This document shows positions 1-64,000 of a stretch of DNA of 64,000 bases, in pieces. The notes beneath the pieces are model-generated. The model did not search any database. It had not been told where the DNA came from and saw only the letters and a program-made list of their open reading frames with translations. Numbering within the stretch: position 1 is the first letter of the stretch; every line of letters starts with the position of its first letter. The stretch comes from Pegea sp. RAD2-039. Its lineage: Eukaryota > Chordata > Thaliacea > Salpida > Salpidae. The stretch is taken from positions 124,001-188,000 of the forward strand of contig JAQGEQ010000107.1 in NCBI GenBank assembly GCA_034620365.1, read 5' to 3'. Both the position numbers and the translations under genes were made by a program.

Positions 1-126
1 ATATATATATATATTAACATTAAAATATTAAATTGATGTTTGATAATAGTAAGCATCTTTAGGTATTTAGCAACTAACTCGTCTTGAAGTTCAGATCTTT
101 TAACTAATCATCATTTTATATTACAG

Positions 127-2837
127 CTCCTTCTATATGTCTTTGAATCTGTATCAGTAGCCTGTCTCACTCTAACTTTTTACATTCTTCTCATGGTGAG
201 AAAGAAACTGAGAGGAGACAGAATAATCTTACAAATAAATCTAGTAGTCTCGCTCCTATTTTTTCATCTTCTCTTACTCTTTCATGATCTTGCTTATCGG
301 AATGAGCACACTTGTGAAGCATCTGCAATTCTTTCACATTTCTTCTTGTTGTCATCCGGTAAGTCTTCCTAAACAAATTTTTTGGTTAGAATTGATCTTA
401 TATTTTCATAGGAGGCTGGATGCTTGTTGAAGGAATAACTTTGTTGATGAAAACATGTTGTAGAAGTTTATCATTAAAACTTAATAAAAACTTGATAGCC
501 AAATACACTATAGGTTGGCTTTTACCAGCTTTAATAGCAATGATTGCTGCTTCTGTTGGTTTCCATAGTAAGTTTTTCATTAAAAATAGTTATTTTTATA
601 ATGTTATATAGGATCTATTTTGATGATTAAAAAAATCTTTGTTTAGTTTATAAATAATTAAGTCTGAATACTAAAGCTGAAATTATAGAACGTTTTGAAT
701 TAATATTCTGAGCTTCAACAGTTTTACATAATCTCAAAACTATCATTATTTTTGTAGAAGCTTACAAAAAGTTTAAATAAATCAGTTGCATTGTAAATGT
801 TCCAATATTCTTTTAAATTACTTAAGACTTTTTTCAAATTTTTTCTTTTAATCTAATAATTAAAAGGTTTATAATTAACTTTAAAGAGCTTTACACAAAT
901 CATTTATGAACTTATCATGCCAAATATTCAACAAATTTTTTAGCTAGCCTCTAAATGCCAAATGGAAACACTCTTTTAAACGCTCAACTTTTTTTAAAGA
1001 TTGAAACGTTTTCTATAAATGTTAATTACTTTCAAACACAGCTAGTTGTATAAAGCGACTTTCAGTTATTTTCTTTTTATTAATAAATTTTAATAAATTT
1101 AGCATTTTAAATAGATTCAAAATTTAAACAAACACAAAAGAATATTTATTTATCTTTTCGTCAGATTCAATTTACTTAAAAATTAATCCAGTCTACAAGG
1201 AAGCCTGTTCCGAATATGACATCATCAATATCAGAAAATACAATCATTGCTTCCTTACACACGAATCTGGACTGCTCTTCATCTTAAGTGTACCGTTCCC
1301 TCTCTGTGTTGTAGTTCTCACAAACCTTGTCATCACAATCTTAGTCGGAAGAAGAGTTTATAAATTGAGTAAGAAGGCAAGCAAGACTCGAATCACAAAT
1401 GAGTTTGCTCAACGCGAAATTCAACCGGTGATCAGTGGACTTAGGGCTGTCCTTTTATTAGTTCCTATACTCGGAGTTCCGTGGATATTTGGAGTTTTAG
1501 TCAGTGAGTTGGTTTCTATTTTAAATATTTCAAAATTCGGAGTGGTTTTAGACTGACAAAACTGTGTCTGTTAGAATGTGTGTTTCTTTCTTTTCTTTGT
1601 ACATTACTTTACACAAATCAATTTGTATTTAGAAATATGATTTAACTTTTTGGTTGGATCATTTGGTTATTAGTAAAAGCTGTTTATTTTGCAAAACTAT
1701 CAATGTATTCAGAAACTTATTCTGAAACGAAAACAACAATTTAAACAGCTAATTTATTAAACTCTCATAAAACGTTGTTTTGTAGAAATGTAATCTTTTA
1801 TAAATAATTAAAAGTCAGTTTGTTTAGAAACTCATATTTTAGATTAGTTAATTTGTGTTCAGAAATTTTATTAAATTAAAAATTATTTCAACTTATTATT
1901 TGTGAAAATGTGTGTTAGGGAGAAATGCTCTTTTCAGGCACACTCCTTTGCATTTATTATAATAAATATTGATACAATTTACAACAATTATTGCCTAACA
2001 AAGTTATTTACAACTTTATTTATAAGCCAGCTACTTTTGTGCAAGACGCAAAGACTAAAAAAATAAGATTCTTATTATATAATGACTAGTAAAAGTTCTT
2101 TGATGAGCTACTAGTCAAAAATCGACTAGACTGTTTCACAGTTGAACTACTAGCTTACCATAAATCTTTATTTGTTATTAAACAAAAAAAACTTGAATAA
2201 TTTATATTCAAAATATCTTAGCAGACTTTTAAACCAATAACTTTATATTTTCTTAATTTTTAAATTTTGTTTATAACTTCTTTCCTGTAAGTAATTCATT
2301 TTGAGTTCTTTTGTTTAAGTTTTTTGTGAATAAAGCTTTTAATAATTTCCTATTTTGGAACTAAATAATTTTATTAGTATAAGGCATAGTGATGACGGTT
2401 TTAAATTTCATTAAAAATAAATAAAAATATAAATTCAAATCATTTAAAAAATATTTTGGATTAAAAAATATTTTCAAATTTCTATTTTTGTTAAAATTTT
2501 AAAAAATCTAAAAATTTTTTCTCAGAAAATCAAAAAATTTTTTTTCTGATTTGAACAAAACCTAAAACTTTTCTCTTCTTTTCAAGGTCTCCCTGACAAC
2601 GCATCCAGTAGCATCTTTATGTATTTAAACGTCATCATTAACGGCTTACAAGGCTTCTTCTTATTCGGACTATACTGTCTTAATACAAAAGAGGTCCGAA
2701 AAATTCTGACCAAGATGTGGAAAGACTCTCAAGAAGAAAAGAAGAATACTACGTCACACAGTATGCGTCGAGTCTCAAAGCTTGATCGTCATATATCGAT
2801 GACGTCATCACGAAAATCAACGAGGAAGAAGAGATGA
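127..2837 (+). CDS. Adhesion-type (family B2) GPCR, last four exons of the 7TM region; 5' part outside window
   Basis: Four exons join in one frame: 127-358, 412-567, 1165-1503 and 2587-2837 (TGA stop). All donors are GT and acceptors AG, and the three visible introns are phase 1. Exon 1 gives TM1, TM2 (LQINLVVSLLFF) and the TM3 start with the ECL1 cysteine (EHTCEA). The junction to exon 2 recreates SSGGWMLVEG, a hallmark of the adhesion/secretin-like TM3, followed by TM4. Exon 3 has the ECL2 cysteine (NHCFL), TM5 and TM6 with VPWIFG. Exon 4 gives ECL3, TM7 (NGLQGFFLFGLYC) and a ~50-residue basic tail (RRVSK, RKSTRKKR) with possible basophilic-kinase sites. The N-terminal ectodomain and GPS/GAIN region would lie upstream. 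Plasma-membrane receptor; ligand unknown. Unrelated to the CTLD array. A secretin-type receptor is the alternative; WMLVEG fits both groups. Confidence 0.88.
568..1164 (+). other. GPCR intron 2 (597 bp), no further feature seen
   Basis: It lies between a GTAAGT donor at 568 and a CAG acceptor at 1162-1164. The sequence is simple AT-rich with no reading frame or repeat that I recognise. Confidence 0.7.
1901..1972 (+). repeat. LINE/SINE 3'-tail fragment inside GPCR intron 3
   Basis: This stretch (TGTGAAAATGTGTGTTAGGG ... GGCACACTCC) matches the 3' terminal segment of the LINE at 3.3 kb and of the SINE at 24 kb. It ends in an ATTTATTATAATAAAT-type tail. Only the tail is recognisable, so it is a very 5'-truncated insertion or an old remnant. 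The rest of the intron (1504-2586) is plain AT-rich sequence. Confidence 0.7.
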
Positions 2838-3287
2838 TGACGTCATATTGATCGTGATCTGGTACAATTGTGTCTTGCACGCGACAATTTGATTGAAGTT
2901 ATTTAAAGTGTGCTATTTTTGTTTTGTTTTATGTTGCCAGTAATTAAAGAAAATTTTCTCTAAAAAGGATATTTTTGTTTTAAAAACTGGTTATAAAATT
3001 AGAAAAAATATTTCTAATTTGGACCTTTTTTCACTTTAAACTATTTCTTTTTAAGAAAGTTCAAATAATTTCAGACAAATTTTATTTGCATAGATACCAG
3101 TTTTATTGGAAAGTATAACAAATATATTTTTTATTTATTTCCAAACAAAAGCCTACTACCTAGTTATTCTGTGTATTTAAAAATTTCCTAATATTATTAA
3201 TTTAAGTTAAATTTTAATCATAAAAAGTTTTATAAATTGTATGCTTTGGTAAATTCTTTAGATAATATCACGTTAAAGTAATTTATT
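2838..3287. other. GPCR 3' flank
   Basis: AT-rich 3' UTR and intergenic sequence. An ATTAAA-type poly(A) signal is near 2942. TGACGTCA palindromes lie in the last codons and just after the stop (about 2800 and 2840). No gene is seen. Confidence 0.5.
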
Positions 3288-3605
3288 TATTTATTACAAT
3301 AAATGCGAAGGAGGGTGCCTAAAGAGAGCACCTCTCGCTAACACACATTCTCACAAATAAGATCTATTTAGTCAAAAATATAGTAATCAAAAGATGTAGC
3401 ACATGGCATTTCAGTAGTCCTTTAATCATATTACAGTGAATAATTGAATATAATTATAATTATATTAAAAGAAAGGAAAAATTCACAATTTAGAAATGAG
3501 AATGTTGGCAATATTATAACGGTTCAACTTCTTCTTGAACAACACGAGTGATTCTGACATGACAATGTCTGATGGCAGCTGGTTCCATGTACTAATCGTT
3601 CGGTA
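3288..3605 (-). mobile_element. CR1/L2-like LINE, 3' end of ORF2 plus 3' UTR and tail
   Basis: On the minus strand the last codons of a LINE ORF2 are open from about 3602 to a TGA at 3483-3485. They read TWNQLPSDIV then ESLVLFKKKLNRY, the usual C-terminal signature of CR1/L2-type elements (WN.LP then FK..L). The 3' UTR follows and ends in the family tail TGAGAATGTGTGTTAGCGAG ... GGCACCCTCC with short ATTTATT-type repeats. The copy is 5'-truncated. The same tail occurs on other LINE and SINE pieces here. Confidence 0.85.
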
Positions 3606-3789
3606 GCTTTAAAAGTTATATAAAAAAAAAGAATGAAGTCAAATTATATATTTTTTAAAAACTCTTCATGTTTATTGCTTCTATATATTTAGTTATTTGT
3701 CTATTTTAAGTAGAAATTAGAATTACTTCATCACTTTATGTAATGATTTAAGTTTGTTGACTGAGTTTAGAGTTAAATAATTTATATTC

Positions 3790-3861
3790 GTCTCGATAGT
3801 GTAGTGGTTATTACACCTACCTAACAGGTAAAAGGTCTCGGGTTTGAGCCCAGACGGGCAC
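3790..3861 (+). repeat. tRNA-Val(AAC)-like sequence, probably SINE head or tRNA relic
   Basis: The segment aligns without gaps from the D arm to the T arm with metazoan tRNA-Val-AAC. It has an A-box-like TAGTGTAGTGG, the anticodon loop CTAACAG and a B-box-like GGGTTTGAGCC. However, the acceptor stem has three mismatches, the anticodon stem two and the T stem one. It shares GGTTATTACACCTA and a following CATATTTA with the SINE at 23.94 kb. I therefore read it as a tRNA-derived SINE head or decayed tRNA. Confidence 0.6.
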
Positions 3862-6126
3862 ATATTTACGACAAGAAAAAGTTCATAAAAAAATATATAG
3901 AAAGATTTTGTTAGTTTAGTAAATGACGTTTAGGCAAAACTCAAAACTCCGAATTTAAAACCAGAATTGAAGCTAATTTGGTTTGGATAATAAATTAATT
4001 TAATTTTTATGTTTTTTATTTTACGAAATTAATATATATATACGTAAAGTAATATTCAATTTAATAATTTAATTTTATCGTTGAATCTGGTGCAGCCTAT
4101 TTTTGTGATTTTTATGAAATTAATATTTTAAATTAAATTTTTGACAAATAGTTTCGAAGCTGTAAAGGAAACTATTTTGATAAAAATATTTTAGACCTCA
4201 TCACAAGCTAGATTTAATTTTCACTATTCTCAAAAACTATTTAGTTTAGAGTAAGACTAAAATAGATGCAATTTGCTTTGAAGTCAATACAGTTTTTTAC
4301 ACTTTATATTAATATTAATGATTTAATTTCTCTTACTAGTAAAGTTATATATATTGGTAAAATAAATTTGATATTTTGAACACAAATTAATCAAACTAAA
4401 AACAACTTAAATTGATTTTTACAGTCTAATAAAATTTGTTAGGATCAAATTATTAGAGCTTGAGAAAACTTAAGTCGATTGTTGGATCTTGTTTATACTA
4501 AAACTGCACAGAAGAAGTTTAATTTTTTGAATCAGCAACTTGTATTTTCATACGGATATCTAACACAAGAAAAAAGTTAAAACATATAAAATAGGAACAA
4601 GATTTCTGATGTATTCAAATTTCTTCCAAGAGAACGTATAATGTTCAATAGACAAAGTTTATTTTATCCTAATTATAATTGTTTTAGAAAAATTTATCGA
4701 AAAGCAACTTCTAATATTTAAACTATTTGGTCATAAATCTTTTAGTAGTCTTTTAGCTCTTTTGTTTTCCCAATAAAAATTTAAACTTTTTCCGATACTA
4801 TTTTCAGAACTTTTCTTCTGACCATATTTGTAAGCTGTCCATTAAGCCTAAAATTTCAACATCATAGGCTGTTTAAGGATTACTATTTGTCACTAATCCT
4901 TGAAATATCTAATGCCTGATCTTAATTACAACCGAAACGTAGAGATCAACCACGTGACACAAAAAGATAACAAACAGAACTTTTTCATGAACACATTGTA
5001 AATCTTTTATTAGAGATAAGATTACTCGCTAATTTGTTTTCAGCTTAAATAATGACAGAGTTGACATTTAATTCTAATTCTGGTTTTAAATACAAATTAA
5101 GACATTTAGTGTTTGTATCATTATTAGAAGGTAAAAAAACTATTTCATTTATTTGCTTTTTAATAGAGAATAAGTTTTATATCAAAAAGATTTCTATATA
5201 AATAAGTTTTGTCAACTTTTCGTAGTTAGAAAACTAGTTGTTTGGTTGTAGCAATAAAATGTTTGTTAAAAATTAGCTTGAAAAAGTAAGTTGCAACTAT
5301 TAAGAAACTATAACAGTATAAACTATTATAATGTTTGGTATATGAGTTGATAAAATTAAATAATAATTACAAACTTTAGGTTTTGCAAGGAAAAATAATT
5401 ATAATTGGAATACTTTCTAAACAAAATTAAAGAGATTAATATTTTTAATTCTAAACAAGTGGTATGAATGTTTGAGTTCAAACGTTTTTATGTTAGCATT
5501 TTTGTAAATATTTATCTACTTCAAAATAACAATTAATAATTGAAATAAAGATAAGTCATTTTCTATTTTTCTAGATAATTTCAATTTTAGTGTTATAGTT
5601 AATATGATTTGTATAAAGGATTTAAATTACAATTGTGATAAAGTCATCAATAACAAATACCAAACAAATTAAAAAAGAAATTGTTTTAACAAAAATGCAT
5701 TTTTTTATTTTTGGTTTCAAAAAAACAAAAACAAAACCAGTAACACCAAAAAATATAAATTAATATGAAATTAAAACAAAATATTTTCAATAAAATAAAC
5801 AATTGTGCTATTTAAAAATGAAAAGAAATCTTTATTCTTTAAAGAAATTAGTTTTATTAAACAGTATGCAAACAGTATTTCCGAATTAGAAAACTTTTAA
5901 ACGTTTTAATTCTCTTTATTTATAATACCAACAAAAACGTATTTAGGTATTTTAGGCAAAGTTCATTCTTATAACAATAATTTTTCTTTGTGAAAAAAAA
6001 CAATCATCTTCAAAGTAACTTTTAAATAAAAAAAATTAAAGAAAATTGAATAATTTTAAAGGTTGAAAACTTTACTCATTATCACAGAGTTCATTTTCAG
6101 TTAAAGTGATGTGATATTTGCATAAA
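3862..6126. other. Intergenic; from ~4190 the 'B-type' 5' flank of the CTLD-1 gene at 6127
   Basis: From about 4190 (ACCTCATCACAAGC) to 6126 the sequence aligns with 14.39-15.66 kb and 21.15-22.41 kb, the flanks upstream of two other CTLD-1 genes. This copy is ~670 bp longer, mostly between about 4510 and 5210, so the others lost that part or this one gained it. An acceptor-like TTCATTTTCAG ends at 6100, 26 nt before the ATG. No other gene is seen. Confidence 0.6.
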
Positions 6127-7032
6127 ATGTATCAGGTTAAATGTAAAAAGCTTTTTAACTCCAGTATTGGAGTCATTGAGGCTGTTGATGAATATAAAAC
6201 TAAATCTGAAGCAGTTAAGTATTGTGAAGAGAATGTAGGAATGTTGATTTCACTCCATAATCAGTCAGTAGTTGAGGAAGTATCAGATAAATTGGTTGAT
6301 TGTTTTGATGAAAGTGGACATGAGGTTGGTAGGAAACGAGTATTGTGGCACATTGGAATCAAATGTGAGAATGGAAACTACAGTTGGGAAGATAGAAGTA
6401 AATTTGAAGAAAGAGCATTTAAAAGAAAGTGGAAATTGCCAGAAAGTAAATGCAGGAATATTTTTCTTTCTCCACGTAGGAATCTACTTCATTCCACTAA
6501 AAGAGTTACTAAATCTAGTCATCCATTTTTGTGTTTGACGAATGGTGTAGCTGAACAAACAACCACTGTATCATCTACATCAACAAAAATAGAAAACTTG
6601 CCTGTAAAAGAAGTTTATAGTTCAACTGTTGGGCTTCTTGTGGCTCTGTTTGTGCTTCTTGTAATTATTTGCTATTTAGTTTTGAAGATAATCCTTTTAA
6701 AGAAGAAGCAAAAAATAACCAGTGACAATATCGAACATCAAGAAACAACTGTTAATGACGTGGCTTATGCAGAAACTTATGAATTGATTTATGATTTGGC
6801 TGATGACGTAAGTGAAGAAGAAAGTGAAGTAGTTGGTGACGTATTAAAAGCAAGTGAAGAAGTCATCAACAAAACATGTGAAGTGATTGCTGACGTAGAA
6901 AACACTTATGAAGAAATAGAAGACGTACTAGGAAAGCGTAAAGCAGTTGAAGAACCTATAGCAGCTGAAAGACTTGAAACAGTTGAATGTCCTGAAGAAA
7001 GAATAAATATAATTTATAACATGGAATTTTGA
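6127..7032 (+). CDS. CTLD-1 receptor copy 1: lectin-like ectodomain, one TM, phosphotyrosine-type tail (301 aa)
   Basis: A single uninterrupted frame. The first ATG is at 6127; the frame is open a few codons upstream. Residues 1-60 are the family-constant part (AVKYCEEN.GMLI, like the first CTLD helix and cysteine). Residues ~66-135 are the variable half (HIGIKCENG, W.D, PFLCL as last CTLD cysteine). Residues ~140-166 are a Thr/Ser stalk, ~168-189 the TM helix, then KKKQK and an acidic tail. Cysteines are at 6, 33, 59, 80, 109 and 136; sequons at N11 and N45. Tail tyrosines: YELI (218), YEEI (261) and terminal IIYNMEF. No EPN/QPD or WND calcium site is seen, so sugar binding is doubtful. No signal peptide is visible. 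Poly(A) signal AATAAA at 7233. The ectodomain most resembles the copy at 25422; the TM is like the copy at 8915. Confidence 0.8.
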   Translation: MYQVKCKKLFNSSIGVIEAVDEYKTKSEAVKYCEENVGMLISLHNQSVVEEVSDKLVDCFDESGHEVGRKRVLWHIGIKCENGNYSWEDRSKFEERAFKRKWKLPESKCRNIFLSPRRNLLHSTKRVTKSSHPFLCLTNGVAEQTTTVSSTSTKIENLPVKEVYSSTVGLLVALFVLLVIICYLVLKIILLKKKQKITSDNIEHQETTVNDVAYAETYELIYDLADDVSEEESEVVGDVLKASEEVINKTCEVIADVENTYEEIEDVLGKRKAVEEPIAAERLETVECPEERINIIYNMEF

Positions 7033-8914
7033 TTTGAGAACAGCGATTTACTAATTTTAACGTCTATTTTATAAATTGATAAATTTCTTTCTAATTCTAA
7101 ATTATTTTCAACATTTCTTTTTAAGTGATATTTTTAACAAATCACAAGGTAAATCTATAATCTTTATATCTATATCTTGCTTTTATTATGACGTGACAAC
7201 TTTTCTATAATTGTATATTCAGCTTATTTGTAAATAAATCTTTAAAGTAATATTCAATCAAATAACCATCTATCAATCGCAGAGAGTATTTCCTTTAACT
7301 GATTATATCATAATAAAAGCTTTAAGACTATTTGGTTCCAAAATCTATTTAGTTAGTGATTGAGTCTTTCTACAAACAAGTTGATTTTAAGCTATAACAT
7401 AATTAAATTTAGATCAAAATAACTTTTTAATAAAGTTCATATTGAAATCTATTATGATAAAAGTCATACCAGCTTTCATTCAAAATTTATAATTGCTTGT
7501 ATTATAGAAACAATAGTTTTATTATAAGGTAGCAATTTTTCTTCCTTTGCAACTTTATCATAATTTAAATAGATTTATCAAGTATGGAATAAAAAACAGT
7601 TTAAAAAAACATATATAAATATTTACAAGCAAACTTTTATTAATATTAGATAACCTTACAAGTTTTTTACAGCTAACAGTAAATGGGATATTCCATTTTC
7701 AATTAAGAATCAAACTATTATTTGTCAGACTGGTTTTTATGTTTAATTCTTCACATTATTTAAATATTTTGTCACAATTCTTTTCATTATTGTTTTATGA
7801 AGGAACAGTTTCAAATGATTTAAACCTAAAAAGCTTTTTCCTATTACACTTTTAAGATTTTTGTGATTATTTAGTTAGCATCAAATTACATTTCTAAGCA
7901 ACGATAATCGTTGCTCTAACTTTTTCAGAAATTTTAAATCTTCAAACTATTGATTTTCTTTCAACTATCAAGTAACACATTTTACCGAAAAATTTCAAGA
8001 CCTTTGTAAAAACAGATTATAGAGTATCAAAGTAGGCTTAAATGAAAAATCTAACTTAGATTGATGTTTTATCAATGTATAAAATTTTTTTTGTTATTTA
8101 TTTTATATCTTTTAAGCTTATTTCCATCATATTTTCATCTAATGTTTGTATTACAGACAAATTAATTGATAATTGAAATGTGACCAACAGTTTGTACAAC
8201 TAAAACTCAACTAATTGCTTTATCTATTGAAATAACTTATATTTCAGTTACTTTTTGCTTATCTGCATTTAATTGCAAAAAATAAATTGTATTATTTTTA
8301 ACCTTGATCAAGTAATTTAGTTTTTTATGGTTTACCCAAAAGATTAAGCCATAATGACATCATCATTAATATGGTTGATTTAAAAACTCCTAAATAAAGA
8401 TGTCACTAATATAGAGTCAGACGGTTCTCGTTAAAGAAAATTATTTCCTGATTAAAAAATTTGAAATTTAAATTATTACGAACTGATTAGCCTTAATATG
8501 AAATATTTTGTGTATTTTTCAAATATTTTAATCATAGCATAATATATAACGTTTATTTTCTTACTTTGAAATTGTATTTGAATTTTTAAAATGAATATTT
8601 GCTTTTAATTTGCATCAGTTAACCTAAAAAAATTCTTTGATTATAAAAAAAACTTTCAAATTTAATTATTTCGATGAGAAGAAAAAATATGTTTCTAAAT
8701 TTAACTTGAGATCTATATAAAGTTAAATATCTATAAAAATAGATAGATATTTTTAAAGTTAGTAGATAATGAATATTTGAACTTTAATGAAAGCTAAAAA
8801 AAGTTTCTGAATAAATGATAAGATTTTCAATCAGAACTTAGTAAAACAGCTTTAAAAGTGAAACTAATTGCTTAGTACCAGAAAAGACTTCAGTACTTTA
8901 GTTTCTTTGAAAAA
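7033..8914. other. CTLD-1 intergenic unit (3' flank, spacer, A-type 5' flank)
   Basis: The first ~250 bp form a conserved 3' UTR with AATAAA at 7233. The rest is AT-rich spacer repeated almost unchanged at 9.79-11.65 kb and 16.55-18.41 kb. It holds the promoter-like block at 8355-8430. A CAG at 8891-8893, 21 nt before the next ATG, is a candidate splice acceptor. No other frame is supported. Confidence 0.6.
8355..8430 (+). promoter_or_regulatory. Conserved promoter-like block upstream of the CTLD-1 gene at 8915
   Basis: It contains TGACATCATC (ATF/AP-1-like), then TAAATAAA at 8391, and 26 nt later TCAGACGGTTCTCG, which fits a TATA-like box plus Inr spacing. The TCAG lies 498 nt before the ATG. 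The same arrangement occurs 498-500 nt before five other A-type copies. Promoter activity is inferred. Confidence 0.45.
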
Positions 8915-9784
8915 ATGATTCTTGATAAATGTAAAAAGCTTTTTAAATCCAGTATTGGAGTCATTGAGGTTGTTGATGATTTAAAAAATAGATCTGAAGC
9001 AGTTGAGTATTGTGAAGAGAATGATGGAATGTTGATTTCATTACATAATCAGTCAGTAGTTGAGGAAGTATCAGATAAATTGGTTGATTGTTTTGATGAA
9101 ACACGACACGTGGTTGATAGGCAAAGTGAATTGTGGCGAATTGGAATAAATTGTGAAAATGGAAACTACATTTGGGAAGATGGAAGCAAATTTGAAGAAA
9201 GTGAATTTGAAATAAGGTTAAAAATGGCAAATAATAAATGCCAGGATCTTTTTCTTTCTCCAGAAGAGTATGAACTTGACTCCTTTTATTGGGTACCTCA
9301 AGCTCTTCTACGATTTTTGTGTTTGAAGAACAGTGCAGCTGAACAAACAACCACTGTATCATCTACATCTACAGAAATATCAAACTTGCATGTAAAAGAA
9401 GTTTGTAGTTCAACTGTTGGGCTTCTTGTGGCTCTGTTTGTGCTTCTTGTAATTATTTGCTATTTAGTTTTGAAGATAATCCTTTTAAAGAAGAAGCAAA
9501 AAATAACCAGTGACAATATCGAACTTCAAGATACAACTGTTGATAACGTGGCTTTTGCAAAAACTTATGAATTGATTTATGATTTAGCTGATGACGTAAG
9601 TGAAGAACAAAGTGAAAGAGTTGGTGACGTATTAAAAGCAAGTGATGAAGTGATCAACAAAACATGTGAAGTGATTGCTGACGTAGAAAAAACATATGAA
9701 GAAATAGAAGATGTACCGGGAAAGCGTAAAGCAGTTGAAGGCCCTGAAGAAAGAATAAATATAATTTATAACATGGAATTTTGA
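8915..9784 (+). CDS. CTLD-1 receptor copy 2 (289 aa)
   Basis: Starts at ATG 8915 with MILDKCKKLF, so it lacks the MSQ start and the N11 sequon (KSS). The ectodomain variable half (residues ~64-130; RQSELWRIGI ... YELDSFYWVP) is nearly identical to the copy at 18418. Its TM (LFVLLVIICYLVLKIILL) instead matches the copy at 6127, so it looks like a mosaic made by conversion or unequal exchange. The tail has YELI, YEEI and the terminal IIYNMEF. Type I topology is inferred from the basic KKKQK after the TM. AATAAA at 9977. Calcium-site residues are absent. An intact, likely functional member. Confidence 0.8.
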   Translation: MILDKCKKLFKSSIGVIEVVDDLKNRSEAVEYCEENDGMLISLHNQSVVEEVSDKLVDCFDETRHVVDRQSELWRIGINCENGNYIWEDGSKFEESEFEIRLKMANNKCQDLFLSPEEYELDSFYWVPQALLRFLCLKNSAAEQTTTVSSTSTEISNLHVKEVCSSTVGLLVALFVLLVIICYLVLKIILLKKKQKITSDNIELQDTTVDNVAFAKTYELIYDLADDVSEEQSERVGDVLKASDEVINKTCEVIADVEKTYEEIEDVPGKRKAVEGPEERINIIYNMEF

Positions 9785-11657
9785 TTTGCAAATAGCGATT
9801 TACTAATTTTAAGTCTATTTTATAAATTGATAAATTTCTTTCTCATTCTAAATCATCTTCAACATTTCTTTTTAAGTGATGTATTTAAACAAGTCACAAT
9901 GTAACTCTATAATCTTTTTGCTACTTCAATTATGAGTTGACAACATTTCTTTAATTGCATATTTGGCGTATTTGTAAATAAATCTTTAAAATAATATTAA
10001 ATCAATTAACCATCTATCAATCGCAGAGAGTCATTCCTGTAACTGATTATATAATAATAAAAGCTTTACAACTATTTGGTTCCTAAATCTATTTAGTTAG
10101 TGATTGAGTCTTTCTACAAACAAGTTGATTTTAAGCTATAATATAATTAAATGTAGATGAAAATAACTTTTTGATAAAGTTCATATTGAAATCTATTATG
10201 ATAAAAGTCATACCAGCCTTCATTCAAAATTTATAATTGCTTGTATTATAGAAACAATAGTTTTATTATAAGGTAGCAATTTTTTTCCATTACAACTTTA
10301 TCATATTTTAAATAGATTTATCAAGTATGGAATAAAAAACAATTTAAAAAAACATATATAAATATTTACAAGCAAACTTTTATTAATATTAGATAACCTT
10401 ACAAGTTTTTTACAGCTAACAGTAAATGGGATATTCCATTTTCAATTAAGAATCAAACTATTATTTGTCAGACTGGTTTTTATGTTTAATTCTTTACATT
10501 ATTTAAATATTTTGTCACAATTGTTTTCATTATTGTTTTATGAAGGAACAGTTTCAAATGATTTAAACCTAAAAAGCTTTTTCCTATTCCACTTTTAAGA
10601 TTTTTGTGATTATTTAGTTTGCATCAAATTACATTTCTAAGCAACGATAATCGTTGCTCTAACTTTTTCAGAAATTTTAAATCTTCAAACTATTGATTTT
10701 CTTTCAACTATCAAGTAAAACATTTTACCGAAAAATTTGAAGACCTTTGTAAAAATAGATTATAGAGTATCAAAGTAGGCTTAAATGAAAAATCTAACTT
10801 AGATTGATGTTTTGTCAATGTATAAAAGTTTTTTTGTTATTCATTTTATATCTTTTAAGCTTATTTCCATCATATTTTCATCTAATGTTTGTATTACAGA
10901 CAAATTAATTGATAATTGAAATGTGACTAACAGTTTATCCAACTAAAACTCAACTAATTGCTTTATCTATTGAAATAACTTATATTTCAGTTACTTTTTG
11001 CTTATCTGCATTTAATTGCAAAAAATAAATTGTATTATTTTTAACCTTGATCAAGTAATTTAGTTTTTTATGGTTTACCCAAAAGATTAAGCCATAATGA
11101 CATCATCATTAATATGGTTGATTTAAAAACTCCTAAATAAAGATGTCACTAATATAGAGTCAGACGGTTCTCGTTAAAGAAAATTATTTCCTGATTAAAA
11201 AATTTGAAATTTAAATTATTACGAACTGATTAGCCTTAATATGAAATATTTTGTGTATTTTTCAAATATTTTAATCATAGCATAATATATAACGTGTATT
11301 TTCTTACTTTGAAATTGTATTTGAATTTTCAAAATGAATATTTGCTTTTAATTTGCATCAGTTAACCTAAAAAAATTCCTTGATTATAAAAAAAACTTTC
11401 AAATTTAATTATTTCGATGAGAAGAAAAAATATGTTTCTAAATTTAACTTGAGATCTATATAAAGTTAAATATCTATAAAAATAGATAGATATTTTTAAA
11501 GTTAGTAGATAATGAATATTTGAACTTTAATGAAAGCTAAAAAAAGTTTCTGAATAAATGATAAGATTTTCAATTAGAACTTAGTAAAACAGCTTTTAAA
11601 GTAAAACTAATTGCTTAGTACCAGAAAAGACTTCAGTACTTTTGTTTCTTTGATAAA
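9785..11657. other. CTLD-1 intergenic unit, near-identical to 7.03-8.91 kb
   Basis: A conserved 3' UTR with AATAAA at 9977, then the same spacer as the preceding unit. Start-to-start distance between copies 2 and 3 is 2743 bp. No other gene is seen. Confidence 0.6.
11098..11173 (+). promoter_or_regulatory. Conserved promoter-like block upstream of the CTLD-1 gene at 11658
   Basis: TGACATCATC, TAAATAAA and TCAGACGGTTCTCG are in the same order and spacing as at 8355. The TCAG is 498 nt before the ATG. Confidence 0.45.
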
Positions 11658-12527
11658 ATGATTCTTGATAAATGTAAAAAGCTTTTTAACTCCAGTATTG
11701 GAGTCATTGAGGTTGTTGATGATTTCAAAACTAAATCGGAAGCAGCTGAGTATTGTGAAGAGAATGATGGAATGTTGATTTCATTACATAATCAGTCAGT
11801 AGTTGAGGAAGTATCAGAAAAATTGGTTAATTGTTTTGATGAAACTGGACACGTGGTTGTTAGGAAACGAGTATTCTGGCAAATTGGAATAAACTGTGAA
11901 AATGGAAACTACATTTGGGAAGATGGAAGCAAATTTAAAGAAGGCGTATTTGAATTAAGGTGGAAATTTCCAGAAAACCATTGTGGGGATATTTATCTTT
12001 ATTCTCGCTCTAATCAACTGTGTCCCTTTTACGGGGTAGATCAATCTAGTTATCCATTTTTATGTTTGAAGAATAGTGCAGCTGAACAAACAACCTCTTC
12101 ATCATCTACATCAACAGAAATATCAAACTTGCATGTAGAAGAAGTTTGTAGTTCAACTGTTGGGCTTCTTGTGGCTATGTTTGTGCTACTTGTAATTATT
12201 TGCTGTTTAGTTTTGAAGATGACCTTTTCAAAGAAGAAGCAAAAAATAACCAGTGACAATATCGAACTTCAAGAAACAACTGTTGATGACGTGGCTTATG
12301 CAAAAACTTATGAATTGATTTATGATTTAGCTGATGACGTAATTGAAGAAGAAAGTGAAGTAGTTGGTGACGTATTAAAAGCAAGTGATGAAGTGATCAA
12401 CAAAACATGTGAAGTGATTGCTGACGTAGAAAAAACATATGAAGAAATAGAAGATGTACTGGGAAAGCATAAAACAGTTGAAGGCCCTGAAGAAAGAGTA
12501 AATATAATTTATAACATGGAATTTTGA
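11658..12527 (+). CDS. CTLD-1 receptor copy 3 (289 aa)
   Basis: ATG at 11658 (MILDKCKKLF). The N11 sequon is present (NSS). The variable half reads RKRVFWQIGI ... CGDIYLYSRSNQLCPFYG, the 'YSSSNQL' ectodomain type shared with copies at 15658 and 22414, with one extra cysteine (QLCPF). The stalk is TSSSSTSTE, the TM is MFVLLVIICCLVLKMTF and the tail carries YELI, YEEI and the terminal IIYNMEF. It opens the three-copy block that was duplicated as a whole to 18418. AATAAA at 12731. Intact; role as a surface receptor is inferred from topology. Confidence 0.8.
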   Translation: MILDKCKKLFNSSIGVIEVVDDFKTKSEAAEYCEENDGMLISLHNQSVVEEVSEKLVNCFDETGHVVVRKRVFWQIGINCENGNYIWEDGSKFKEGVFELRWKFPENHCGDIYLYSRSNQLCPFYGVDQSSYPFLCLKNSAAEQTTSSSSTSTEISNLHVEEVCSSTVGLLVAMFVLLVIICCLVLKMTFSKKKQKITSDNIELQETTVDDVAYAKTYELIYDLADDVIEEESEVVGDVLKASDEVINKTCEVIADVEKTYEEIEDVLGKHKTVEGPEERVNIIYNMEF

Positions 12528-13973
12528 TTTGCAAACAGCGATTTACTGAATTTAACTTTTATTTTGTAAATTGATAAAAATTCTTTCTAATTCTAAATTA
12601 TTTTCAACATTTCTTTTTAAGTGATATTTTTAAAACAAATCACAAAGTAACTCTATAATCTTTATATCTATATCTTGCTTTTATTATGAGGTGACAACTT
12701 TTTTTTAATTGTATATTTAGCGTATTTGTAAATAAATTTTTAAAGTAATATTAAATCAATTAACCATCTATCAATCGCAGAGAGTATTTCCTTAAACTGA
12801 TTATATAATAATAAAAGCTTTAAAACTATTTGGTTCCTGATCTGATTTAGTTAGTGAATGAGTCTTTCTACAAACAAGTTGACTTTAAGGTATAATATAA
12901 TTAACTTTAGATCAAAATAACTTTTTTATAATGTCCATAATGAAATCTATTATAATAAATTTCATGGCAGCTTTTATTTAAAATTTATAATTGTTTTTAT
13001 TACAGAAATAATGTTTTATTATAAGGAAGCAATTTTTCTTCCACTGCAACTTTATCATATTTTTACATAGTTTCATTAAGTATTAAAGAAATAACTATTA
13101 ACAAAACGTACAAAAATATTTAACATAAAACTATATATTTATTACTATCATAGTAATCATGCATACATATTTTATTTTCTTAAAGCTTAGTTCCATCATA
13201 TTTTCATCTAATGTTTGTATTAGAGATAAATCAATTGATAATTGAAAGGTGACTAACAGTTTATACAAGTAAAACTCAATTAATTGCTTTATCTAATGCT
13301 TCAGTTACTTTTTCGTTTATCTGTGTTTAACTGCAAAAAAAAACAAAAGTATTTCTTACCCACTTCAGGTAATTTAGATTTTTATAGTTGACCCAAAAGA
13401 TAAAGCCAGAATGACATCATCATTAATATTGTTGACTTAAAAAATCCGAAATAAAGATGTCAATAATATAGAATCAGACGGTTCTTGTTAAAGAAAATTA
13501 TTTCTTGATTACAAAATCTAAAAGGTTTTATTTCTAGAAACTGAATTAGTTTTAATATGAAATATTTTGAATTTAATTCAATCTTTTTAATCATAGCATA
13601 ATATAAAACGTTTATTTTATTTTCTGAAGTTGAATTTGAATTTTCAAAATGAATATTTTCTTTTGATTCGGAATAGTTAGCTTAAATTAAATTTTTCTAT
13701 TTATAAAAAAAACTTTCAAATTTAAATATTTTTTTAAAAAGAAAAATTATCTTTATAAATTTAACTTTAATTATTTTAAAGTTAAATATTTATAAACATA
13801 GAAAAATATTTTCAAATTTAATTGATAATGAATATTTGATTTTTAATGAAAGGTGAATAAAGTTTCTGAATAAAAGCTAATATCTTTAATAAGAACTGAG
13901 TAAAACAGCTTTTAAATTGTAACTAATTGCTTAGTACTAGAACAGACTTCAGTACTTTAGTTTTTTAGATAAA
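12528..13973. other. CTLD-1 intergenic unit (shorter version)
   Basis: 3' UTR with AATAAA at 12731, then a spacer that lacks part of the sequence seen in the 7-9 kb unit. It is nearly identical to 19.29-20.73 kb. No other gene is seen. Confidence 0.55.
13412..13490 (+). promoter_or_regulatory. Conserved promoter-like block before the truncated copy at 13974
   Basis: TGACATCATC, AAATAAAG and TCAGACGGTTCTTG, with the TCAG 500 nt before the ATG. The block is kept although the downstream gene is broken. Confidence 0.4.
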
Positions 13974-14345
13974 ATGTCTCAGGTTAAATGTAAAAAGCTT
14001 CTTAACTCCAGTATTGGAGTCATTGAGGTTGTTGATGAATATAAAGTTAAATCTGAAGCAGTTAAGTATTGTGAAAGGAATGATGGAATGTTGATTCCAC
14101 TCCATAATCAGTCAGTAGTTGATAAAGTATCAAAAAAATTGGTTGATTGTTTTGATGAAAGTGGACATTTGATTGCTAGGAAAGAATCATGATGGCACAT
14201 TGGAATAAATTGTGAGAATGGAAACTACAATGGGAAGATGGAAACAGATTTGAAGAAAGTGCATTTGAAATTAAGTTCAAACAATAAAATGTTTTGATAT
14301 TTATCTTTATCCACTTGCTAATTAACTTCTTTCCATTACCGTGGT
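13974..14345 (+). pseudogene. CTLD-1 5'-half pseudogene
   Basis: The first 72 codons are intact (MSQVKCKKLL; sequons N11 and N45), then a TGA at 14190-14192 follows GHLIARKES. After the stop the homologous frame continues (WHIGINCENGNY), shifts, and decays within ~150 bp. The stalk, TM and tail are absent: sequence jumps to the B-type flank of the next gene near 14345-14390. A near-identical truncated copy is at 20731, so the truncation predates the 6.76 kb duplication. A 72-residue constant-region product is possible but unlikely to be a receptor. Confidence 0.75.
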
Positions 14346-15657
14346 AACTTGCTCATAGAAAATGAGAATTATTATTTCTACACAGAATTATTTTAGACTT
14401 CACCACAAGTTACATTTAATTTTCACTATCCATAAAAATTATTTAGTTCACAGTAAGACTAAAATAGATACAATTTTCTTTGAAGTCAATATAGTTTTGC
14501 AAACTTTATATTAATATTAATGATTTACTTTCTCTTACTGGCAACGTTATATATATTAGTAAAATAAATTTGATATTTTGAACACAAATTAATGAAACTA
14601 AACAAAGGTTTTTCCAATCTTATAAACTTCGTTATCATCTGTTTACTAGAATCTGAGAAAACTTAAGTCGATTGTTAGATCGTGTTTATGCTAAAACTGC
14701 ACAGAAGAAATTTAATTTTTTATATTAACTTAAAACAACTTTTAATAAACTAGCTGTTTGGTTGTAGCAATAAAATATTTGTTAAAAATTAGCTTGAAAG
14801 AGTAAGTTGCAACTATTAACAAAGTATTAATATTGTAAACTATTATACTATTTGGGTTATGAGTTGATAAAAATAAATTATAATTACAAATTTGAGGCTT
14901 AGTTAGTTAGGAAATAATTATAATTGGAATATTATCTAAACAAAATCGATTTTAAAGACTTTAAGATAACTAATTCTGAACTAGTGGTAGTAAAATAATG
15001 TTTGAGTTCAAAAGTTTTTATGTTAGTATTTTTGTAAATATTTATCTACTTCAAAATAACAATTTATAATTGAAATAAAGATAAGTCACTTTCTATCTTT
15101 CTAGATAATTTCGATTTTAGTCTTATAGTTAATATGATCTATATAAAGAAATTAAATTGCATTGTTATAAATTCATCAAATAAAAAATACCAAACAAATT
15201 GAAAAAAATAAATTGTTTTAACAAAAATGCATTTTTTTTGTTTCAAATAAAATAAAAACCAAACCAGTAACACCAAAAACATATAAATTAATATGAAATT
15301 AAAGCAAAATATTTTCAATTTAATAAATAATTGTGTTATTTAAAAATAAATAAAAATCTTTTTTCTTTAGAAAAATTGGTTTTATTAAACATTAGGCAAA
15401 CAGTATTTTTAAACTAGAGAATTTTCAAATATTTTTTTTATCTTTATTTATAATATCAACAAAAACGTATTCTGGTTATTTTAGGCAAAGTTTATTCTTG
15501 TAACGAAACCTATTCTTTGTGAAAAAAAAACAATCATCTTCAAAGAAAGTTTTTGAATAAAAAAATTTAAAGAAAATTGAACAATTTTTAAAGTTGAAAA
15601 CCTAACTCATTATCAAAGAGTTCATTATCAGTTAAAGTGATTTGATATTTGCATAAA
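14346..15657. other. B-type 5' flank of the CTLD-1 gene at 15658
   Basis: It matches 4.19-6.13 kb (with a ~670 bp length difference) and 21.10-22.41 kb. It lacks the TGACATCATC/TCAGACGG block of the A-type flank. An acceptor-like TTCATTATCAG ends at 15640, 17 nt before the ATG. No other gene is seen. Confidence 0.55.
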
Positions 15658-16530
15658 ATGTATCAGGTTAAATGTAAAAAGCTTTTTAACTCCAGTATTG
15701 GAGTCATTGAGGTTGTTGATGATTTCAAAACTAAATCTGAAGCAGTTAAGTATTGTGAAGAAAATGATGGAATGTTGATTCCATTTCATAATCAGTCAGT
15801 AGTTGAGGAAGTATCAGATAAGTTGGTTGATTGTTTTGATGAAAGTGGACATCTGATTGCTAGGAAAGAACTATGGTGGCACATTGGAATAAGTTGTGAG
15901 AATGGAAACTACATTTGGGAAGATGGAAGCAAATTTAAAGAAGGTGTATTTGAATTAAAGTGGAAATTGCCAGAAAACCATTGTGGGGATATTTATCTTT
16001 ATTCTAGCTCTAATCAACTGTTTCCCGTTGACGGGGTAACTCAATCAAGTTATCCATTTTTGTGTTTGAAGAATAGTGCAGCTGAACAAGCAACCACTTC
16101 ATCATCTACATCAACAGAAATATCAAACTTGCATAAAAAAGAAGTTTGTAGTTCAACTGTTGGGCTTCTTGTGGCTTTGATTGTGCTACTTGTAATTATT
16201 TGCTGTTTAATTTTGAAGATGACCTTTTCAAAGAAGAAGAAAAAATTAACCAGTGACAATATCGAACTTCAAGAAACAAATGTTGGTGACGTAGTTTATA
16301 CTGACGCTGATGAATTCATTTATGATGTAGCTGATGACGTAATTGAAGAAGAAACTGAAAGAGGTGTTGGTGTATTAAATAAAGCAAGTGAAGAAGTGAT
16401 CAACAAATCAAGTGAAGTGATTGCTGACGTAGAAAACACATATGAAGAAATAGAAGATGTACTGGAAAAGCGTAAAGCAGTTGAAGGCCCTGAAGAAAGA
16501 ATAAATATAATTTATAACATGGAACTTTGA
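15658..16530 (+). CDS. CTLD-1 receptor copy 4 (290 aa)
   Basis: First ATG at 15658 (MYQVKCKKLF, as in the copy at 6127). The ectodomain is of the YSSSNQL type (CGDIYLYSSSNQLFPVDG) and nearly identical to the copy at 22414. Stalk ATTSSSTSTE, TM LIVLLVIICCLILKMTF, then KKKKK. The tail differs from copies 1-3: YTDADEFIYDV replaces YELIYDL, so the first YxxI is lost, but YEEI and the terminal IIYNMEL are kept. AATAAA at 16733. Its flank is B-type, so promoter control may differ from A-type copies. Confidence 0.8.
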   Translation: MYQVKCKKLFNSSIGVIEVVDDFKTKSEAVKYCEENDGMLIPFHNQSVVEEVSDKLVDCFDESGHLIARKELWWHIGISCENGNYIWEDGSKFKEGVFELKWKLPENHCGDIYLYSSSNQLFPVDGVTQSSYPFLCLKNSAAEQATTSSSTSTEISNLHKKEVCSSTVGLLVALIVLLVIICCLILKMTFSKKKKKLTSDNIELQETNVGDVVYTDADEFIYDVADDVIEEETERGVGVLNKASEEVINKSSEVIADVENTYEEIEDVLEKRKAVEGPEERINIIYNMEL

Positions 16531-18417
16531 TTTGAGAATAGCAATTTACTAGTTTTAACTTCTATTTGTTAAATTGATAAAAATTCTTTCTAATTCTAAA
16601 TTATTTTCAACATTTCTTTTTAAGTGATATTTTTAAACAAATCACAAGGTAACTCTATAAGCCCTATATCTATATCTTGCTTTTATTATGACGTGACAAC
16701 TTTTCTATAATTGTATATTCAGCTTATTTGTAAATAAATTTTTAAAGTAATATTCAATCAAATAACCATCTATCAATTGCAGAGAGTATTTCCTTTAACT
16801 GATTATATAATAATAAAAGCTTTAAATATATTTGGTTCCTAAATCTATTTAGTTAGTGATTGAGTCTTTCTACAAACAAGTTGATTTTAAGCTATAATAT
16901 AATTAAATGTAGATCAAACTAACTTTTTGATAATGTCCATAATGAAATCTATTATAATAAATTTCATAACAGCCTTCATTCAAAATTTATAATTGCTTGT
17001 ATTAAAGAAACAATAGTTTTATTATAAGGTAGCAATTTTTCTTCCTTTGCAACTTTATGATAATTTAAATAGATTTATCAAGTATGGTATAAAAAACAGT
17101 TTAAAAAAACGTATATGAATATTTGCAAGCAAACTTTTATTAATATTAGATAACCTTACAAGTTTTTTACAGCTAACAGTAAATGGGATATTCCATTTTC
17201 AATTAAGAATCAAACTATTATTTGTCAGACTGGTTTTTATGTTTAATTCTTCACATTATTTAAATATTTTGTCACAATTCTTTTCATTATTGTTTTATGA
17301 AGGAACAGTTTCAAATGATTTAAACCTAAAAAGCTTTTTCCTATTACACTTTTAAGATTTTTGTGATTATTTAGTTTGCATCAAATTACATTTCTAAGCA
17401 ACAATAATCGTTGCTCTAACTTTTTCAGAAATTTTAAATCTTCAAACTATTGATTTTCTTTCAACTATCAAGTAAAACATTTTACCGAAAAATTTGAAGA
17501 CCTTTGTAAAAACAGATTATAGAGTATCAAAGTAGGCTTAAATGAAAAATCTAACTTAGATTGATGTTTTATCAATGTATAAAATTTTTTTTGTTATTTA
17601 TCTTATATCTTTTAAGCTTATTTCCATCATATTTTCATCTAATGTTTGTATTACAGACAAATTAATTGATAATTGAAATGTGACTAACAGCTTATACAAC
17701 TAAAACTCAACTAATTGCTTTATCTATTGAAATAACGTATATTTCAGTTACTTTTTTGTTTATCTGCATTTAATTGCAAAAAATAAATTGTATGATTTTT
17801 AACCTTGATCAAGTAATTTAGTTTTTTATGGTTGACCCAAGAGATACAGCCATAATGACATCATCATTAATATGGTTGATTTAAAAAATCCTAAATAAAG
17901 ATGTCAATAATATAGCGTCAGACGGTTCTCGTTAAAGAAAATTATTTCCTGATTAAAAAATTTGGAAGCTTTAATTATTACGAGCTGATTAGCTTTAGTA
18001 TGAAATATTTTTAGTATTTTTTAAACTTTTTAATCATAGCATAATATATAACGTTTATTTTCTTACTTTGAAATTGTATTTGAATTTTCAAAATGAATAT
18101 TTGCTTTTAATTTGCATCAGTTAACCTAAAAAAATTCTTTGATTATAAAAAAAAACTTTCAAATTTAATTATTTTGATAAGAAGAAAAAATATGTTTCTA
18201 AATTTAACTTGAGATCTATATAAAGTTAAATATCTATAAAAATAGATAGATATTTTTTAAGTTAGTAGATAATGAATATTTGAACTTTAATGAAAGCTAA
18301 AAAAAGTTTCTGAATAAATGATAAGATTTTCAATAAGAACTTAGTAAAACAGCTTTAAAAGTGAAACTAATTGCTTAGTACCAGAACAGACTTCAGTACT
18401 TTTGTTTCTTTGATAAA
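16531..18417. other. CTLD-1 intergenic unit, long version
   Basis: 3' UTR with AATAAA at 16733, then spacer homologous to 7.03-8.91 kb and 9.79-11.65 kb, with the promoter-like block at 17855. No other gene is seen. Confidence 0.55.
17855..17932 (+). promoter_or_regulatory. Conserved promoter-like block upstream of the CTLD-1 gene at 18418
   Basis: TGACATCATC, TAAATAAA and TCAGACGGTTCTCG; the TCAG is 500 nt before the ATG. Confidence 0.45.
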
Positions 18418-19251
18418 ATGATTCTTGCTAAATGTAAAAAGCTTTTTAAATCCAGTATTGGAGTCATTGAGGCTGTTGATGACCTTAAAACTAAATCTGA
18501 AGCAGTTAAGTATTGTGAAGAGAATGATGGAATGTTGATTCCACTCCATAATCAGTCAGTAGTTGAGGAAGTATCAGATAAATTGGTTGATTGTTTTGAT
18601 GAAACTGGACACGTGGTTGATAGGCAAAGTGAATTGTGGCGAATTGGAATAAATTGTGAAAATGGAAACTACATTTGGGAAGATGGAAGCAAATTTGAAG
18701 AAAGTGAATTTGAAATAAGGTTAAAAATGGCAAATAATAAATGCCAGGATCTTTTTCTTTCTCCAGAAGAGTATGAACTTGACTCCTTTTATTGGGTACC
18801 TCAAGCTCTTCTACGATTTTTGTGTTTGAAGAACAGTGCAGCTGAACAAACAACCACTGTATCATCTACATCTACAGAAATATCAAACTTGCATGTAAAA
18901 GAAGTTTGTAGTTCAACTGTTGGGCTTCTTGTGGCTATGTTTGTGCTATTTGTTATTATTTGCTGTATAGTTTTGAAGATGACCTTTTCAAAGAAGAAGC
19001 AAAAAATAACCAGTGACAATATCGAACTTCAAGAAACAACTGTTGATGACGTGGCTTTTGCAGAAACTTATGAATTGATTTATGATTTAGCTGATGACGT
19101 AAGTGAAGAAGAAAGTGAAAGAGTTGGTGACGTATTAAAAGCAAGTGAAGAAGTGATCAACAAAACATGTGAAGTGGTTGCTGACGTAGAAAAAACATAT
19201 GAAGAAATAGAAGATGTACTGGGAAAGGGTAAATCAGTTGAAGGCCCTTAA
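18418..19251 (+). CDS. CTLD-1 receptor copy 5, tail-truncated (277 aa)
   Basis: ATG at 18418 (MILAKCKKLF; N11 sequon lost). The ectodomain is almost identical to the copy at 8915 (YELDSFYWVP type) but the TM (FVLFVIICCIVLKMTF) differs. The tail keeps YELI and YEEI, then ends at EGP because a GAA codon is TAA at 19249-19251. The lost end would carry the terminal IIYNMEF, still readable in the 3' flank. This is a clean loss of one tyrosine motif and the protein should still be a receptor. AATAAA at 19488. Confidence 0.8.
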   Translation: MILAKCKKLFKSSIGVIEAVDDLKTKSEAVKYCEENDGMLIPLHNQSVVEEVSDKLVDCFDETGHVVDRQSELWRIGINCENGNYIWEDGSKFEESEFEIRLKMANNKCQDLFLSPEEYELDSFYWVPQALLRFLCLKNSAAEQTTTVSSTSTEISNLHVKEVCSSTVGLLVAMFVLFVIICCIVLKMTFSKKKQKITSDNIELQETTVDDVAFAETYELIYDLADDVSEEESERVGDVLKASEEVINKTCEVVADVEKTYEEIEDVLGKGKSVEGP

Positions 19252-20730
19252 GAAAGAATAAATATAATTTATAACATGGAATTTTGATTTGCAAAGAGCG
19301 ATTTACTAATTTTAAGTCTATTCTATAAATTGATAAAAATTCTTTCTAATTCTAAATCACTTTCAACATTTCTTTTTAAGTGATATTTTTAAAAAATCAC
19401 AAAGTAACTCTATAAGCTTTATATCTATATCTTGCTTTTATTATGAGGTGACAACTTTTTTTTAATTGTATATTTAGCGTATTTGTAAATAAATCTTTAA
19501 AGTAATATTCAATCAATTATCCATCTATCAATCGCAGATAGTATTTCCTTAAACTGATTATATAATAATAAAAGCTTTAAAACTATTTGGTTCCTGAACT
19601 GATTTAGTTAATGAATGAGTCTTTCTACAAACAAGTTGACTTTAAGGTATAATTTAATTAACTTTAGATCAAAATAACTTTTTGATAATGTCCATAATGA
19701 AATCTATTATAATAAATTTCATACCAGCTTTTATTTAAAATTTATAATTGTTTTTATTACAGAAATAATGTTTTATTATAAGGAAGCAATTTTTCTTCCA
19801 CTGCAACTTTATCATATTTTTACATAGTTTCATTAAGTATTATAGAAATAACAATTAACAAAACTTACAAAAATATTTAACATAAAACTATATATTTATT
19901 ACTATCATAGTAATCATGCATACATATTTTATTTTCTTAAAGCTTAGTTCCATCATATTTTCATCTAATGTTTGTATTAGAGATAAATCAATTGATAATT
20001 GAAAGGTGACTAACAGTTTATACAAGTAAAACTCAATTAATTGCTTTATCTAATGCTTCAGTTACTTTTTCGTTTATCTGTGTTTAACTGCAAAAAAAAA
20101 CAAAAGTATTTCTTACCCACTTCAGGTAAATTAGATTTTTATAGTTAACCCAAAAGATAAAGCCAGAATGACATCATCATTAATATTGTTGACTTAAAAA
20201 ATCCGAAATAAAGATGTCAATAATATAGAATCAGACGGTTCTTGTTAAAGAAATTATTTCTTGATTACAAAATCTAAAAGGTTTTATTTCTAGAAACTGA
20301 ATTAGTTTTAATATGAAATATTTTGAATTTAATTCAATCTTTTTAATCATAGCATAATATAAAACGTTTATTTTATTTTCTGAAGTTGAATTTGAATTTT
20401 CAAAATGAATATTTTCTTTTGATTCGGAATAGTTAGCTTAAATTAAATTTTTCTATTTATAAAAAAAACTTTCAAATTTAAATATTTTTTTTAAAAAGAA
20501 AAATTATCTTTATGAATTTAACTTTAATTATTTTAAAGTTAAATATTTATAAACATAGAAAAATATTTTCAAATTTAATTGATAATGAATATTTGATTTT
20601 TAATGAAAGGTGAATAAAGTTTCTGAATAAAAGCTAATATCTTTAATAAGAACTGAGTAAAACAGCTTTTAAATTGTAACTAATTGCTTAGTACTAGAAC
20701 AGACTTCAGTACTTCTGTTTTTTAGATAAA
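19252..20730. other. CTLD-1 intergenic unit, copy of 12.53-13.97 kb
   Basis: 3' flank and spacer with only scattered substitutions relative to 12.53-13.97 kb. It contains the block at 20169. No other gene is seen. Confidence 0.55.
20169..20244 (+). promoter_or_regulatory. Conserved promoter-like block before the truncated copy at 20731
   Basis: TGACATCATC and TCAGACGGTTCTTG, with the TCAG 500 nt before the ATG, as in the 13974 unit. Confidence 0.4.
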
Positions 20731-21100
20731 ATGTCTCAGGTTAAATGTAAAAAGCTTCTTAACTCCAGTATTGGAGTCATTGAGGTTGTTGATGAATATA
20801 AAGTTAAATCTGCAGCAGTTAAGTATTGTGAAAGGAATGATGGAATGTTGATTCCACTCCATAATCAGTCAGTAGTTGATAAAGTATCAGAAAAATTGGT
20901 TGATTGTTTTGATGAAAGTGGACATTTGATTGCTGGGAAAGAATCATGATGGCACATTGGAATAAATTGTGAGAATGGAAACTACAATGGGAAGATGGAA
21001 ACAGATTTGAAGAAAGTGCATTTGAAATTAAGTTCAAACAATAAAATGTTTTGATATTTATCTTTATCCACTTGCTAATTAACTTCTTTCCATTACCGTG
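20731..21100 (+). pseudogene. CTLD-1 5'-half pseudogene (duplicate of 13974)
   Basis: It has 72 intact codons, then TGA at the same place as the 13974 copy (…HLIAGKES, stop). The same frame shift and decay follow, and the same jump into B-type flank. It differs from 13974 by only a few substitutions (for example SAAV for SEAV), which dates the block duplication after the truncation. Confidence 0.75.
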
Positions 21101-22413
21101 GTAATTTGCTCATATAAAATGAGAATTAATATTTCTAAAAAGAATCATTTTAAACCTCACCACAAGATAGATTTAATTTTCACTATCCATAAAAATTATT
21201 TAGTTCACAGTAAGACTAAAATAGATACAATTTTCTTTGAAGTCAATATAGTTTTGCAAACTTTATATTAATATTAATGATTTACTTTCTCTTACTGGCA
21301 ACGTTATATATATTAGTAAAATAAATTTGATATTTTGAACACAAATTAATGAAACTAAACAAAGGTTTTTCCAATCTTATAAACTTCGTTATCATCTGTT
21401 TACTAGAATCTGAGAAAACTTAAGTCGATTGTTAGATCGTGTTTATGCTAAAACTGCACAGAAGAAATTTAATTTTTTATATTAACTTAAAACAACTTTT
21501 AGTAAACTAGTTGTTTGGTTGTAGCAATAAAATATTTGTTAAAAATTAGCTTGAAAGAATAAGTTGCAACTATTAACAAAGTATTAATATTGTAAACTAT
21601 TATACTATTTGGGTTATGAGTTGATAAAAATAAATTATAATTACAAATTTGAGGCTTAGTTAGGAAGAAAATAATTATAATTGGAATATTATCTAAACAA
21701 AATCGATTTTAAAGACTTTAAGATAACTAATTCTGAACTAGTGGTAGTAAAATAATGTTTGAGTTCAAAAGTTTTTATGTTAGCATTTTTGTAAATATTT
21801 ATCTACTTCAAAATATCAATTTATAATTGAAATAAAGATAAGTCACTTTCTATCTTTCTAGATAGTTTCGATTTTAGTGTTAGAGGCAGTATGATCTATA
21901 TAAAGAAATTAAATTGCATTGTGATAAATTCATCAAATAAAAAATACCAAACAAATTGAAAAAAGAAATTGTTTTAACAAAAATGCATTTTTTTTGTTTC
22001 AAATAAAATAAAAACCAAACCAGTAACACCAAAAACATATAAATTAATATGAAATTAAAGCAAAATATTTTCAATTTAATAAATAATTGTGTTATTTAAA
22101 AATAAATAAAAATCTTTTTTCTTTAGAAAAATTGGTTTTATTAAACATTAGGCAAACAGTATTTTTAAACTAGAGAATTTTCAAATATTTTTATTCTCTT
22201 TATTTATAATATCAACAAAAACGTATTCTGGTTATTTTAGGCAAAGTTTATTCTTATAACAAAACCTATTCTTTGTGAAAAAAAAACAATCGTCTTCAAA
22301 GAAAGTTTTTGAATAAAAAAATTCAAAGAAAACTGAACAATTTTTAAAGTTGAAAACCTTACTCATTATCAAAGAGTTCATTATCAGTTAAAATGATTTG
22401 ATTTTTGCATAGA
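21101..22413. other. B-type 5' flank of the CTLD-1 gene at 22414
   Basis: Copy of 14.35-15.66 kb. Acceptor-like TTCATTATCAG just upstream of the ATG. No other gene is seen. Confidence 0.55.
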
Positions 22414-23298
22414 ATGTCTCAGCTTAAATGTAAAAAACTTTTTAACTCCAGTATTGGAGTCATTGAGGCTGTTGATGATTTCAAAAATAAATCTGAAGCA
22501 GTTGAGTATTGTGAAGAGAATGATGGAATGTTGATTCCACTCCATAATCAGTCAGTAGTTGATGAAGTATCAGATAAGTTGGTTGATTGTTTTGATGAAA
22601 GTGGACATCTGATTGCTAGGAAAGATGCATTGTGGCAAATTGGAATAAGTTGTGAGAATGGAAACTACATTTGGGAAGATGGAAGCAAATTTAAAGAAGG
22701 TGTATTTAATTTAAAGTGGAAATTGCCAGAAAATAAATGTGGGGATATTTATCTTTATTCTAGCTCTAATCAACTGTTTCCCGTTGACGGGGTAACTCAA
22801 TCTAGTTATCCATTTTTGTGTTTGAAGAATAGTGCAGCTGAACAAGCAACCACTTCATCATCTACATCAACAGAAATATCAAACTTGCATGTAGAAACAG
22901 CTTGTAGTTCAACTGATGGGCTTCTTGTAGTTCTGCTTGTGCTACGTGTGATTATTTGCTGTCTATTTTTGGGGATAATCTTTTCAAAGAAGAAGCAAAA
23001 AATAACCAATGAAAAAATCGAACTTCAACAAGCAAGTGTTGATGACGTAATTTTTGTACAACCTGATGAATTGAATTATGTTGTGCTTGGCGATGCAATT
23101 TCGAAAAAAAATAAAGGAAGTGATGACGTATTTACAAAAGTAGACATAGCATGTAAAGAAGTGACCAACAAAACATGTGAAGTGATTGTTGACGTGGAAC
23201 ACACTTATGAAGAAATAGAAGACTTAATAGGAAAGCGTGAAGCAGATGAAGAACCTATAGCAGCTAAAAGACAGTTGAAGACCCTGAAGAAAGAATAA
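22414..23298 (+). CDS. CTLD-1 receptor copy 6 with divergent tail (294 aa)
   Basis: First ATG at 22414 (MSQLKCKKLF). The ectodomain is nearly the same as the copy at 15658 (YLYSSSNQLFPVDG). The TM is altered (GLLVVLLVLRVIICCLFLGI), with an arginine inside the hydrophobic stretch that no other copy has. The tail is much more diverged (NEKIELQQAS ... ELNYVVLGDAI) but keeps TYEEIEDL. The C-terminus is frameshifted relative to its paralogues (RQLKTLKKE, stop), removing the terminal YNM motif. AATAAA at 23525. Fast tail change may mean relaxed constraint or altered signalling, for example an adaptor contact through the TM arginine; that is inference. Confidence 0.78.
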   Translation: MSQLKCKKLFNSSIGVIEAVDDFKNKSEAVEYCEENDGMLIPLHNQSVVDEVSDKLVDCFDESGHLIARKDALWQIGISCENGNYIWEDGSKFKEGVFNLKWKLPENKCGDIYLYSSSNQLFPVDGVTQSSYPFLCLKNSAAEQATTSSSTSTEISNLHVETACSSTDGLLVVLLVLRVIICCLFLGIIFSKKKQKITNEKIELQQASVDDVIFVQPDELNYVVLGDAISKKNKGSDDVFTKVDIACKEVTNKTCEVIVDVEHTYEEIEDLIGKREADEEPIAAKRQLKTLKKE

Positions 23299-23942
23299 AT
23301 ATAATTTATAACATGGAATTCTGATTTGAGGACAGCGATTTACTAGTTTTAAGTCTATTTTATAATATGATAAATTTCTTTCTAATTCTAAATCATTTTC
23401 AACATTTCTTTTTAAGTGTTATTTTTAAACAAATCACAATGTAACTCTTTAATCTTTATATCTATATCTTGCTTTTATTATGAGGTGACAACATTTCTCT
23501 AGTTGTATCTTTGACTTATTTGTAAATAAATCTTTAAAGTAATATTCAATTAATTAACCATCTATCAATCGCAGGAAGTATTTTTTTTAACTATTAAAAG
23601 TTTGATAATGAAAATTTTTTAATTATAGTTATTTACTGATTATTTAATAAAAAAAACTTTTAAACTATTTGGTTCCTAAATTTATTTAGTTCGTGATTGA
23701 GTCTTTCTACAAACAAGTTGTTTTTAATCTAAAGCATAATTAACTTTAGATCAAAATAACTTTTTGATAAAGTTCATAATGAAATTTATTACAATAAAAG
23801 TCATACCAGCTTTCATTCAAAATTTATAATTGCTTGTATTGAAAAAATAATGTTTTAAAAAAACCTAGAAAAATATTTAAACGAAAACATTTTTTATTAT
23901 TATAATAATTATGCAAATTATTATCCTTCTTGGATATTATTA

Positions 23943-24117
23943 GTCCTGCTTGGTGGAGAGGCGGTTATTACACCTAGCTACAAGGTACCTCTAGCTGGGA
24001 AGTACCGGATTCGACCCCAGGTGGATACATATTTATAAAACACCTGAAAAAAACTGTAAAAAACTCGTGAGAATGTGTGTTAGCGAGATGTGCTCTCCTT
24101 AGGCACCCTCCTACACG
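23943..24117 (+). mobile_element. tRNA-derived SINE with LINE-type 3' tail
   Basis: The head has an A-box-like GGTGGAGAGGCGG, then GGTTATTACACCTA, and a B box GGATTCGACCCC near 24006. A short linker leads to TGAGAATGTGTGTTAGCGAG ... GGCACCCTCC, the 3' end of the local CR1/L2-like LINE. This is the usual build of a SINE mobilised by a partner LINE. Flanks contain an imperfect ~50 bp repeat ending in ATAATAATTATGCA, perhaps an old target-site duplication. The SINE accounts for most of the extra length of this interval relative to the homologous unit. Confidence 0.8.
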
Positions 24118-24861
24118 TACAAAAATATATAAAAAAAACTTTTATTAGTATCATAATAATTATGCATATTTCTTTACAACTAACAGTAAATGGGTTATTC
24201 TAATTTCAATTTAAAATCAAACGATTATCTGTCAGACGGCTTTTTAAGTTTAATTTTTTACATTGTTTAAATATCTTGTTACGATTCTCTTCATTATTGT
24301 TTTATGAAGGAATAATTTCAAATGATTTAAAATTAAAAATCATTTCGTTTTTCACTTTGAAAATATTCTTTATTCTTTAGTTAGTATCAAAAATATATTT
24401 CTAAGCAGCGACATTAAATGTTCTAAATTTTTCAGAAATTTAAAATTTCTTGTATTGCTTTTCTTTCAACTATCAAGTAAAAATATTTATCAACAATTTA
24501 AAAAACCTTTGTAAAAACGGATTATAGATTATAAAAGTAAGCTTAAATCAAAAAACTAACTTAAATTAGAATTTTGTCAATATATAAAAGTTTGTTTTGT
24601 TATTTTGTTTATATTCTTTAAAATTATTTTTGTCGTATTTTCATTTAATGTTTATATTACAGACAAATTAATTGATAATTGAAATGTGACTAACAGTTTA
24701 TACAACTAAAACTCAACTAATTGCTTTATCTATTGAAGTAACTTATATTTCAGTTACTTTTTTGTTTATCTGCATTTAATTGCAAAAAATAAATTGTATT
24801 ATTTTTAACCTTGATCAAGTAATTTAGTTTCTTATGGTTGACCCAAAAGATAAAGCCATAA

Positions 24862-24938
24862 TGACATCATCACTAATATGGTTGATTTAAAAACTCCTAA
24901 ATAAAGATGTCAATAATATAGAGTCAGACGGTACTCGT
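24862..24938 (+). promoter_or_regulatory. Conserved promoter-like block upstream of the CTLD-1 gene at 25422
   Basis: TGACATCATC, TAAATAAAG and TCAGACGGTACTCG; the TCAG is 498 nt before the ATG. The spacing is kept although this flank is one of the more diverged. Confidence 0.45.
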
Positions 24939-25421
24939 TTAAGAAAGTTAATTTCTGATTAGAAAAACTAAAATCTCTAATTATTAGGTATGGATTTACT
25001 TTAATATGAAATATTTTGAATTTGTTTCAATGTTTTTAAATATAGCATAATTTATAAAGTTTATTTTATTACTCTGAAGTTGCATTTGATTTTTCGAAAT
25101 AAATATTTACTTTAAATATGGATCAGTTAGCTTAAAATAAATTCTTTGGTTCTATAAAAAGCTTTCAATCTTAAATATTTTTGTTAAAATAAAATTTATC
25201 GTTTTAAATTTAACTTTTTTTCTTTATAAAGTTAAATATTCATAAACATAGAAAGATATTTTAAATTTAGTAGATAATGAGTATTTGAACTTTGATAAAT
25301 ATTGATTAAAGTTTATGAATAAATGATAATATCTTCAATAAGAACTGAGTAAAACAGCTTTTAAGTTAAACTAATTGCTTAGTACCAGAAAAGACTTCAG
25401 TACTTTTGTTTCTTTGATAGA

Positions 25422-26246
25422 ATGTCCCAGGTTAAATGCAAAAAGCTTTTGAACTCTAGTATTGGAGTCATTGAGGCTGTTGATGATCCAAAGTTTAAAA
25501 CTGAAGCAGTTAAGTATTGTGAAGAGAATGATGGAATGTTGATTTCATTACATAATCAGTCAGTAGTTGAGGAAGTATCAGATAAATTGGTTGATTGTTT
25601 TGATGAAAGTGGACATCTGGTTGGTAGAAAACGAGTATTGTGGCACATTGGAATCAAGTGTGAGAATGGAAAATACAGTTGGGAAGATGGAAGTAAATTT
25701 GAAGAAAGTGCATTTGAAAGAAAGTGGAAATTACCAGAAAATCAATGCAGAAATATTTGTCTTTCTCCACGTAGGAATCTACTTCTTTCCGTTGACGGAG
25801 CAACTAAATCTAGTCATCCATTTTTGTGCTTGAAGAATAGTGTAGCTGAACAAACAACTACTTCATCATCTACATCAACAGAAATATCTAACTTGAATGT
25901 AGAAGAATATTCTGGTTTAACTGTTGGGCTTCTTGTGGCTATGTTTCTGCTATTTGTAATTATTTGCTGTTTAATTTTGAAGATGACCTTTTCAAAGAAG
26001 AAGCAAAAAATAACCAGTGACAATATCGAACTTCAAGAAACAACTGTTGATGACGTAGTTTATGCTGAAGCTGATGAATTCATTTATGATGTAGCTCATG
26101 ACGTAATTGAAGGAGAAAGTGAAGTAGTTGGTGACGTATTAAAAGCAAGTGAAGAAGTGACCAACAAAACATGTGAAGTGGTTGCTGACGTAGAAAAAAC
26201 ATATGAAGAAATAGAAGATGAACTGGGACAGCATAAAACAGTTTAA
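25422..26246 (+). CDS. CTLD-1 receptor copy 7, tail-truncated (274 aa)
   Basis: ATG at 25422 (MSQVKCKKLL). The ectodomain is of the 'RRNLL' type shared with the copy at 6127 (RKRVLWHIGI ... CRNICLSPRRNLL). Stalk TTTSSSTSTE, TM MFLLFVIICCLILKMTF, tail with VVYAEADEFIYDV and YEEI. A GAA-to-TAA change at 26244-26246 ends the protein at HKTV, before the terminal IIYN motif that remains readable downstream. This is independent of the stop at 19249. AATAAA at 26492. It is the first gene of the segment that recurs at 37.6 kb and, inverted, at 63.98 kb. Confidence 0.8.
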   Translation: MSQVKCKKLLNSSIGVIEAVDDPKFKTEAVKYCEENDGMLISLHNQSVVEEVSDKLVDCFDESGHLVGRKRVLWHIGIKCENGKYSWEDGSKFEESAFERKWKLPENQCRNICLSPRRNLLLSVDGATKSSHPFLCLKNSVAEQTTTSSSTSTEISNLNVEEYSGLTVGLLVAMFLLFVIICCLILKMTFSKKKQKITSDNIELQETTVDDVVYAEADEFIYDVAHDVIEGESEVVGDVLKASEEVTNKTCEVVADVEKTYEEIEDELGQHKTV

Positions 26247-28383
26247 GGCCCTGAAGAAAGAATAAATATAATTTATAACATAGATTCTTGATTTGAGAAC
26301 AGCGATTTACTAATTTTAAGTCTATTTTATAAATTGATAAAATTTTTTCTAATTCTAAATCTTTTTCAACATTTCTTTTTAAGTGATATTTTTAAACAAA
26401 TCTCAAGGTAACTCTATAAGCTTTATATCGATATCTTGCTTTTATTATGAGGTGAAAACTTTTCTTTAATTTTATATTTAGCGTATTTGTAAATAAATCT
26501 TTCAACTAATATGCAATCAATTAACCATCTATCAATCGCAGAGAGTATTTCCTTTAACTTTAGGTGAACAATGTCACTATTTTGAGATTACTTCTGGAGT
26601 AGCAAATGCTATTGGAGTAAACCAAAACAGAAAATCTACAATCTGTTGCTTTGATGTCACTGTCCCAAATAACTGGGTCTGTTAGTTCAGTACACACTAT
26701 TCTATTCTATAATCTAATCCAATGCATGAGCTAACTTCTAACTGATCTATAGCGATGGTGGCGGAAGATGACATCTGGAAGTTGCAAGAGCAATTTTTCA
26801 TTTAGAAAGTGAAGTTTAGATAATAAAGATTTTATTAAATATATTATTTACTGATTATAGAATAAAAAAGATTTTAAACTATTTGGTTCCTAAACTGATT
26901 TAGTTGGTGGCTTTCTACAAAAAAGTTGTTTTAAAGGTATAAAATATTCAACTAATATAAAAAAATTGTTTATTTACAACTAAGTCATTAACCAATTATT
27001 TATTTAATTAGCTCGACTAATAATGGACAAAATATGAACAAAAAATTTAGTGCCTGATGAGGTGATAACTTGATTTATTGAAATTTGAGATATTAGTAGA
27101 AAAGTACTAAAAGTTAAATATAAGAAAGTTGGAAGTTGTTACTTTAATAATAATGTAATTAGATCTTTTTCAGTTTGATTCTAATTTTTTTTATGAAATC
27201 AAATTTTTTTAAAGAAATTCTAAAAATAGATTATTCTAGCTATAAAAACATGTTGTTTGGTGCTTATAATAATAAATTAACTTTTGCAACGCATGTCACT
27301 ATTTATTTTTGTAAATGATAAGATATACTTCGTATTTAATGCTAAAGATGAAAAAACGTTTATTTATAAGTTAAAAAAAAAATATTTCTACAGAGCAGTT
27401 TATTTTCAGGGGTTAACTTTATGATTGAATAATGTGAAAACCTTATCTTAGTTTGTGACTAAGTTTTATTTTTCAAATTTGTTTTTCAAAACAAACTCAA
27501 TGAAGAAATTCAAAATAAAATAATTATTAGTCTTATTTTTAGGTTTCTAAAATACTGTAATAAACTATAAGGAAAACCAACAAAAAACTCATAAACATAT
27601 TTTAATGTTTAAAGTTCAAAGATTATATCAAATAACAACAAATGTGTTTTCGCTAATAAAAGTAAACTTATTCAAAACTTTTCATAAGTTATTATAAAAT
27701 CATAATTTTTTATCCTTAAACATTATTTACACATTATGATGTAGATGAAGTACTTTATTGTTCATTATGCTTCTGTAATTACATATTTTTTTTGTAGCCA
27801 AGTAAGTTTAACTAATCTAAATTTAATTTTGTTGACGAATTTTAAGAGTATTTAGGATCAAAAGTAAATATATTAAAGTAAGTAAAAAAATATTTTCCAA
27901 ATTCTGATTTAACTGTTTTAAAACATGCTGATCTACTTGATAAGAATGTTTTTATGTAGTTTTTTTTTTAGAAAAAGAGGTAATTTTCAGTTTTAAAATA
28001 TTTTAAGAAAAAAAGTTTTAAATTTTCTTCAGAAGTAAACTTTTGTACATATACAGATAACCCTTTGTTAATTAATCTGATTTTAATTTTTCGTTTAATA
28101 ATACTTAAAAAATTAGAAACTCATTAAGCTTTTAACTTTTAAAATATATAGATCTAAATTAACATAAGTATGCAATAAACTTTATGGTAGACCCTATTAT
28201 AAGTATAATAAAAAATTCTAAATAGGAATTTGTACAACAACAAATTTACAAATAGAAGCAACAAGAAACATTTTGTGATTGAAAATTTATTTTTTTTTAT
28301 AAAAAGATGCACACAATTACAACATCTCAGTTTTAACTATAATAACATTTCTCCTAAATTTACAACATTTTAGGATGAAGAAT
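26247..28383. other. Intergenic: CTLD-1 3' flank, compositional island, duplicated AT-rich spacer
   Basis: 26247-26560 is the CTLD-1 3' flank (AATAAA at 26492). 26565-26790 is a separate GC-richer insert. From ~26800 the sequence recurs at 38.55 kb and, inverted, at 59.99-62.97 kb. The poly(A) signal of the TAZ gene (AATAAA on the minus strand, 28287-28292) lies at the right end. Confidence 0.55.
26565..26790. other. GC-richer island of unknown origin in the CTLD-1 3' flank
   Basis: It interrupts the 3' flank, replacing the junction seen at 38.54 kb. Composition is clearly less AT-rich than its surroundings (for example GCGATGGTGGCGGAAG). No frame or terminal repeats that I recognise. Possibly a fragment of a mobile element. 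Confidence 0.4.
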
Positions 28384-28854
28384 TCAACAGAAACCACCAA
28401 TGAACAATTTAAACATTTTTTGACCGTTTTCACAAGGCTTACAAAAAAAGCAATTAATTCTATCACAGTTATTATAATGATTTAACAAATGTTTTATAAA
28501 AAAACAAAAGTATTCATTACAACTATTACAATCCTTACATAAACTAACATGTGAAAGAATATAATTGAGATCTTTACAACAACCACAACATCCATATTCA
28601 CCTTGTTGGTTTGTAACTAAGCATACTTGTGCATGCATCAACTTATGATATAGTAACTTGACTTGAATTATCTTACCAATGGTTTTGGGTGTATGTACTT
28701 TTACTGGAGGTTCACCACTAGTAAGGTATCTAATGAAATCTAGTCTTTCAACATCAAATATTTTGACAATGTTTCTCAAAGGCATTGTTGCAGATTCTTT
28801 TCTAAATAATAGTGAAGAAAAACATCTTGTTAGACAATTAAAAGTTAGTGACAT
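28384..28854 (-). CDS. Stand-alone TAZ1-type zinc-finger protein (156 aa)
   Basis: One intact frame on the minus strand. Residues ~63-145 match the plan of the CBP/p300 TAZ1 domain: a helix (KIIQVKLLYHKLMHAQVC), a GEYGCCGCCKDLN loop, HVSLCKDCNSC, then HLLNHYNNC and CFFCKPCENGQ. This gives the HxxxC / C / C zinc-site order three times. In CBP/p300, TAZ1 binds transactivation domains of transcription factors. Here it is alone, with no KIX, bromodomain or HAT, and a ~60-residue N-terminus I do not recognise. It could be a partial retrocopy, a domesticated domain, or one exon of a larger gene. AATAAA at 28287-28292 supports an independent transcript. A disrupted inverted copy is at 61.0 kb. Confidence 0.65.
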   Translation of the reverse strand: MSLTFNCLTRCFSSLLFRKESATMPLRNIVKIFDVERLDFIRYLTSGEPPVKVHTPKTIGKIIQVKLLYHKLMHAQVCLVTNQQGEYGCCGCCKDLNYILSHVSLCKDCNSCNEYFCFFIKHLLNHYNNCDRINCFFCKPCENGQKMFKLFIGGFC

Positions 28855-29950
28855 AAGTTTATTAACAAAAATTAAACTTTATTATTAATATAATTTTCTA
28901 AGTTTCTAATAATAGAAATCTTTTTAAATATTTAAGTAAAACATCTTTAAGTTTATTTACTATAAAAAAGTAAAATAATTAGCTAAAAATAACATTAAAA
29001 AAAATAATAAATATTATAAAAGGTATTTACGGATTATTTAGTTTAGTTAGTTTTCTAAAAATCATTAAAGCAGCAACTTTTAAATAAGTAAATTACAGTT
29101 TAATACATAAGAAGTTGTTGTCAAGCTTAAAGTATAACTTAATAAGTTTTTAAACCTCGTTGTAAATAAACTATATTTGTTTATCTTAAAACCTTCAAAA
29201 ACAATTCTAACTTTAAAAAACTAGTTTTGACTTTTTATAAATATAAATGGTATGGTTCATATTTGAATTAAAATAGATCATTTAAAATTTACAAAAAAAC
29301 AATTATTTTCTTTCTAAATAAAAAATTCTCTTTACTTAATAGCTTTTAAAAAAATAAATTGCTATTTGAACTAAAATACTTTTGTTTAATACTTTTAAGA
29401 AAAACTGATAAAATAAAAATAAAATTATAGACTAACTACTGCTATTTACAAAATTCATTTTAAATAAAATATGACTGAAAAACATAAAAAATGCTGAAAA
29501 TAACTCAATCTTAAGGTTGAATAAGAAACTGCAAATATAAGAAATGTTTAAAAATTATCAAATATAAATAATATAATGATGAAACTTTTATGACTATGTA
29601 AACAAACATTTTTAGGTTTTATGAAAACAACAAAATAAAAATATTTGTTCAAATCTATAAACAAATTCTTATTAAAACAAATAAATACTTTAGAAACATA
29701 ATAGTAGTAAGTAAATTTCAGTGTTTATTTAATTTAATAAAAGTTCAGTTTATAATAAAAAAAATTACAGATTGATTTTCTTATAAATTCTATTTGAATA
29801 AGTGCTTTTATGCTGTGATAAAGTTATTTTTAGTAAGTGTTTTGTATATTACTTCTGATAATTTATTTTACCTGGATAACAATTTGAATAGAAATTGTTG
29901 GTATGGTTGCACCAAAAATCCTTGATAAAAGTAAACTCTATGGTGTTTAA
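28855..29950. other. AT-rich spacer, part of the three-copy segmental duplication
   Basis: It aligns with 39.3-40.25 kb (same orientation) and with 59.99-61.03 kb (inverted). No gene or regulatory motif is recognised. Confidence 0.5.
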
Positions 29951-29953
29951 TAA

Positions 29954-30540
29954 ATGTGGCAAGATCTTACGTTCCATTTTACAGAAATAAAATCTAACTC
30001 TGATAAACCAACTTCATCAAAACAAGCTTGTAATGGCGATTGCCAATCCTGCAACAAAAATTACTCAGGTGAATATGCAGCAATGGACTGTAAGCAACAC
30101 CTCTCCTGGTTTCATATTGTTTGTACTGATGTCAGCAGGACAATTAATAATATGTTTGGTAACAAACAAATAAATCAAATGAGATTTAAATGGTTCTGCA
30201 GTTAATGTCGAACCATTGACAAAACATCTACCTCCTCTAATACTAATTCAAACCTGACATCCGACATCATCAAATCGATATCCGCTGAATTATCCAAAGT
30301 TGAATCGGAAATTGGCAACGGCTGCTAAAATCAACTAGCTAATTTCTACTTTGTCCAAATCAATGGATGAACTGGTGCCTCTACAAAGAAACCGGTCACA
30401 TGACATGGGCCTCGGTGGTAGCGGAGTCTGGTTTCGAAAACAATGCTAGAATGATGCTAATTCTTGCCAAGAAGGTCACACGCACGTACAAGAAACTTTC
30501 TTTAAAACGTGAAAACAGAAAGGAATCCTTTTTCTAAAGC
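29954..30540 (+). mobile_element. LINE ORF1-like PHD-finger fragment
   Basis: An ATG at 29954 opens 83 codons with a PHD-like pattern (CQSCNKNY..EY, MDCKQHLSWFHIVC, WFCS.C). The frame is cut by TAA at 30203-30205 inside the last zinc pair, then continues (CRTIDK ... KVESEIGNG, stop). Such PHD fingers are typical of ORF1 in CR1-like LINEs. The ~250 bp after it are unusually GC-rich for the window. A near-identical copy with the same stop is at 41.05 kb, so it was already broken before duplication. It could also be a host PHD gene relic. Confidence 0.55.
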
Positions 30541-31014
30541 AAATGAAATTTTTATTATAATCTCTATTAAAAACTTTTAGATAATTTTCTTAATAAACAT
30601 TTATTGTTTGATTTATATATTTGACTTTAGGTTTAAAATGTTTTTTTTGTTTCATAAAGTTGTTTAAATCAACTAAATAGTAAAATAAATTGGAAATACT
30701 TCGATATAAACTGCAAATAATAGTTGTGACGGATTACCGGATTAATTTATCTACACAAAAATTTAAGTTATAAAATTTATTAAACCTTACTAACTATTAA
30801 AATAAAGCAATATTGGGTTGTCTTCTATAAGTAGATATTCTAAATTATTTATAAATAAAATCATTTTTCAATATCAAGGAAATAAACTTATCAAAAAAGT
30901 ACTAAAAAAGACAAAGAAAAGTTTTTAACTTTAAAACTAAAACAAATTTTTTTAGAAATTTAGCAGTTGGTTGAGTTTTTGGTTGATAAGTTTCATGGTT
31001 CAGAAAATCAGAAA
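30541..31014 (+). other. CTLD-2 5' flank with acceptor-like site
   Basis: The flank is shared with 33.88-34.32 kb and 41.62-42.10 kb. A TTTTTTTAG sits about 60 nt before the ATG, followed by a conserved open stretch (VEFLVDK.HGSENQK) that may be coding in a spliced transcript. Confidence 0.45.
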
Positions 31015-31752
31015 ATGAGTCAGAAAAAAATTCAAAAAATAAATAATAAAGAAAATAAGTTTTTTTGTTCCAGTATTGGTGTGATTGAAGCAGTAAATTT
31101 AAACAAAACTAAAACTGAATCTACCAAATATTGTAAAGAAAATGATGGAGTGTTGATTCCATTACATAATCAGAAGATAGTTGATGAAGTGTCTGATAAA
31201 CTTATGAATGTTAAAATCCTTGAAAAAAGAAGACGGATTCGAGTTGGACTTGTTTGTAAGAACGGAAGCTATCAGTGGCAAGATGGAATGAAGTTTAATG
31301 AAAAGAATTATGATCCAAGTTTGCAGTTTTCAACCGATAGCTGTCAAAACTTCTATCTTCAACGTGGAAATAGCAGCAAGAAGTTCCAACTTACAGCAGA
31401 TCATTTCGACTACTTTGCTCCATTTTTATGTTTAAGGAATGGTATGACTAAACCAACAACAAAAATACCAACAACTGCATTTACAGAAGCAAAAGGTCTC
31501 TCTCTGTCTAGTAACAGACAAACAACAACTTTTTATAATGGTAGCAATAAAGCAGGCTCTAACAACTTTCTCTTGATTGGTTTATCTGTTGGATCAGTTC
31601 TGATCTTTGTATTTATTTGTTATATGGTTTTAAAAAAGACTCTTCTTAAGAAAAAGGAGCAAAAATATGTTGCCAATGATATTGAGCTTCAAGATGCTAA
31701 GATTGAAGAGGAAGAAGACGTAAATCAGCAAAGAGAAGAAAGTCACCTTTAG
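31015..31752 (+). CDS. CTLD-2 receptor, short-tailed copy (245 aa from first ATG)
   Basis: First ATG at 31015 (MSQKKIQKIN); 16 codons upstream are also open and conserved at 42.05 kb. Order: CTLD (KYCKENDGVLIPLHNQ, RVGLVCKNGSYQWQDG, DSCQNFYLQ, PFLCLRN), Thr-rich stalk with SSNRQTTT, TM LLIGLSVGSVLIFVFICYMV, then LLKKKEQK. Compared with CTLD-1, the cysteine pair equivalent to C6/C59 is not kept as a pair. The tail is short and acidic, ends REESHL, and has none of the YN(L/M) or IYS motifs of the 42102 gene. From the stop onward, sequence matches the 3' end of the CBM14 gene (56.07-56.64 kb), so the 3' end was probably swapped in. No signal peptide visible. Confidence 0.75.
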   Translation: MSQKKIQKINNKENKFFCSSIGVIEAVNLNKTKTESTKYCKENDGVLIPLHNQKIVDEVSDKLMNVKILEKRRRIRVGLVCKNGSYQWQDGMKFNEKNYDPSLQFSTDSCQNFYLQRGNSSKKFQLTADHFDYFAPFLCLRNGMTKPTTKIPTTAFTEAKGLSLSSNRQTTTFYNGSNKAGSNNFLLIGLSVGSVLIFVFICYMVLKKTLLKKKEQKYVANDIELQDAKIEEEEDVNQQREESHL

Positions 31753-33880
31753 GCTGATATTGAAGACTTATGCAATCAAACACATATGTATCCATGATGC
31801 CAATTCATAATAACATCATTTAAACGATGACGTCATTTAGTCCAGAACTTCAAACTGTAAACGGATATTTTATTTTCTTATTTTGTTTTTAAATCTCGTA
31901 AAAACAATCAGCTTCAAACCTCTTAAACAAATTTCAAAGTCAATCTTTTCTTAAGTTTATTTTCTGAGAACTTTTCTTTTCTTTATTTAATTTTTTCCAT
32001 CTAAAAAATTGTTGATTATTGTTGAAGTATCTTCTAATGATGTACCAATTATCAGATTGTAAAGATGAATATCTTCAGTAAATATATTTCTACAACGTAA
32101 TTGAAGATGATAACATTGTTTATAAATAAGCAGAAGATCTCTTAATGCAATCTTAGAATAATTTTCAGCTGCAACGTTTTAACATAAAATAATGAATATA
32201 TCTTCACTTTATCATTGTTTAAATAAACTTCAAAAAATAGTTTTATTTCCGTTTATTCATTTAATTAAATAACTTAGTTAGTTATATGGGTAGATCAAAA
32301 AGTTCAGATCAAAACATTAAATATAATTTTGATATTTGCTTTGGATTTAGTTTTACTTTTTCATGTTGTGATGGTTTTAAAGATTTAATCTTTAATTTAA
32401 AGGTTGATTTAAAAGTAAATCACATATGCAGTTCTTAAATTTCTATCAAACAAATTTTATGGTTAAAAATAAAGTCTTTTATGCTGTTAATTAACGTGAA
32501 AACAAAACATTAAAATATTTTGACAAATAAAGTTAAATAAAAAGTACTTTGTGATTTTATGTTTGATTTGATTTTGAATCTAATTTAAGATTTTATAGTT
32601 TTGATTATTAAGAAATTTTCTCAGATAAAATACTATTCAGTTAAAACAGGAAAAAGCTGGAAAAAGTTTCGAATGACAAAATTGTGAATTTCTCCTTTTG
32701 TTCATTGTTTATGGTTTTTCTTGAAGAATCTGTATATTCTGAGGAAAAATCTGCAAAGAATGACTTTCAACTAGTTTATGTTAAAAATAAAACTTTTTTC
32801 AATCAAACTAAGAATTTGAAAATATTAAATGTAAAGAAAATAAAATAACTGCTTCATCAAAATAAAAACTACAAAAAACAATCTGAACTAAGAGACGTAG
32901 TCTACTAAGAGTTGTGCAAATTTGTTTTAAACGTTTCGAAAGATCAGTGAACAACAAATTTAGATGAAATTCTAATTTTGGTTTAGTCACTTCCTAAATT
33001 ATTTAAAGTTTCTTTAAAAATACGATAAAAATTATTTTAATCTTCAATAAGTTCTTACATTCAAACCACCAACCAGATTAAAAAAAAACTTTTTTTTTCT
33101 AATTTTTTTTTATTGTTATCAAAGAAAGTTTATTTATTAAGGGTTTATTGAATGGATAGAAAAAGTTGAAGTGAAACATAAAATCTAAACTCCTTAAAGG
33201 ATTTAAGTTCTTTTGATAGATATATCGATATTAGTATTAAATAAGATTGTTAAATTTGTGAGAATGTTTGTTAGTCAAAGGTGTTCTTTTTAGGCTTTCT
33301 ACATCTCATTTGTTGTAAAAATAAAATATAATATATAAAACATAAATAAAGAATTTACTTATATTTATTCAATTCTGGAAATACTTTCTCGTGAATAAAA
33401 TAACACTTGACGATCAATAATTACGTTTGTTTGATTTAAAAGTCCTTGATGTAAATCATTTTGAAGAAATTTTTGAATACTTTGAAGTTTTAAGAAAATA
33501 AAAAAAAGGAACATCTCTTTCTGACATCTTAAACTAATCAAGGAAGTAAATCTCACAAAATTGTTAACTTGGAAATAACTGAAGTAATATTCTATTTAAT
33601 CATCAAACTTTTAATTTAATTTTTAATTTAGTTGATGAAATGTTAAAATAGTACAAAACGTACATCAAACAAATTTATGTTTCTACAGCAAAACCAAATA
33701 TTGATATCAAGTGTTACCTCACTTGTAATAAACATAAAAGTTTAAATTGAACAAAATTTGATGACTTTATTATCAGGTAGCAAAGAAAGGTAGATTTTTT
33801 AACAGCAAGCTTAAACATATGAAATTAAATTTGATAAAATTGTATAGATAATACTTTGATGCTTTTTAAAAATAAATAAC
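31753..33880. other. Chimeric 3' flank of the 31015 gene, then AT-rich spacer
   Basis: 31753-32270 aligns with 56.07-56.64 kb and, at its start, with the CBM14 introns (GCTGATATTGAAG, GATGACGTCATTTAG). The rest is AT-rich with no recognised gene, apart from the repeat tail at 33257. Confidence 0.55.
33257..33315 (+). repeat. LINE/SINE 3'-tail fragment, degenerate
   Basis: GTGAGAATGTTTGTTAGTCA ... TTTTTAGGCTTTCTACATCT is a diverged form of the family tail seen at 1.9, 3.3, 24.1 and 44.15 kb. No head is recognised. Confidence 0.55.
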
Positions 33881-34319
33881 ATTTATATTAGAAAATCTAT
33901 AAACAACTTTTAGATAAATTTTTTTAATAAACATTTATTTTGTGAACTATAAATTTGACTTTACATTTAACATTCATTTGTTTCATAAAGTTGTTTCAAT
34001 TAACTAAACAGTAAATTAAATATTAAGTACTCCGATATAAGCTAAAAATACTGGTTATAACGGATTAGTGTATTGATTTAAATACACAATAACTTAAGTT
34101 ATAAAATTTATTAAAAGTTTACTAACTATTAAAATAATAAAATATTTAGTTGTGTTTTATAAGTAGACATTCTAAATTATTCATAAATAGAATCATTTTT
34201 TCAATATCAAGGAAATAAACTTTTCAGAAAAAGAAAAAAAAAAAAGACAAAGAAAAGAGTTTGACTTTAAAACTGAAAGAAATTTTTTTAACTAAAGTAA
34301 GACTAAACCACCAAGAAAA

Positions 34320-34685
34320 ATGCCAACAACTGCATTTACAGAAGCAAAAACAAATCGTTTATCTAGTAACAAACAAACAACAACTTTGTTTACTAGTAGC
34401 AATAAAGTAGGTTCTAATAACTTTCTCGTGATTGGCTTATCTGTTGGATCAGTTCTGCTATTTGTATTTATTTGCTACGTGGTTTTTAAGATAGTTCTTT
34501 TCAAAAAGAAAAAGACAGAAAGATCAAATACTGAAGATATTGAGCTTAACATCGCCAGTAATAATGATGTAGTTGATGACTTTTCTCAAGACCAAGTTGA
34601 TGAACAAGAAGAAAGAATAAATATTCTCTATAATCTTGATGATGATGATCTTATTTACTCAACGGTAGATGACAATCAGCGATAA
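34320..34685 (+). pseudogene. CTLD-2 'stub': stalk, TM and tail without the lectin domain (121 aa frame intact)
   Basis: The CTLD-2 5' flank (33.88-34.29 kb) runs straight into the stalk (TTAFTEAKTN), deleting about 0.4-0.5 kb that encodes the ectodomain. What remains is open from ATG 34320: a Thr-rich stalk, TM (FLVIGLSVGSVLLFVFICYVV), FKKKK, and a full tail with EERINILYNL and DLIYSTV. LIYSTV fits the ITIM consensus (L.Y..V). Either a pseudogene or a ligandless decoy or signalling stub. No signal peptide, but the TM could act as a signal anchor. Confidence 0.6.
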
Positions 34686-35795
34686 ATCATCTAATGTTTC
34701 TGATTATATCAAAGTCTTATATCCTTTTATAATAACAATATAATTATCATAATTTCTTCATCATCCGATTTTTTTCAATGTCACAGCGCTTTAAGCCACA
34801 TTTGAACGTTTGATTTTTCAAACAATTAAATAAAATAAGAAGGAAAAAGATTTCTGTTTTAACTTTTCAGTTTAAAATTTATATTTACTAAAGTCAGTTT
34901 CTTATAAATTATCATAAATATCTACTCTAGATAATATTTTCATTATATTTTGGGGAATTTCAATAAAGAATTACTTTTAATTGTTCAACTAATTGTATCT
35001 TTAAGTTTAATTAAAATGTGTTGTAATGAATTCTTAGTTTAATTTTTATCTATTCAACTAAATACTTAGAAAACTTGATAACATTTTAATTCTTAAATAC
35101 AACCAGTTGAGATGATATTATTATAACAAAGATTATTGAATCCTTTAAACTAAAATTTGAACAAAAAAAAATAAAAAATTTTTTAAGTAATTGAAGTCAT
35201 CTGCTGAATGCTTAAAGTTAGCAGTAAAAAACAATTACTTCAAGTAGTTTGTAATCTGTAAAAACTACCATCTTCTACTGTATAATTTCACTATAATATT
35301 TAAACATTTGAGTTCAAGCTTTCTCTTTTTAAATATTTACTATAGAGTAAGTTGACTAAGAAACAATTTTGATTTTCAAATGATTTTTTTAGTAGGAAAT
35401 GTTACTTTTAAAATTTGTGATTTAATTTTAATCATAATTTTTTTGATTTTATCTTTTAAGGATAATTATGCTTGAACTTCTGACAGCTTTGACTATTAGG
35501 AGAAAAATTTATTTATTCTTTTTGTAAAAATCGATCTGTTTGTTACATTAGTTTCTCTTTTTGAATTAACATTTGAGTTTTCAAAAAAATGCATCCTTAT
35601 ATTAATTGCAAATTAAAATTTGTTAATATCCATCTGTTTGTTAGATTAATTTTTCTTAAACTTTATAAGTTTGTAAGATTTTGCTTTCAAAATCTGTTTC
35701 GATTAATTAAAAGGAGCTTTCTTACTAGGTAAACATAAAACTGAACTTTCCTTTCTTACATAGAAATTAAAAATAGATTTCTTTTTTACTAAACA
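34686..35795. other. CTLD-2 3' flank
   Basis: Aligns with 42.97-44.0 kb and 57.24-58.2 kb. AT-rich, no gene seen. It ends where the LINE piece begins. Confidence 0.5.
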
Positions 35796-35799
35796 AAGG

Positions 35800-36800
35800 T
35801 CTTTGTACTGAGATTTGATGGAAGGGTCTGCTTTAGTTTGTTTGTATAGAAGGTTTTTTAAATTTTATTTTTGTCGATTCTATAAAAAGGTAGGAATTTT
35901 TGGATTGACTCTTTAACGATATTACTAAACCTTGAGTAAATTGTATTGATGTCTTCGGAAAAGTTGAAATTAGAAATCTAGTCCACACCTGATAGAAACT
36001 TTTTGATACTATTCTCTTTTCCACGATAAAAATTCCATTTTCTTAAAGTTTTAAATTTTAAAGAAAAAGTTTGATTGAGCTTGATTTCAATCATGTTATG
36101 ATTGCATGTCGGAACAAAATGTTCTTTTTGATTAATGTAGAAAATTTTCTCAAGTTTTGATGGGATAACAAGAACAAAAGTATTAGGAATAACCTGGGTC
36201 GGAAAAGTAACTATCTGAAGTAGGTTATTGGCATCGAGGAAGCTCACAAAGGCATCACTTATAATGGATGAAGTAGTATTAAGGCTATCCAAGTTAAACA
36301 AATTTTCATTAAACGTTAAACGATTAATCCAATCAATCTTACTGAAATCAAAATCCCCTAAAAAATTTAACTCAGACTACACATCACTATTCAGAACCTT
36401 CAAAAAGCCTTAAAAGTAACCTCATCATTAGTTTGACAGGTTGGTAGTTAGGTAAATATGAAACAAGAAAATTTGGACTTTAGGTAATGAAAATCGGAAG
36501 CAATAAACTCAAATCCTGGAAAATTAATGAAATCGATCTGATATCTAGAAATCATGGGTGCTAGCGATGATTTTTAATTTACGCAAACACCAACGCCTGT
36601 ATCATACAGTTTGTCGAAGGCTAAGCACCATAAAGATTGCTGTCAACCAGAAAAGAATCAGGATACAACGGTTTCAACCAAGTTTCAGTGATAAAAACAA
36701 ATGTGAAATATTGAGAATTTAAAAGAGCTTTCATTTGGAAAATTTTGTTAATAATCAACCGCATGTTAATGAACCTACCTAATGCCAAATAAGAATAGTC
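35800..36800 (-). mobile_element. CR1/L2-like LINE fragment (ORF2 endonuclease region)
   Basis: Minus-strand pieces read KPLYPDSFLVDSNL, FVSFLDANNLLQIVTFPTQV and ...FVPTCNHNMIEIKLN, the C-terminal half of an APE-type endonuclease and the linker toward the RT. The frame is broken several times. The 3' part (RT, UTR, tail) is missing, unlike a normal 5'-truncated insertion. It is the same family as 58.25-59.97 kb. Confidence 0.75.
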
Positions 36801-36884
36801 TTTATCTAATAAAATAAATAATGTGCAAGTAAAGTTTGTGTTTACCCGTGTTTATTTATAAAAATACAGAAAAAATTATCACCC

Positions 36885-37412
36885 TGTTCAGGTAGTTTAG
36901 TTTTGTTTATTTTAATGAAACGTTAAAACGAAATATTTTGAATTTGCTTCAATCTTTTTAATTATAGCATAAAATACAATGTTTATTTTATTTTCTGAAA
37001 TTACATTTGAATTTTCAAAATAAATATTTACTTGAAGTTTGGATCGGTTAGATCAACAAATATTCTTTGATTATATAAAAAACGTTTTAAATTTAAATAT
37101 TTTTGTGACAAGAAAAAATGATTCTAAATTTAACTTTAATTCTTATCATGTTCAGGTAGTTTAGTTTTGTTTATTTTAATGAAACGTTAAAACGAAATAT
37201 TTTGAATTTGCTTCAATCTTTTTAATTATAGCATAAAATACAATGTTTATTTTATTTTCTGAAATTACATTTGAATTTTCAAAATAAATATTTACTTGAA
37301 GTTTGGATCGGTTAGATCAACAAATATTCTTTGATTATATAAAAAACGTTTTAAATTTAAATATTTTTGTGACAAGAAAAAATGATTCTAAATTTAACTT
37401 TAATTCTTTATA
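36885..37412 (+). repeat. 264-bp direct tandem repeat (2 copies) in CTLD-1 5' flank
   Basis: A segment starting TGTTCAGGTAGTTTAG at 36885 recurs at 37149 (offset 264) with almost no difference. It corresponds to the A-type CTLD-1 flank, but the TGACATCATC/TCAGACGG block is missing from both copies. Confidence 0.8.
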
Positions 37413-37604
37413 AAGTTACATATTCATAAACATCAAAAAATATTTATAAACGTAGTAGATAACGGATAGTTAAATTGTATTGAAAACAGCATAAATACGC
37501 TGAATAATTTATAATATCTTCAATAAAAATTGAAAAAAGCTTTTAAAGTTTAAGTAATTGCTTAGTACCAGAACAGACTTCAGTACTTTTGTTTCTTTGA
37601 TAAA

Positions 37605-38501
37605 ATGTCTCAGGTTAAATGTGAACAATTTCTTAACTCCAGTATTGGAGTCATTGAGGTTGTTGATGATTTCAAAACTAAATCTGAAGCAGCTGAGTAT
37701 TGTGAAGAGAATGATGGAATGTTGATTTCATTACATAATCAGTCAGTAGTTGAGGAAGTATCAGATAAATTGGTTGATTGTTTTGATGAAACTGGACACG
37801 AGGTTGTTAGGAAAGAAGTATTCTGGCGAATTGGAATAAATTGTGAAAATGGAAACTACATTTGAGAAGATGGAAGCAAATTTGATGAAAGCTTATTATT
37901 TTTAAAGTGGAATTTGCCAGAAAGCAAATGTGAGGAGATTAATCTTCATCCTCCTGCTAATCAGCTGTTTTCAATTCCTGAGGTACCTGTAGGTAAATCT
38001 AGACATCCATTTTTATGTTTGAAGAATGGTGCAGCTGAACAAACAACTACTTCAACATCTACATCAACAGAAATATCAAACTTGCATGTAGAAGAAGTTT
38101 GTAGTTCAACTGTTGGGCTTCTTGTGGCTATGTTTGTGCTACTTGTAATTATTTGCTGTTTAATTTTGAAGATGACCTTTTCAAAGAAGAAGAAAAAAAT
38201 AACCAAAGACAATATCGAACTTCCGGAAACAACTGTTGATGACGTAGTTTATGTTGACGCTGATGACTTCATTTATGATGTAGCTGATGACGTAATTGAA
38301 GGAGAAAGTGAAAGAGTTGGTGATGTATTAAAAGCAAGTGAAGAAGTGATCAACAAAACATGTGAAGTGATTGCTGACGTAGAAAAAACATATGAAGAAA
38401 TAGAAGATGAACTGGGAAAGCGTGAAGCGATTGAAGAACCTATAGCAGCTGAGAGACCTGAAACAGTTGAAGGCCATGAAGAAGGACTAAATATACTTTA
38501 A
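37605..38501 (+). pseudogene. CTLD-1 copy with one internal stop, near-twin of the gene at 63976
   Basis: ATG at 37605 (MSQVKCEQFL). The 298-codon frame is whole except for TGA at 37863-37865 in place of the invariant Trp of NYIWEDG. The ectodomain type is HPPANQL (EINLHPPANQLFSIPEVPVG), shared only with the inverted copy at 63080-63976. The TM and tail are normal (DADDFIYDV, TYEEIEDEL) but the tail ends EGLNIL where TAT became TAA, so the terminal Tyr motif is lost, as in its twin. The flank has lost the promoter-like block. Probably a recent pseudogene; if the stop is a sequencing error or is read through it would be a full receptor. Confidence 0.75.
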
Positions 38502-41045
38502 AAAATGGAATTTTGATTTGAGAATAGTGATTTACTGATTATATTGAAGTCGCAAGGACAGTTTTTCATATAGAAGGTGAAGATTAAATAATAAATATTT
38601 TCTCAAGAATTATTATGTACAGATCATATAATAAAAAAAGATTTTAAATTATTTGGTTCATAAACTGATTTATTTAATGATTGAGTCTTTGTACAAAAAA
38701 GTTATTTTAAATTATAAAATATTTAAATTAATAGAAAAAAAATTCTATATTCAATTTGTTATTAACAAATTTTAATTATTTAATTTGCTCGATAAATAAT
38801 TGACAAAATAGGAACAACAAATCTATTGTGTAAAGAGGTGATAACTTGATTTATTGAAACTTGAAATATTTGTAGCAAGGTACTAAAAGTTGAATATAAA
38901 AAAGTTGGAATTTTGTATTTTTAGAATGTTCGTACTGAATGTTAACGATGAAGAAACTTTTAATTCTAAATTCAAATAAACATTTCTATAAAGCAGTTTA
39001 TTTTCAGGGTTTTAATTTATGAATAAGTAGTGCGAAAACCTTAATTTATTTTTTAATTTTAAGTTATCCAAGTATTAAATACTTTTGTACATAATTATTT
39101 AATTTGCTTGAACTATAAGAAAGTTTAGTATTTAATTAATAACTTAATAGTATTCTATTTTTCAAATTTGTTTTTCCAAAACAAACTCAATGAAGAAATT
39201 CAAAATAAATTCATTATTAGTTTTATTGTTAGGTTTCTAAAATACTGTAATAAACTAAAACCTGAAAAGTGAAGAATAACATCTTGTTAGACAATTAAAA
39301 ATTAGTCACATAACCTTTTTCACAAAAATTATTCTGTATTTTAAATATACTTTTGTAAATTTGTAATAATAAAAATTTTTTAAACATTTAAGTAAAACAT
39401 CCTTAAGTTTATTTAGTTTAAGAAAGTAAAAGAATAAGCTAAAAATAACATTTAAAAATAATTAATAAATTTTAAAAAGCTAAATACAGATTATTTAATT
39501 TAGTTAGTTTTCTAAAAATCATTAAAACATCAACCTCTAACTAAGAAATTTACAGTTTAATACATAAGAAGTTGTTGTCAAGCTTATAGTACAACTTAAT
39601 AACTTTTTAAACCTCGTTGTAAATAAACTTTATTTGTTTATCTTAAAACCTTCAAAAACAATTTAAAATTTAAAAGCAACTTTTGACTTATTATAATTAT
39701 AAAAGTCATGGTTTATATTTGAATTAAAATAGATCATTTAAAATATACAAAAAACAATTATTTTTTATCTAATTAAAATATTCTGTGTACTTAACATCTT
39801 TTAAAAAAATAATAATTTGTTGTCTAAACTGAAAATATACTTTGGTTTAATACTTTTGAGGAAAAGTAATAAAATAAAAATAAATTTATAGAATGACTAC
39901 TACTGTTATCTAAATTCACATTAAATAAAATATGATTGAACAACTAAAAAAAATACTAAATGCTAAAATAAAAAAAGTTAAATTTGAGTTTTATTTAGCA
40001 ACAAAATAAAAATATTTTTCTTATAACAAATTTATAAAAAATTTCTTATCAAAACAAATAAATACTTTAGAAACATAATAGTAGTAAGTAAAGTTTTAAA
40101 TTTTAGTGTTTATTTAATTTAATAAAAGTTCAGTTTATAATAAAAAATATTACAGATTGATTTTCTTATAAATTCTATTTGAATAAGTGCTTATATGCTG
40201 TGATAAAGTTATTTTTAGCAATTGATTTGTATATTATATATAAATTATAAATTGTGGTTGGTGATACTGAAAAGCTTCCATGAAAACTATGGTGGGCCAA
40301 AATAAAAGTGGCAAGACCTTAAGTTCAAATGTAATCAAAAATCCTGATTAACCAACTTCTTCAAAGCAAGCTTACAATGGTAATTGTCAGGTTTAAAAGA
40401 AGTTAAAAATTGTATCCTTTATTTAATTTTATATCTTATTTTTGAACAACTAAACAAATATTCTTTTTTTTTCTAAAATAAATATCCTTTAAAGTAACTT
40501 TTAATTTAATAACAAATATTAATAAGTTTGAATTGTGTTTATTATTATGCTATCAAAAATATTTATATTAAGTAAACTACCAGTTATATAAAAAAACTTA
40601 AAAGTTTTTATTTATAGTATAAAAATTTAAAATTCAAAATTAAGCTTTAAATATTATTTGTTGCTTAAATAAATAAAAAATATTTCCTAATGAAATGTTA
40701 ATAAACATGATATTTATTAAACAATACAATATTTTGTATCTATATTAATATTTTTTTATAACATAAAACATAACATTCATTTTATTAATTTACAAGAATT
40801 AAAATTTCAAGAAAATATTTACATCAATTTGTAACAATTAGCTAGGAATAACATCTTTGATTACAATAAGTTTATCTACATGAGATTTTCTACTGAATAG
40901 TACTTATAAGTTGTAATAAAATCATTTTTAGTAAGTGTTTTGTTAATTTCTGATAAATTATTTTCTCTGGATAATAAATTGATTAGAAATTGTTGGTATG
41001 GTTACATCAAAAATCCTTCATAAAAGTAAACAGTATGGTGTTTAA
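38502..41045. other. Second copy of the duplicated spacer, TAZ interval deleted
   Basis: 38550-40250 aligns with 26.8-29.87 kb and with inverted 59.99-62.97 kb. At about 39255 the sequence jumps from CTAAAACCTG to TGAAGAATAACATCTTG, skipping ~1.25 kb that holds the TAZ gene in the other copies. 40270-40395 is a decayed first copy of the PHD fragment start. 40400-40880 is unique AT-rich sequence. No gene is seen. Confidence 0.6.
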
Positions 41046-41048
41046 TAA

Positions 41049-41615
41049 ATGTGGCAAGATCTTACGTTCCAGTTTACAGAAATAAAATCTAACTCTGATA
41101 AACCAACTTCATCAAAACAAGCTTGCAATGGCGATTCCAAATCCTGCAACAAAAGTTACTCAGGTGAATATGCAGCAATGGACTGTAAGCAACACCTCTC
41201 CTGGTTTCATATTGTTTGTACTGATGTCAGCAGGACAATTAATAATATGTTTGGTAACAAACAAATAAATCAAATGAGATTTAAATGGTTCTGCAGTTAA
41301 TGTCGAACCATTGACATAACATCTACCTCCTCTAATGCTAATTAAAACCTGTCATCCGACATCAGCAAATTGATATCCGTTGAATTATCCAAAGTTGAAT
41401 CGGAAATTGGCAACGGCTGCTAAAATCAACTAGCTAATTTCTACTTTGTCCAAATCAATGGATGAACTGGTGCTTCTACAAAGAAACCGGTCACATGACA
41501 TGGGCCTCGGTGGTAGCGGAGTCTGGTTTCGAATACAATGCTAGAATGATGCTAATTCTTGCCAAGAATGTCAGACGTACGTACAAAAAACTTACTTGAA
41601 AAAATAAAGGAATCC
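41049..41615 (+). mobile_element. LINE ORF1-like PHD-finger fragment, second copy
   Basis: Nearly identical to 29954-30540, including the in-frame TAA after WFCS. It lies ~1 kb upstream of a CTLD-2 gene exactly as in the first copy, so it was duplicated with that gene rather than inserted anew. Confidence 0.55.
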
Positions 41616-42101
41616 TTTGTCTAAAATAAATGAAATTTCTAATAAAAACTCTATTAAAAACTTTTAGGGGATTTTCTAAAAAAAACATTTATTGTTTGAT
41701 CTATATATTTGACTTTAGATTAAAATTTTTTTGTTTCATAAATTTGTTTTAATCAACTAAATAGTAAATAAATTGGAAATACTTCGATATAAGCTACAAA
41801 TAATTGTTATGACAGACTACCAGATTAATTTAAATACACAAAAATTTAAGTTATAAAATTTATTAAAATTTTATTAACTATTTAACTAAAGCAATATTTA
41901 AGTGCCTTATATAAACAGATACTCTCAATTATTTAAAAATAATAATGTTTTTTCAACATCAAGGAAATAAACTTATCAGAAAAAAGTACTAAAAAAGACA
42001 AAGAAAAGTTTTTAACCTTAAAACTAAAACAAACTTTCTTAGAAGTATAGCAATTGGTTGAGTTTTTGGTTGATAAGTTACATGGTTCAGAAAATCAGAA
42101 A

Positions 42102-42968
42102 ATGATTCAGAATAGAAGTCAAAGGGTAGCGGAATTTTTTAATTCCAGTATCGGTGTGATTGAAGCAGTAAGTTTACAGAAAAATAAAACTGAAGCCACC
42201 AAATACTGTAAGGAGAATGATGGAATGTTGATTCCATTACATAATCAGAAGATAGTTGATGAAGTATCTGATAAGCTTATCGACGTTAAAATCCTTAAAG
42301 AAAGAAGATGGATTCGAGTTGGACTTGATTGTAAAAATGGAATATATCAGTGGCAAGATGGAATAAGGTTTCATAAAAATAATTATGATCCAAGTTTGCA
42401 TTTGTCAACCGATAGCTGTCAAAACTTATATCTTCAACGTGGAAATAGCCGCAAGAAGTTCCATCTTACAGGAGCTCGTTCGGACTATACTGTTCCATTT
42501 TTATGTTTAAGGAATGGTATGACTAAACCAACAACAAAAAGGCCAATAACTGCATTTACAGAAGCAAAATATATTTTTCTGTCTAGTAACAGACAAACAA
42601 CACTTCCTTTGACAGAACCAACAAGCAAACCTTTCACTAGTAACAGACAAACAACAACTTTATTTACTGGTAGCAATAAAGTAGATTATAATAACTTTCT
42701 CTTGATTGGTTTATCTGTTGGATCAGTTCTGTTATTTGTATTTATTTGCTACATGCTTTTGAAGATAGCTCTTCTTATAATGAAGAAGAAAGAAAGATCA
42801 ACTACTGAAGATGGTAATAGTGAAGAGCTTACTAATGCAAGTGATACTGACGTAGTTCATGACGTGTCTCTTGACCAAAATGAAGAACAAGAAGAAAGAA
42901 TAAATATTCTTTATAATCTTGATGATGAAGATCTTATTTACTCAATGACAGATGATAATCAACGATAA
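42102..42968 (+). CDS. CTLD-2 receptor, full-tailed copy (288 aa from first ATG)
   Basis: First ATG at 42102 (MIQNRSQRVAEFF); upstream codons to 42054 are open and match 30.97 kb. CTLD: NSSIGVIEAV, KYCKENDGMLIPLHNQ, WIRVGLDCKNGIYQWQDG, DSCQNLYLQ, PFLCLRN, with four cysteines only. The stalk is longer than in 31015, with SSNRQTT duplicated. TM LLIGLSVGSVLLFVFICYML, then KKKERS. Tail: acidic, EERINILYNLDDEDLIYSMT. The EERIN(I/L)xYN(L/M) block is shared with full-tailed CTLD-1 proteins, so this tyrosine motif is ancestral to both subfamilies. A surface receptor is inferred; no signal peptide is visible in the frame. Confidence 0.78.
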   Translation: MIQNRSQRVAEFFNSSIGVIEAVSLQKNKTEATKYCKENDGMLIPLHNQKIVDEVSDKLIDVKILKERRWIRVGLDCKNGIYQWQDGIRFHKNNYDPSLHLSTDSCQNLYLQRGNSRKKFHLTGARSDYTVPFLCLRNGMTKPTTKRPITAFTEAKYIFLSSNRQTTLPLTEPTSKPFTSNRQTTTLFTGSNKVDYNNFLLIGLSVGSVLLFVFICYMLLKIALLIMKKKERSTTEDGNSEELTNASDTDVVHDVSLDQNEEQEERINILYNLDDEDLIYSMTDDNQR

Positions 42969-44130
42969 ATCATCTAATGTTTGATTATATCAAAGTCTTA
43001 TACACTTCTATAATAACAATATAATAATCATCATTTCTTCATCATCCGACTTTTCCCAATGTCACAGCACTTTATTTCACTTTTGAACTTCTGACTTCTC
43101 AAACAATTAAATAAAATTAGAAGGAAAAAGATTTCTGTATAAATTTTTCACTTTAAAATTTGTATTTACAAAAGTCAGTTTCTCATAATTTTTATAAATT
43201 TCTACTCTGAATAACATTTTTATTATATTATTGAAAATTTATATAAAAACTAACTTGTAATTATTCTTTAATTGTATCTTTAAAGTTTCATAAGATATGT
43301 TGTATTAAGTTTGTTGTTTAATTCTCATCTGTTCGATTAAATACTTTGAGAACTTGATAATTTTTCGATTATCAAGTACAATCAGTTAAGTTAATATTAT
43401 TAAACAAAAATTATTGAAGCTTTTAAACTAAACTTTGATTAAAAAAAACCAGAAATTTTTTAACTAATTGAAGTTATCTACTGAATGCTTAAAGTTAACA
43501 GTAAAAAACAATTATTTCAAGCAGTTTGTAATCTGGAAAAACTATTATCTTTTACTGTATTGTTTCACTATAATATTTAAATATTTGAGTTTAAGCTTTC
43601 TCTTTTTAAATATTTACTGCAGAGTAACTTAACTAAGAAACAATTTGATTTTTCAAATGATTTTATTTAGTAAAAAATGTTACTTTGTAAAATTTCTGAT
43701 TCAACTTTAATAAAAATATTTTTGATTTTATATTTTAGGGATAATTTGGCCTAATACTTAAATGCTTTAACCTCGATAGGTTTTACTATTAGTAAGAAGT
43801 TTTAAGTATAACTTTTTTAAATATCTGTTTGTTTTATTAACTGTTCTTAAATTTTGTAAGTTGATATTTCCTTTTCAAGAATTGCTTCCTTCGATTGATT
43901 GTAGAATAAAAGTAAAACTTTCTATTTCTTTCAGTTACCATTAATGAATTTTTGAAATACTTTTTTTTTACGGTTTTTTTTCAATTTTACTTTTACAAAT
44001 AACTACTTTTCTAATTTAGCATTCTGCTAATGTTTCCGACAATTTAAATTCTAACAACTTTTCCTTCAATAGCTTTCAACTTTGTGAGATTTTATTTGAT
44101 ACAATCAAAATTTTTTTTTCTTTTTTTGAT
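42969..44130. other. CTLD-2 3' flank and AT-rich spacer
   Basis: Aligns with 34.69-35.76 kb and 57.24-58.2 kb up to about 43.97 kb. No gene is seen. Confidence 0.5.
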
Positions 44131-44132
44131 CA

Positions 44133-44815
44133 ATGCTATGGAGGGTACCTGAAGAAAGCACCTCTCTCTAACACACATTCTCACAAATAATATCTACTAA
44201 GTTAGTAATATACAAAATAAAAGATGTAACACATAGTATTTCAGTAGTCCTCAAAGCATATAACAGTTAATAATTACATAGAATGTTACTAATCTAAGAA
44301 ATAGAAAACTCACTGTTCTGAAATGGTAGTGTTTGCAAAAGTATAACAGTTCAACTTGTGCTTGAACAAATATTTTGTCATAATATTCATTATGATCATA
44401 TGTTTTCTGAAGAAACAATCTCAAATGAAATAAACGTAACAAGCGTTCTTCCCATTTTATTTTTGAACATACTGACATCATCTACTGCTACTAGTTTTCT
44501 GATGAGGTATTCAATGAAAATTAAAACAAGAAGTAAACCAGAATGGCACTCTGAGGAACACCACTGGTGATTTGACTAGAAGTGGAAAAAGATCGTTCTA
44601 CACGAGTTTGTTGTTTTCTACTTCATAAGTAATTTTCCATCCACTGTAAGATAAAGCTGTTGATTCTTAACTTTTTCAGTACAGTAATGAGCTTGTTGTG
44701 CGGGACAGAAAAAAATGCCTTATTGGACATCAGATATTAGATAGTGCTCCATCAAATGACTGATCAAATGATTGTAAATGATATGTTCGCGAATTAGGCA
44801 GATAACTGAAGTCAG
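44133..44815 (-). mobile_element. CR1/L2-like LINE fragment (RT core with internal deletion, plus 3' UTR tail)
   Basis: Minus strand: LTSVICLIREHIIYNHLI ... LISDVQ, the start of the reverse transcriptase, then after a deletion SVPHNKLI-like residues and SSQITSGVPQS, the RT 'SGVPQG' motif. The 3' end is the family tail (TGAGAATGTGTGTTAGAGAG ... GGTACCCTCC, about 44140-44193). The frame has several breaks. Confidence 0.8.
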
Positions 44816-45306
44816 CAAACCGATTAAAACGGTCAAGTAAGCTAAAGGTTTGTAAATTAAGTTTTTATGAAAAATAAAAGATTATGATAATCAATACATA
44901 AGAGGTAAAATGATAAACTTATATTCGAGAACAATTATTACATTTATAACAAGTTTTCTATTAAAAATTAGTTTAACAACAGCACCACAATTCTACTAGT
45001 CCAAAAGTTGAACAATTTCAAAAACTAGAGGACTGATACCATTTCTACCGATGTAATGCAGGTTGGTTTGAAGTTATTCATTTAATTGATTGTTTGTTAT
45101 TAAAATAAACAAACTGATTTTATAAATAGTTTATTTTTTCACTGGATTGTTGTCAATTTCAACAGGTTTTTTATACACTATGCCATGTGCTTCTGGAACT
45201 GTTTTCAATCCATATTTGAAGGCTTGTGATTGGCCAGATAATGTTCCTGGTAGCGGCGTAGACCGTAATAATACAGAAGGAAGTGGTTCAAACACCAATT
45301 CAACTG
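44816..45306 (+). pseudogene. Decayed CBM14 exon pair upstream of the chitin-binding gene
   Basis: Flank and exons align with 46.26-46.74 kb. The first exon (44993-45061) is shortened and contains TGA in the GDCYHFY position. The second (45166-45306, 47 codons) is open: GFLYTMPCASGTVFNPYLKACDW, then NVPGSG in place of NVPQC, so the last cysteine is lost, followed by a Gly/Ser/Asn-rich extension and a GTAAAT donor. It lies before the signal-peptide exon, so it is not part of that gene as modelled. Confidence 0.65.
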
Positions 45307-45946
45307 GTAAATAATAATTCAAAGCTTATAATAACTTTTACAAGATAAAAATATTCTTTTTCAATTTGGGTATTTTCAACCTCATAGAAAACATTAAAAA
45401 AACATAGAATAAAATTTAATTTAAGTACATTGAAATTTTAACCAAATACTTTTCATAAATGAATGATTGAATGCTTTTAACAAAATTTTCTTAATACTTT
45501 TGCAAATTTTTAAGGCTTTCAAATAATTTAGCTACATCCTCTAAAAAGACTCATCTGTTTAGATAGATTTTAAACAAATAAATTCAATTAAGCAAAATAA
45601 TTTTTTGACATATAGATTTGGTTTTTGTATCATTCACTTCCTCTTCTAATTGAATATTCTTTAAATTTTTTCATTAAAGTTAACAACTTAAAAACACTTT
45701 GAATAGTTTCATAGGAAGTAGATTGTCCACGACAAAATTACTTTGCAAGAAAAATATTGAAAATCAATTGAATGTAAATTTTATGCAAACAACTTTTAAA
45801 AGAAATTATTAAAATTTTATTAGTTCAAATTTCTAAATAACAAAAAAACATTTCCTGATAATTTTCTCAGGGTGTATATATACAACCTGTAGGAATATAG
45901 TTTCATGAAATAAAATTTATTTCAAATCAAACTTTCCATTAGAACT

Positions 45947-48900
45947 ATGTTGAAATTAAGTTCAATTTTCGTTGTTTTCTTGTTGGCGGAGTTTTTCGTG
46001 GTTGAATCATCTATAGTCAAGGTAAAATTACTGTTAGTTTTAACTTAAAATCTTTATTATATTAACAAAACAAAAATAATATTGATATACTTTTGTATTT
46101 GAAGTATTAATTTCTGAAATAGTTATCTGAGTAATACTTACATAGAATTATAACATAACTAATTGAACATTAAGCATTTTAGAGAAGTCGTAACACGAAC
46201 TCTATTATAAGTAATCTGATATTAACCTATTTTCAAAACACTATTTTATTTGATAGAAGCAGACAAACAGATCAATACGGTCAAGTAAGCTAAACCTTTA
46301 TTGATTATGCTTTTTAGGAAATTAAAAGATTATGATAAACAAAATATATTCAAACTGTTAAAATGGTTTTCACGAAAAATTATTACATTTATATCATCTT
46401 TTATATTAAAAACAATTTTCAAAAACAGCACCAGAATGTATTGGTCCTAACAATAAATCATTAACTACTGGACCTTTTGAAAAACCAGGAGACTGCTACC
46501 ATTTCTACAAATGTGATAAAGGTTATTTTGAAATTATTTATTTAAATGATTGCTTGGTGTTAAAATTAACAAAATGAAATCATAGAGAGATTGTTTTTTT
46601 CACTAAATTTTTGTCAAAAATTTTAGGAGTCTTAAAAACTTTGACATGTCCTGGTATACTTGTTTTTAATCCATCTTCGAAGGATTGTGAAAATCAAGAA
46701 AATGTTCCTCAATGCAGTGGAAATGGTAATTAAAACTAAAGAGCTGAAAACTTTATATTTGCTGATATTGAAGCCTTAAATAATCTAGACACTTTTGTAC
46801 TCATGATACTAATTCTTAACAGCATCATTCAAATGATGACATCATTTAGTTCTGAACTTCTGAATTTAAATTAATAAAAAATTTTAGGAGTCTTAAAAAC
46901 TTTGACATGTCCTGGTATACTTGTTTTTAATCCATCTTCGAAGGATTGTGAAAATCAAGAAAATGTTCCTCAATGCAGTGGAAATGGTAATTAAAACTAA
47001 AGAGCTGAAAACTTTATATTTGCTGATATTGAAGCCTTAAATAATCTAGACACTTTTGTACTCATGATACTAATTCTTAACAGCATCATTCAAATGATGA
47101 CATCATTTAGTTCTGAACTTCTGAATTTAATTAATATTAATAACTATCATAGTTCTTTAAGTATTTTTAATTTAATTAATGTGTCTTTTAAAACTTTTCA
47201 TGAAATTTTGTTTATTTTAAAAGGAAAAATTTTTAAAATTAAAAAACTTTATCATTAACCGTAATGAAACCTTTAAAATGACATTAACAAAATTTAATTG
47301 AAGTATATTCAAAGCTTTAACTAAGTACTTTTAATATAACAAAGATAGAAAATATGTAAACAAATGTTCTTTCATAAATTGTTTCGTATTCCGAAAAATT
47401 TAGGCATTCAATTAATATTAGCTACTTTCTTTGAATATTTTCGTGCATTTAAATAGTTTTTCAACAAATTAATTTCATTATACAAAAAGATCTTTTGTAC
47501 ATATATCTATAATCGATTTTATCATTGAATTCATATTTTAGTTGATTATTCTTTAAATTTTTTCATAAATGATAATAATTGAAAAATAGTTTCATAAGCA
47601 GTACGTTGACCATGACACAAACATTTTGAAAGAAAGTGATTGGAAACTGTCATTGATTGTATTTTTTTAAATATTTTAGATAAATTGACAAGTACTTAAT
47701 ATTTTAGTGAAGAAAACAGATTTATTTTATTTTTTAATTAATTTTCTTTCTCTCAAAAAAAGATTTTTTTTAAACATACTGAAGTTGTTGTAAAAATGAA
47801 ATTTCAGGTCCTAACGCACGGTGTAAAGATCCTAACGGTAAACCATTAAGTACTAAACCATTTGCAAAACCGGGAGACTGCTACCATTTCTACGAATGTG
47901 CTGCAGGTTGTTTTGAAGTTATTTATTTGATTAATTACTTGTTCTTAAAATTAACAAAATGAAATCATCAATAGTTTGTTCTTTCACTGAATTTTTGTCG
48001 ATTTTTATAGGAGTCTTAACAACAGTGACATGTCCTGGTATACTTGTTTTTAATCCAGCTTCGAAAGAATGTGAAAATCAACAGAATGTTCCTCAATGCA
48101 AAGGAAAAGGTAATTAAATCTATAGAGCTAAAAAACTTTTGCTTCGATGATATTTAAGCCTTACATAATCTAGACACTTTAGTATTCATGATACTAATTC
48201 TTAACAGCATCATTCAAATGATGACGTCAATTATTACTGAACTTCTGATTTTAATTAATATTAATAACTATCAAAGTTCTTTAATCATTTTTAATTTAGT
48301 TATTGTGTCTTTTGAAATCTTTCAGGAAATTTTTTTTATTTTCAAAGCAAAATTTTAGAAATTAAAAAACTTTATCTTCAATTGCAATGAAACCTGTAAA
48401 AAGATATTAGCAAAATTTAATTGAAGTATATTCAAAGCTTTAACCAAATACTTTTAATATAACAAAGATAGAAAGTATGTAAACAAATGTACTTTCATAA
48501 ATTGTTTCGTATTCCGAAAAATTTAGGCATTCAATTAATCTTAGCTACTTTCTTTAAAAATTTTCGTGCATTTAAATAGTTTTTCAACAAATTAATTTCA
48601 TTATACGAAAATACTTTTTGTAAATATATTCATATTCCATTTTATCATTGAATTCATATTTTAGTTGATTATTCTTTAGAATTTAACAAAACTTAAATAA
48701 TTGAAAAACAGTTTGAATAGTTTCATTAGCATTACATTGACCATGGCACAAATAAACTGAAAGAAACTGATTGAACACTTTCATTGATTATATTTTTTAA
48801 AAATATTTTAGATAAATTGACAACTACTTAATATTTTAGTGAAGAAAACAGATTTATTTTATTTTTTCATTATTTTCTTTCTCTCAAAAAAAAGATTTTT

Positions 48901-51900
48901 TTTCAAACATACTGAAGTTGTTGTAAAAATGAAATTTCAGGTCCTAACGCACGGTGTAAAGATCCTAACGGTAAACCATTAAGTACTAAACCATTTGCAA
49001 AACCGGGAGACTGCTACCATTTCTACGAATGTGCTGCAGGTTGTTTTGAAACTATTTATTTAATTGATTGTTTGTTGTTAAAATTAACAAAATGAAATCA
49101 TCAATAGTTTGTTCTTTCACTCAATTTTTGTCGATTTTTATAGGAGTCTTAACAACAGTGACATGTCCTGGTTTACTTGTTTTTAATCCAGCCTCGAAAG
49201 AATGTGAAAATCAACAGAATGTTCCTCAATGCAAAGGAAAAGGTAATTAAATCTATTGAGCTGAAAAACTTTTGCTTTGCTGATATTTAAGCCTTACATA
49301 ATCTAGACAGTTTAGTATTCATGATACTAATTTTTAACAGCATCATTCAAATGATGACGTCAATTATTTCTGAACTTCTGAATTTAATTATTATTAATAA
49401 CTATCAAAGTTCTTTAAATATTTTTAATTTAGTTATTGTGTCTTTTGAAACCTTTCTTGCAATTTTATTTATTTTAAAAGCAAAATTTTAGAAATTAAAA
49501 AACTTTATCTTTAATTGCAATGAAACCTGTAAAAAGATATTAGCAAAATTTAATTGAAGTATATTCAAAGCTTTAACCAAATACTTTTAATATAACAAAG
49601 ATAGAAAGTATGTAAACAAATTTTCTTTTATAAATTGTTTCGTATTCCGAAAAATTTAGGCATTCAATTAATCTTAGCTACTTTCTTTAAAAATTTTCGT
49701 GCATTTAAAAAGTTTTTCAACGAATTAATTTCATTATACGAAAAAATTTTTTGTAAATATATTCATATTCCATTTTATCATTGAATTCATATTTTAGTTG
49801 ATTATTCTTTAGAATTAAACAAAACTTTAATAATTGAAAAACAGTTTGAATAGTTTCATTAGCATTACATTGACCATGGCACAAATAAACTGAAAGAAAC
49901 TGATTGAAAACTTTCATTGATTGTATTTTTTTAAATATTTTAAATAAATTGACAACTATTTAATATTTTAGTGAGGAAAACAGATTCACTTTAATTTTTG
50001 ATTATTTTTCTTTCTCTCAAAAAATAGATTTTTTTTTTCAAACATACTGAAGTTGTTGTAAAAATGAAATTTCAGGTCCTAACGCACGGTGTATTGATCC
50101 TAACGGTGAACCATTAACTATAGAACCATTTGAAAAACCGGGAGACTGCTACCATTTCTACGAATGTGATGAAGGTTATTTTGAAATTATTTATTTAAAT
50201 GATTGCTTGGTGTTAAAATTAACAAAATGAAATCATAGAGAGATTGTTTTTTTCACTAAGTTTTATCAAATTTTTAGGAGTCTTAAAAAATTTGACATGT
50301 CCTGGTATACTTGTATTTAATCCAGCTTCAAAGGATTGTGAAAATCAAGAAAATGTTCCTCAATGCAGTGGAAATGGTAATTAAAACTAATGAGTTGAAA
50401 ACTTTATATTTGCTGATATTGAAGCCTTAAGTAATCTAGACACTTTTGTACTCATGATACTAATTCTTAACAGCATCATTCAAATGATGACATCATTTAG
50501 TTCTGAACTTGTGAATTTAATTATTATTAATAATTATAAAAGTTCTTTAACCATTTTTAATTTATTTAATGTGTCTTTTAAAACTTTTCATGAAATTTTG
50601 TTTATTTTCAAAGCAAAATTTTTAAAATCAAAAAACTTTATCTTCAATTGCAATGAAACCTTTAAAAAGATATTAACAAAATTTAATTGAAGTAAATTCA
50701 AAGCTTTAACCACATACTTTTAGTATAACAAAGATAGAAAGTATGCAAACAAATGTACTTTCATAAATTGTTTCGTTTTCCGAAAAATTTAGGCATTCAA
50801 TTAATCTTAGCTACTTTCTTTGAAAATTTTCGTGCATTTAAAAAGTTTTTCAACAAATTAATTTCATTATACGAAAAAAATTTTTGTACATATATTCATA
50901 TTCCATTTTATCATTGAATTCATATTTTAGTTGATTATTCTTTAAAATTTAACAAAACTTTAATAATTGAAAAACAGTTTGAATAGTTTCATTAGCATTA
51001 CATTGACTATTGCAAAACTAAACTGAAAGAAACTGATTGAAAACTTTCATTGATTGTATTTTTTTAAATATTATAAATAAAATGACATCTTTTTATTCTT
51101 TCAGTGAAGAAAACAGATTCATTTTATTTTTTAATTATTTTTCTTTCTCTCAAAAAAAAGATTTTTTTTAAACATACTGAAGTTGTTGTAAAAATGAAAT
51201 TTCAGGTCCTAACGCACGGTGTATTGATCCTAACGGTGAACCATTAACTATAGAACCATTTGAAAAACCGGGAGACTGCTACCATTTCTACGAATGTGAT
51301 GAAGGTTATTTTGAAGTTATTCATTTAAATGATTGCTTGGTGTTAAAATTAACAAAATGAAATCATAGAGAGATTGTTTTTTTCACTAAGTTTTATCAAA
51401 TTTTTAGGAGTCTTAAAAAATTTGACATGTCCTGGTATACTTGTATTTAATCCAGCTTCAAAGGATTGTGAAAATCAAGAAAATGTTCCTCAATGCAGTG
51501 GAAAAGGTAATTAAAACTACTGAGTTGAAAAACTTTTGCTTTGATGATATTTAAGCCTTACATAATCCAGACACTTTAGTATTCATCATTCTAATTTTTA
51601 ACAGCATCATTCAAATGATGACATCATTTAGTTCTGAACTTCTGAATTTAATTTTTTTTAATAACTATCAAAGTTCTTTAAATATTTTTAATTTATTTAA
51701 TGTGTCTTTTAAAACTTTTCATGAAATTTTGTTTATTTTAAAAGCAAAATTTTAGAAATTAAAAAACTTAATCTTCAATTGCAATGAAACCTTTACAAAG
51801 ATATTAACAAAATTTAATTGAAGTATATTCAAAGCTTTAACCAAATACTTTTAATATAACAAAGATAGAAAGCATGTAAGAAGATATTCTTTCAAAAATT

Positions 51901-54900
51901 GTTTCGTATTCCGAAAAACTTAGGCATTCAATTAATCTTAGCTACTTTCTTTAAAATTTTCGTGCATTTAAACAGTTTTTCAACAAATTAATTTCATTAT
52001 ACGAAAATATTTTTTGTACATATATTCATATTCCATTTTATCATTGAATTCATATTTTAGTTGATTATTCTTTAAAATTAAACAAAACTTTAATAATTGA
52101 AAAACAGTGAGAATAGTTTCATTAGCATTACATTGACCATGACACAAATAAATTGAAAGAAACTGATTGAACACTTTCATTGATTGTATTTTTTAAATAT
52201 TTTAAATAAATTGACAGTTACTTATTCTTTTAGTGAAGAAAACAGATTCATTTTATTTTTTAATTATTTTTTTTCTCTCACAAAAAATTTTTTCTTCAAA
52301 GGTAATGAAATTCTTGTAAAAATGAATTTTCAGGTCCTAACGCACGATGTATTGATCCTAACGGTGAAAAATTAACTATAAAACCATTTGAAAAACCGGG
52401 AGACTGCTACCATTTCTACGAATGTGATGAAGGTTATTTTGAAGTTATTCATTTAAATGATTGCTTGGTGTTAAAATTAACAAAATGAAATCATAGAGAG
52501 ATTGTTTTTTTCACTAAGTTTTATCAAATTTTTAGGAGTCTTAAAAAATTTGACATGTCCTGGTATACTTGTATTTAATCCAGCTTCAAAGGATTGTGAA
52601 AATCAAGAAAATGTTCCTCAATGCAGTGGAAAAGGTAATTAAAACTACTGAGTTGAAAAACTTTTGCTTTGATGATATTTAAGCCTTACATAATCCAGAC
52701 ACTTTAGTATTCATCATTCTAATTTTTAACAGCATCATTCAAATGATGACATCATTTAGTTCTGAACTTCTGAATTTAATTTTTTTTAATAACTATCAAA
52801 GTTCTTTAAATATTTTTAATTTATTTAATGTGTCTTTTAAAACTTTTCATGAAATTTTGTTTATTTTAAAAGCAAAATTTTAGAAATTAAAAAACTTAAT
52901 CTTCAATTGCAATGAAACCTTTACAAAGATATTAACAAAATTTAATTGAAGTATATTCAAAGCTTTAACCAAATACTTTTAATATAACAAAGATAGAAAG
53001 CATGTAAGAAGATATTCTTTCAAAAATTGTTTCGTATTCCGAAAAACTTAGGCATTCAATTAATCTTAGCTACTTTCTTTAAAAATTTTCGTGCATTTAA
53101 ACAGTTTTTCAACAAATTAATTTCATTATACGAAAATATTTTTTGTACATATATTCATATTCCATTTTATCACTGAATTCATATTTTAGTTGATTATTCT
53201 TTAAAATTAAACAAAACTTTAATAATTGAAAAACAGTGAGAATAGTTTCATTAGCATTACATTGACCATGACACAAATAAATTGAAAGAAACTGATTGAA
53301 CACTTTCATTGATTGTATTTTTTAAATATTTTAAATAAATTGACAGTTACTTATTCTTTTATTGAAGAAAACAGATTCATTTTATTTTTTAATTAGTTTT
53401 TTTCTCTCACAAAAAAGTTTTTCTTCAAAGGTAATGAGATTCTTGTAAAAATGAATTTTCAGGTCCTAACGCACGATGTATTGATCCTAACGGTGAAAAA
53501 TTAACTATAAAACCATTTGAAAAACCGGGAGACTGCTACCATTTCTACAAATGTGATGCAGGTTATTTTGAAACTATTTATTTAATTGATTGCTTGGTGT
53601 TAAAATTAACAAAATGAAATCATAAAAATAATGTTTTTTTCACTAAGTTTTTGTCAAATTTTTAGGAGTCTTAAAAAATTTGACATGTCCTGGTATACTT
53701 GTTTTCAATCCAGCTTTAAAGGATTGTGAAAATCAAACAAATGTTCCTCAATGCAAAGACAACGGTAATTAAAACTAAACAGCTGAAAACTTTATGTTTG
53801 CTGATATTGAAGCCTTAAATAATCTAGACACTTTTGTATTCATGATACTAATTCTTAACATCATCATTCAAATGATGACGTCATTTACTTCTGAACTTCT
53901 GAATTTAATTAATATTAATAACTATCAAAGTTCTTTAATAATTTTTAATTTATTTAATGTTTCTTTTAAAACCTTTCATGAAATTTTGTTTATTTTCAAA
54001 GCAAAATTTTTAAAATCATAAAACTTTATCTTCAACCGCAATGAAATCTTTAAAAAGATATTAACACAATTTAATTGAAGTATATTCAAAGCTTTAACCA
54101 AATACTTTTAGTATAACAAAGATAGAAAGTATGTAAACAAATGTTCTTTCATAAATTGTTTCGTATTCCGAAAAACTTAGGCATTCAATTAATCTTAGCT
54201 ACTTTCTTTGAACATTTTCGTGCATTTAAAAAGTTTTTCAACATATTAATTTCATTATACGAAAATACTTTTTGTACATATATTCATATTCCATTTTATC
54301 ATTGAATTCATATTTTAGTTGATTATTCTTTAAAACTAAACAAAACTTTAATAATTGAAAAACAGTTTGAATAGTTTCATAAGCAGTACATTGACCATGG
54401 CACAAATAAATTGAAAGAAACTGATTGAACACTTTCATTGATTGTATTTTTTAAAACATTTTAAATAAATTGACAACTACCTAATATTTTAGTGAAGAAA
54501 ACAGATTCATTTTATTTTTTTTTATTTTTTTCTCTCAAAAATTTTTTTTTCTTCAAACGTAATGAAATTCTTGTAAAAATAAATTTTCAGGTCCTAACGC
54601 ACGATGTATTGCTCCTAACGGTGAACGATTAAGTACAGATCCATTTGCAAAACCAGGAGACTGCCACCATTTCTACGAATGTGATGAAGGTTATTTTAAA
54701 GTTATTTTGAAGTTGTTTATTCAATAGATTGCTTGTTGTTAAAATTAACCAAATTAATTCATAAAGAGTTTTATATTTCACTAAGTTTTTCTCAATTTTT
54801 TTAGGATTCTTAAGAACAATGGTATGTCCTGATATACTTGTTTTCAATCCAGCTTCAAAGGATTGTGAAAATCAAAAAAATGTTCCTCAATGCAAAGACA

Positions 54901-56069
54901 AAGGTAATTAAAACTAAACAGCTGAAAACTTTTTGTTTGCTGATATTGAAGCCTTAAATAATCTAGACACTTTTGTATTCATGATACTAATTCTTAACAT
55001 CATCATTCAAATGATGACGTCATTTACTTCTGAACTTCTGAATTTAATTAATATTAATAACTATCAAAGTTCTTTAATAATTTTTAATTTATTTAATGTT
55101 TCTTTTAAAACCTTTCATGAAATTTTGTTTATTTTCAAAGCAAAATTTTTAAAATCATAAAACTTTATCTTCAACCGCAATGGAATCTTTAAAAAGATAT
55201 TAACAAAATTTAATTGAAGTATATTCAAAGCTTTAACCAAATACTTTTAGTATAACAAAGATAGAAAGTATGTAAACAAATGTTCTTTCATAAATTGTTT
55301 CGTATTCCGAAAAACTTAGGCATTCAATTAATCTTAGCTACTTTCTTTGAACATTTTCGTGCATTTAAAAAGTTTTTCAACATATTAATTTCATTATACG
55401 AAAATACTTTTTGTACATATATTCATATTCCATTTTATCATTGAATTCATATTTTAGTTGATTATTCTTTAAAATTAAACAAAACTTTAATAATTGAAAA
55501 ACAGTTTGAATAGTTTCATAAGCAGTACATTGACCATGGCACAAATAAATTGAAAGAAACTGATTGAACACTTTCATTGATTGTATTTTTTAAAACATTT
55601 TAAATAAATTGACAACTACCTAATATTTTAGTGAAGAAAACAGATTCATTTTATTTTTTAATTATTTTTTTTCTCTCAAAAATTTTTTTTTCTTCAAACG
55701 TAATGAAATTCTTGTAAAAATGAAATTTCAGGTCCTAGCGCACGGTGTAAAGATCCTAACGGTAAACCATTAAGTACTGATCCATTTGCAAAACCAGGAG
55801 ACTGCCACCATTACTACGAATGTGCTGAAGGTTATTTTGAAGTTATTTTGAAGTTGTTTACTCAATAGATTGCTAAATTCAATAGATTTGTTAAAATTAA
55901 CCAAATTAATTCATAAAGAGTTTTATATTTCACTAAGTTTTTCTCAATTTTTTTAGGATCCTTAACAACATTGGTATGTCCTGGTGATCTTGTTTTTAAT
56001 CCAGCTTTAAAGGTTTGTGATTATGAAAAAAATGTTCCTCAATGCAGAGGAAAAGGTAATCAAAACTAA
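45947..56069 (+). CDS. Secreted CBM14 (peritrophin-A) repeat protein, nine two-exon chitin-binding domains
   Basis: Exon 1 (45947-46021) encodes a signal peptide (MLKLSSIFVVFLLAEFFVVES). A 28-nt exon (46183-46210) is proposed because exon 1 ends in phase 0 and the next begins in phase 1. Domain exons 'a': 46429-46521, 47808-47906, 48941-49039, 50076-50174, 51206-51304, 52334-52432, 53463-53561, 54591-54689, 55732-55830. Exons 'b': 46627-46725 (repeated at 46888-46986), 48011-48109, 49144-49242, 50278-50376, 51408-51506, 52536-52634, 53666-53764, 54805-54903, 55957-56055. Nearly all are 99 nt and phase 1-1. Each pair spells C-x18-C-x5-C-x9-C-x12-C-x8-C with GDCYHFYEC, the CBM14 pattern. The last 'b' reads through to TAA at 56067-56069. 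About 630 aa if one b1 copy is used. Likely binds chitin in a cuticle, tunic, egg coat or gut lining. No TM seen. Exon counts are inferred. Confidence 0.82.
46616..47137 (+). repeat. 261-bp direct duplication carrying CBM14 exon b1
   Basis: Two apparently identical copies: exon b1 starts at 46627 and again at 46888. Each has its own acceptor and donor and 150 bp of intron. The lack of differences implies a very recent event or an assembly duplication. Confidence 0.85.
46740..56055 (+). repeat. ~1.13 kb tandem units of the CBM14 gene (exon a + short intron + exon b + long intron)
   Basis: Successive 'a' exons start 1133, 1135, 1130, 1128, 1129, 1128 and 1141 bp apart. Long introns share a common body with TGACATCAT/TGACGTCAT elements and a conserved 3' half. 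The units at 51.3-52.4 and 52.4-53.6 kb are nearly identical, as are 53.8-54.6 and 54.9-55.7 kb. Confidence 0.85.
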
Positions 56070-56690
56070 AGAGCTAAGAACCTTAGGTTTGCTGATATTG
56101 TAGCCTTACATAATCTAGACACCTACGTATTCATGATACTAATTCTTAACAGCATCATTCAAATGATGATGTCATTTATTTTTGTATTTCTGATTTTAAA
56201 CGGATATTTTTTTTCTAATATTTTTCTAAATCTCATAAGAGCCATCAGCCTAAAACTTCTTGTAAACATTCATTCTTCAAATTTTAATCTTTTAAAATCT
56301 TTGTTTTCTTAAGTTTATTTGTTGATAGCTTTTCTTATCGTTACTTAACTTTTTATATAAAAATTGTTGCTTATTGTTGACGAATCTTTTAAAGATGTGG
56401 AAACTATCAGCTTCTAATAATGTTTAGTTTCCATAATATATATCTACAACTTAATTGAAGATGGTAATTTTGTTTAGCAATATGCTGATCATCTCTTTAT
56501 GCAATTAATAAAACTTTGTTGTAACATGGTGGTCCAAAATAATTATAATATCTTGAATATATCATCATTTAAATACATTCCAAAAAAGTTTTTTCACGTG
56601 TAATCATTTAATTATCTCAGATCAGTTTTTACAGAAATTAATTAATAGGTTTAAAGTAGTTCAGGAAAAAGTATTCAAGTTCGCAGTTGC
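56070..56690. other. 3' flank of the CBM14 gene, shared with the CTLD-2 gene at 31015
   Basis: Starts like the CBM14 introns (GCTGATATTG, AATCTAGACACC, TCATTCAAATGATG) and then aligns with 31.78-32.27 kb. No gene is seen. Confidence 0.55.
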
Positions 56691-56694
56691 CACC

Positions 56695-57245
56695 AGATAA
56701 GTGTCAAAACCTATACCTTCGACGTGGAAGTAGCAGCAAGAAGCATCAAGTTACAGGAAGTCGTTCGGACTATTTTGTTCGATTTTTATGTTTAAGGAAT
56801 AGTCAGACTAAACCAACAAAAAAAGGCTAGCAATTACATTTACAGAAGTAAAAGATAGTTTTAGTAACAGACAAACAACAATTACTTCGACTGAACCAAC
56901 CAATAAACTCTTCACTAGTAACAGACAAACAACAACTTTATTTACTGGTAGCAATAAAGAAGGTTCTACCAACTTTCTCCTGATTGATTTATCTGTTGGA
57001 TCAGTTCTGTTATTTGTATTTATTTGCTACATGCTTTTGAAAATAGCTCTTCTTATAATGAAGAAGAAAAAAAGATCAACTCCTGAAGATATTGAGCTTA
57101 TTAATGCAAGTGGTACTGACCTAGTTGATGAAGTGCCTCATGACCAAGTTGATGAACAAGAAGAAAGAATAAATATTCTTTAAAATCTTGATGATGATGA
57201 TTTTATTTACTCAATGACAGATGATAATCAACGATCAATCACCTA
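56695..57245 (+). pseudogene. CTLD-2 3'-half pseudogene
   Basis: It begins within the CTLD (DKCQNLYLRRGSSSKK, VRFLCLRN). The stalk contains a stop (TAG after KKG) and a frameshift. The second SNRQTTT stalk repeat, TM (LLIDLSVGSVLLFVFICYML) and tail follow. A TAA replaces the Tyr of LYNL (56.. NIL, stop, NLDDDD), so even the tail is cut. Closest to the 42102 gene (same long stalk). The 5' half is missing: upstream is the CBM14 3' flank. Confidence 0.75.
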
Positions 57246-58245
57246 ATGTTTCTATCTATATCAAAGTCTTACATCCTTCTATAATAACAATATAATAATC
57301 ATCATTTCTTTATCATCCGACTTTTCTCAATGTCACAGCACTTTTTATCCACTTTTGAACTTTTGACTTTTCAAACAATTAAATAAAATAAGAATAAAAA
57401 GGATTTCTGTTTAAACTTTTCACTTTAAAATTTTTTATTTATAAAAGTCGGTTTCTTTTAAATTATCATAAATATCTACTCTAGATAACATTTTTATTAT
57501 ATTTTTGGAAATTTCAAAAAGACTAATTTCTAATTGTTCAATTGATTGTATCTTTAAAATTTAATCAAAATGTGTTATATTAATGTTACAATTGTAGTTT
57601 AGTTCTTATCTATTTAATATAATAATTAGGAAGCATGATAATTATCTAATCATTAGTTAAAACTAGTTGAGTTGATATTATAACAAAAATGATTATTGAA
57701 GCTTTTAAACAACGTTTTGATTAAAAAAAACAAGAAAATTTTTTAGTAATTGAAGTCATCCACTGAATGTTTAAAGTTAACAGTAAAAAGTGATTACTTC
57801 AAGTAGTTTGTAATCTGTAAAAACTACCATCTTCTACTGTATAATTTCATTTTAATATTTAAACATTTGAGTTTAAGCTTTCTGTCTAGAAATATTTACT
57901 ACAGAGTAACTTGACCAAGAAACAATTTTGATTTTTCAAATGATTTTATTTAGTAAGAAATGTTACTTTGTAAAATTTGTGATTAAATTTTAATCCTAAT
58001 CTTTCTGATTTTATCTCTTAAAGTTAATTAGGCTTGAACTTCGACAACGTTTGCTATTAGTGAAAATATTTAATTATTCCTTCTGTAGAAATCGATCTAT
58101 TTGTTACATTAGTTTTTCTTTTTGTATTAATATTTTAGTTTTCAAAAATTGCCTTATATTAATTGCAGATTAAATATTCTTTTTCATTTACTTTTAATAA
58201 ATTTTTAAAAAAGTTTGTTCGTGTTTTTTTTTTCATTTCTAATAA
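57246..58245. other. CTLD-2 3' flank, third copy
   Basis: Aligns with 34.69-35.76 kb and 42.97-43.97 kb. AT-rich, no gene seen. Confidence 0.5.
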
Positions 58246-58249
58246 CTTT

Positions 58250-59965
58250 TTCAAATTATGATTATACTGAATTTGAATCATTTGTTCTTCAGTTCTGCAG
58301 ATGATTGATGTCAGTGAAACTAGTCTGTAGTTAAGGCATTGTTTGTGGGACCCTTTTTATGAATAGGAGAAATGATAGTGTAATAGCTTTCTTCTAAATT
58401 AATGGAACTCTTCCTCGCTTCAGAATGATGTTACAGAATAGCGATAAATTATAGAGTATTTATTATATACAAAGCAGGCATGTGATCTTGATTGGTGGAA
58501 ACTGATGTTATTAAAGAAAAAATAGCCTCAGATACAATATCGGCTGATATCTTAAGATATACCATCCAGGAGACATTGGTAAGAATGTCGGAGTAGGAAA
58601 GAGAACGAGTTTTGCCATCATCGATTAAAAAACCATTAAATTGACTGTTTAGCAATTCAGCTTCATGCTCTGGTTCCATCACGAGCTGGATGATGTTGTC
58701 AAGTAAAGGAGGTAATTGAGATCTCGCCTTAAGCTTGTGATTTAGTAAGCCAAAAATCATTTTCAAAGTAAAGTAAGGTAAGTGAAAATAAATCTCCACT
58801 TCCTCTTCCTAAATTTAAATTAGAAACATATTTCTTGTAAACTATACAGAGATCTTTGTACTGAGATTTGATGGAAGGGTCTGTTTTACTTTGTTTGTTT
58901 AGGAGTTTTTTAAATGTCGTAAATTCCTTAAATATCTGGGCAAATGTGGTTTCATATTGATTGTAAAATAAATATGATTTTTTCGATTGAATCCTTAACA
59001 AAATTACTAATCCTTGTATAAATAGTATTTATGTCTTCGGAAGAGTTAAAAACAGAAATCCAGTCAACGCTTGATAGAAACATGTTTATACCATTATAAT
59101 TTTCACGACCAAAATTCCACTTGTTTAAAATTATAACTTCCATAGGAAAAATTTGATGGAGCTTGAATTCAATTATGTTGTGGTTGCATGTCGGTGCAGA
59201 AGGTTTGTTTTTGATTGACATACAACATTTTCTCAAGATTTGATGTGATGAGAAGATCCAAAGTATTACCACTAACTTGGGTCGGAAAAGTAACTATCTG
59301 AAACAGGTTATTGGCATCGAGGAAGCTTACAAAGGCATGACTTGGAATGGCTGAGTTACTATTGTCGCAATTATTGTCGTAATCCAAGTTAAACGATTTT
59401 CCAATAAATGCTAAATTTTGTTATTTCAATCAATTTTACTGAAATTAAAATCCTGCAAAATATATAATTCAGGCCACACAACACTATTAGAAACATTCAA
59501 TAAGGCCTTAACGGTAACCTCAATATTAACTTTAGAGGGTGGTTCGTAGGTACCTATAAAACGAGATAATTTGGACTTTCAGTAATGAAAAGCATAAGCG
59601 ATAATCTCAAACCCAGGAAGATTAATGGGATCGATCTGAATTGTAGAGATCATGGGTGCATGCAATGTTTTGTAAATTACGCAAATACCGCCGCCTCTAT
59701 CATACAGTCTGTCGCAACGCAAAACACGAAAAAGATTACTGTCAACCAGGAAAGAATCAGGATAAAACAGTTTCAACTAAATTAATGTAATAAAAACAAA
59801 TATTAAATGTTGAGAATGCAAAAGAGCTTTTAATTGGAAAATTTTGTTAATAATTGACCGTGTGTTGAAGAACATACCTAATGTAATAGAGGAATTATAG
59901 TTTTAACGGTAGTGAGATTTAATGATAGGCTTTTGTAAATTGATATCTAGGGCTGAAAGAATAGG
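58250..59965 (-). mobile_element. CR1/L2-like LINE fragment (APE endonuclease to first RT motif)
   Basis: Minus strand, 5' to 3': NTRSIINKIFQLKALLHSQH, PDSFLVDSNLFRVLRCDRLY then RGGGICVIYK (APE endonuclease), FLDANNLFQIVTFPTQVSGN with LDLLITSN, a long linker, and at 58.3 kb LNYRLVSLTSI, the first RT block. Breaks are several. The RT core, 3' UTR and tail are missing, so the left end is a rearrangement point. It abuts the inverted duplication near 59975-59985. Confidence 0.8.
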
Positions 59966-61029
59966 ATTTACAATTGTGTGAAAGAGAATATAATATATAT
60001 AATATACAAATCACTTACAAAAATAACTTTATCAAAACTTAAAAGCACTAATTCAAATAGAATAGAACTTATAACTTATTTAAATAAAATACAGAAAATA
60101 CTCTTATTTTAATTTTTTTTTTTAAAAACCTGAACTTTTATTAACTTAAATAAACATTAAAATTTACAACTTTCCTCACTGCTATTATGTTTTTAAAGTA
60201 GTTATTCGTTTTGATCAGAATTTGTTTTTTAAATTTGAAAAATATTTTTATTTTGTTGCTTTTATAAAACCTAAGAAAGTTTGTTTACATAGTCAAAGAA
60301 TTTCATCTCCACATTATTTATTTATATTTGATAATTGTTTAAACTTTTCTTATATTAGCAGTTTCTTTTTCAACCTTAAGTCTGATTTATTTTCAATATT
60401 TTGTTTATGTTATTCAATGATTTCTTTATTTAGGATGAATTTGGTAAATAGCAGTAGTTATTCTATAATTTTATTTTTATTTTATTAATTTTTCTCATAA
60501 GTATTACACAAAAGTATAGTTTTGGCTCAAACAACAATTTTTTTTTTAAAAAGCTATTAAAAAAGAGATTTTTTTATTTAGAAAGAAAGAAATTGTTTTT
60601 TGTATATTTTGAATAATCGATTTTAATTCAAATATGAACCATACCATTTATATTTATAAAAAGTCAAAACTAGTTTTTTAAAGTTAGAATTGTTTTTCAA
60701 GGTTTTAAGATAAACAAAAATAGTTTATTTACAACGAGGTTTAAAAGTTATTAAGTTGTACTTTAAGCTTGACAACAACTTCTTATGTATTAGACTGTAA
60801 ATTTCTTATTTAAAAGTTGCTGCTTTAATGATTTTTAGAAAACTAACTAAATGAAATAATCTGTATTTAGCTATTATAAAATTTTTTAAAATGTTATTTT
60901 TAGCTTAATGTTTTACTTTTTTAAACTAATAAACTTAAGGATGTTTTACTTAAATGTTTAGAAAATTTTTATTATTAGAAACTTAGAAAAGTATATTTAA
61001 AATAAAGTTTAATTTTTGTTAATAAACTT

Positions 61030-61499
61030 ATGTCACTAGATTTTAACTGTCTAACAAGATGTTTTTCTTCACTATTATTTAGAAAAGAACCTGCAATAAT
61101 GCCCTTAAGAAATATTGTCAAAATATTTAATGTTGAAAAACTAGATTTCATTAGATACCTTACTAGTGGTGAACCTCCAGTAAAAGTACATACACCCAAA
61201 ACCATTGGTAAGATAATTCAAGTCAAGTTACTATATCATAAGTTGATGCATGCCTAAGTATGCTTGGTTACAAACCAACAAGGTGAATATGGATGTTGTG
61301 GTTGTTGTAAAGATCTCAATTATATTCTTTCACATGTTAGTTTATGTAAGGATTGTAATAGTTGTAATGAATACTTTTGTTTTTTTATAAAACATTTGTT
61401 GAATCATTATAATAACTGTGATAGAATTAATTGCTTTTTTTGTAAGCCTTGTGAAAACGGTCAAAAATGTTTAAATTGTTCATTGGTGGTTTCTGTTGA
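61030..61499 (+). pseudogene. TAZ1 zinc-finger pseudogene (inverted copy of 28384-28854)
   Basis: Nearly identical to the intact gene over 470 bp, including all zinc-site residues. It has TAA at 61255-61257 where the intact copy reads CAA (LMHAQVC), and one A fewer near 61465 that changes the end after ENGQK. The rest of the finger (NQQGEYGCCG onward) remains open. Probably a young pseudogene. An AATAAA follows at about 61592. Confidence 0.7.
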
Positions 61500-63079
61500 A
61501 TTCTTCATCCTAAAATGTTGTACATTTAGGAGAAATGTTATTATGGTTAAAACTGAGATGTTGTAATTGTGTGCATCTTTTTATAAAAAAATAAATTTTC
61601 AATCACAAAATGTTTCTTGTTGCTTCTATTTTTACATTTTGAGTTGTACAAATTCCTATTTAGATTTTTTTATAAAACTTATAATAGGGTCTACCATATA
61701 GTTTATTGCATACTTCTGTTAATTTAGATCTACAAAATTTAAAAATTAAACAGCTTAAAAAGTCTCTAATATTTTTAAGTATTATTAAATGAAAAATTAT
61801 AATCAGAATTATTAAAGAGGGGTTATCTGTATAAGTACAAAAAATTACTTCTGAAGTAAAATTAAAACTTTTTATCTTAAAAGATTTTAAACGTGAAAAT
61901 TACCTCATTTCTAAGAACAAACTAAATAAAAAACATTCTTATCAAGTAGATCAGCATGTTTTAAAACAGTTAAATAAGAATTTGGAAAATATTTTTTTAT
62001 TTACTTTAAGATATTTAATTTTGATCCTAAATAATCTTAAAATTGATCAACAAAATTAAATTTAGTTAAACTTACTTGGCTACAAAAACAATCTGTAATT
62101 ACAGAAGCATAATGAACAATAAAATACTTCATCAACATCATAATGTTTAATCAAAATTAATGTTTAAGGAAAAAGAATTATGATTTATCAATAACTTTTT
62201 AAAAGTTTTGAATAAGTTTACTTTTATTAGCAAAAACACATTTTTTGTTATTTGATATAATCTTTGAACTTTAAGCATTAAAATATGTTTATGAGTTTTT
62301 TGTTGTTTTAGGTTTTAGTTTATTACAGTATTATAAAAACTTCAAAATAAGATTAATAATGAGTTTATTTTGAATTTCTTCTTTGATTTTTTTTAGAGAA
62401 ACACATTTGAAATATAGAATACTATTAAGTTATTAATTAAATATTAAATTTTCTTATACTTTTAGCTAATTATATAATTATGTATAAAAATATTTAATAC
62501 TTGGATAACTTAAACTTAAAAGATAAATTAGGGTTTTCACACTACTTATTCATAAATTTAAACCCTGAAAATAAACTGCTTTGTAGAAATGTTTATTTGA
62601 ATTTAGAGTTTCTTTAATTTGAAAGTTCATTCATCGTTAACATTTAGAATGAACATTCTAAAAATACAAAATTCCAACTTTTTTATATTTAACTTTAAAT
62701 ACTTTGCTACAAATATTTCAAGTTTCAATAAATCAAGTTATCACATCATCAGACAATAGATTTATTGTTCCTATTTTGTCAATTATTTTTCGAGCTAATT
62801 AAATAATTAAAATTTATAAACAACTAAATTCAATTAAAAATTTTTTTTAATTAAGTTAAATATTTTATACTTTAAATTAACTTTTTGTAGAAAGACTCAA
62901 TCATTAAATAAATCAGTTTATGAACCAAATAATTTAAAATCTTTTTTTATTATATGATCAGTACATAGAAATTCTTGAGAAAATATTTATTATTTAATCT
63001 TCACCTTCTATATGAAAAACTGTCCTTGCGACTTCATTATAATCAGTAAATCACTATTCTCAAATCAAAGTTCCATGTT

Positions 63080-63976
63080 TTAAAGTATATTTATTCCTTC
63101 TTCATGGCCTTCAACTGTTTCAGGTCTCTCAGCTGCTATAGGTTCTTCAATCGCTTCACGCTTTCCCAGGACATCATCTATTCGTTCATAAGTGTTTTCT
63201 ACGTCAGCAATCACTTCACATGTTTTGTTGATGACTTCTTCACTTGCTTTTAATACATCACCAACTCTTTCACTTTCTCCTTCAATTACGTCATCAGCTA
63301 CATCATAAATGAATTCATCAGCGTCAGCATAAACTACGTCATCAACAGTTGTTTCCGGAAGTTCAATATTGTCACTTGTTATTTTTTGCTTCTTCTTTGA
63401 AAAGGTCATCTTCAAAATTAAACAGCAAATAATTACAAGTAGCACAAACATAGCCACAAGAAGCCCAACAGTTGAACTACAAAATTCTTCTACAGGCAAG
63501 TTTGAGATTTCTGTTGATGTAGATGATAAAGTAGTTGTTTGTTCAGCTGCACTATTCTTCAAACATAAAAATGGATGTCTAGATTTACCTACAGGTAGCT
63601 CCGGAATTGGAAACAGCTGATTAGCAGGAGGATGAAGATTAATCTCCTCACATTTGCTTTCTGGCAAATTCCACTTTAAAAATAATAAGCTTTCATCAAA
63701 TTTGCTCCCATCTTCCCAAATGTAGTTTCCATTTTCACAATTTATTCCAATTCGCCAGAATATTTCTTTCCTCGCAACCAGATGTCCACTTTCATCAAAA
63801 CAATCAACCAATTTATCTGATACTTCATCAACTACTGACTGATTATGGAGTGGAATCAACATTCCATCATTTCTTTCACAATACTCAACTGCTTCAGATT
63901 TAGTTTTGAAATCATCAACAACCTCAATGACTCCAATACTGGAGTTAAAAAGCTTTTTGCATTTAGCCTGAGACAT
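63080..63976 (-). CDS. CTLD-1 receptor, inverted copy (298 aa)
   Basis: ATG at 63974-63976 on the minus strand (MSQAKCKKLF). Uninterrupted frame: constant N-terminal half, variable half of HPPANQL type (EINLHPPANQLFPIPELPVG), PFLCLKN, Thr/Ser stalk, TM (MFVLLVIICCLILKMTF), KKKQK and acidic tail. It keeps the invariant W of NYIWEDG that is a stop in its twin at 37605. In the tail the usual YEEI is YERI, and the end is EGINIL with the terminal YN motif lost, as in the twin. It is the intact member of this ectodomain type. Its 5' flank is cut by the window end. Confidence 0.8.
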   Translation of the reverse strand: MSQAKCKKLFNSSIGVIEVVDDFKTKSEAVEYCERNDGMLIPLHNQSVVDEVSDKLVDCFDESGHLVARKEIFWRIGINCENGNYIWEDGSKFDESLLFLKWNLPESKCEEINLHPPANQLFPIPELPVGKSRHPFLCLKNSAAEQTTTLSSTSTEISNLPVEEFCSSTVGLLVAMFVLLVIICCLILKMTFSKKKQKITSDNIELPETTVDDVVYADADEFIYDVADDVIEGESERVGDVLKASEEVINKTCEVIADVENTYERIDDVLGKREAIEEPIAAERPETVEGHEEGINIL

Positions 63977-64000
63977 TTTATCAAAGAAACAAAAGTACTA

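Follow-up and report, generated by a model that had tools for sequence, protein, structure and literature searches.

A candidate family of single-pass recognition receptors with an N-terminal lectin-fold domain, read from an expanded gene array

What do the repeated genes in this 64-kb stretch of DNA (hereafter the window) encode, and what might the proteins be for? A preliminary description had seen in them a tandem cluster of 58 kb. Tandem expansion stands, but the array is far larger than the window and the copy at 63976 is inverted. We give a probability of about one in two to the reading that the locus belongs to a larger, lineage-specific superfamily whose members are recognition receptors spanning the membrane once.

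With one A-type and two B-type proteins as tblastn queries against the window, and the results merged with whole-genome matches, 15 places are found: 11 A-type (nine long copies and two stubs) and 4 B-type (two long copies and two fragments), which bears out the earlier count of at least 13 copies in two subfamilies, with full genes, stubs and pseudogenes. The long A copies are 70–81% identical in protein sequence to the copy at 15658 (tblastn). On the + strand, A1 (6127..7032, 301 aa; ORF, tblastn), which holds the lectin-fold domain (CTLD), stalk, transmembrane helix (TM) and tail in a single frame, A2 (8915..9784, 289 aa; ORF), A3 (11658..12527, 289 aa; ORF, tblastn) and A4 (15658..16530, 290 aa; ORF), the copy chosen for modelling, are full-length. 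A6 (22414..23298, +, 294 aa) has a full frame with a divergent tail end, and the inverted A9 (63080..63976, -, 298 aa; ORF) has a full frame that ends ahead of the terminal YNMEF found in other A copies. A late tail stop in A5 (18418..19251, +, 277 aa) removes the final ~12 residues, the terminal Tyr among them, with a remnant that reaches 19284; A7 (25422..26246, +, 274 aa) is also shortened by a late tail stop, its remnant reaching 26285. A8 (37605..38513, +) is nearly full length apart from a nonsense TGA (37863-37865) at the conserved Trp87 codon. The stub at 13974..14273 (+) aligns over its initial ~85 codons, has an internal TGA and lacks the remainder of the gene; its sister at 20731..21030 (+, ~85 codons) is related to it by a segmental duplication that takes in the gene downstream.

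Subfamily B is represented by the full-length B3 (42102..42968, +, 288 aa; ORF), with a longer, Thr-rich stalk built from repeated units, and by B1 (31015..31752, +, 245 aa; ORF), whose tail stop falls where the long-tail paralogs L034 and L037 carry a Tyr motif. The two fragments are 3' parts only: stalk, TM and tail at 34296..34685 (+), and the C-terminal half of the CTLD through the tail, in a broken frame, at 56648..57234 (+). The frames at 6127, 8915, 11658, 15658, 22414, 42102 and 63976 (-) have no internal stop, and neither has the short-tailed 31015; each long copy in the window keeps to one frame, the stops of 18418, 25422 and 37605 aside. The window has no Rfam match and no tRNA by the scans made for them. 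The GC content of the window is ~21–31% per 2-kb block.

When hits with E of at most 0.001 are joined wherever they lie within 700 bases of each other on one strand, the family occupies no fewer than 129 sites in the genome assembly (105.7 Mb). This count includes fragments, a single gene may contribute twice, and other CTLDs may be among the weakest hits; at least 45 of the sites lie in an array at C100:62972-393290, which extends far outside the window. The only database relatives found are five unnamed metagenome proteins, P0001-P0005 (one search was limited to the 8000 best candidates). The literature consulted, with subscription journals mostly outside its coverage, holds no description that we recognised as this CTLD receptor family.

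The proposed CTLD fold is upheld by a predicted structure of A4, in which the domain occupies residues 1-140, the TM ~167-195 and the tail 196-290, and whose fold matches in the PDB include NKR-P1, NKp80, CLEC-2 and dectin-1. A ‘compact’ CTLD lacking the long loop was considered and dropped because the model has a 23-residue loop (88-110) and aligns with long-loop CTLDs over 111-124 residues. Profile evidence for a CTLD is partial: Pfam Lectin_C aligns to all six window proteins scanned, at 16.7-20.3 bits against a cut-off of 22.6, and some members elsewhere exceed that cut-off (e.g. C100:228942, 28.6 bits). The calcium-site motifs EPN, QPD and WND, already noted as missing, are each found in none of 38 genes (the two stubs left out). 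The canonical C1-C4 cysteines are present, Cys33 in 40/40 rows and Cys136 in 38/40, the other two being stubs that lack the region. In addition, two pairs of cysteines appear and disappear together across genes, a covariation that is new here; pairing of Cys6 with Cys59 and of Cys80 with Cys109 is inferred from this covariation, not from disulfide geometry. It represents few independent events because the genes that lack the first pair form a single clade (support 100/100).

Along the protein the order is CTLD, stalk, TM, tail. As originally described, there is a single TM and a Ser/Thr stalk (Ser+Thr on average 33%, range 5–45%). Lysines lie at the C-terminal side of the TM helix, and the flank following it is more positive than the preceding one in 34 of 35 TM-bearing copies, with one tie. 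N-glycosylation sequons are barely denser in the presumed outer part than in the tail (1.2 and 0.9 per 100 residues). The TM helix could act as a reverse signal-anchor (type III) that places the CTLD outside; against this stand the sequon densities, and it is unusual for an N-terminal domain of ~165 residues to cross the membrane without a signal peptide.

Each gene reads as one exon that begins at an ATG just ahead of the domain and encodes no signal peptide, a feature new here; the single exon proposed earlier for each complete copy would fit, in that the entire protein can be read without interruption between the ATG and the stop. An in-frame Met is kept shortly ahead of the domain in 40/40 genes of the window and genome, although in L038 and L040 a stop sits between that Met and the domain. 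In none of 38 N-terminal regions does a 12-residue stretch average more than 1.82 in hydropathy. The five metagenome proteins likewise have a Met shortly ahead of the domain, which is weak evidence, these being predicted frames.

It is nonetheless conceivable, if distinctly unlikely, that these are ordinary spliced type I receptors, in which an upstream signal-peptide exon is joined to an acceptor within the first codons and its absence is an annotation artefact. An AG at codon ~13 is preceded by pyrimidines in A, B, L022, L023, L027 and L028, thus in many copies, and could be an acceptor; it is missing, however, from the C107a, C107b and C247 copies, and the Met and Cys ahead of it are kept over deep branches, with that Cys covarying with Cys59. 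Other CTLD exons of the genome do resemble internal exons, although as controls they also set off the family's own start at a Met: the eight best Lectin_C matches have no Met directly ahead of the domain, several start (by eye) at acceptor-like sequence, and five of the eight have EPN. Some hydrophobic ATG frames also lie upstream of the family genes, but we rejected them as signal-peptide exons, since none of them is common to all copies (L019, 13974 and 20731 have stops there) and upstream homology fades over about 200-500 bp or, between A classes, breaks off at the ATG, recent duplicates excepted. A splice acceptor ‘TCTCAG’ right after the ATG was rejected as well because it is absent in 8915, 11658 and 18418, and because 4 of the 25 genes testable in this way have no AG at all in the interval from the in-frame stop upstream to the first Cys, 15 B genes without a Cys there falling outside the test.

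An acidic tail with tyrosines in SH2-type motifs had been described; this is upheld, but the motifs vary by copy, and B3 (42102) has none of the enriched ones. Among 12 representative tails, YxE[ILVP] occurs 10 times (2.0 expected), YxxM 6 times (0.85 expected) and YxxP 12 times (2.9 expected, six of the 12 in a single tail, C36), each count being reached in 0/2000 shuffles. ITIM-like motifs, seen once, fall short of the 4.2 expected, and the one case of ITAM-like spacing is what chance would give (1.1 expected); each occurs in one of the 12. This enrichment, of motifs other than ITIM and ITAM, is new here. A-type tails have YEEI, or YERI in A9. We take YxEI to be of Src type, YxxM of PI3K type and YxxP of Crk/Abl type. 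The tails are probably disordered and in most families would offer SH2-docking tyrosines; ligand binding might lead to tyrosine phosphorylation and recruitment of Src-, PI3K- and Crk-type SH2 proteins, and short-tail copies may be decoys or adaptor-dependent forms.

In subfamily A, 28 of 34 variable CTLD sites fall in loop segments (15.3 expected; 0/5000), and pN/pS is 0.98 in loops and 0.55 in the remainder, the loop boundaries having been set after the alignment was seen; subfamily B has no loop excess (0.78 vs 0.85). The mosaicism suspected earlier is borne out by significantly long common tracts in 8/45 A pairs and 11/45 B pairs, as between A2 and the 18418 copy (alignment nt 195-524). Both the loop-focused variation in A and the exchange of segments among copies are new here; tandem duplication combined with short gene-conversion tracts could keep the repertoire changing. 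There is little likelihood that the array is instead relaxed and mostly non-functional, under birth and death with little selection, its pN/pS raised by drift and without a recognition role. Such decay would account for dN/dS values in both subfamilies of 0.99-1.28 for the stalk and tail and, in A, of 1.50 for the TM (0.59 in B), and for the 7 of 15 window copies that are broken, truncated or late-stopped in the tail, the short tail of B1 being counted separately; many copies may indeed be drifting pseudogenes. It is at odds with the conservation of core residues and cysteine pairs over deep branches, the lack of internal stops in most C107 and C200 matches, the confinement of A variation largely to loops and the enrichment of SH2 motifs. 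Against the recognition reading itself, a search for dN/dS above 1 in the CTLD found none (0.63-0.85), and B lacks the loop excess noted above.

From the fold, the domain order, the single ATG frame without signal peptide, the A-loop variation, the segment exchange and the motif enrichment, all shown on DNA and models, we infer a recognition role, likeliest of non-self. Recognition under conflict usually shows itself in large, variable families of receptors, and the variable loops might bind diverse protein or glycan ligands, likeliest on non-self (microbe or parasite) surfaces. The same fold, cysteine covariation, loop variation and tail motifs would suit surface receptors that tell self or mates apart, as in contact chemoreception or the recognition of gametes or colonies, with discrimination of individuals or species keeping the variation. 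If the animal were a monogonont rotifer, contact mate recognition via surface glycoproteins in that group would be a precedent (PMC2746195). We consider this use rather improbable: at least 129 places are many for a mate cue, and the mate recognition gene described has, in the available part of that account, a signal peptide, tandem repeats and no recognizable homology (PMC2746195). An MMR-B primer had no match in the whole genome at up to 3 mismatches. A monogonont rotifer had been suggested by the genome size and low GC, but neither this primer nor the bdelloid spliced leader, which also gave no match, lends support; the latter does not discriminate, since B. plicatilis is reported to lack a spliced leader. 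A COX1 search gave no match.

A fuller picture can be offered tentatively, as possible though well short of even odds: an undescribed superfamily of more than 100 copies in which a reverse signal-anchor surfaces a lectin-fold ectodomain without a signal peptide and short conversion tracts of loop segments diversify its binding face, yielding a germline-shuffled recognition repertoire in an invertebrate with a small genome. Were the family confirmed, a small-genome animal would provide a defined receptor repertoire for testing immunity or individual recognition, as well as a natural variant set for the ER crossing of a long N-terminal domain without a signal peptide.

Among known systems, the CTL receptors of the NK complex (the NKR-P1, CLEC-2 and DECTIN-1 cluster) come first. 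Part of them lack a classic calcium site, and they have a stalk, a single TM and a tyrosine-bearing tail with ITIM or ITAM; as in the family described here, their genes are clustered, and the site-less CTLD, stalk, single TM and Tyr tail are common to both. According to the portion of PMC3322459 available, however, NK-complex receptors are type II, with an N-terminal tail and a C-terminal CTLD, and their tail, TM and stalk are encoded by one exon each and the CTLD by several. The present family has an N-terminal CTLD, its TM at ~167-195 and a C-terminal tail in a single open frame, ITIM and ITAM are not enriched, and the two cysteine pairs differ. The NK-receptor likeness drawn in the preliminary description is therefore kept as an analogy only, given the reversed domain order, the gene that reads as one exon and the lack of an encoded signal peptide.

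Large lineage-specific CTLD expansions also occur in the clec family of Caenorhabditis elegans and other invertebrate CTLs, but there members come with signal peptides and with CUB domains or more than one CTLD, and the present family has no signal peptide and adds a TM and an SH2-motif tail. The proposed topology may be likened to that of type III neuregulin-1, a reverse signal-anchor protein with a long N-terminal ectodomain, an internal TM anchor and no signal peptide, although neuregulin-1 is an EGF/Ig growth factor without a CTLD. The Brachionus MMR genes, as given in the available part of PMC2746195, encode a signal peptide followed by repeats of 87-92 codons, an architecture different from that found here. 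Secretory CTLs of rotifers, 25 in B. calyciflorus and 17 in B. plicatilis in the accessible part of the survey (Gerdol 2022, PMC8878817), are also CTLD proteins of small invertebrates, but the family here has one TM and no signal peptide that we could find. As far as that part describes its design, the survey demanded a signal peptide and no TM and so would have excluded families of this kind; because filters on signal peptides or Pfam cut-offs would miss much of the present family, similar families may be overlooked elsewhere.

The CTLD receptor family is real, large and mosaic, and both its start and its orientation are unusual. When one A protein and two B proteins were searched by tblastn against the AT-rich window (GC 21–31% in 2-kb blocks) and the hits merged with the genome matches, 15 receptor places emerged, 11 A-type and four B-type, which bears out the thirteen or more copies in two subfamilies claimed in the preliminary description. 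These are nine long A copies (A1–A8 at 6127, 8915, 11658, 15658, 18418, 22414, 25422 and 37605, and the minus-strand copy A9 at 63976), two A stubs at 13974 and 20731, two long B copies (B1 at 31015 and B3 at 42102) and two 3' fragments of B type at 34296 and 56648. The stub-plus-gene unit 13974/15658 recurs at 20731/22414 with a spacing of 1684 versus 1683 nt, and the two units are a segmental duplication. The cluster described there as 58 kb long is indeed a cluster, but it extends past the window, which covers C100:124001-188000: the array spans C100:62972-393290, holds 45 places and ends about 120 bases short of the contig end. Across the assembly (105.7 Mb, 387 contigs), 129 merged places match at E 0.001 or better (35 on contig C107, 12 on C200 and nine on C22), fragments being counted and the weakest possibly being other CTLDs. 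Genome place counts are lower bounds; a query from the C107 branch returned additional matches.

Other features were noted alongside the receptors. A 264-nt unit is perfectly duplicated in tandem at 36885-37408, immediately upstream of the A8 pseudogene, and an inverted duplication, C100:199448-204406 / 388335-393290, reaches almost to the contig end (99.5% identity over the 3.6 kb compared); the repeat may be genuine, or it may stem from a join made in assembly or between haplotypes. At 46340-56250, inside the receptor array, about nine units of ~1130 nt stand in tandem, and in most of them two exon-like frames can be read as a chitin-binding domain rich in Cys (peritrophin-A, CBM_14). A single unit was scanned: its second frame was barely above the Pfam cut-off and its first alone gave no CBM_14 match. 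The units may form a single gene with multiple chitin-binding domains or be separate genes in tandem. An inverted pair, 96% identical, at 28384-28878 (-) and 61030-61566 (+) consists of a frame that matches the TAZ zinc finger below threshold and belongs to a patchwork of inverted matches (27.4–39.4 kb versus 60.5–64 kb) that includes A8 and A9. Secretin-type GPCR frames occupy the left window edge (88-2837, +), with 7tm_2 matches at 88-372 and 1128-1556 and no match for the frame at 2550-2837. Frames at 35978-36376 (-) and 58449-59293 (-) look like retrotransposon remnants and have no Pfam match at E 0.1.

Among the 38 proteins of at least 180 residues, the N-terminal 12-residue Kyte-Doolittle mean never exceeds 1.82, and 35 have a TM (19-residue mean 2.39–3.57). 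The flank after the TM is more positive than that before it in 34 of these 35 (B3 is a tie), and we infer that the receptors are N-outside, C-inside. N-glycosylation sequons reach 1.2 per 100 residues outside and 0.9 in the tail, a slight excess that does not decide topology. Stalks of 14–109 residues average 33% Ser+Thr (range 5–45%), those of subfamily B being lengthened by a repeated Thr-rich unit. As for the canonical cysteines C1–C4, Cys33 is present in 40/40 rows and Cys136 in all 38 having the region; Cys80 and Cys109 are both missing in the C247 and C107b copy groups, locus L021 lacks Cys80 only, and two stubs do not include the region of Cys109. Cys6 and Cys59 occur together in 24/40 rows and are both absent in 15/40, while L019, which has an internal stop, has Cys6 only; the copies without the pair form one clade (100/100), so the covariation rests on few events.

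We read the genes as starting at a Met that lies in frame a short way ahead of the domain, an unusual start found in 40/40 genes examined, with an in-frame stop 1–27 codons upstream. An upstream exon could instead be spliced to an acceptor inside the first codons, and in many copies an AG within pyrimidine-rich sequence does occur at codon ~13; the C107a, C107b and C247 copies lack this AG, however, and its use would delete the conserved Met and Cys. The N-terminal Cys is present in 25/40 genes (the other 15, of subfamily B, fall outside a stop-to-Cys test), and in four of the 25 (L020, L021, L024 and L028) no AG lies between stop and Cys, which precludes in-frame splicing of an upstream exon ahead of it. 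Over the 100 bases just upstream of the ATG, B copies show 84–93% homology, which is near chance by 200–300 bases in 5/8 comparisons with B3 and by ~500 bases in two (L031 and L037); in the pair B3/B1, a recent one, it extends further. Likewise, A duplicates of recent origin are similar further upstream (A4/A6 throughout, A4/A1 to ~900 bases). Between two A classes homology breaks at the ATG itself, with 51–53% identity in the first 100 bases, although over the initial 300 bases around and downstream of the ATG 11658 and 25422 are 88–89% alike to 15658. Only some copies have a candidate hydrophobic frame upstream, and the related sequence holds stops in L019, 13974 and 20731. As a contrast set, none of the genome's eight best Lectin_C matches (EPN in 5/8) has a Met immediately ahead of the domain, and several visibly begin at acceptor-like sequence.

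Tail motifs were counted in 12 family representatives against 2000 shuffles. YxE[ILVP] (10 observed versus 2.0 expected, in seven families), YxxM (6 versus 0.85, in six) and YxxP (12 versus 2.9, in five, the C36 tail alone supplying half) were each matched in 0/2000 shuffles; among the same representatives, generic Yxx[ILV] was not significant (157/2000), ITIM-like motifs were under expectation and ITAM-like spacing was at expectation. The SH2-type motifs previously ascribed to the tails hold for A1–A8 (YEEI) and A9 (YERI) but not for B3, which has none of the three enriched motifs. In the short-tail B forms 31015, L033 and L042 the stop sits where paralogs have a Tyr motif. Locus L051, on contig C36, has a 384-residue tail with 30 tyrosines in repeated blocks of YxEP and YxVP type.

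Three or more residues occur at 34/138 CTLD sites among ten A copies, and 28 of these 34 lie in segments 58–75 and 88–131, chosen after the alignment had been seen (15.3 expected; 0/5000 permutations). In subfamily A, pN/pS is 0.98 in the loops versus 0.55 in the remaining CTLD; B loops show no excess (0.78 versus 0.85). Whole-region dN/dS is 0.63–0.85 for the CTLD and 0.99–1.28 for stalk and tail; the TM gives 1.50 in A and 0.59 in B. The mosaicism claimed earlier is upheld by long shared tracts, significant by permutation in 8/45 A and 11/45 B pairs. In the inverted pair L038/L040, 184 kb apart, 19/3567 bases differ, 12 of them within 91 bases and 11 of those between the C109 and C136 codons; among the loci compared, the L038 patch best matches L030 (98.75%) and the L040 patch L041 (95.7%). 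Path counting makes 10.5/12 changes in the first 150 codons nonsynonymous; since both loci carry an early stop, the patch, a single tract, demonstrates an exchange process and not selection. The densest window of L041/L043 lies at the same position, yet within chance (14, with uniform placement reaching up to 15 in 1000), and those of L039/L042 and L034/L035 fall outside the CTLD.

These features support a recognition receptor in which the CTLD loops would face outward and the tail, once phosphorylated, would dock SH2 proteins. We favour a putative role in non-self recognition, at a probability of about one half; self or mate recognition, our second choice, seems rather unlikely.

Nothing in the literature searched was recognised as this family, and in a database of 5.8 billion proteins, with a limited candidate set scored, the only relatives were the metagenomic P0001–P0005. 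P0002–P0005 begin at a Met shortly before the domain and P0001 has such a Met at residue 17, weak evidence from predicted frames. A survey of rotifer secretory lectins required a signal peptide and excluded TMs (PMC8878817), and genes like ours would thus escape it. Two sources disagree on the mate recognition protein of Brachionus: that 2022 survey (PMC8878817) has it as a TM-bearing C-type lectin, whereas a 2009 paper (PMC2746195) describes a signal peptide and repeats, with no homology that could be recognised. The suggested likeness to NK receptors holds for the probable way of working but not for membership, NK-complex receptors being type II and multi-exon (PMC3322459).
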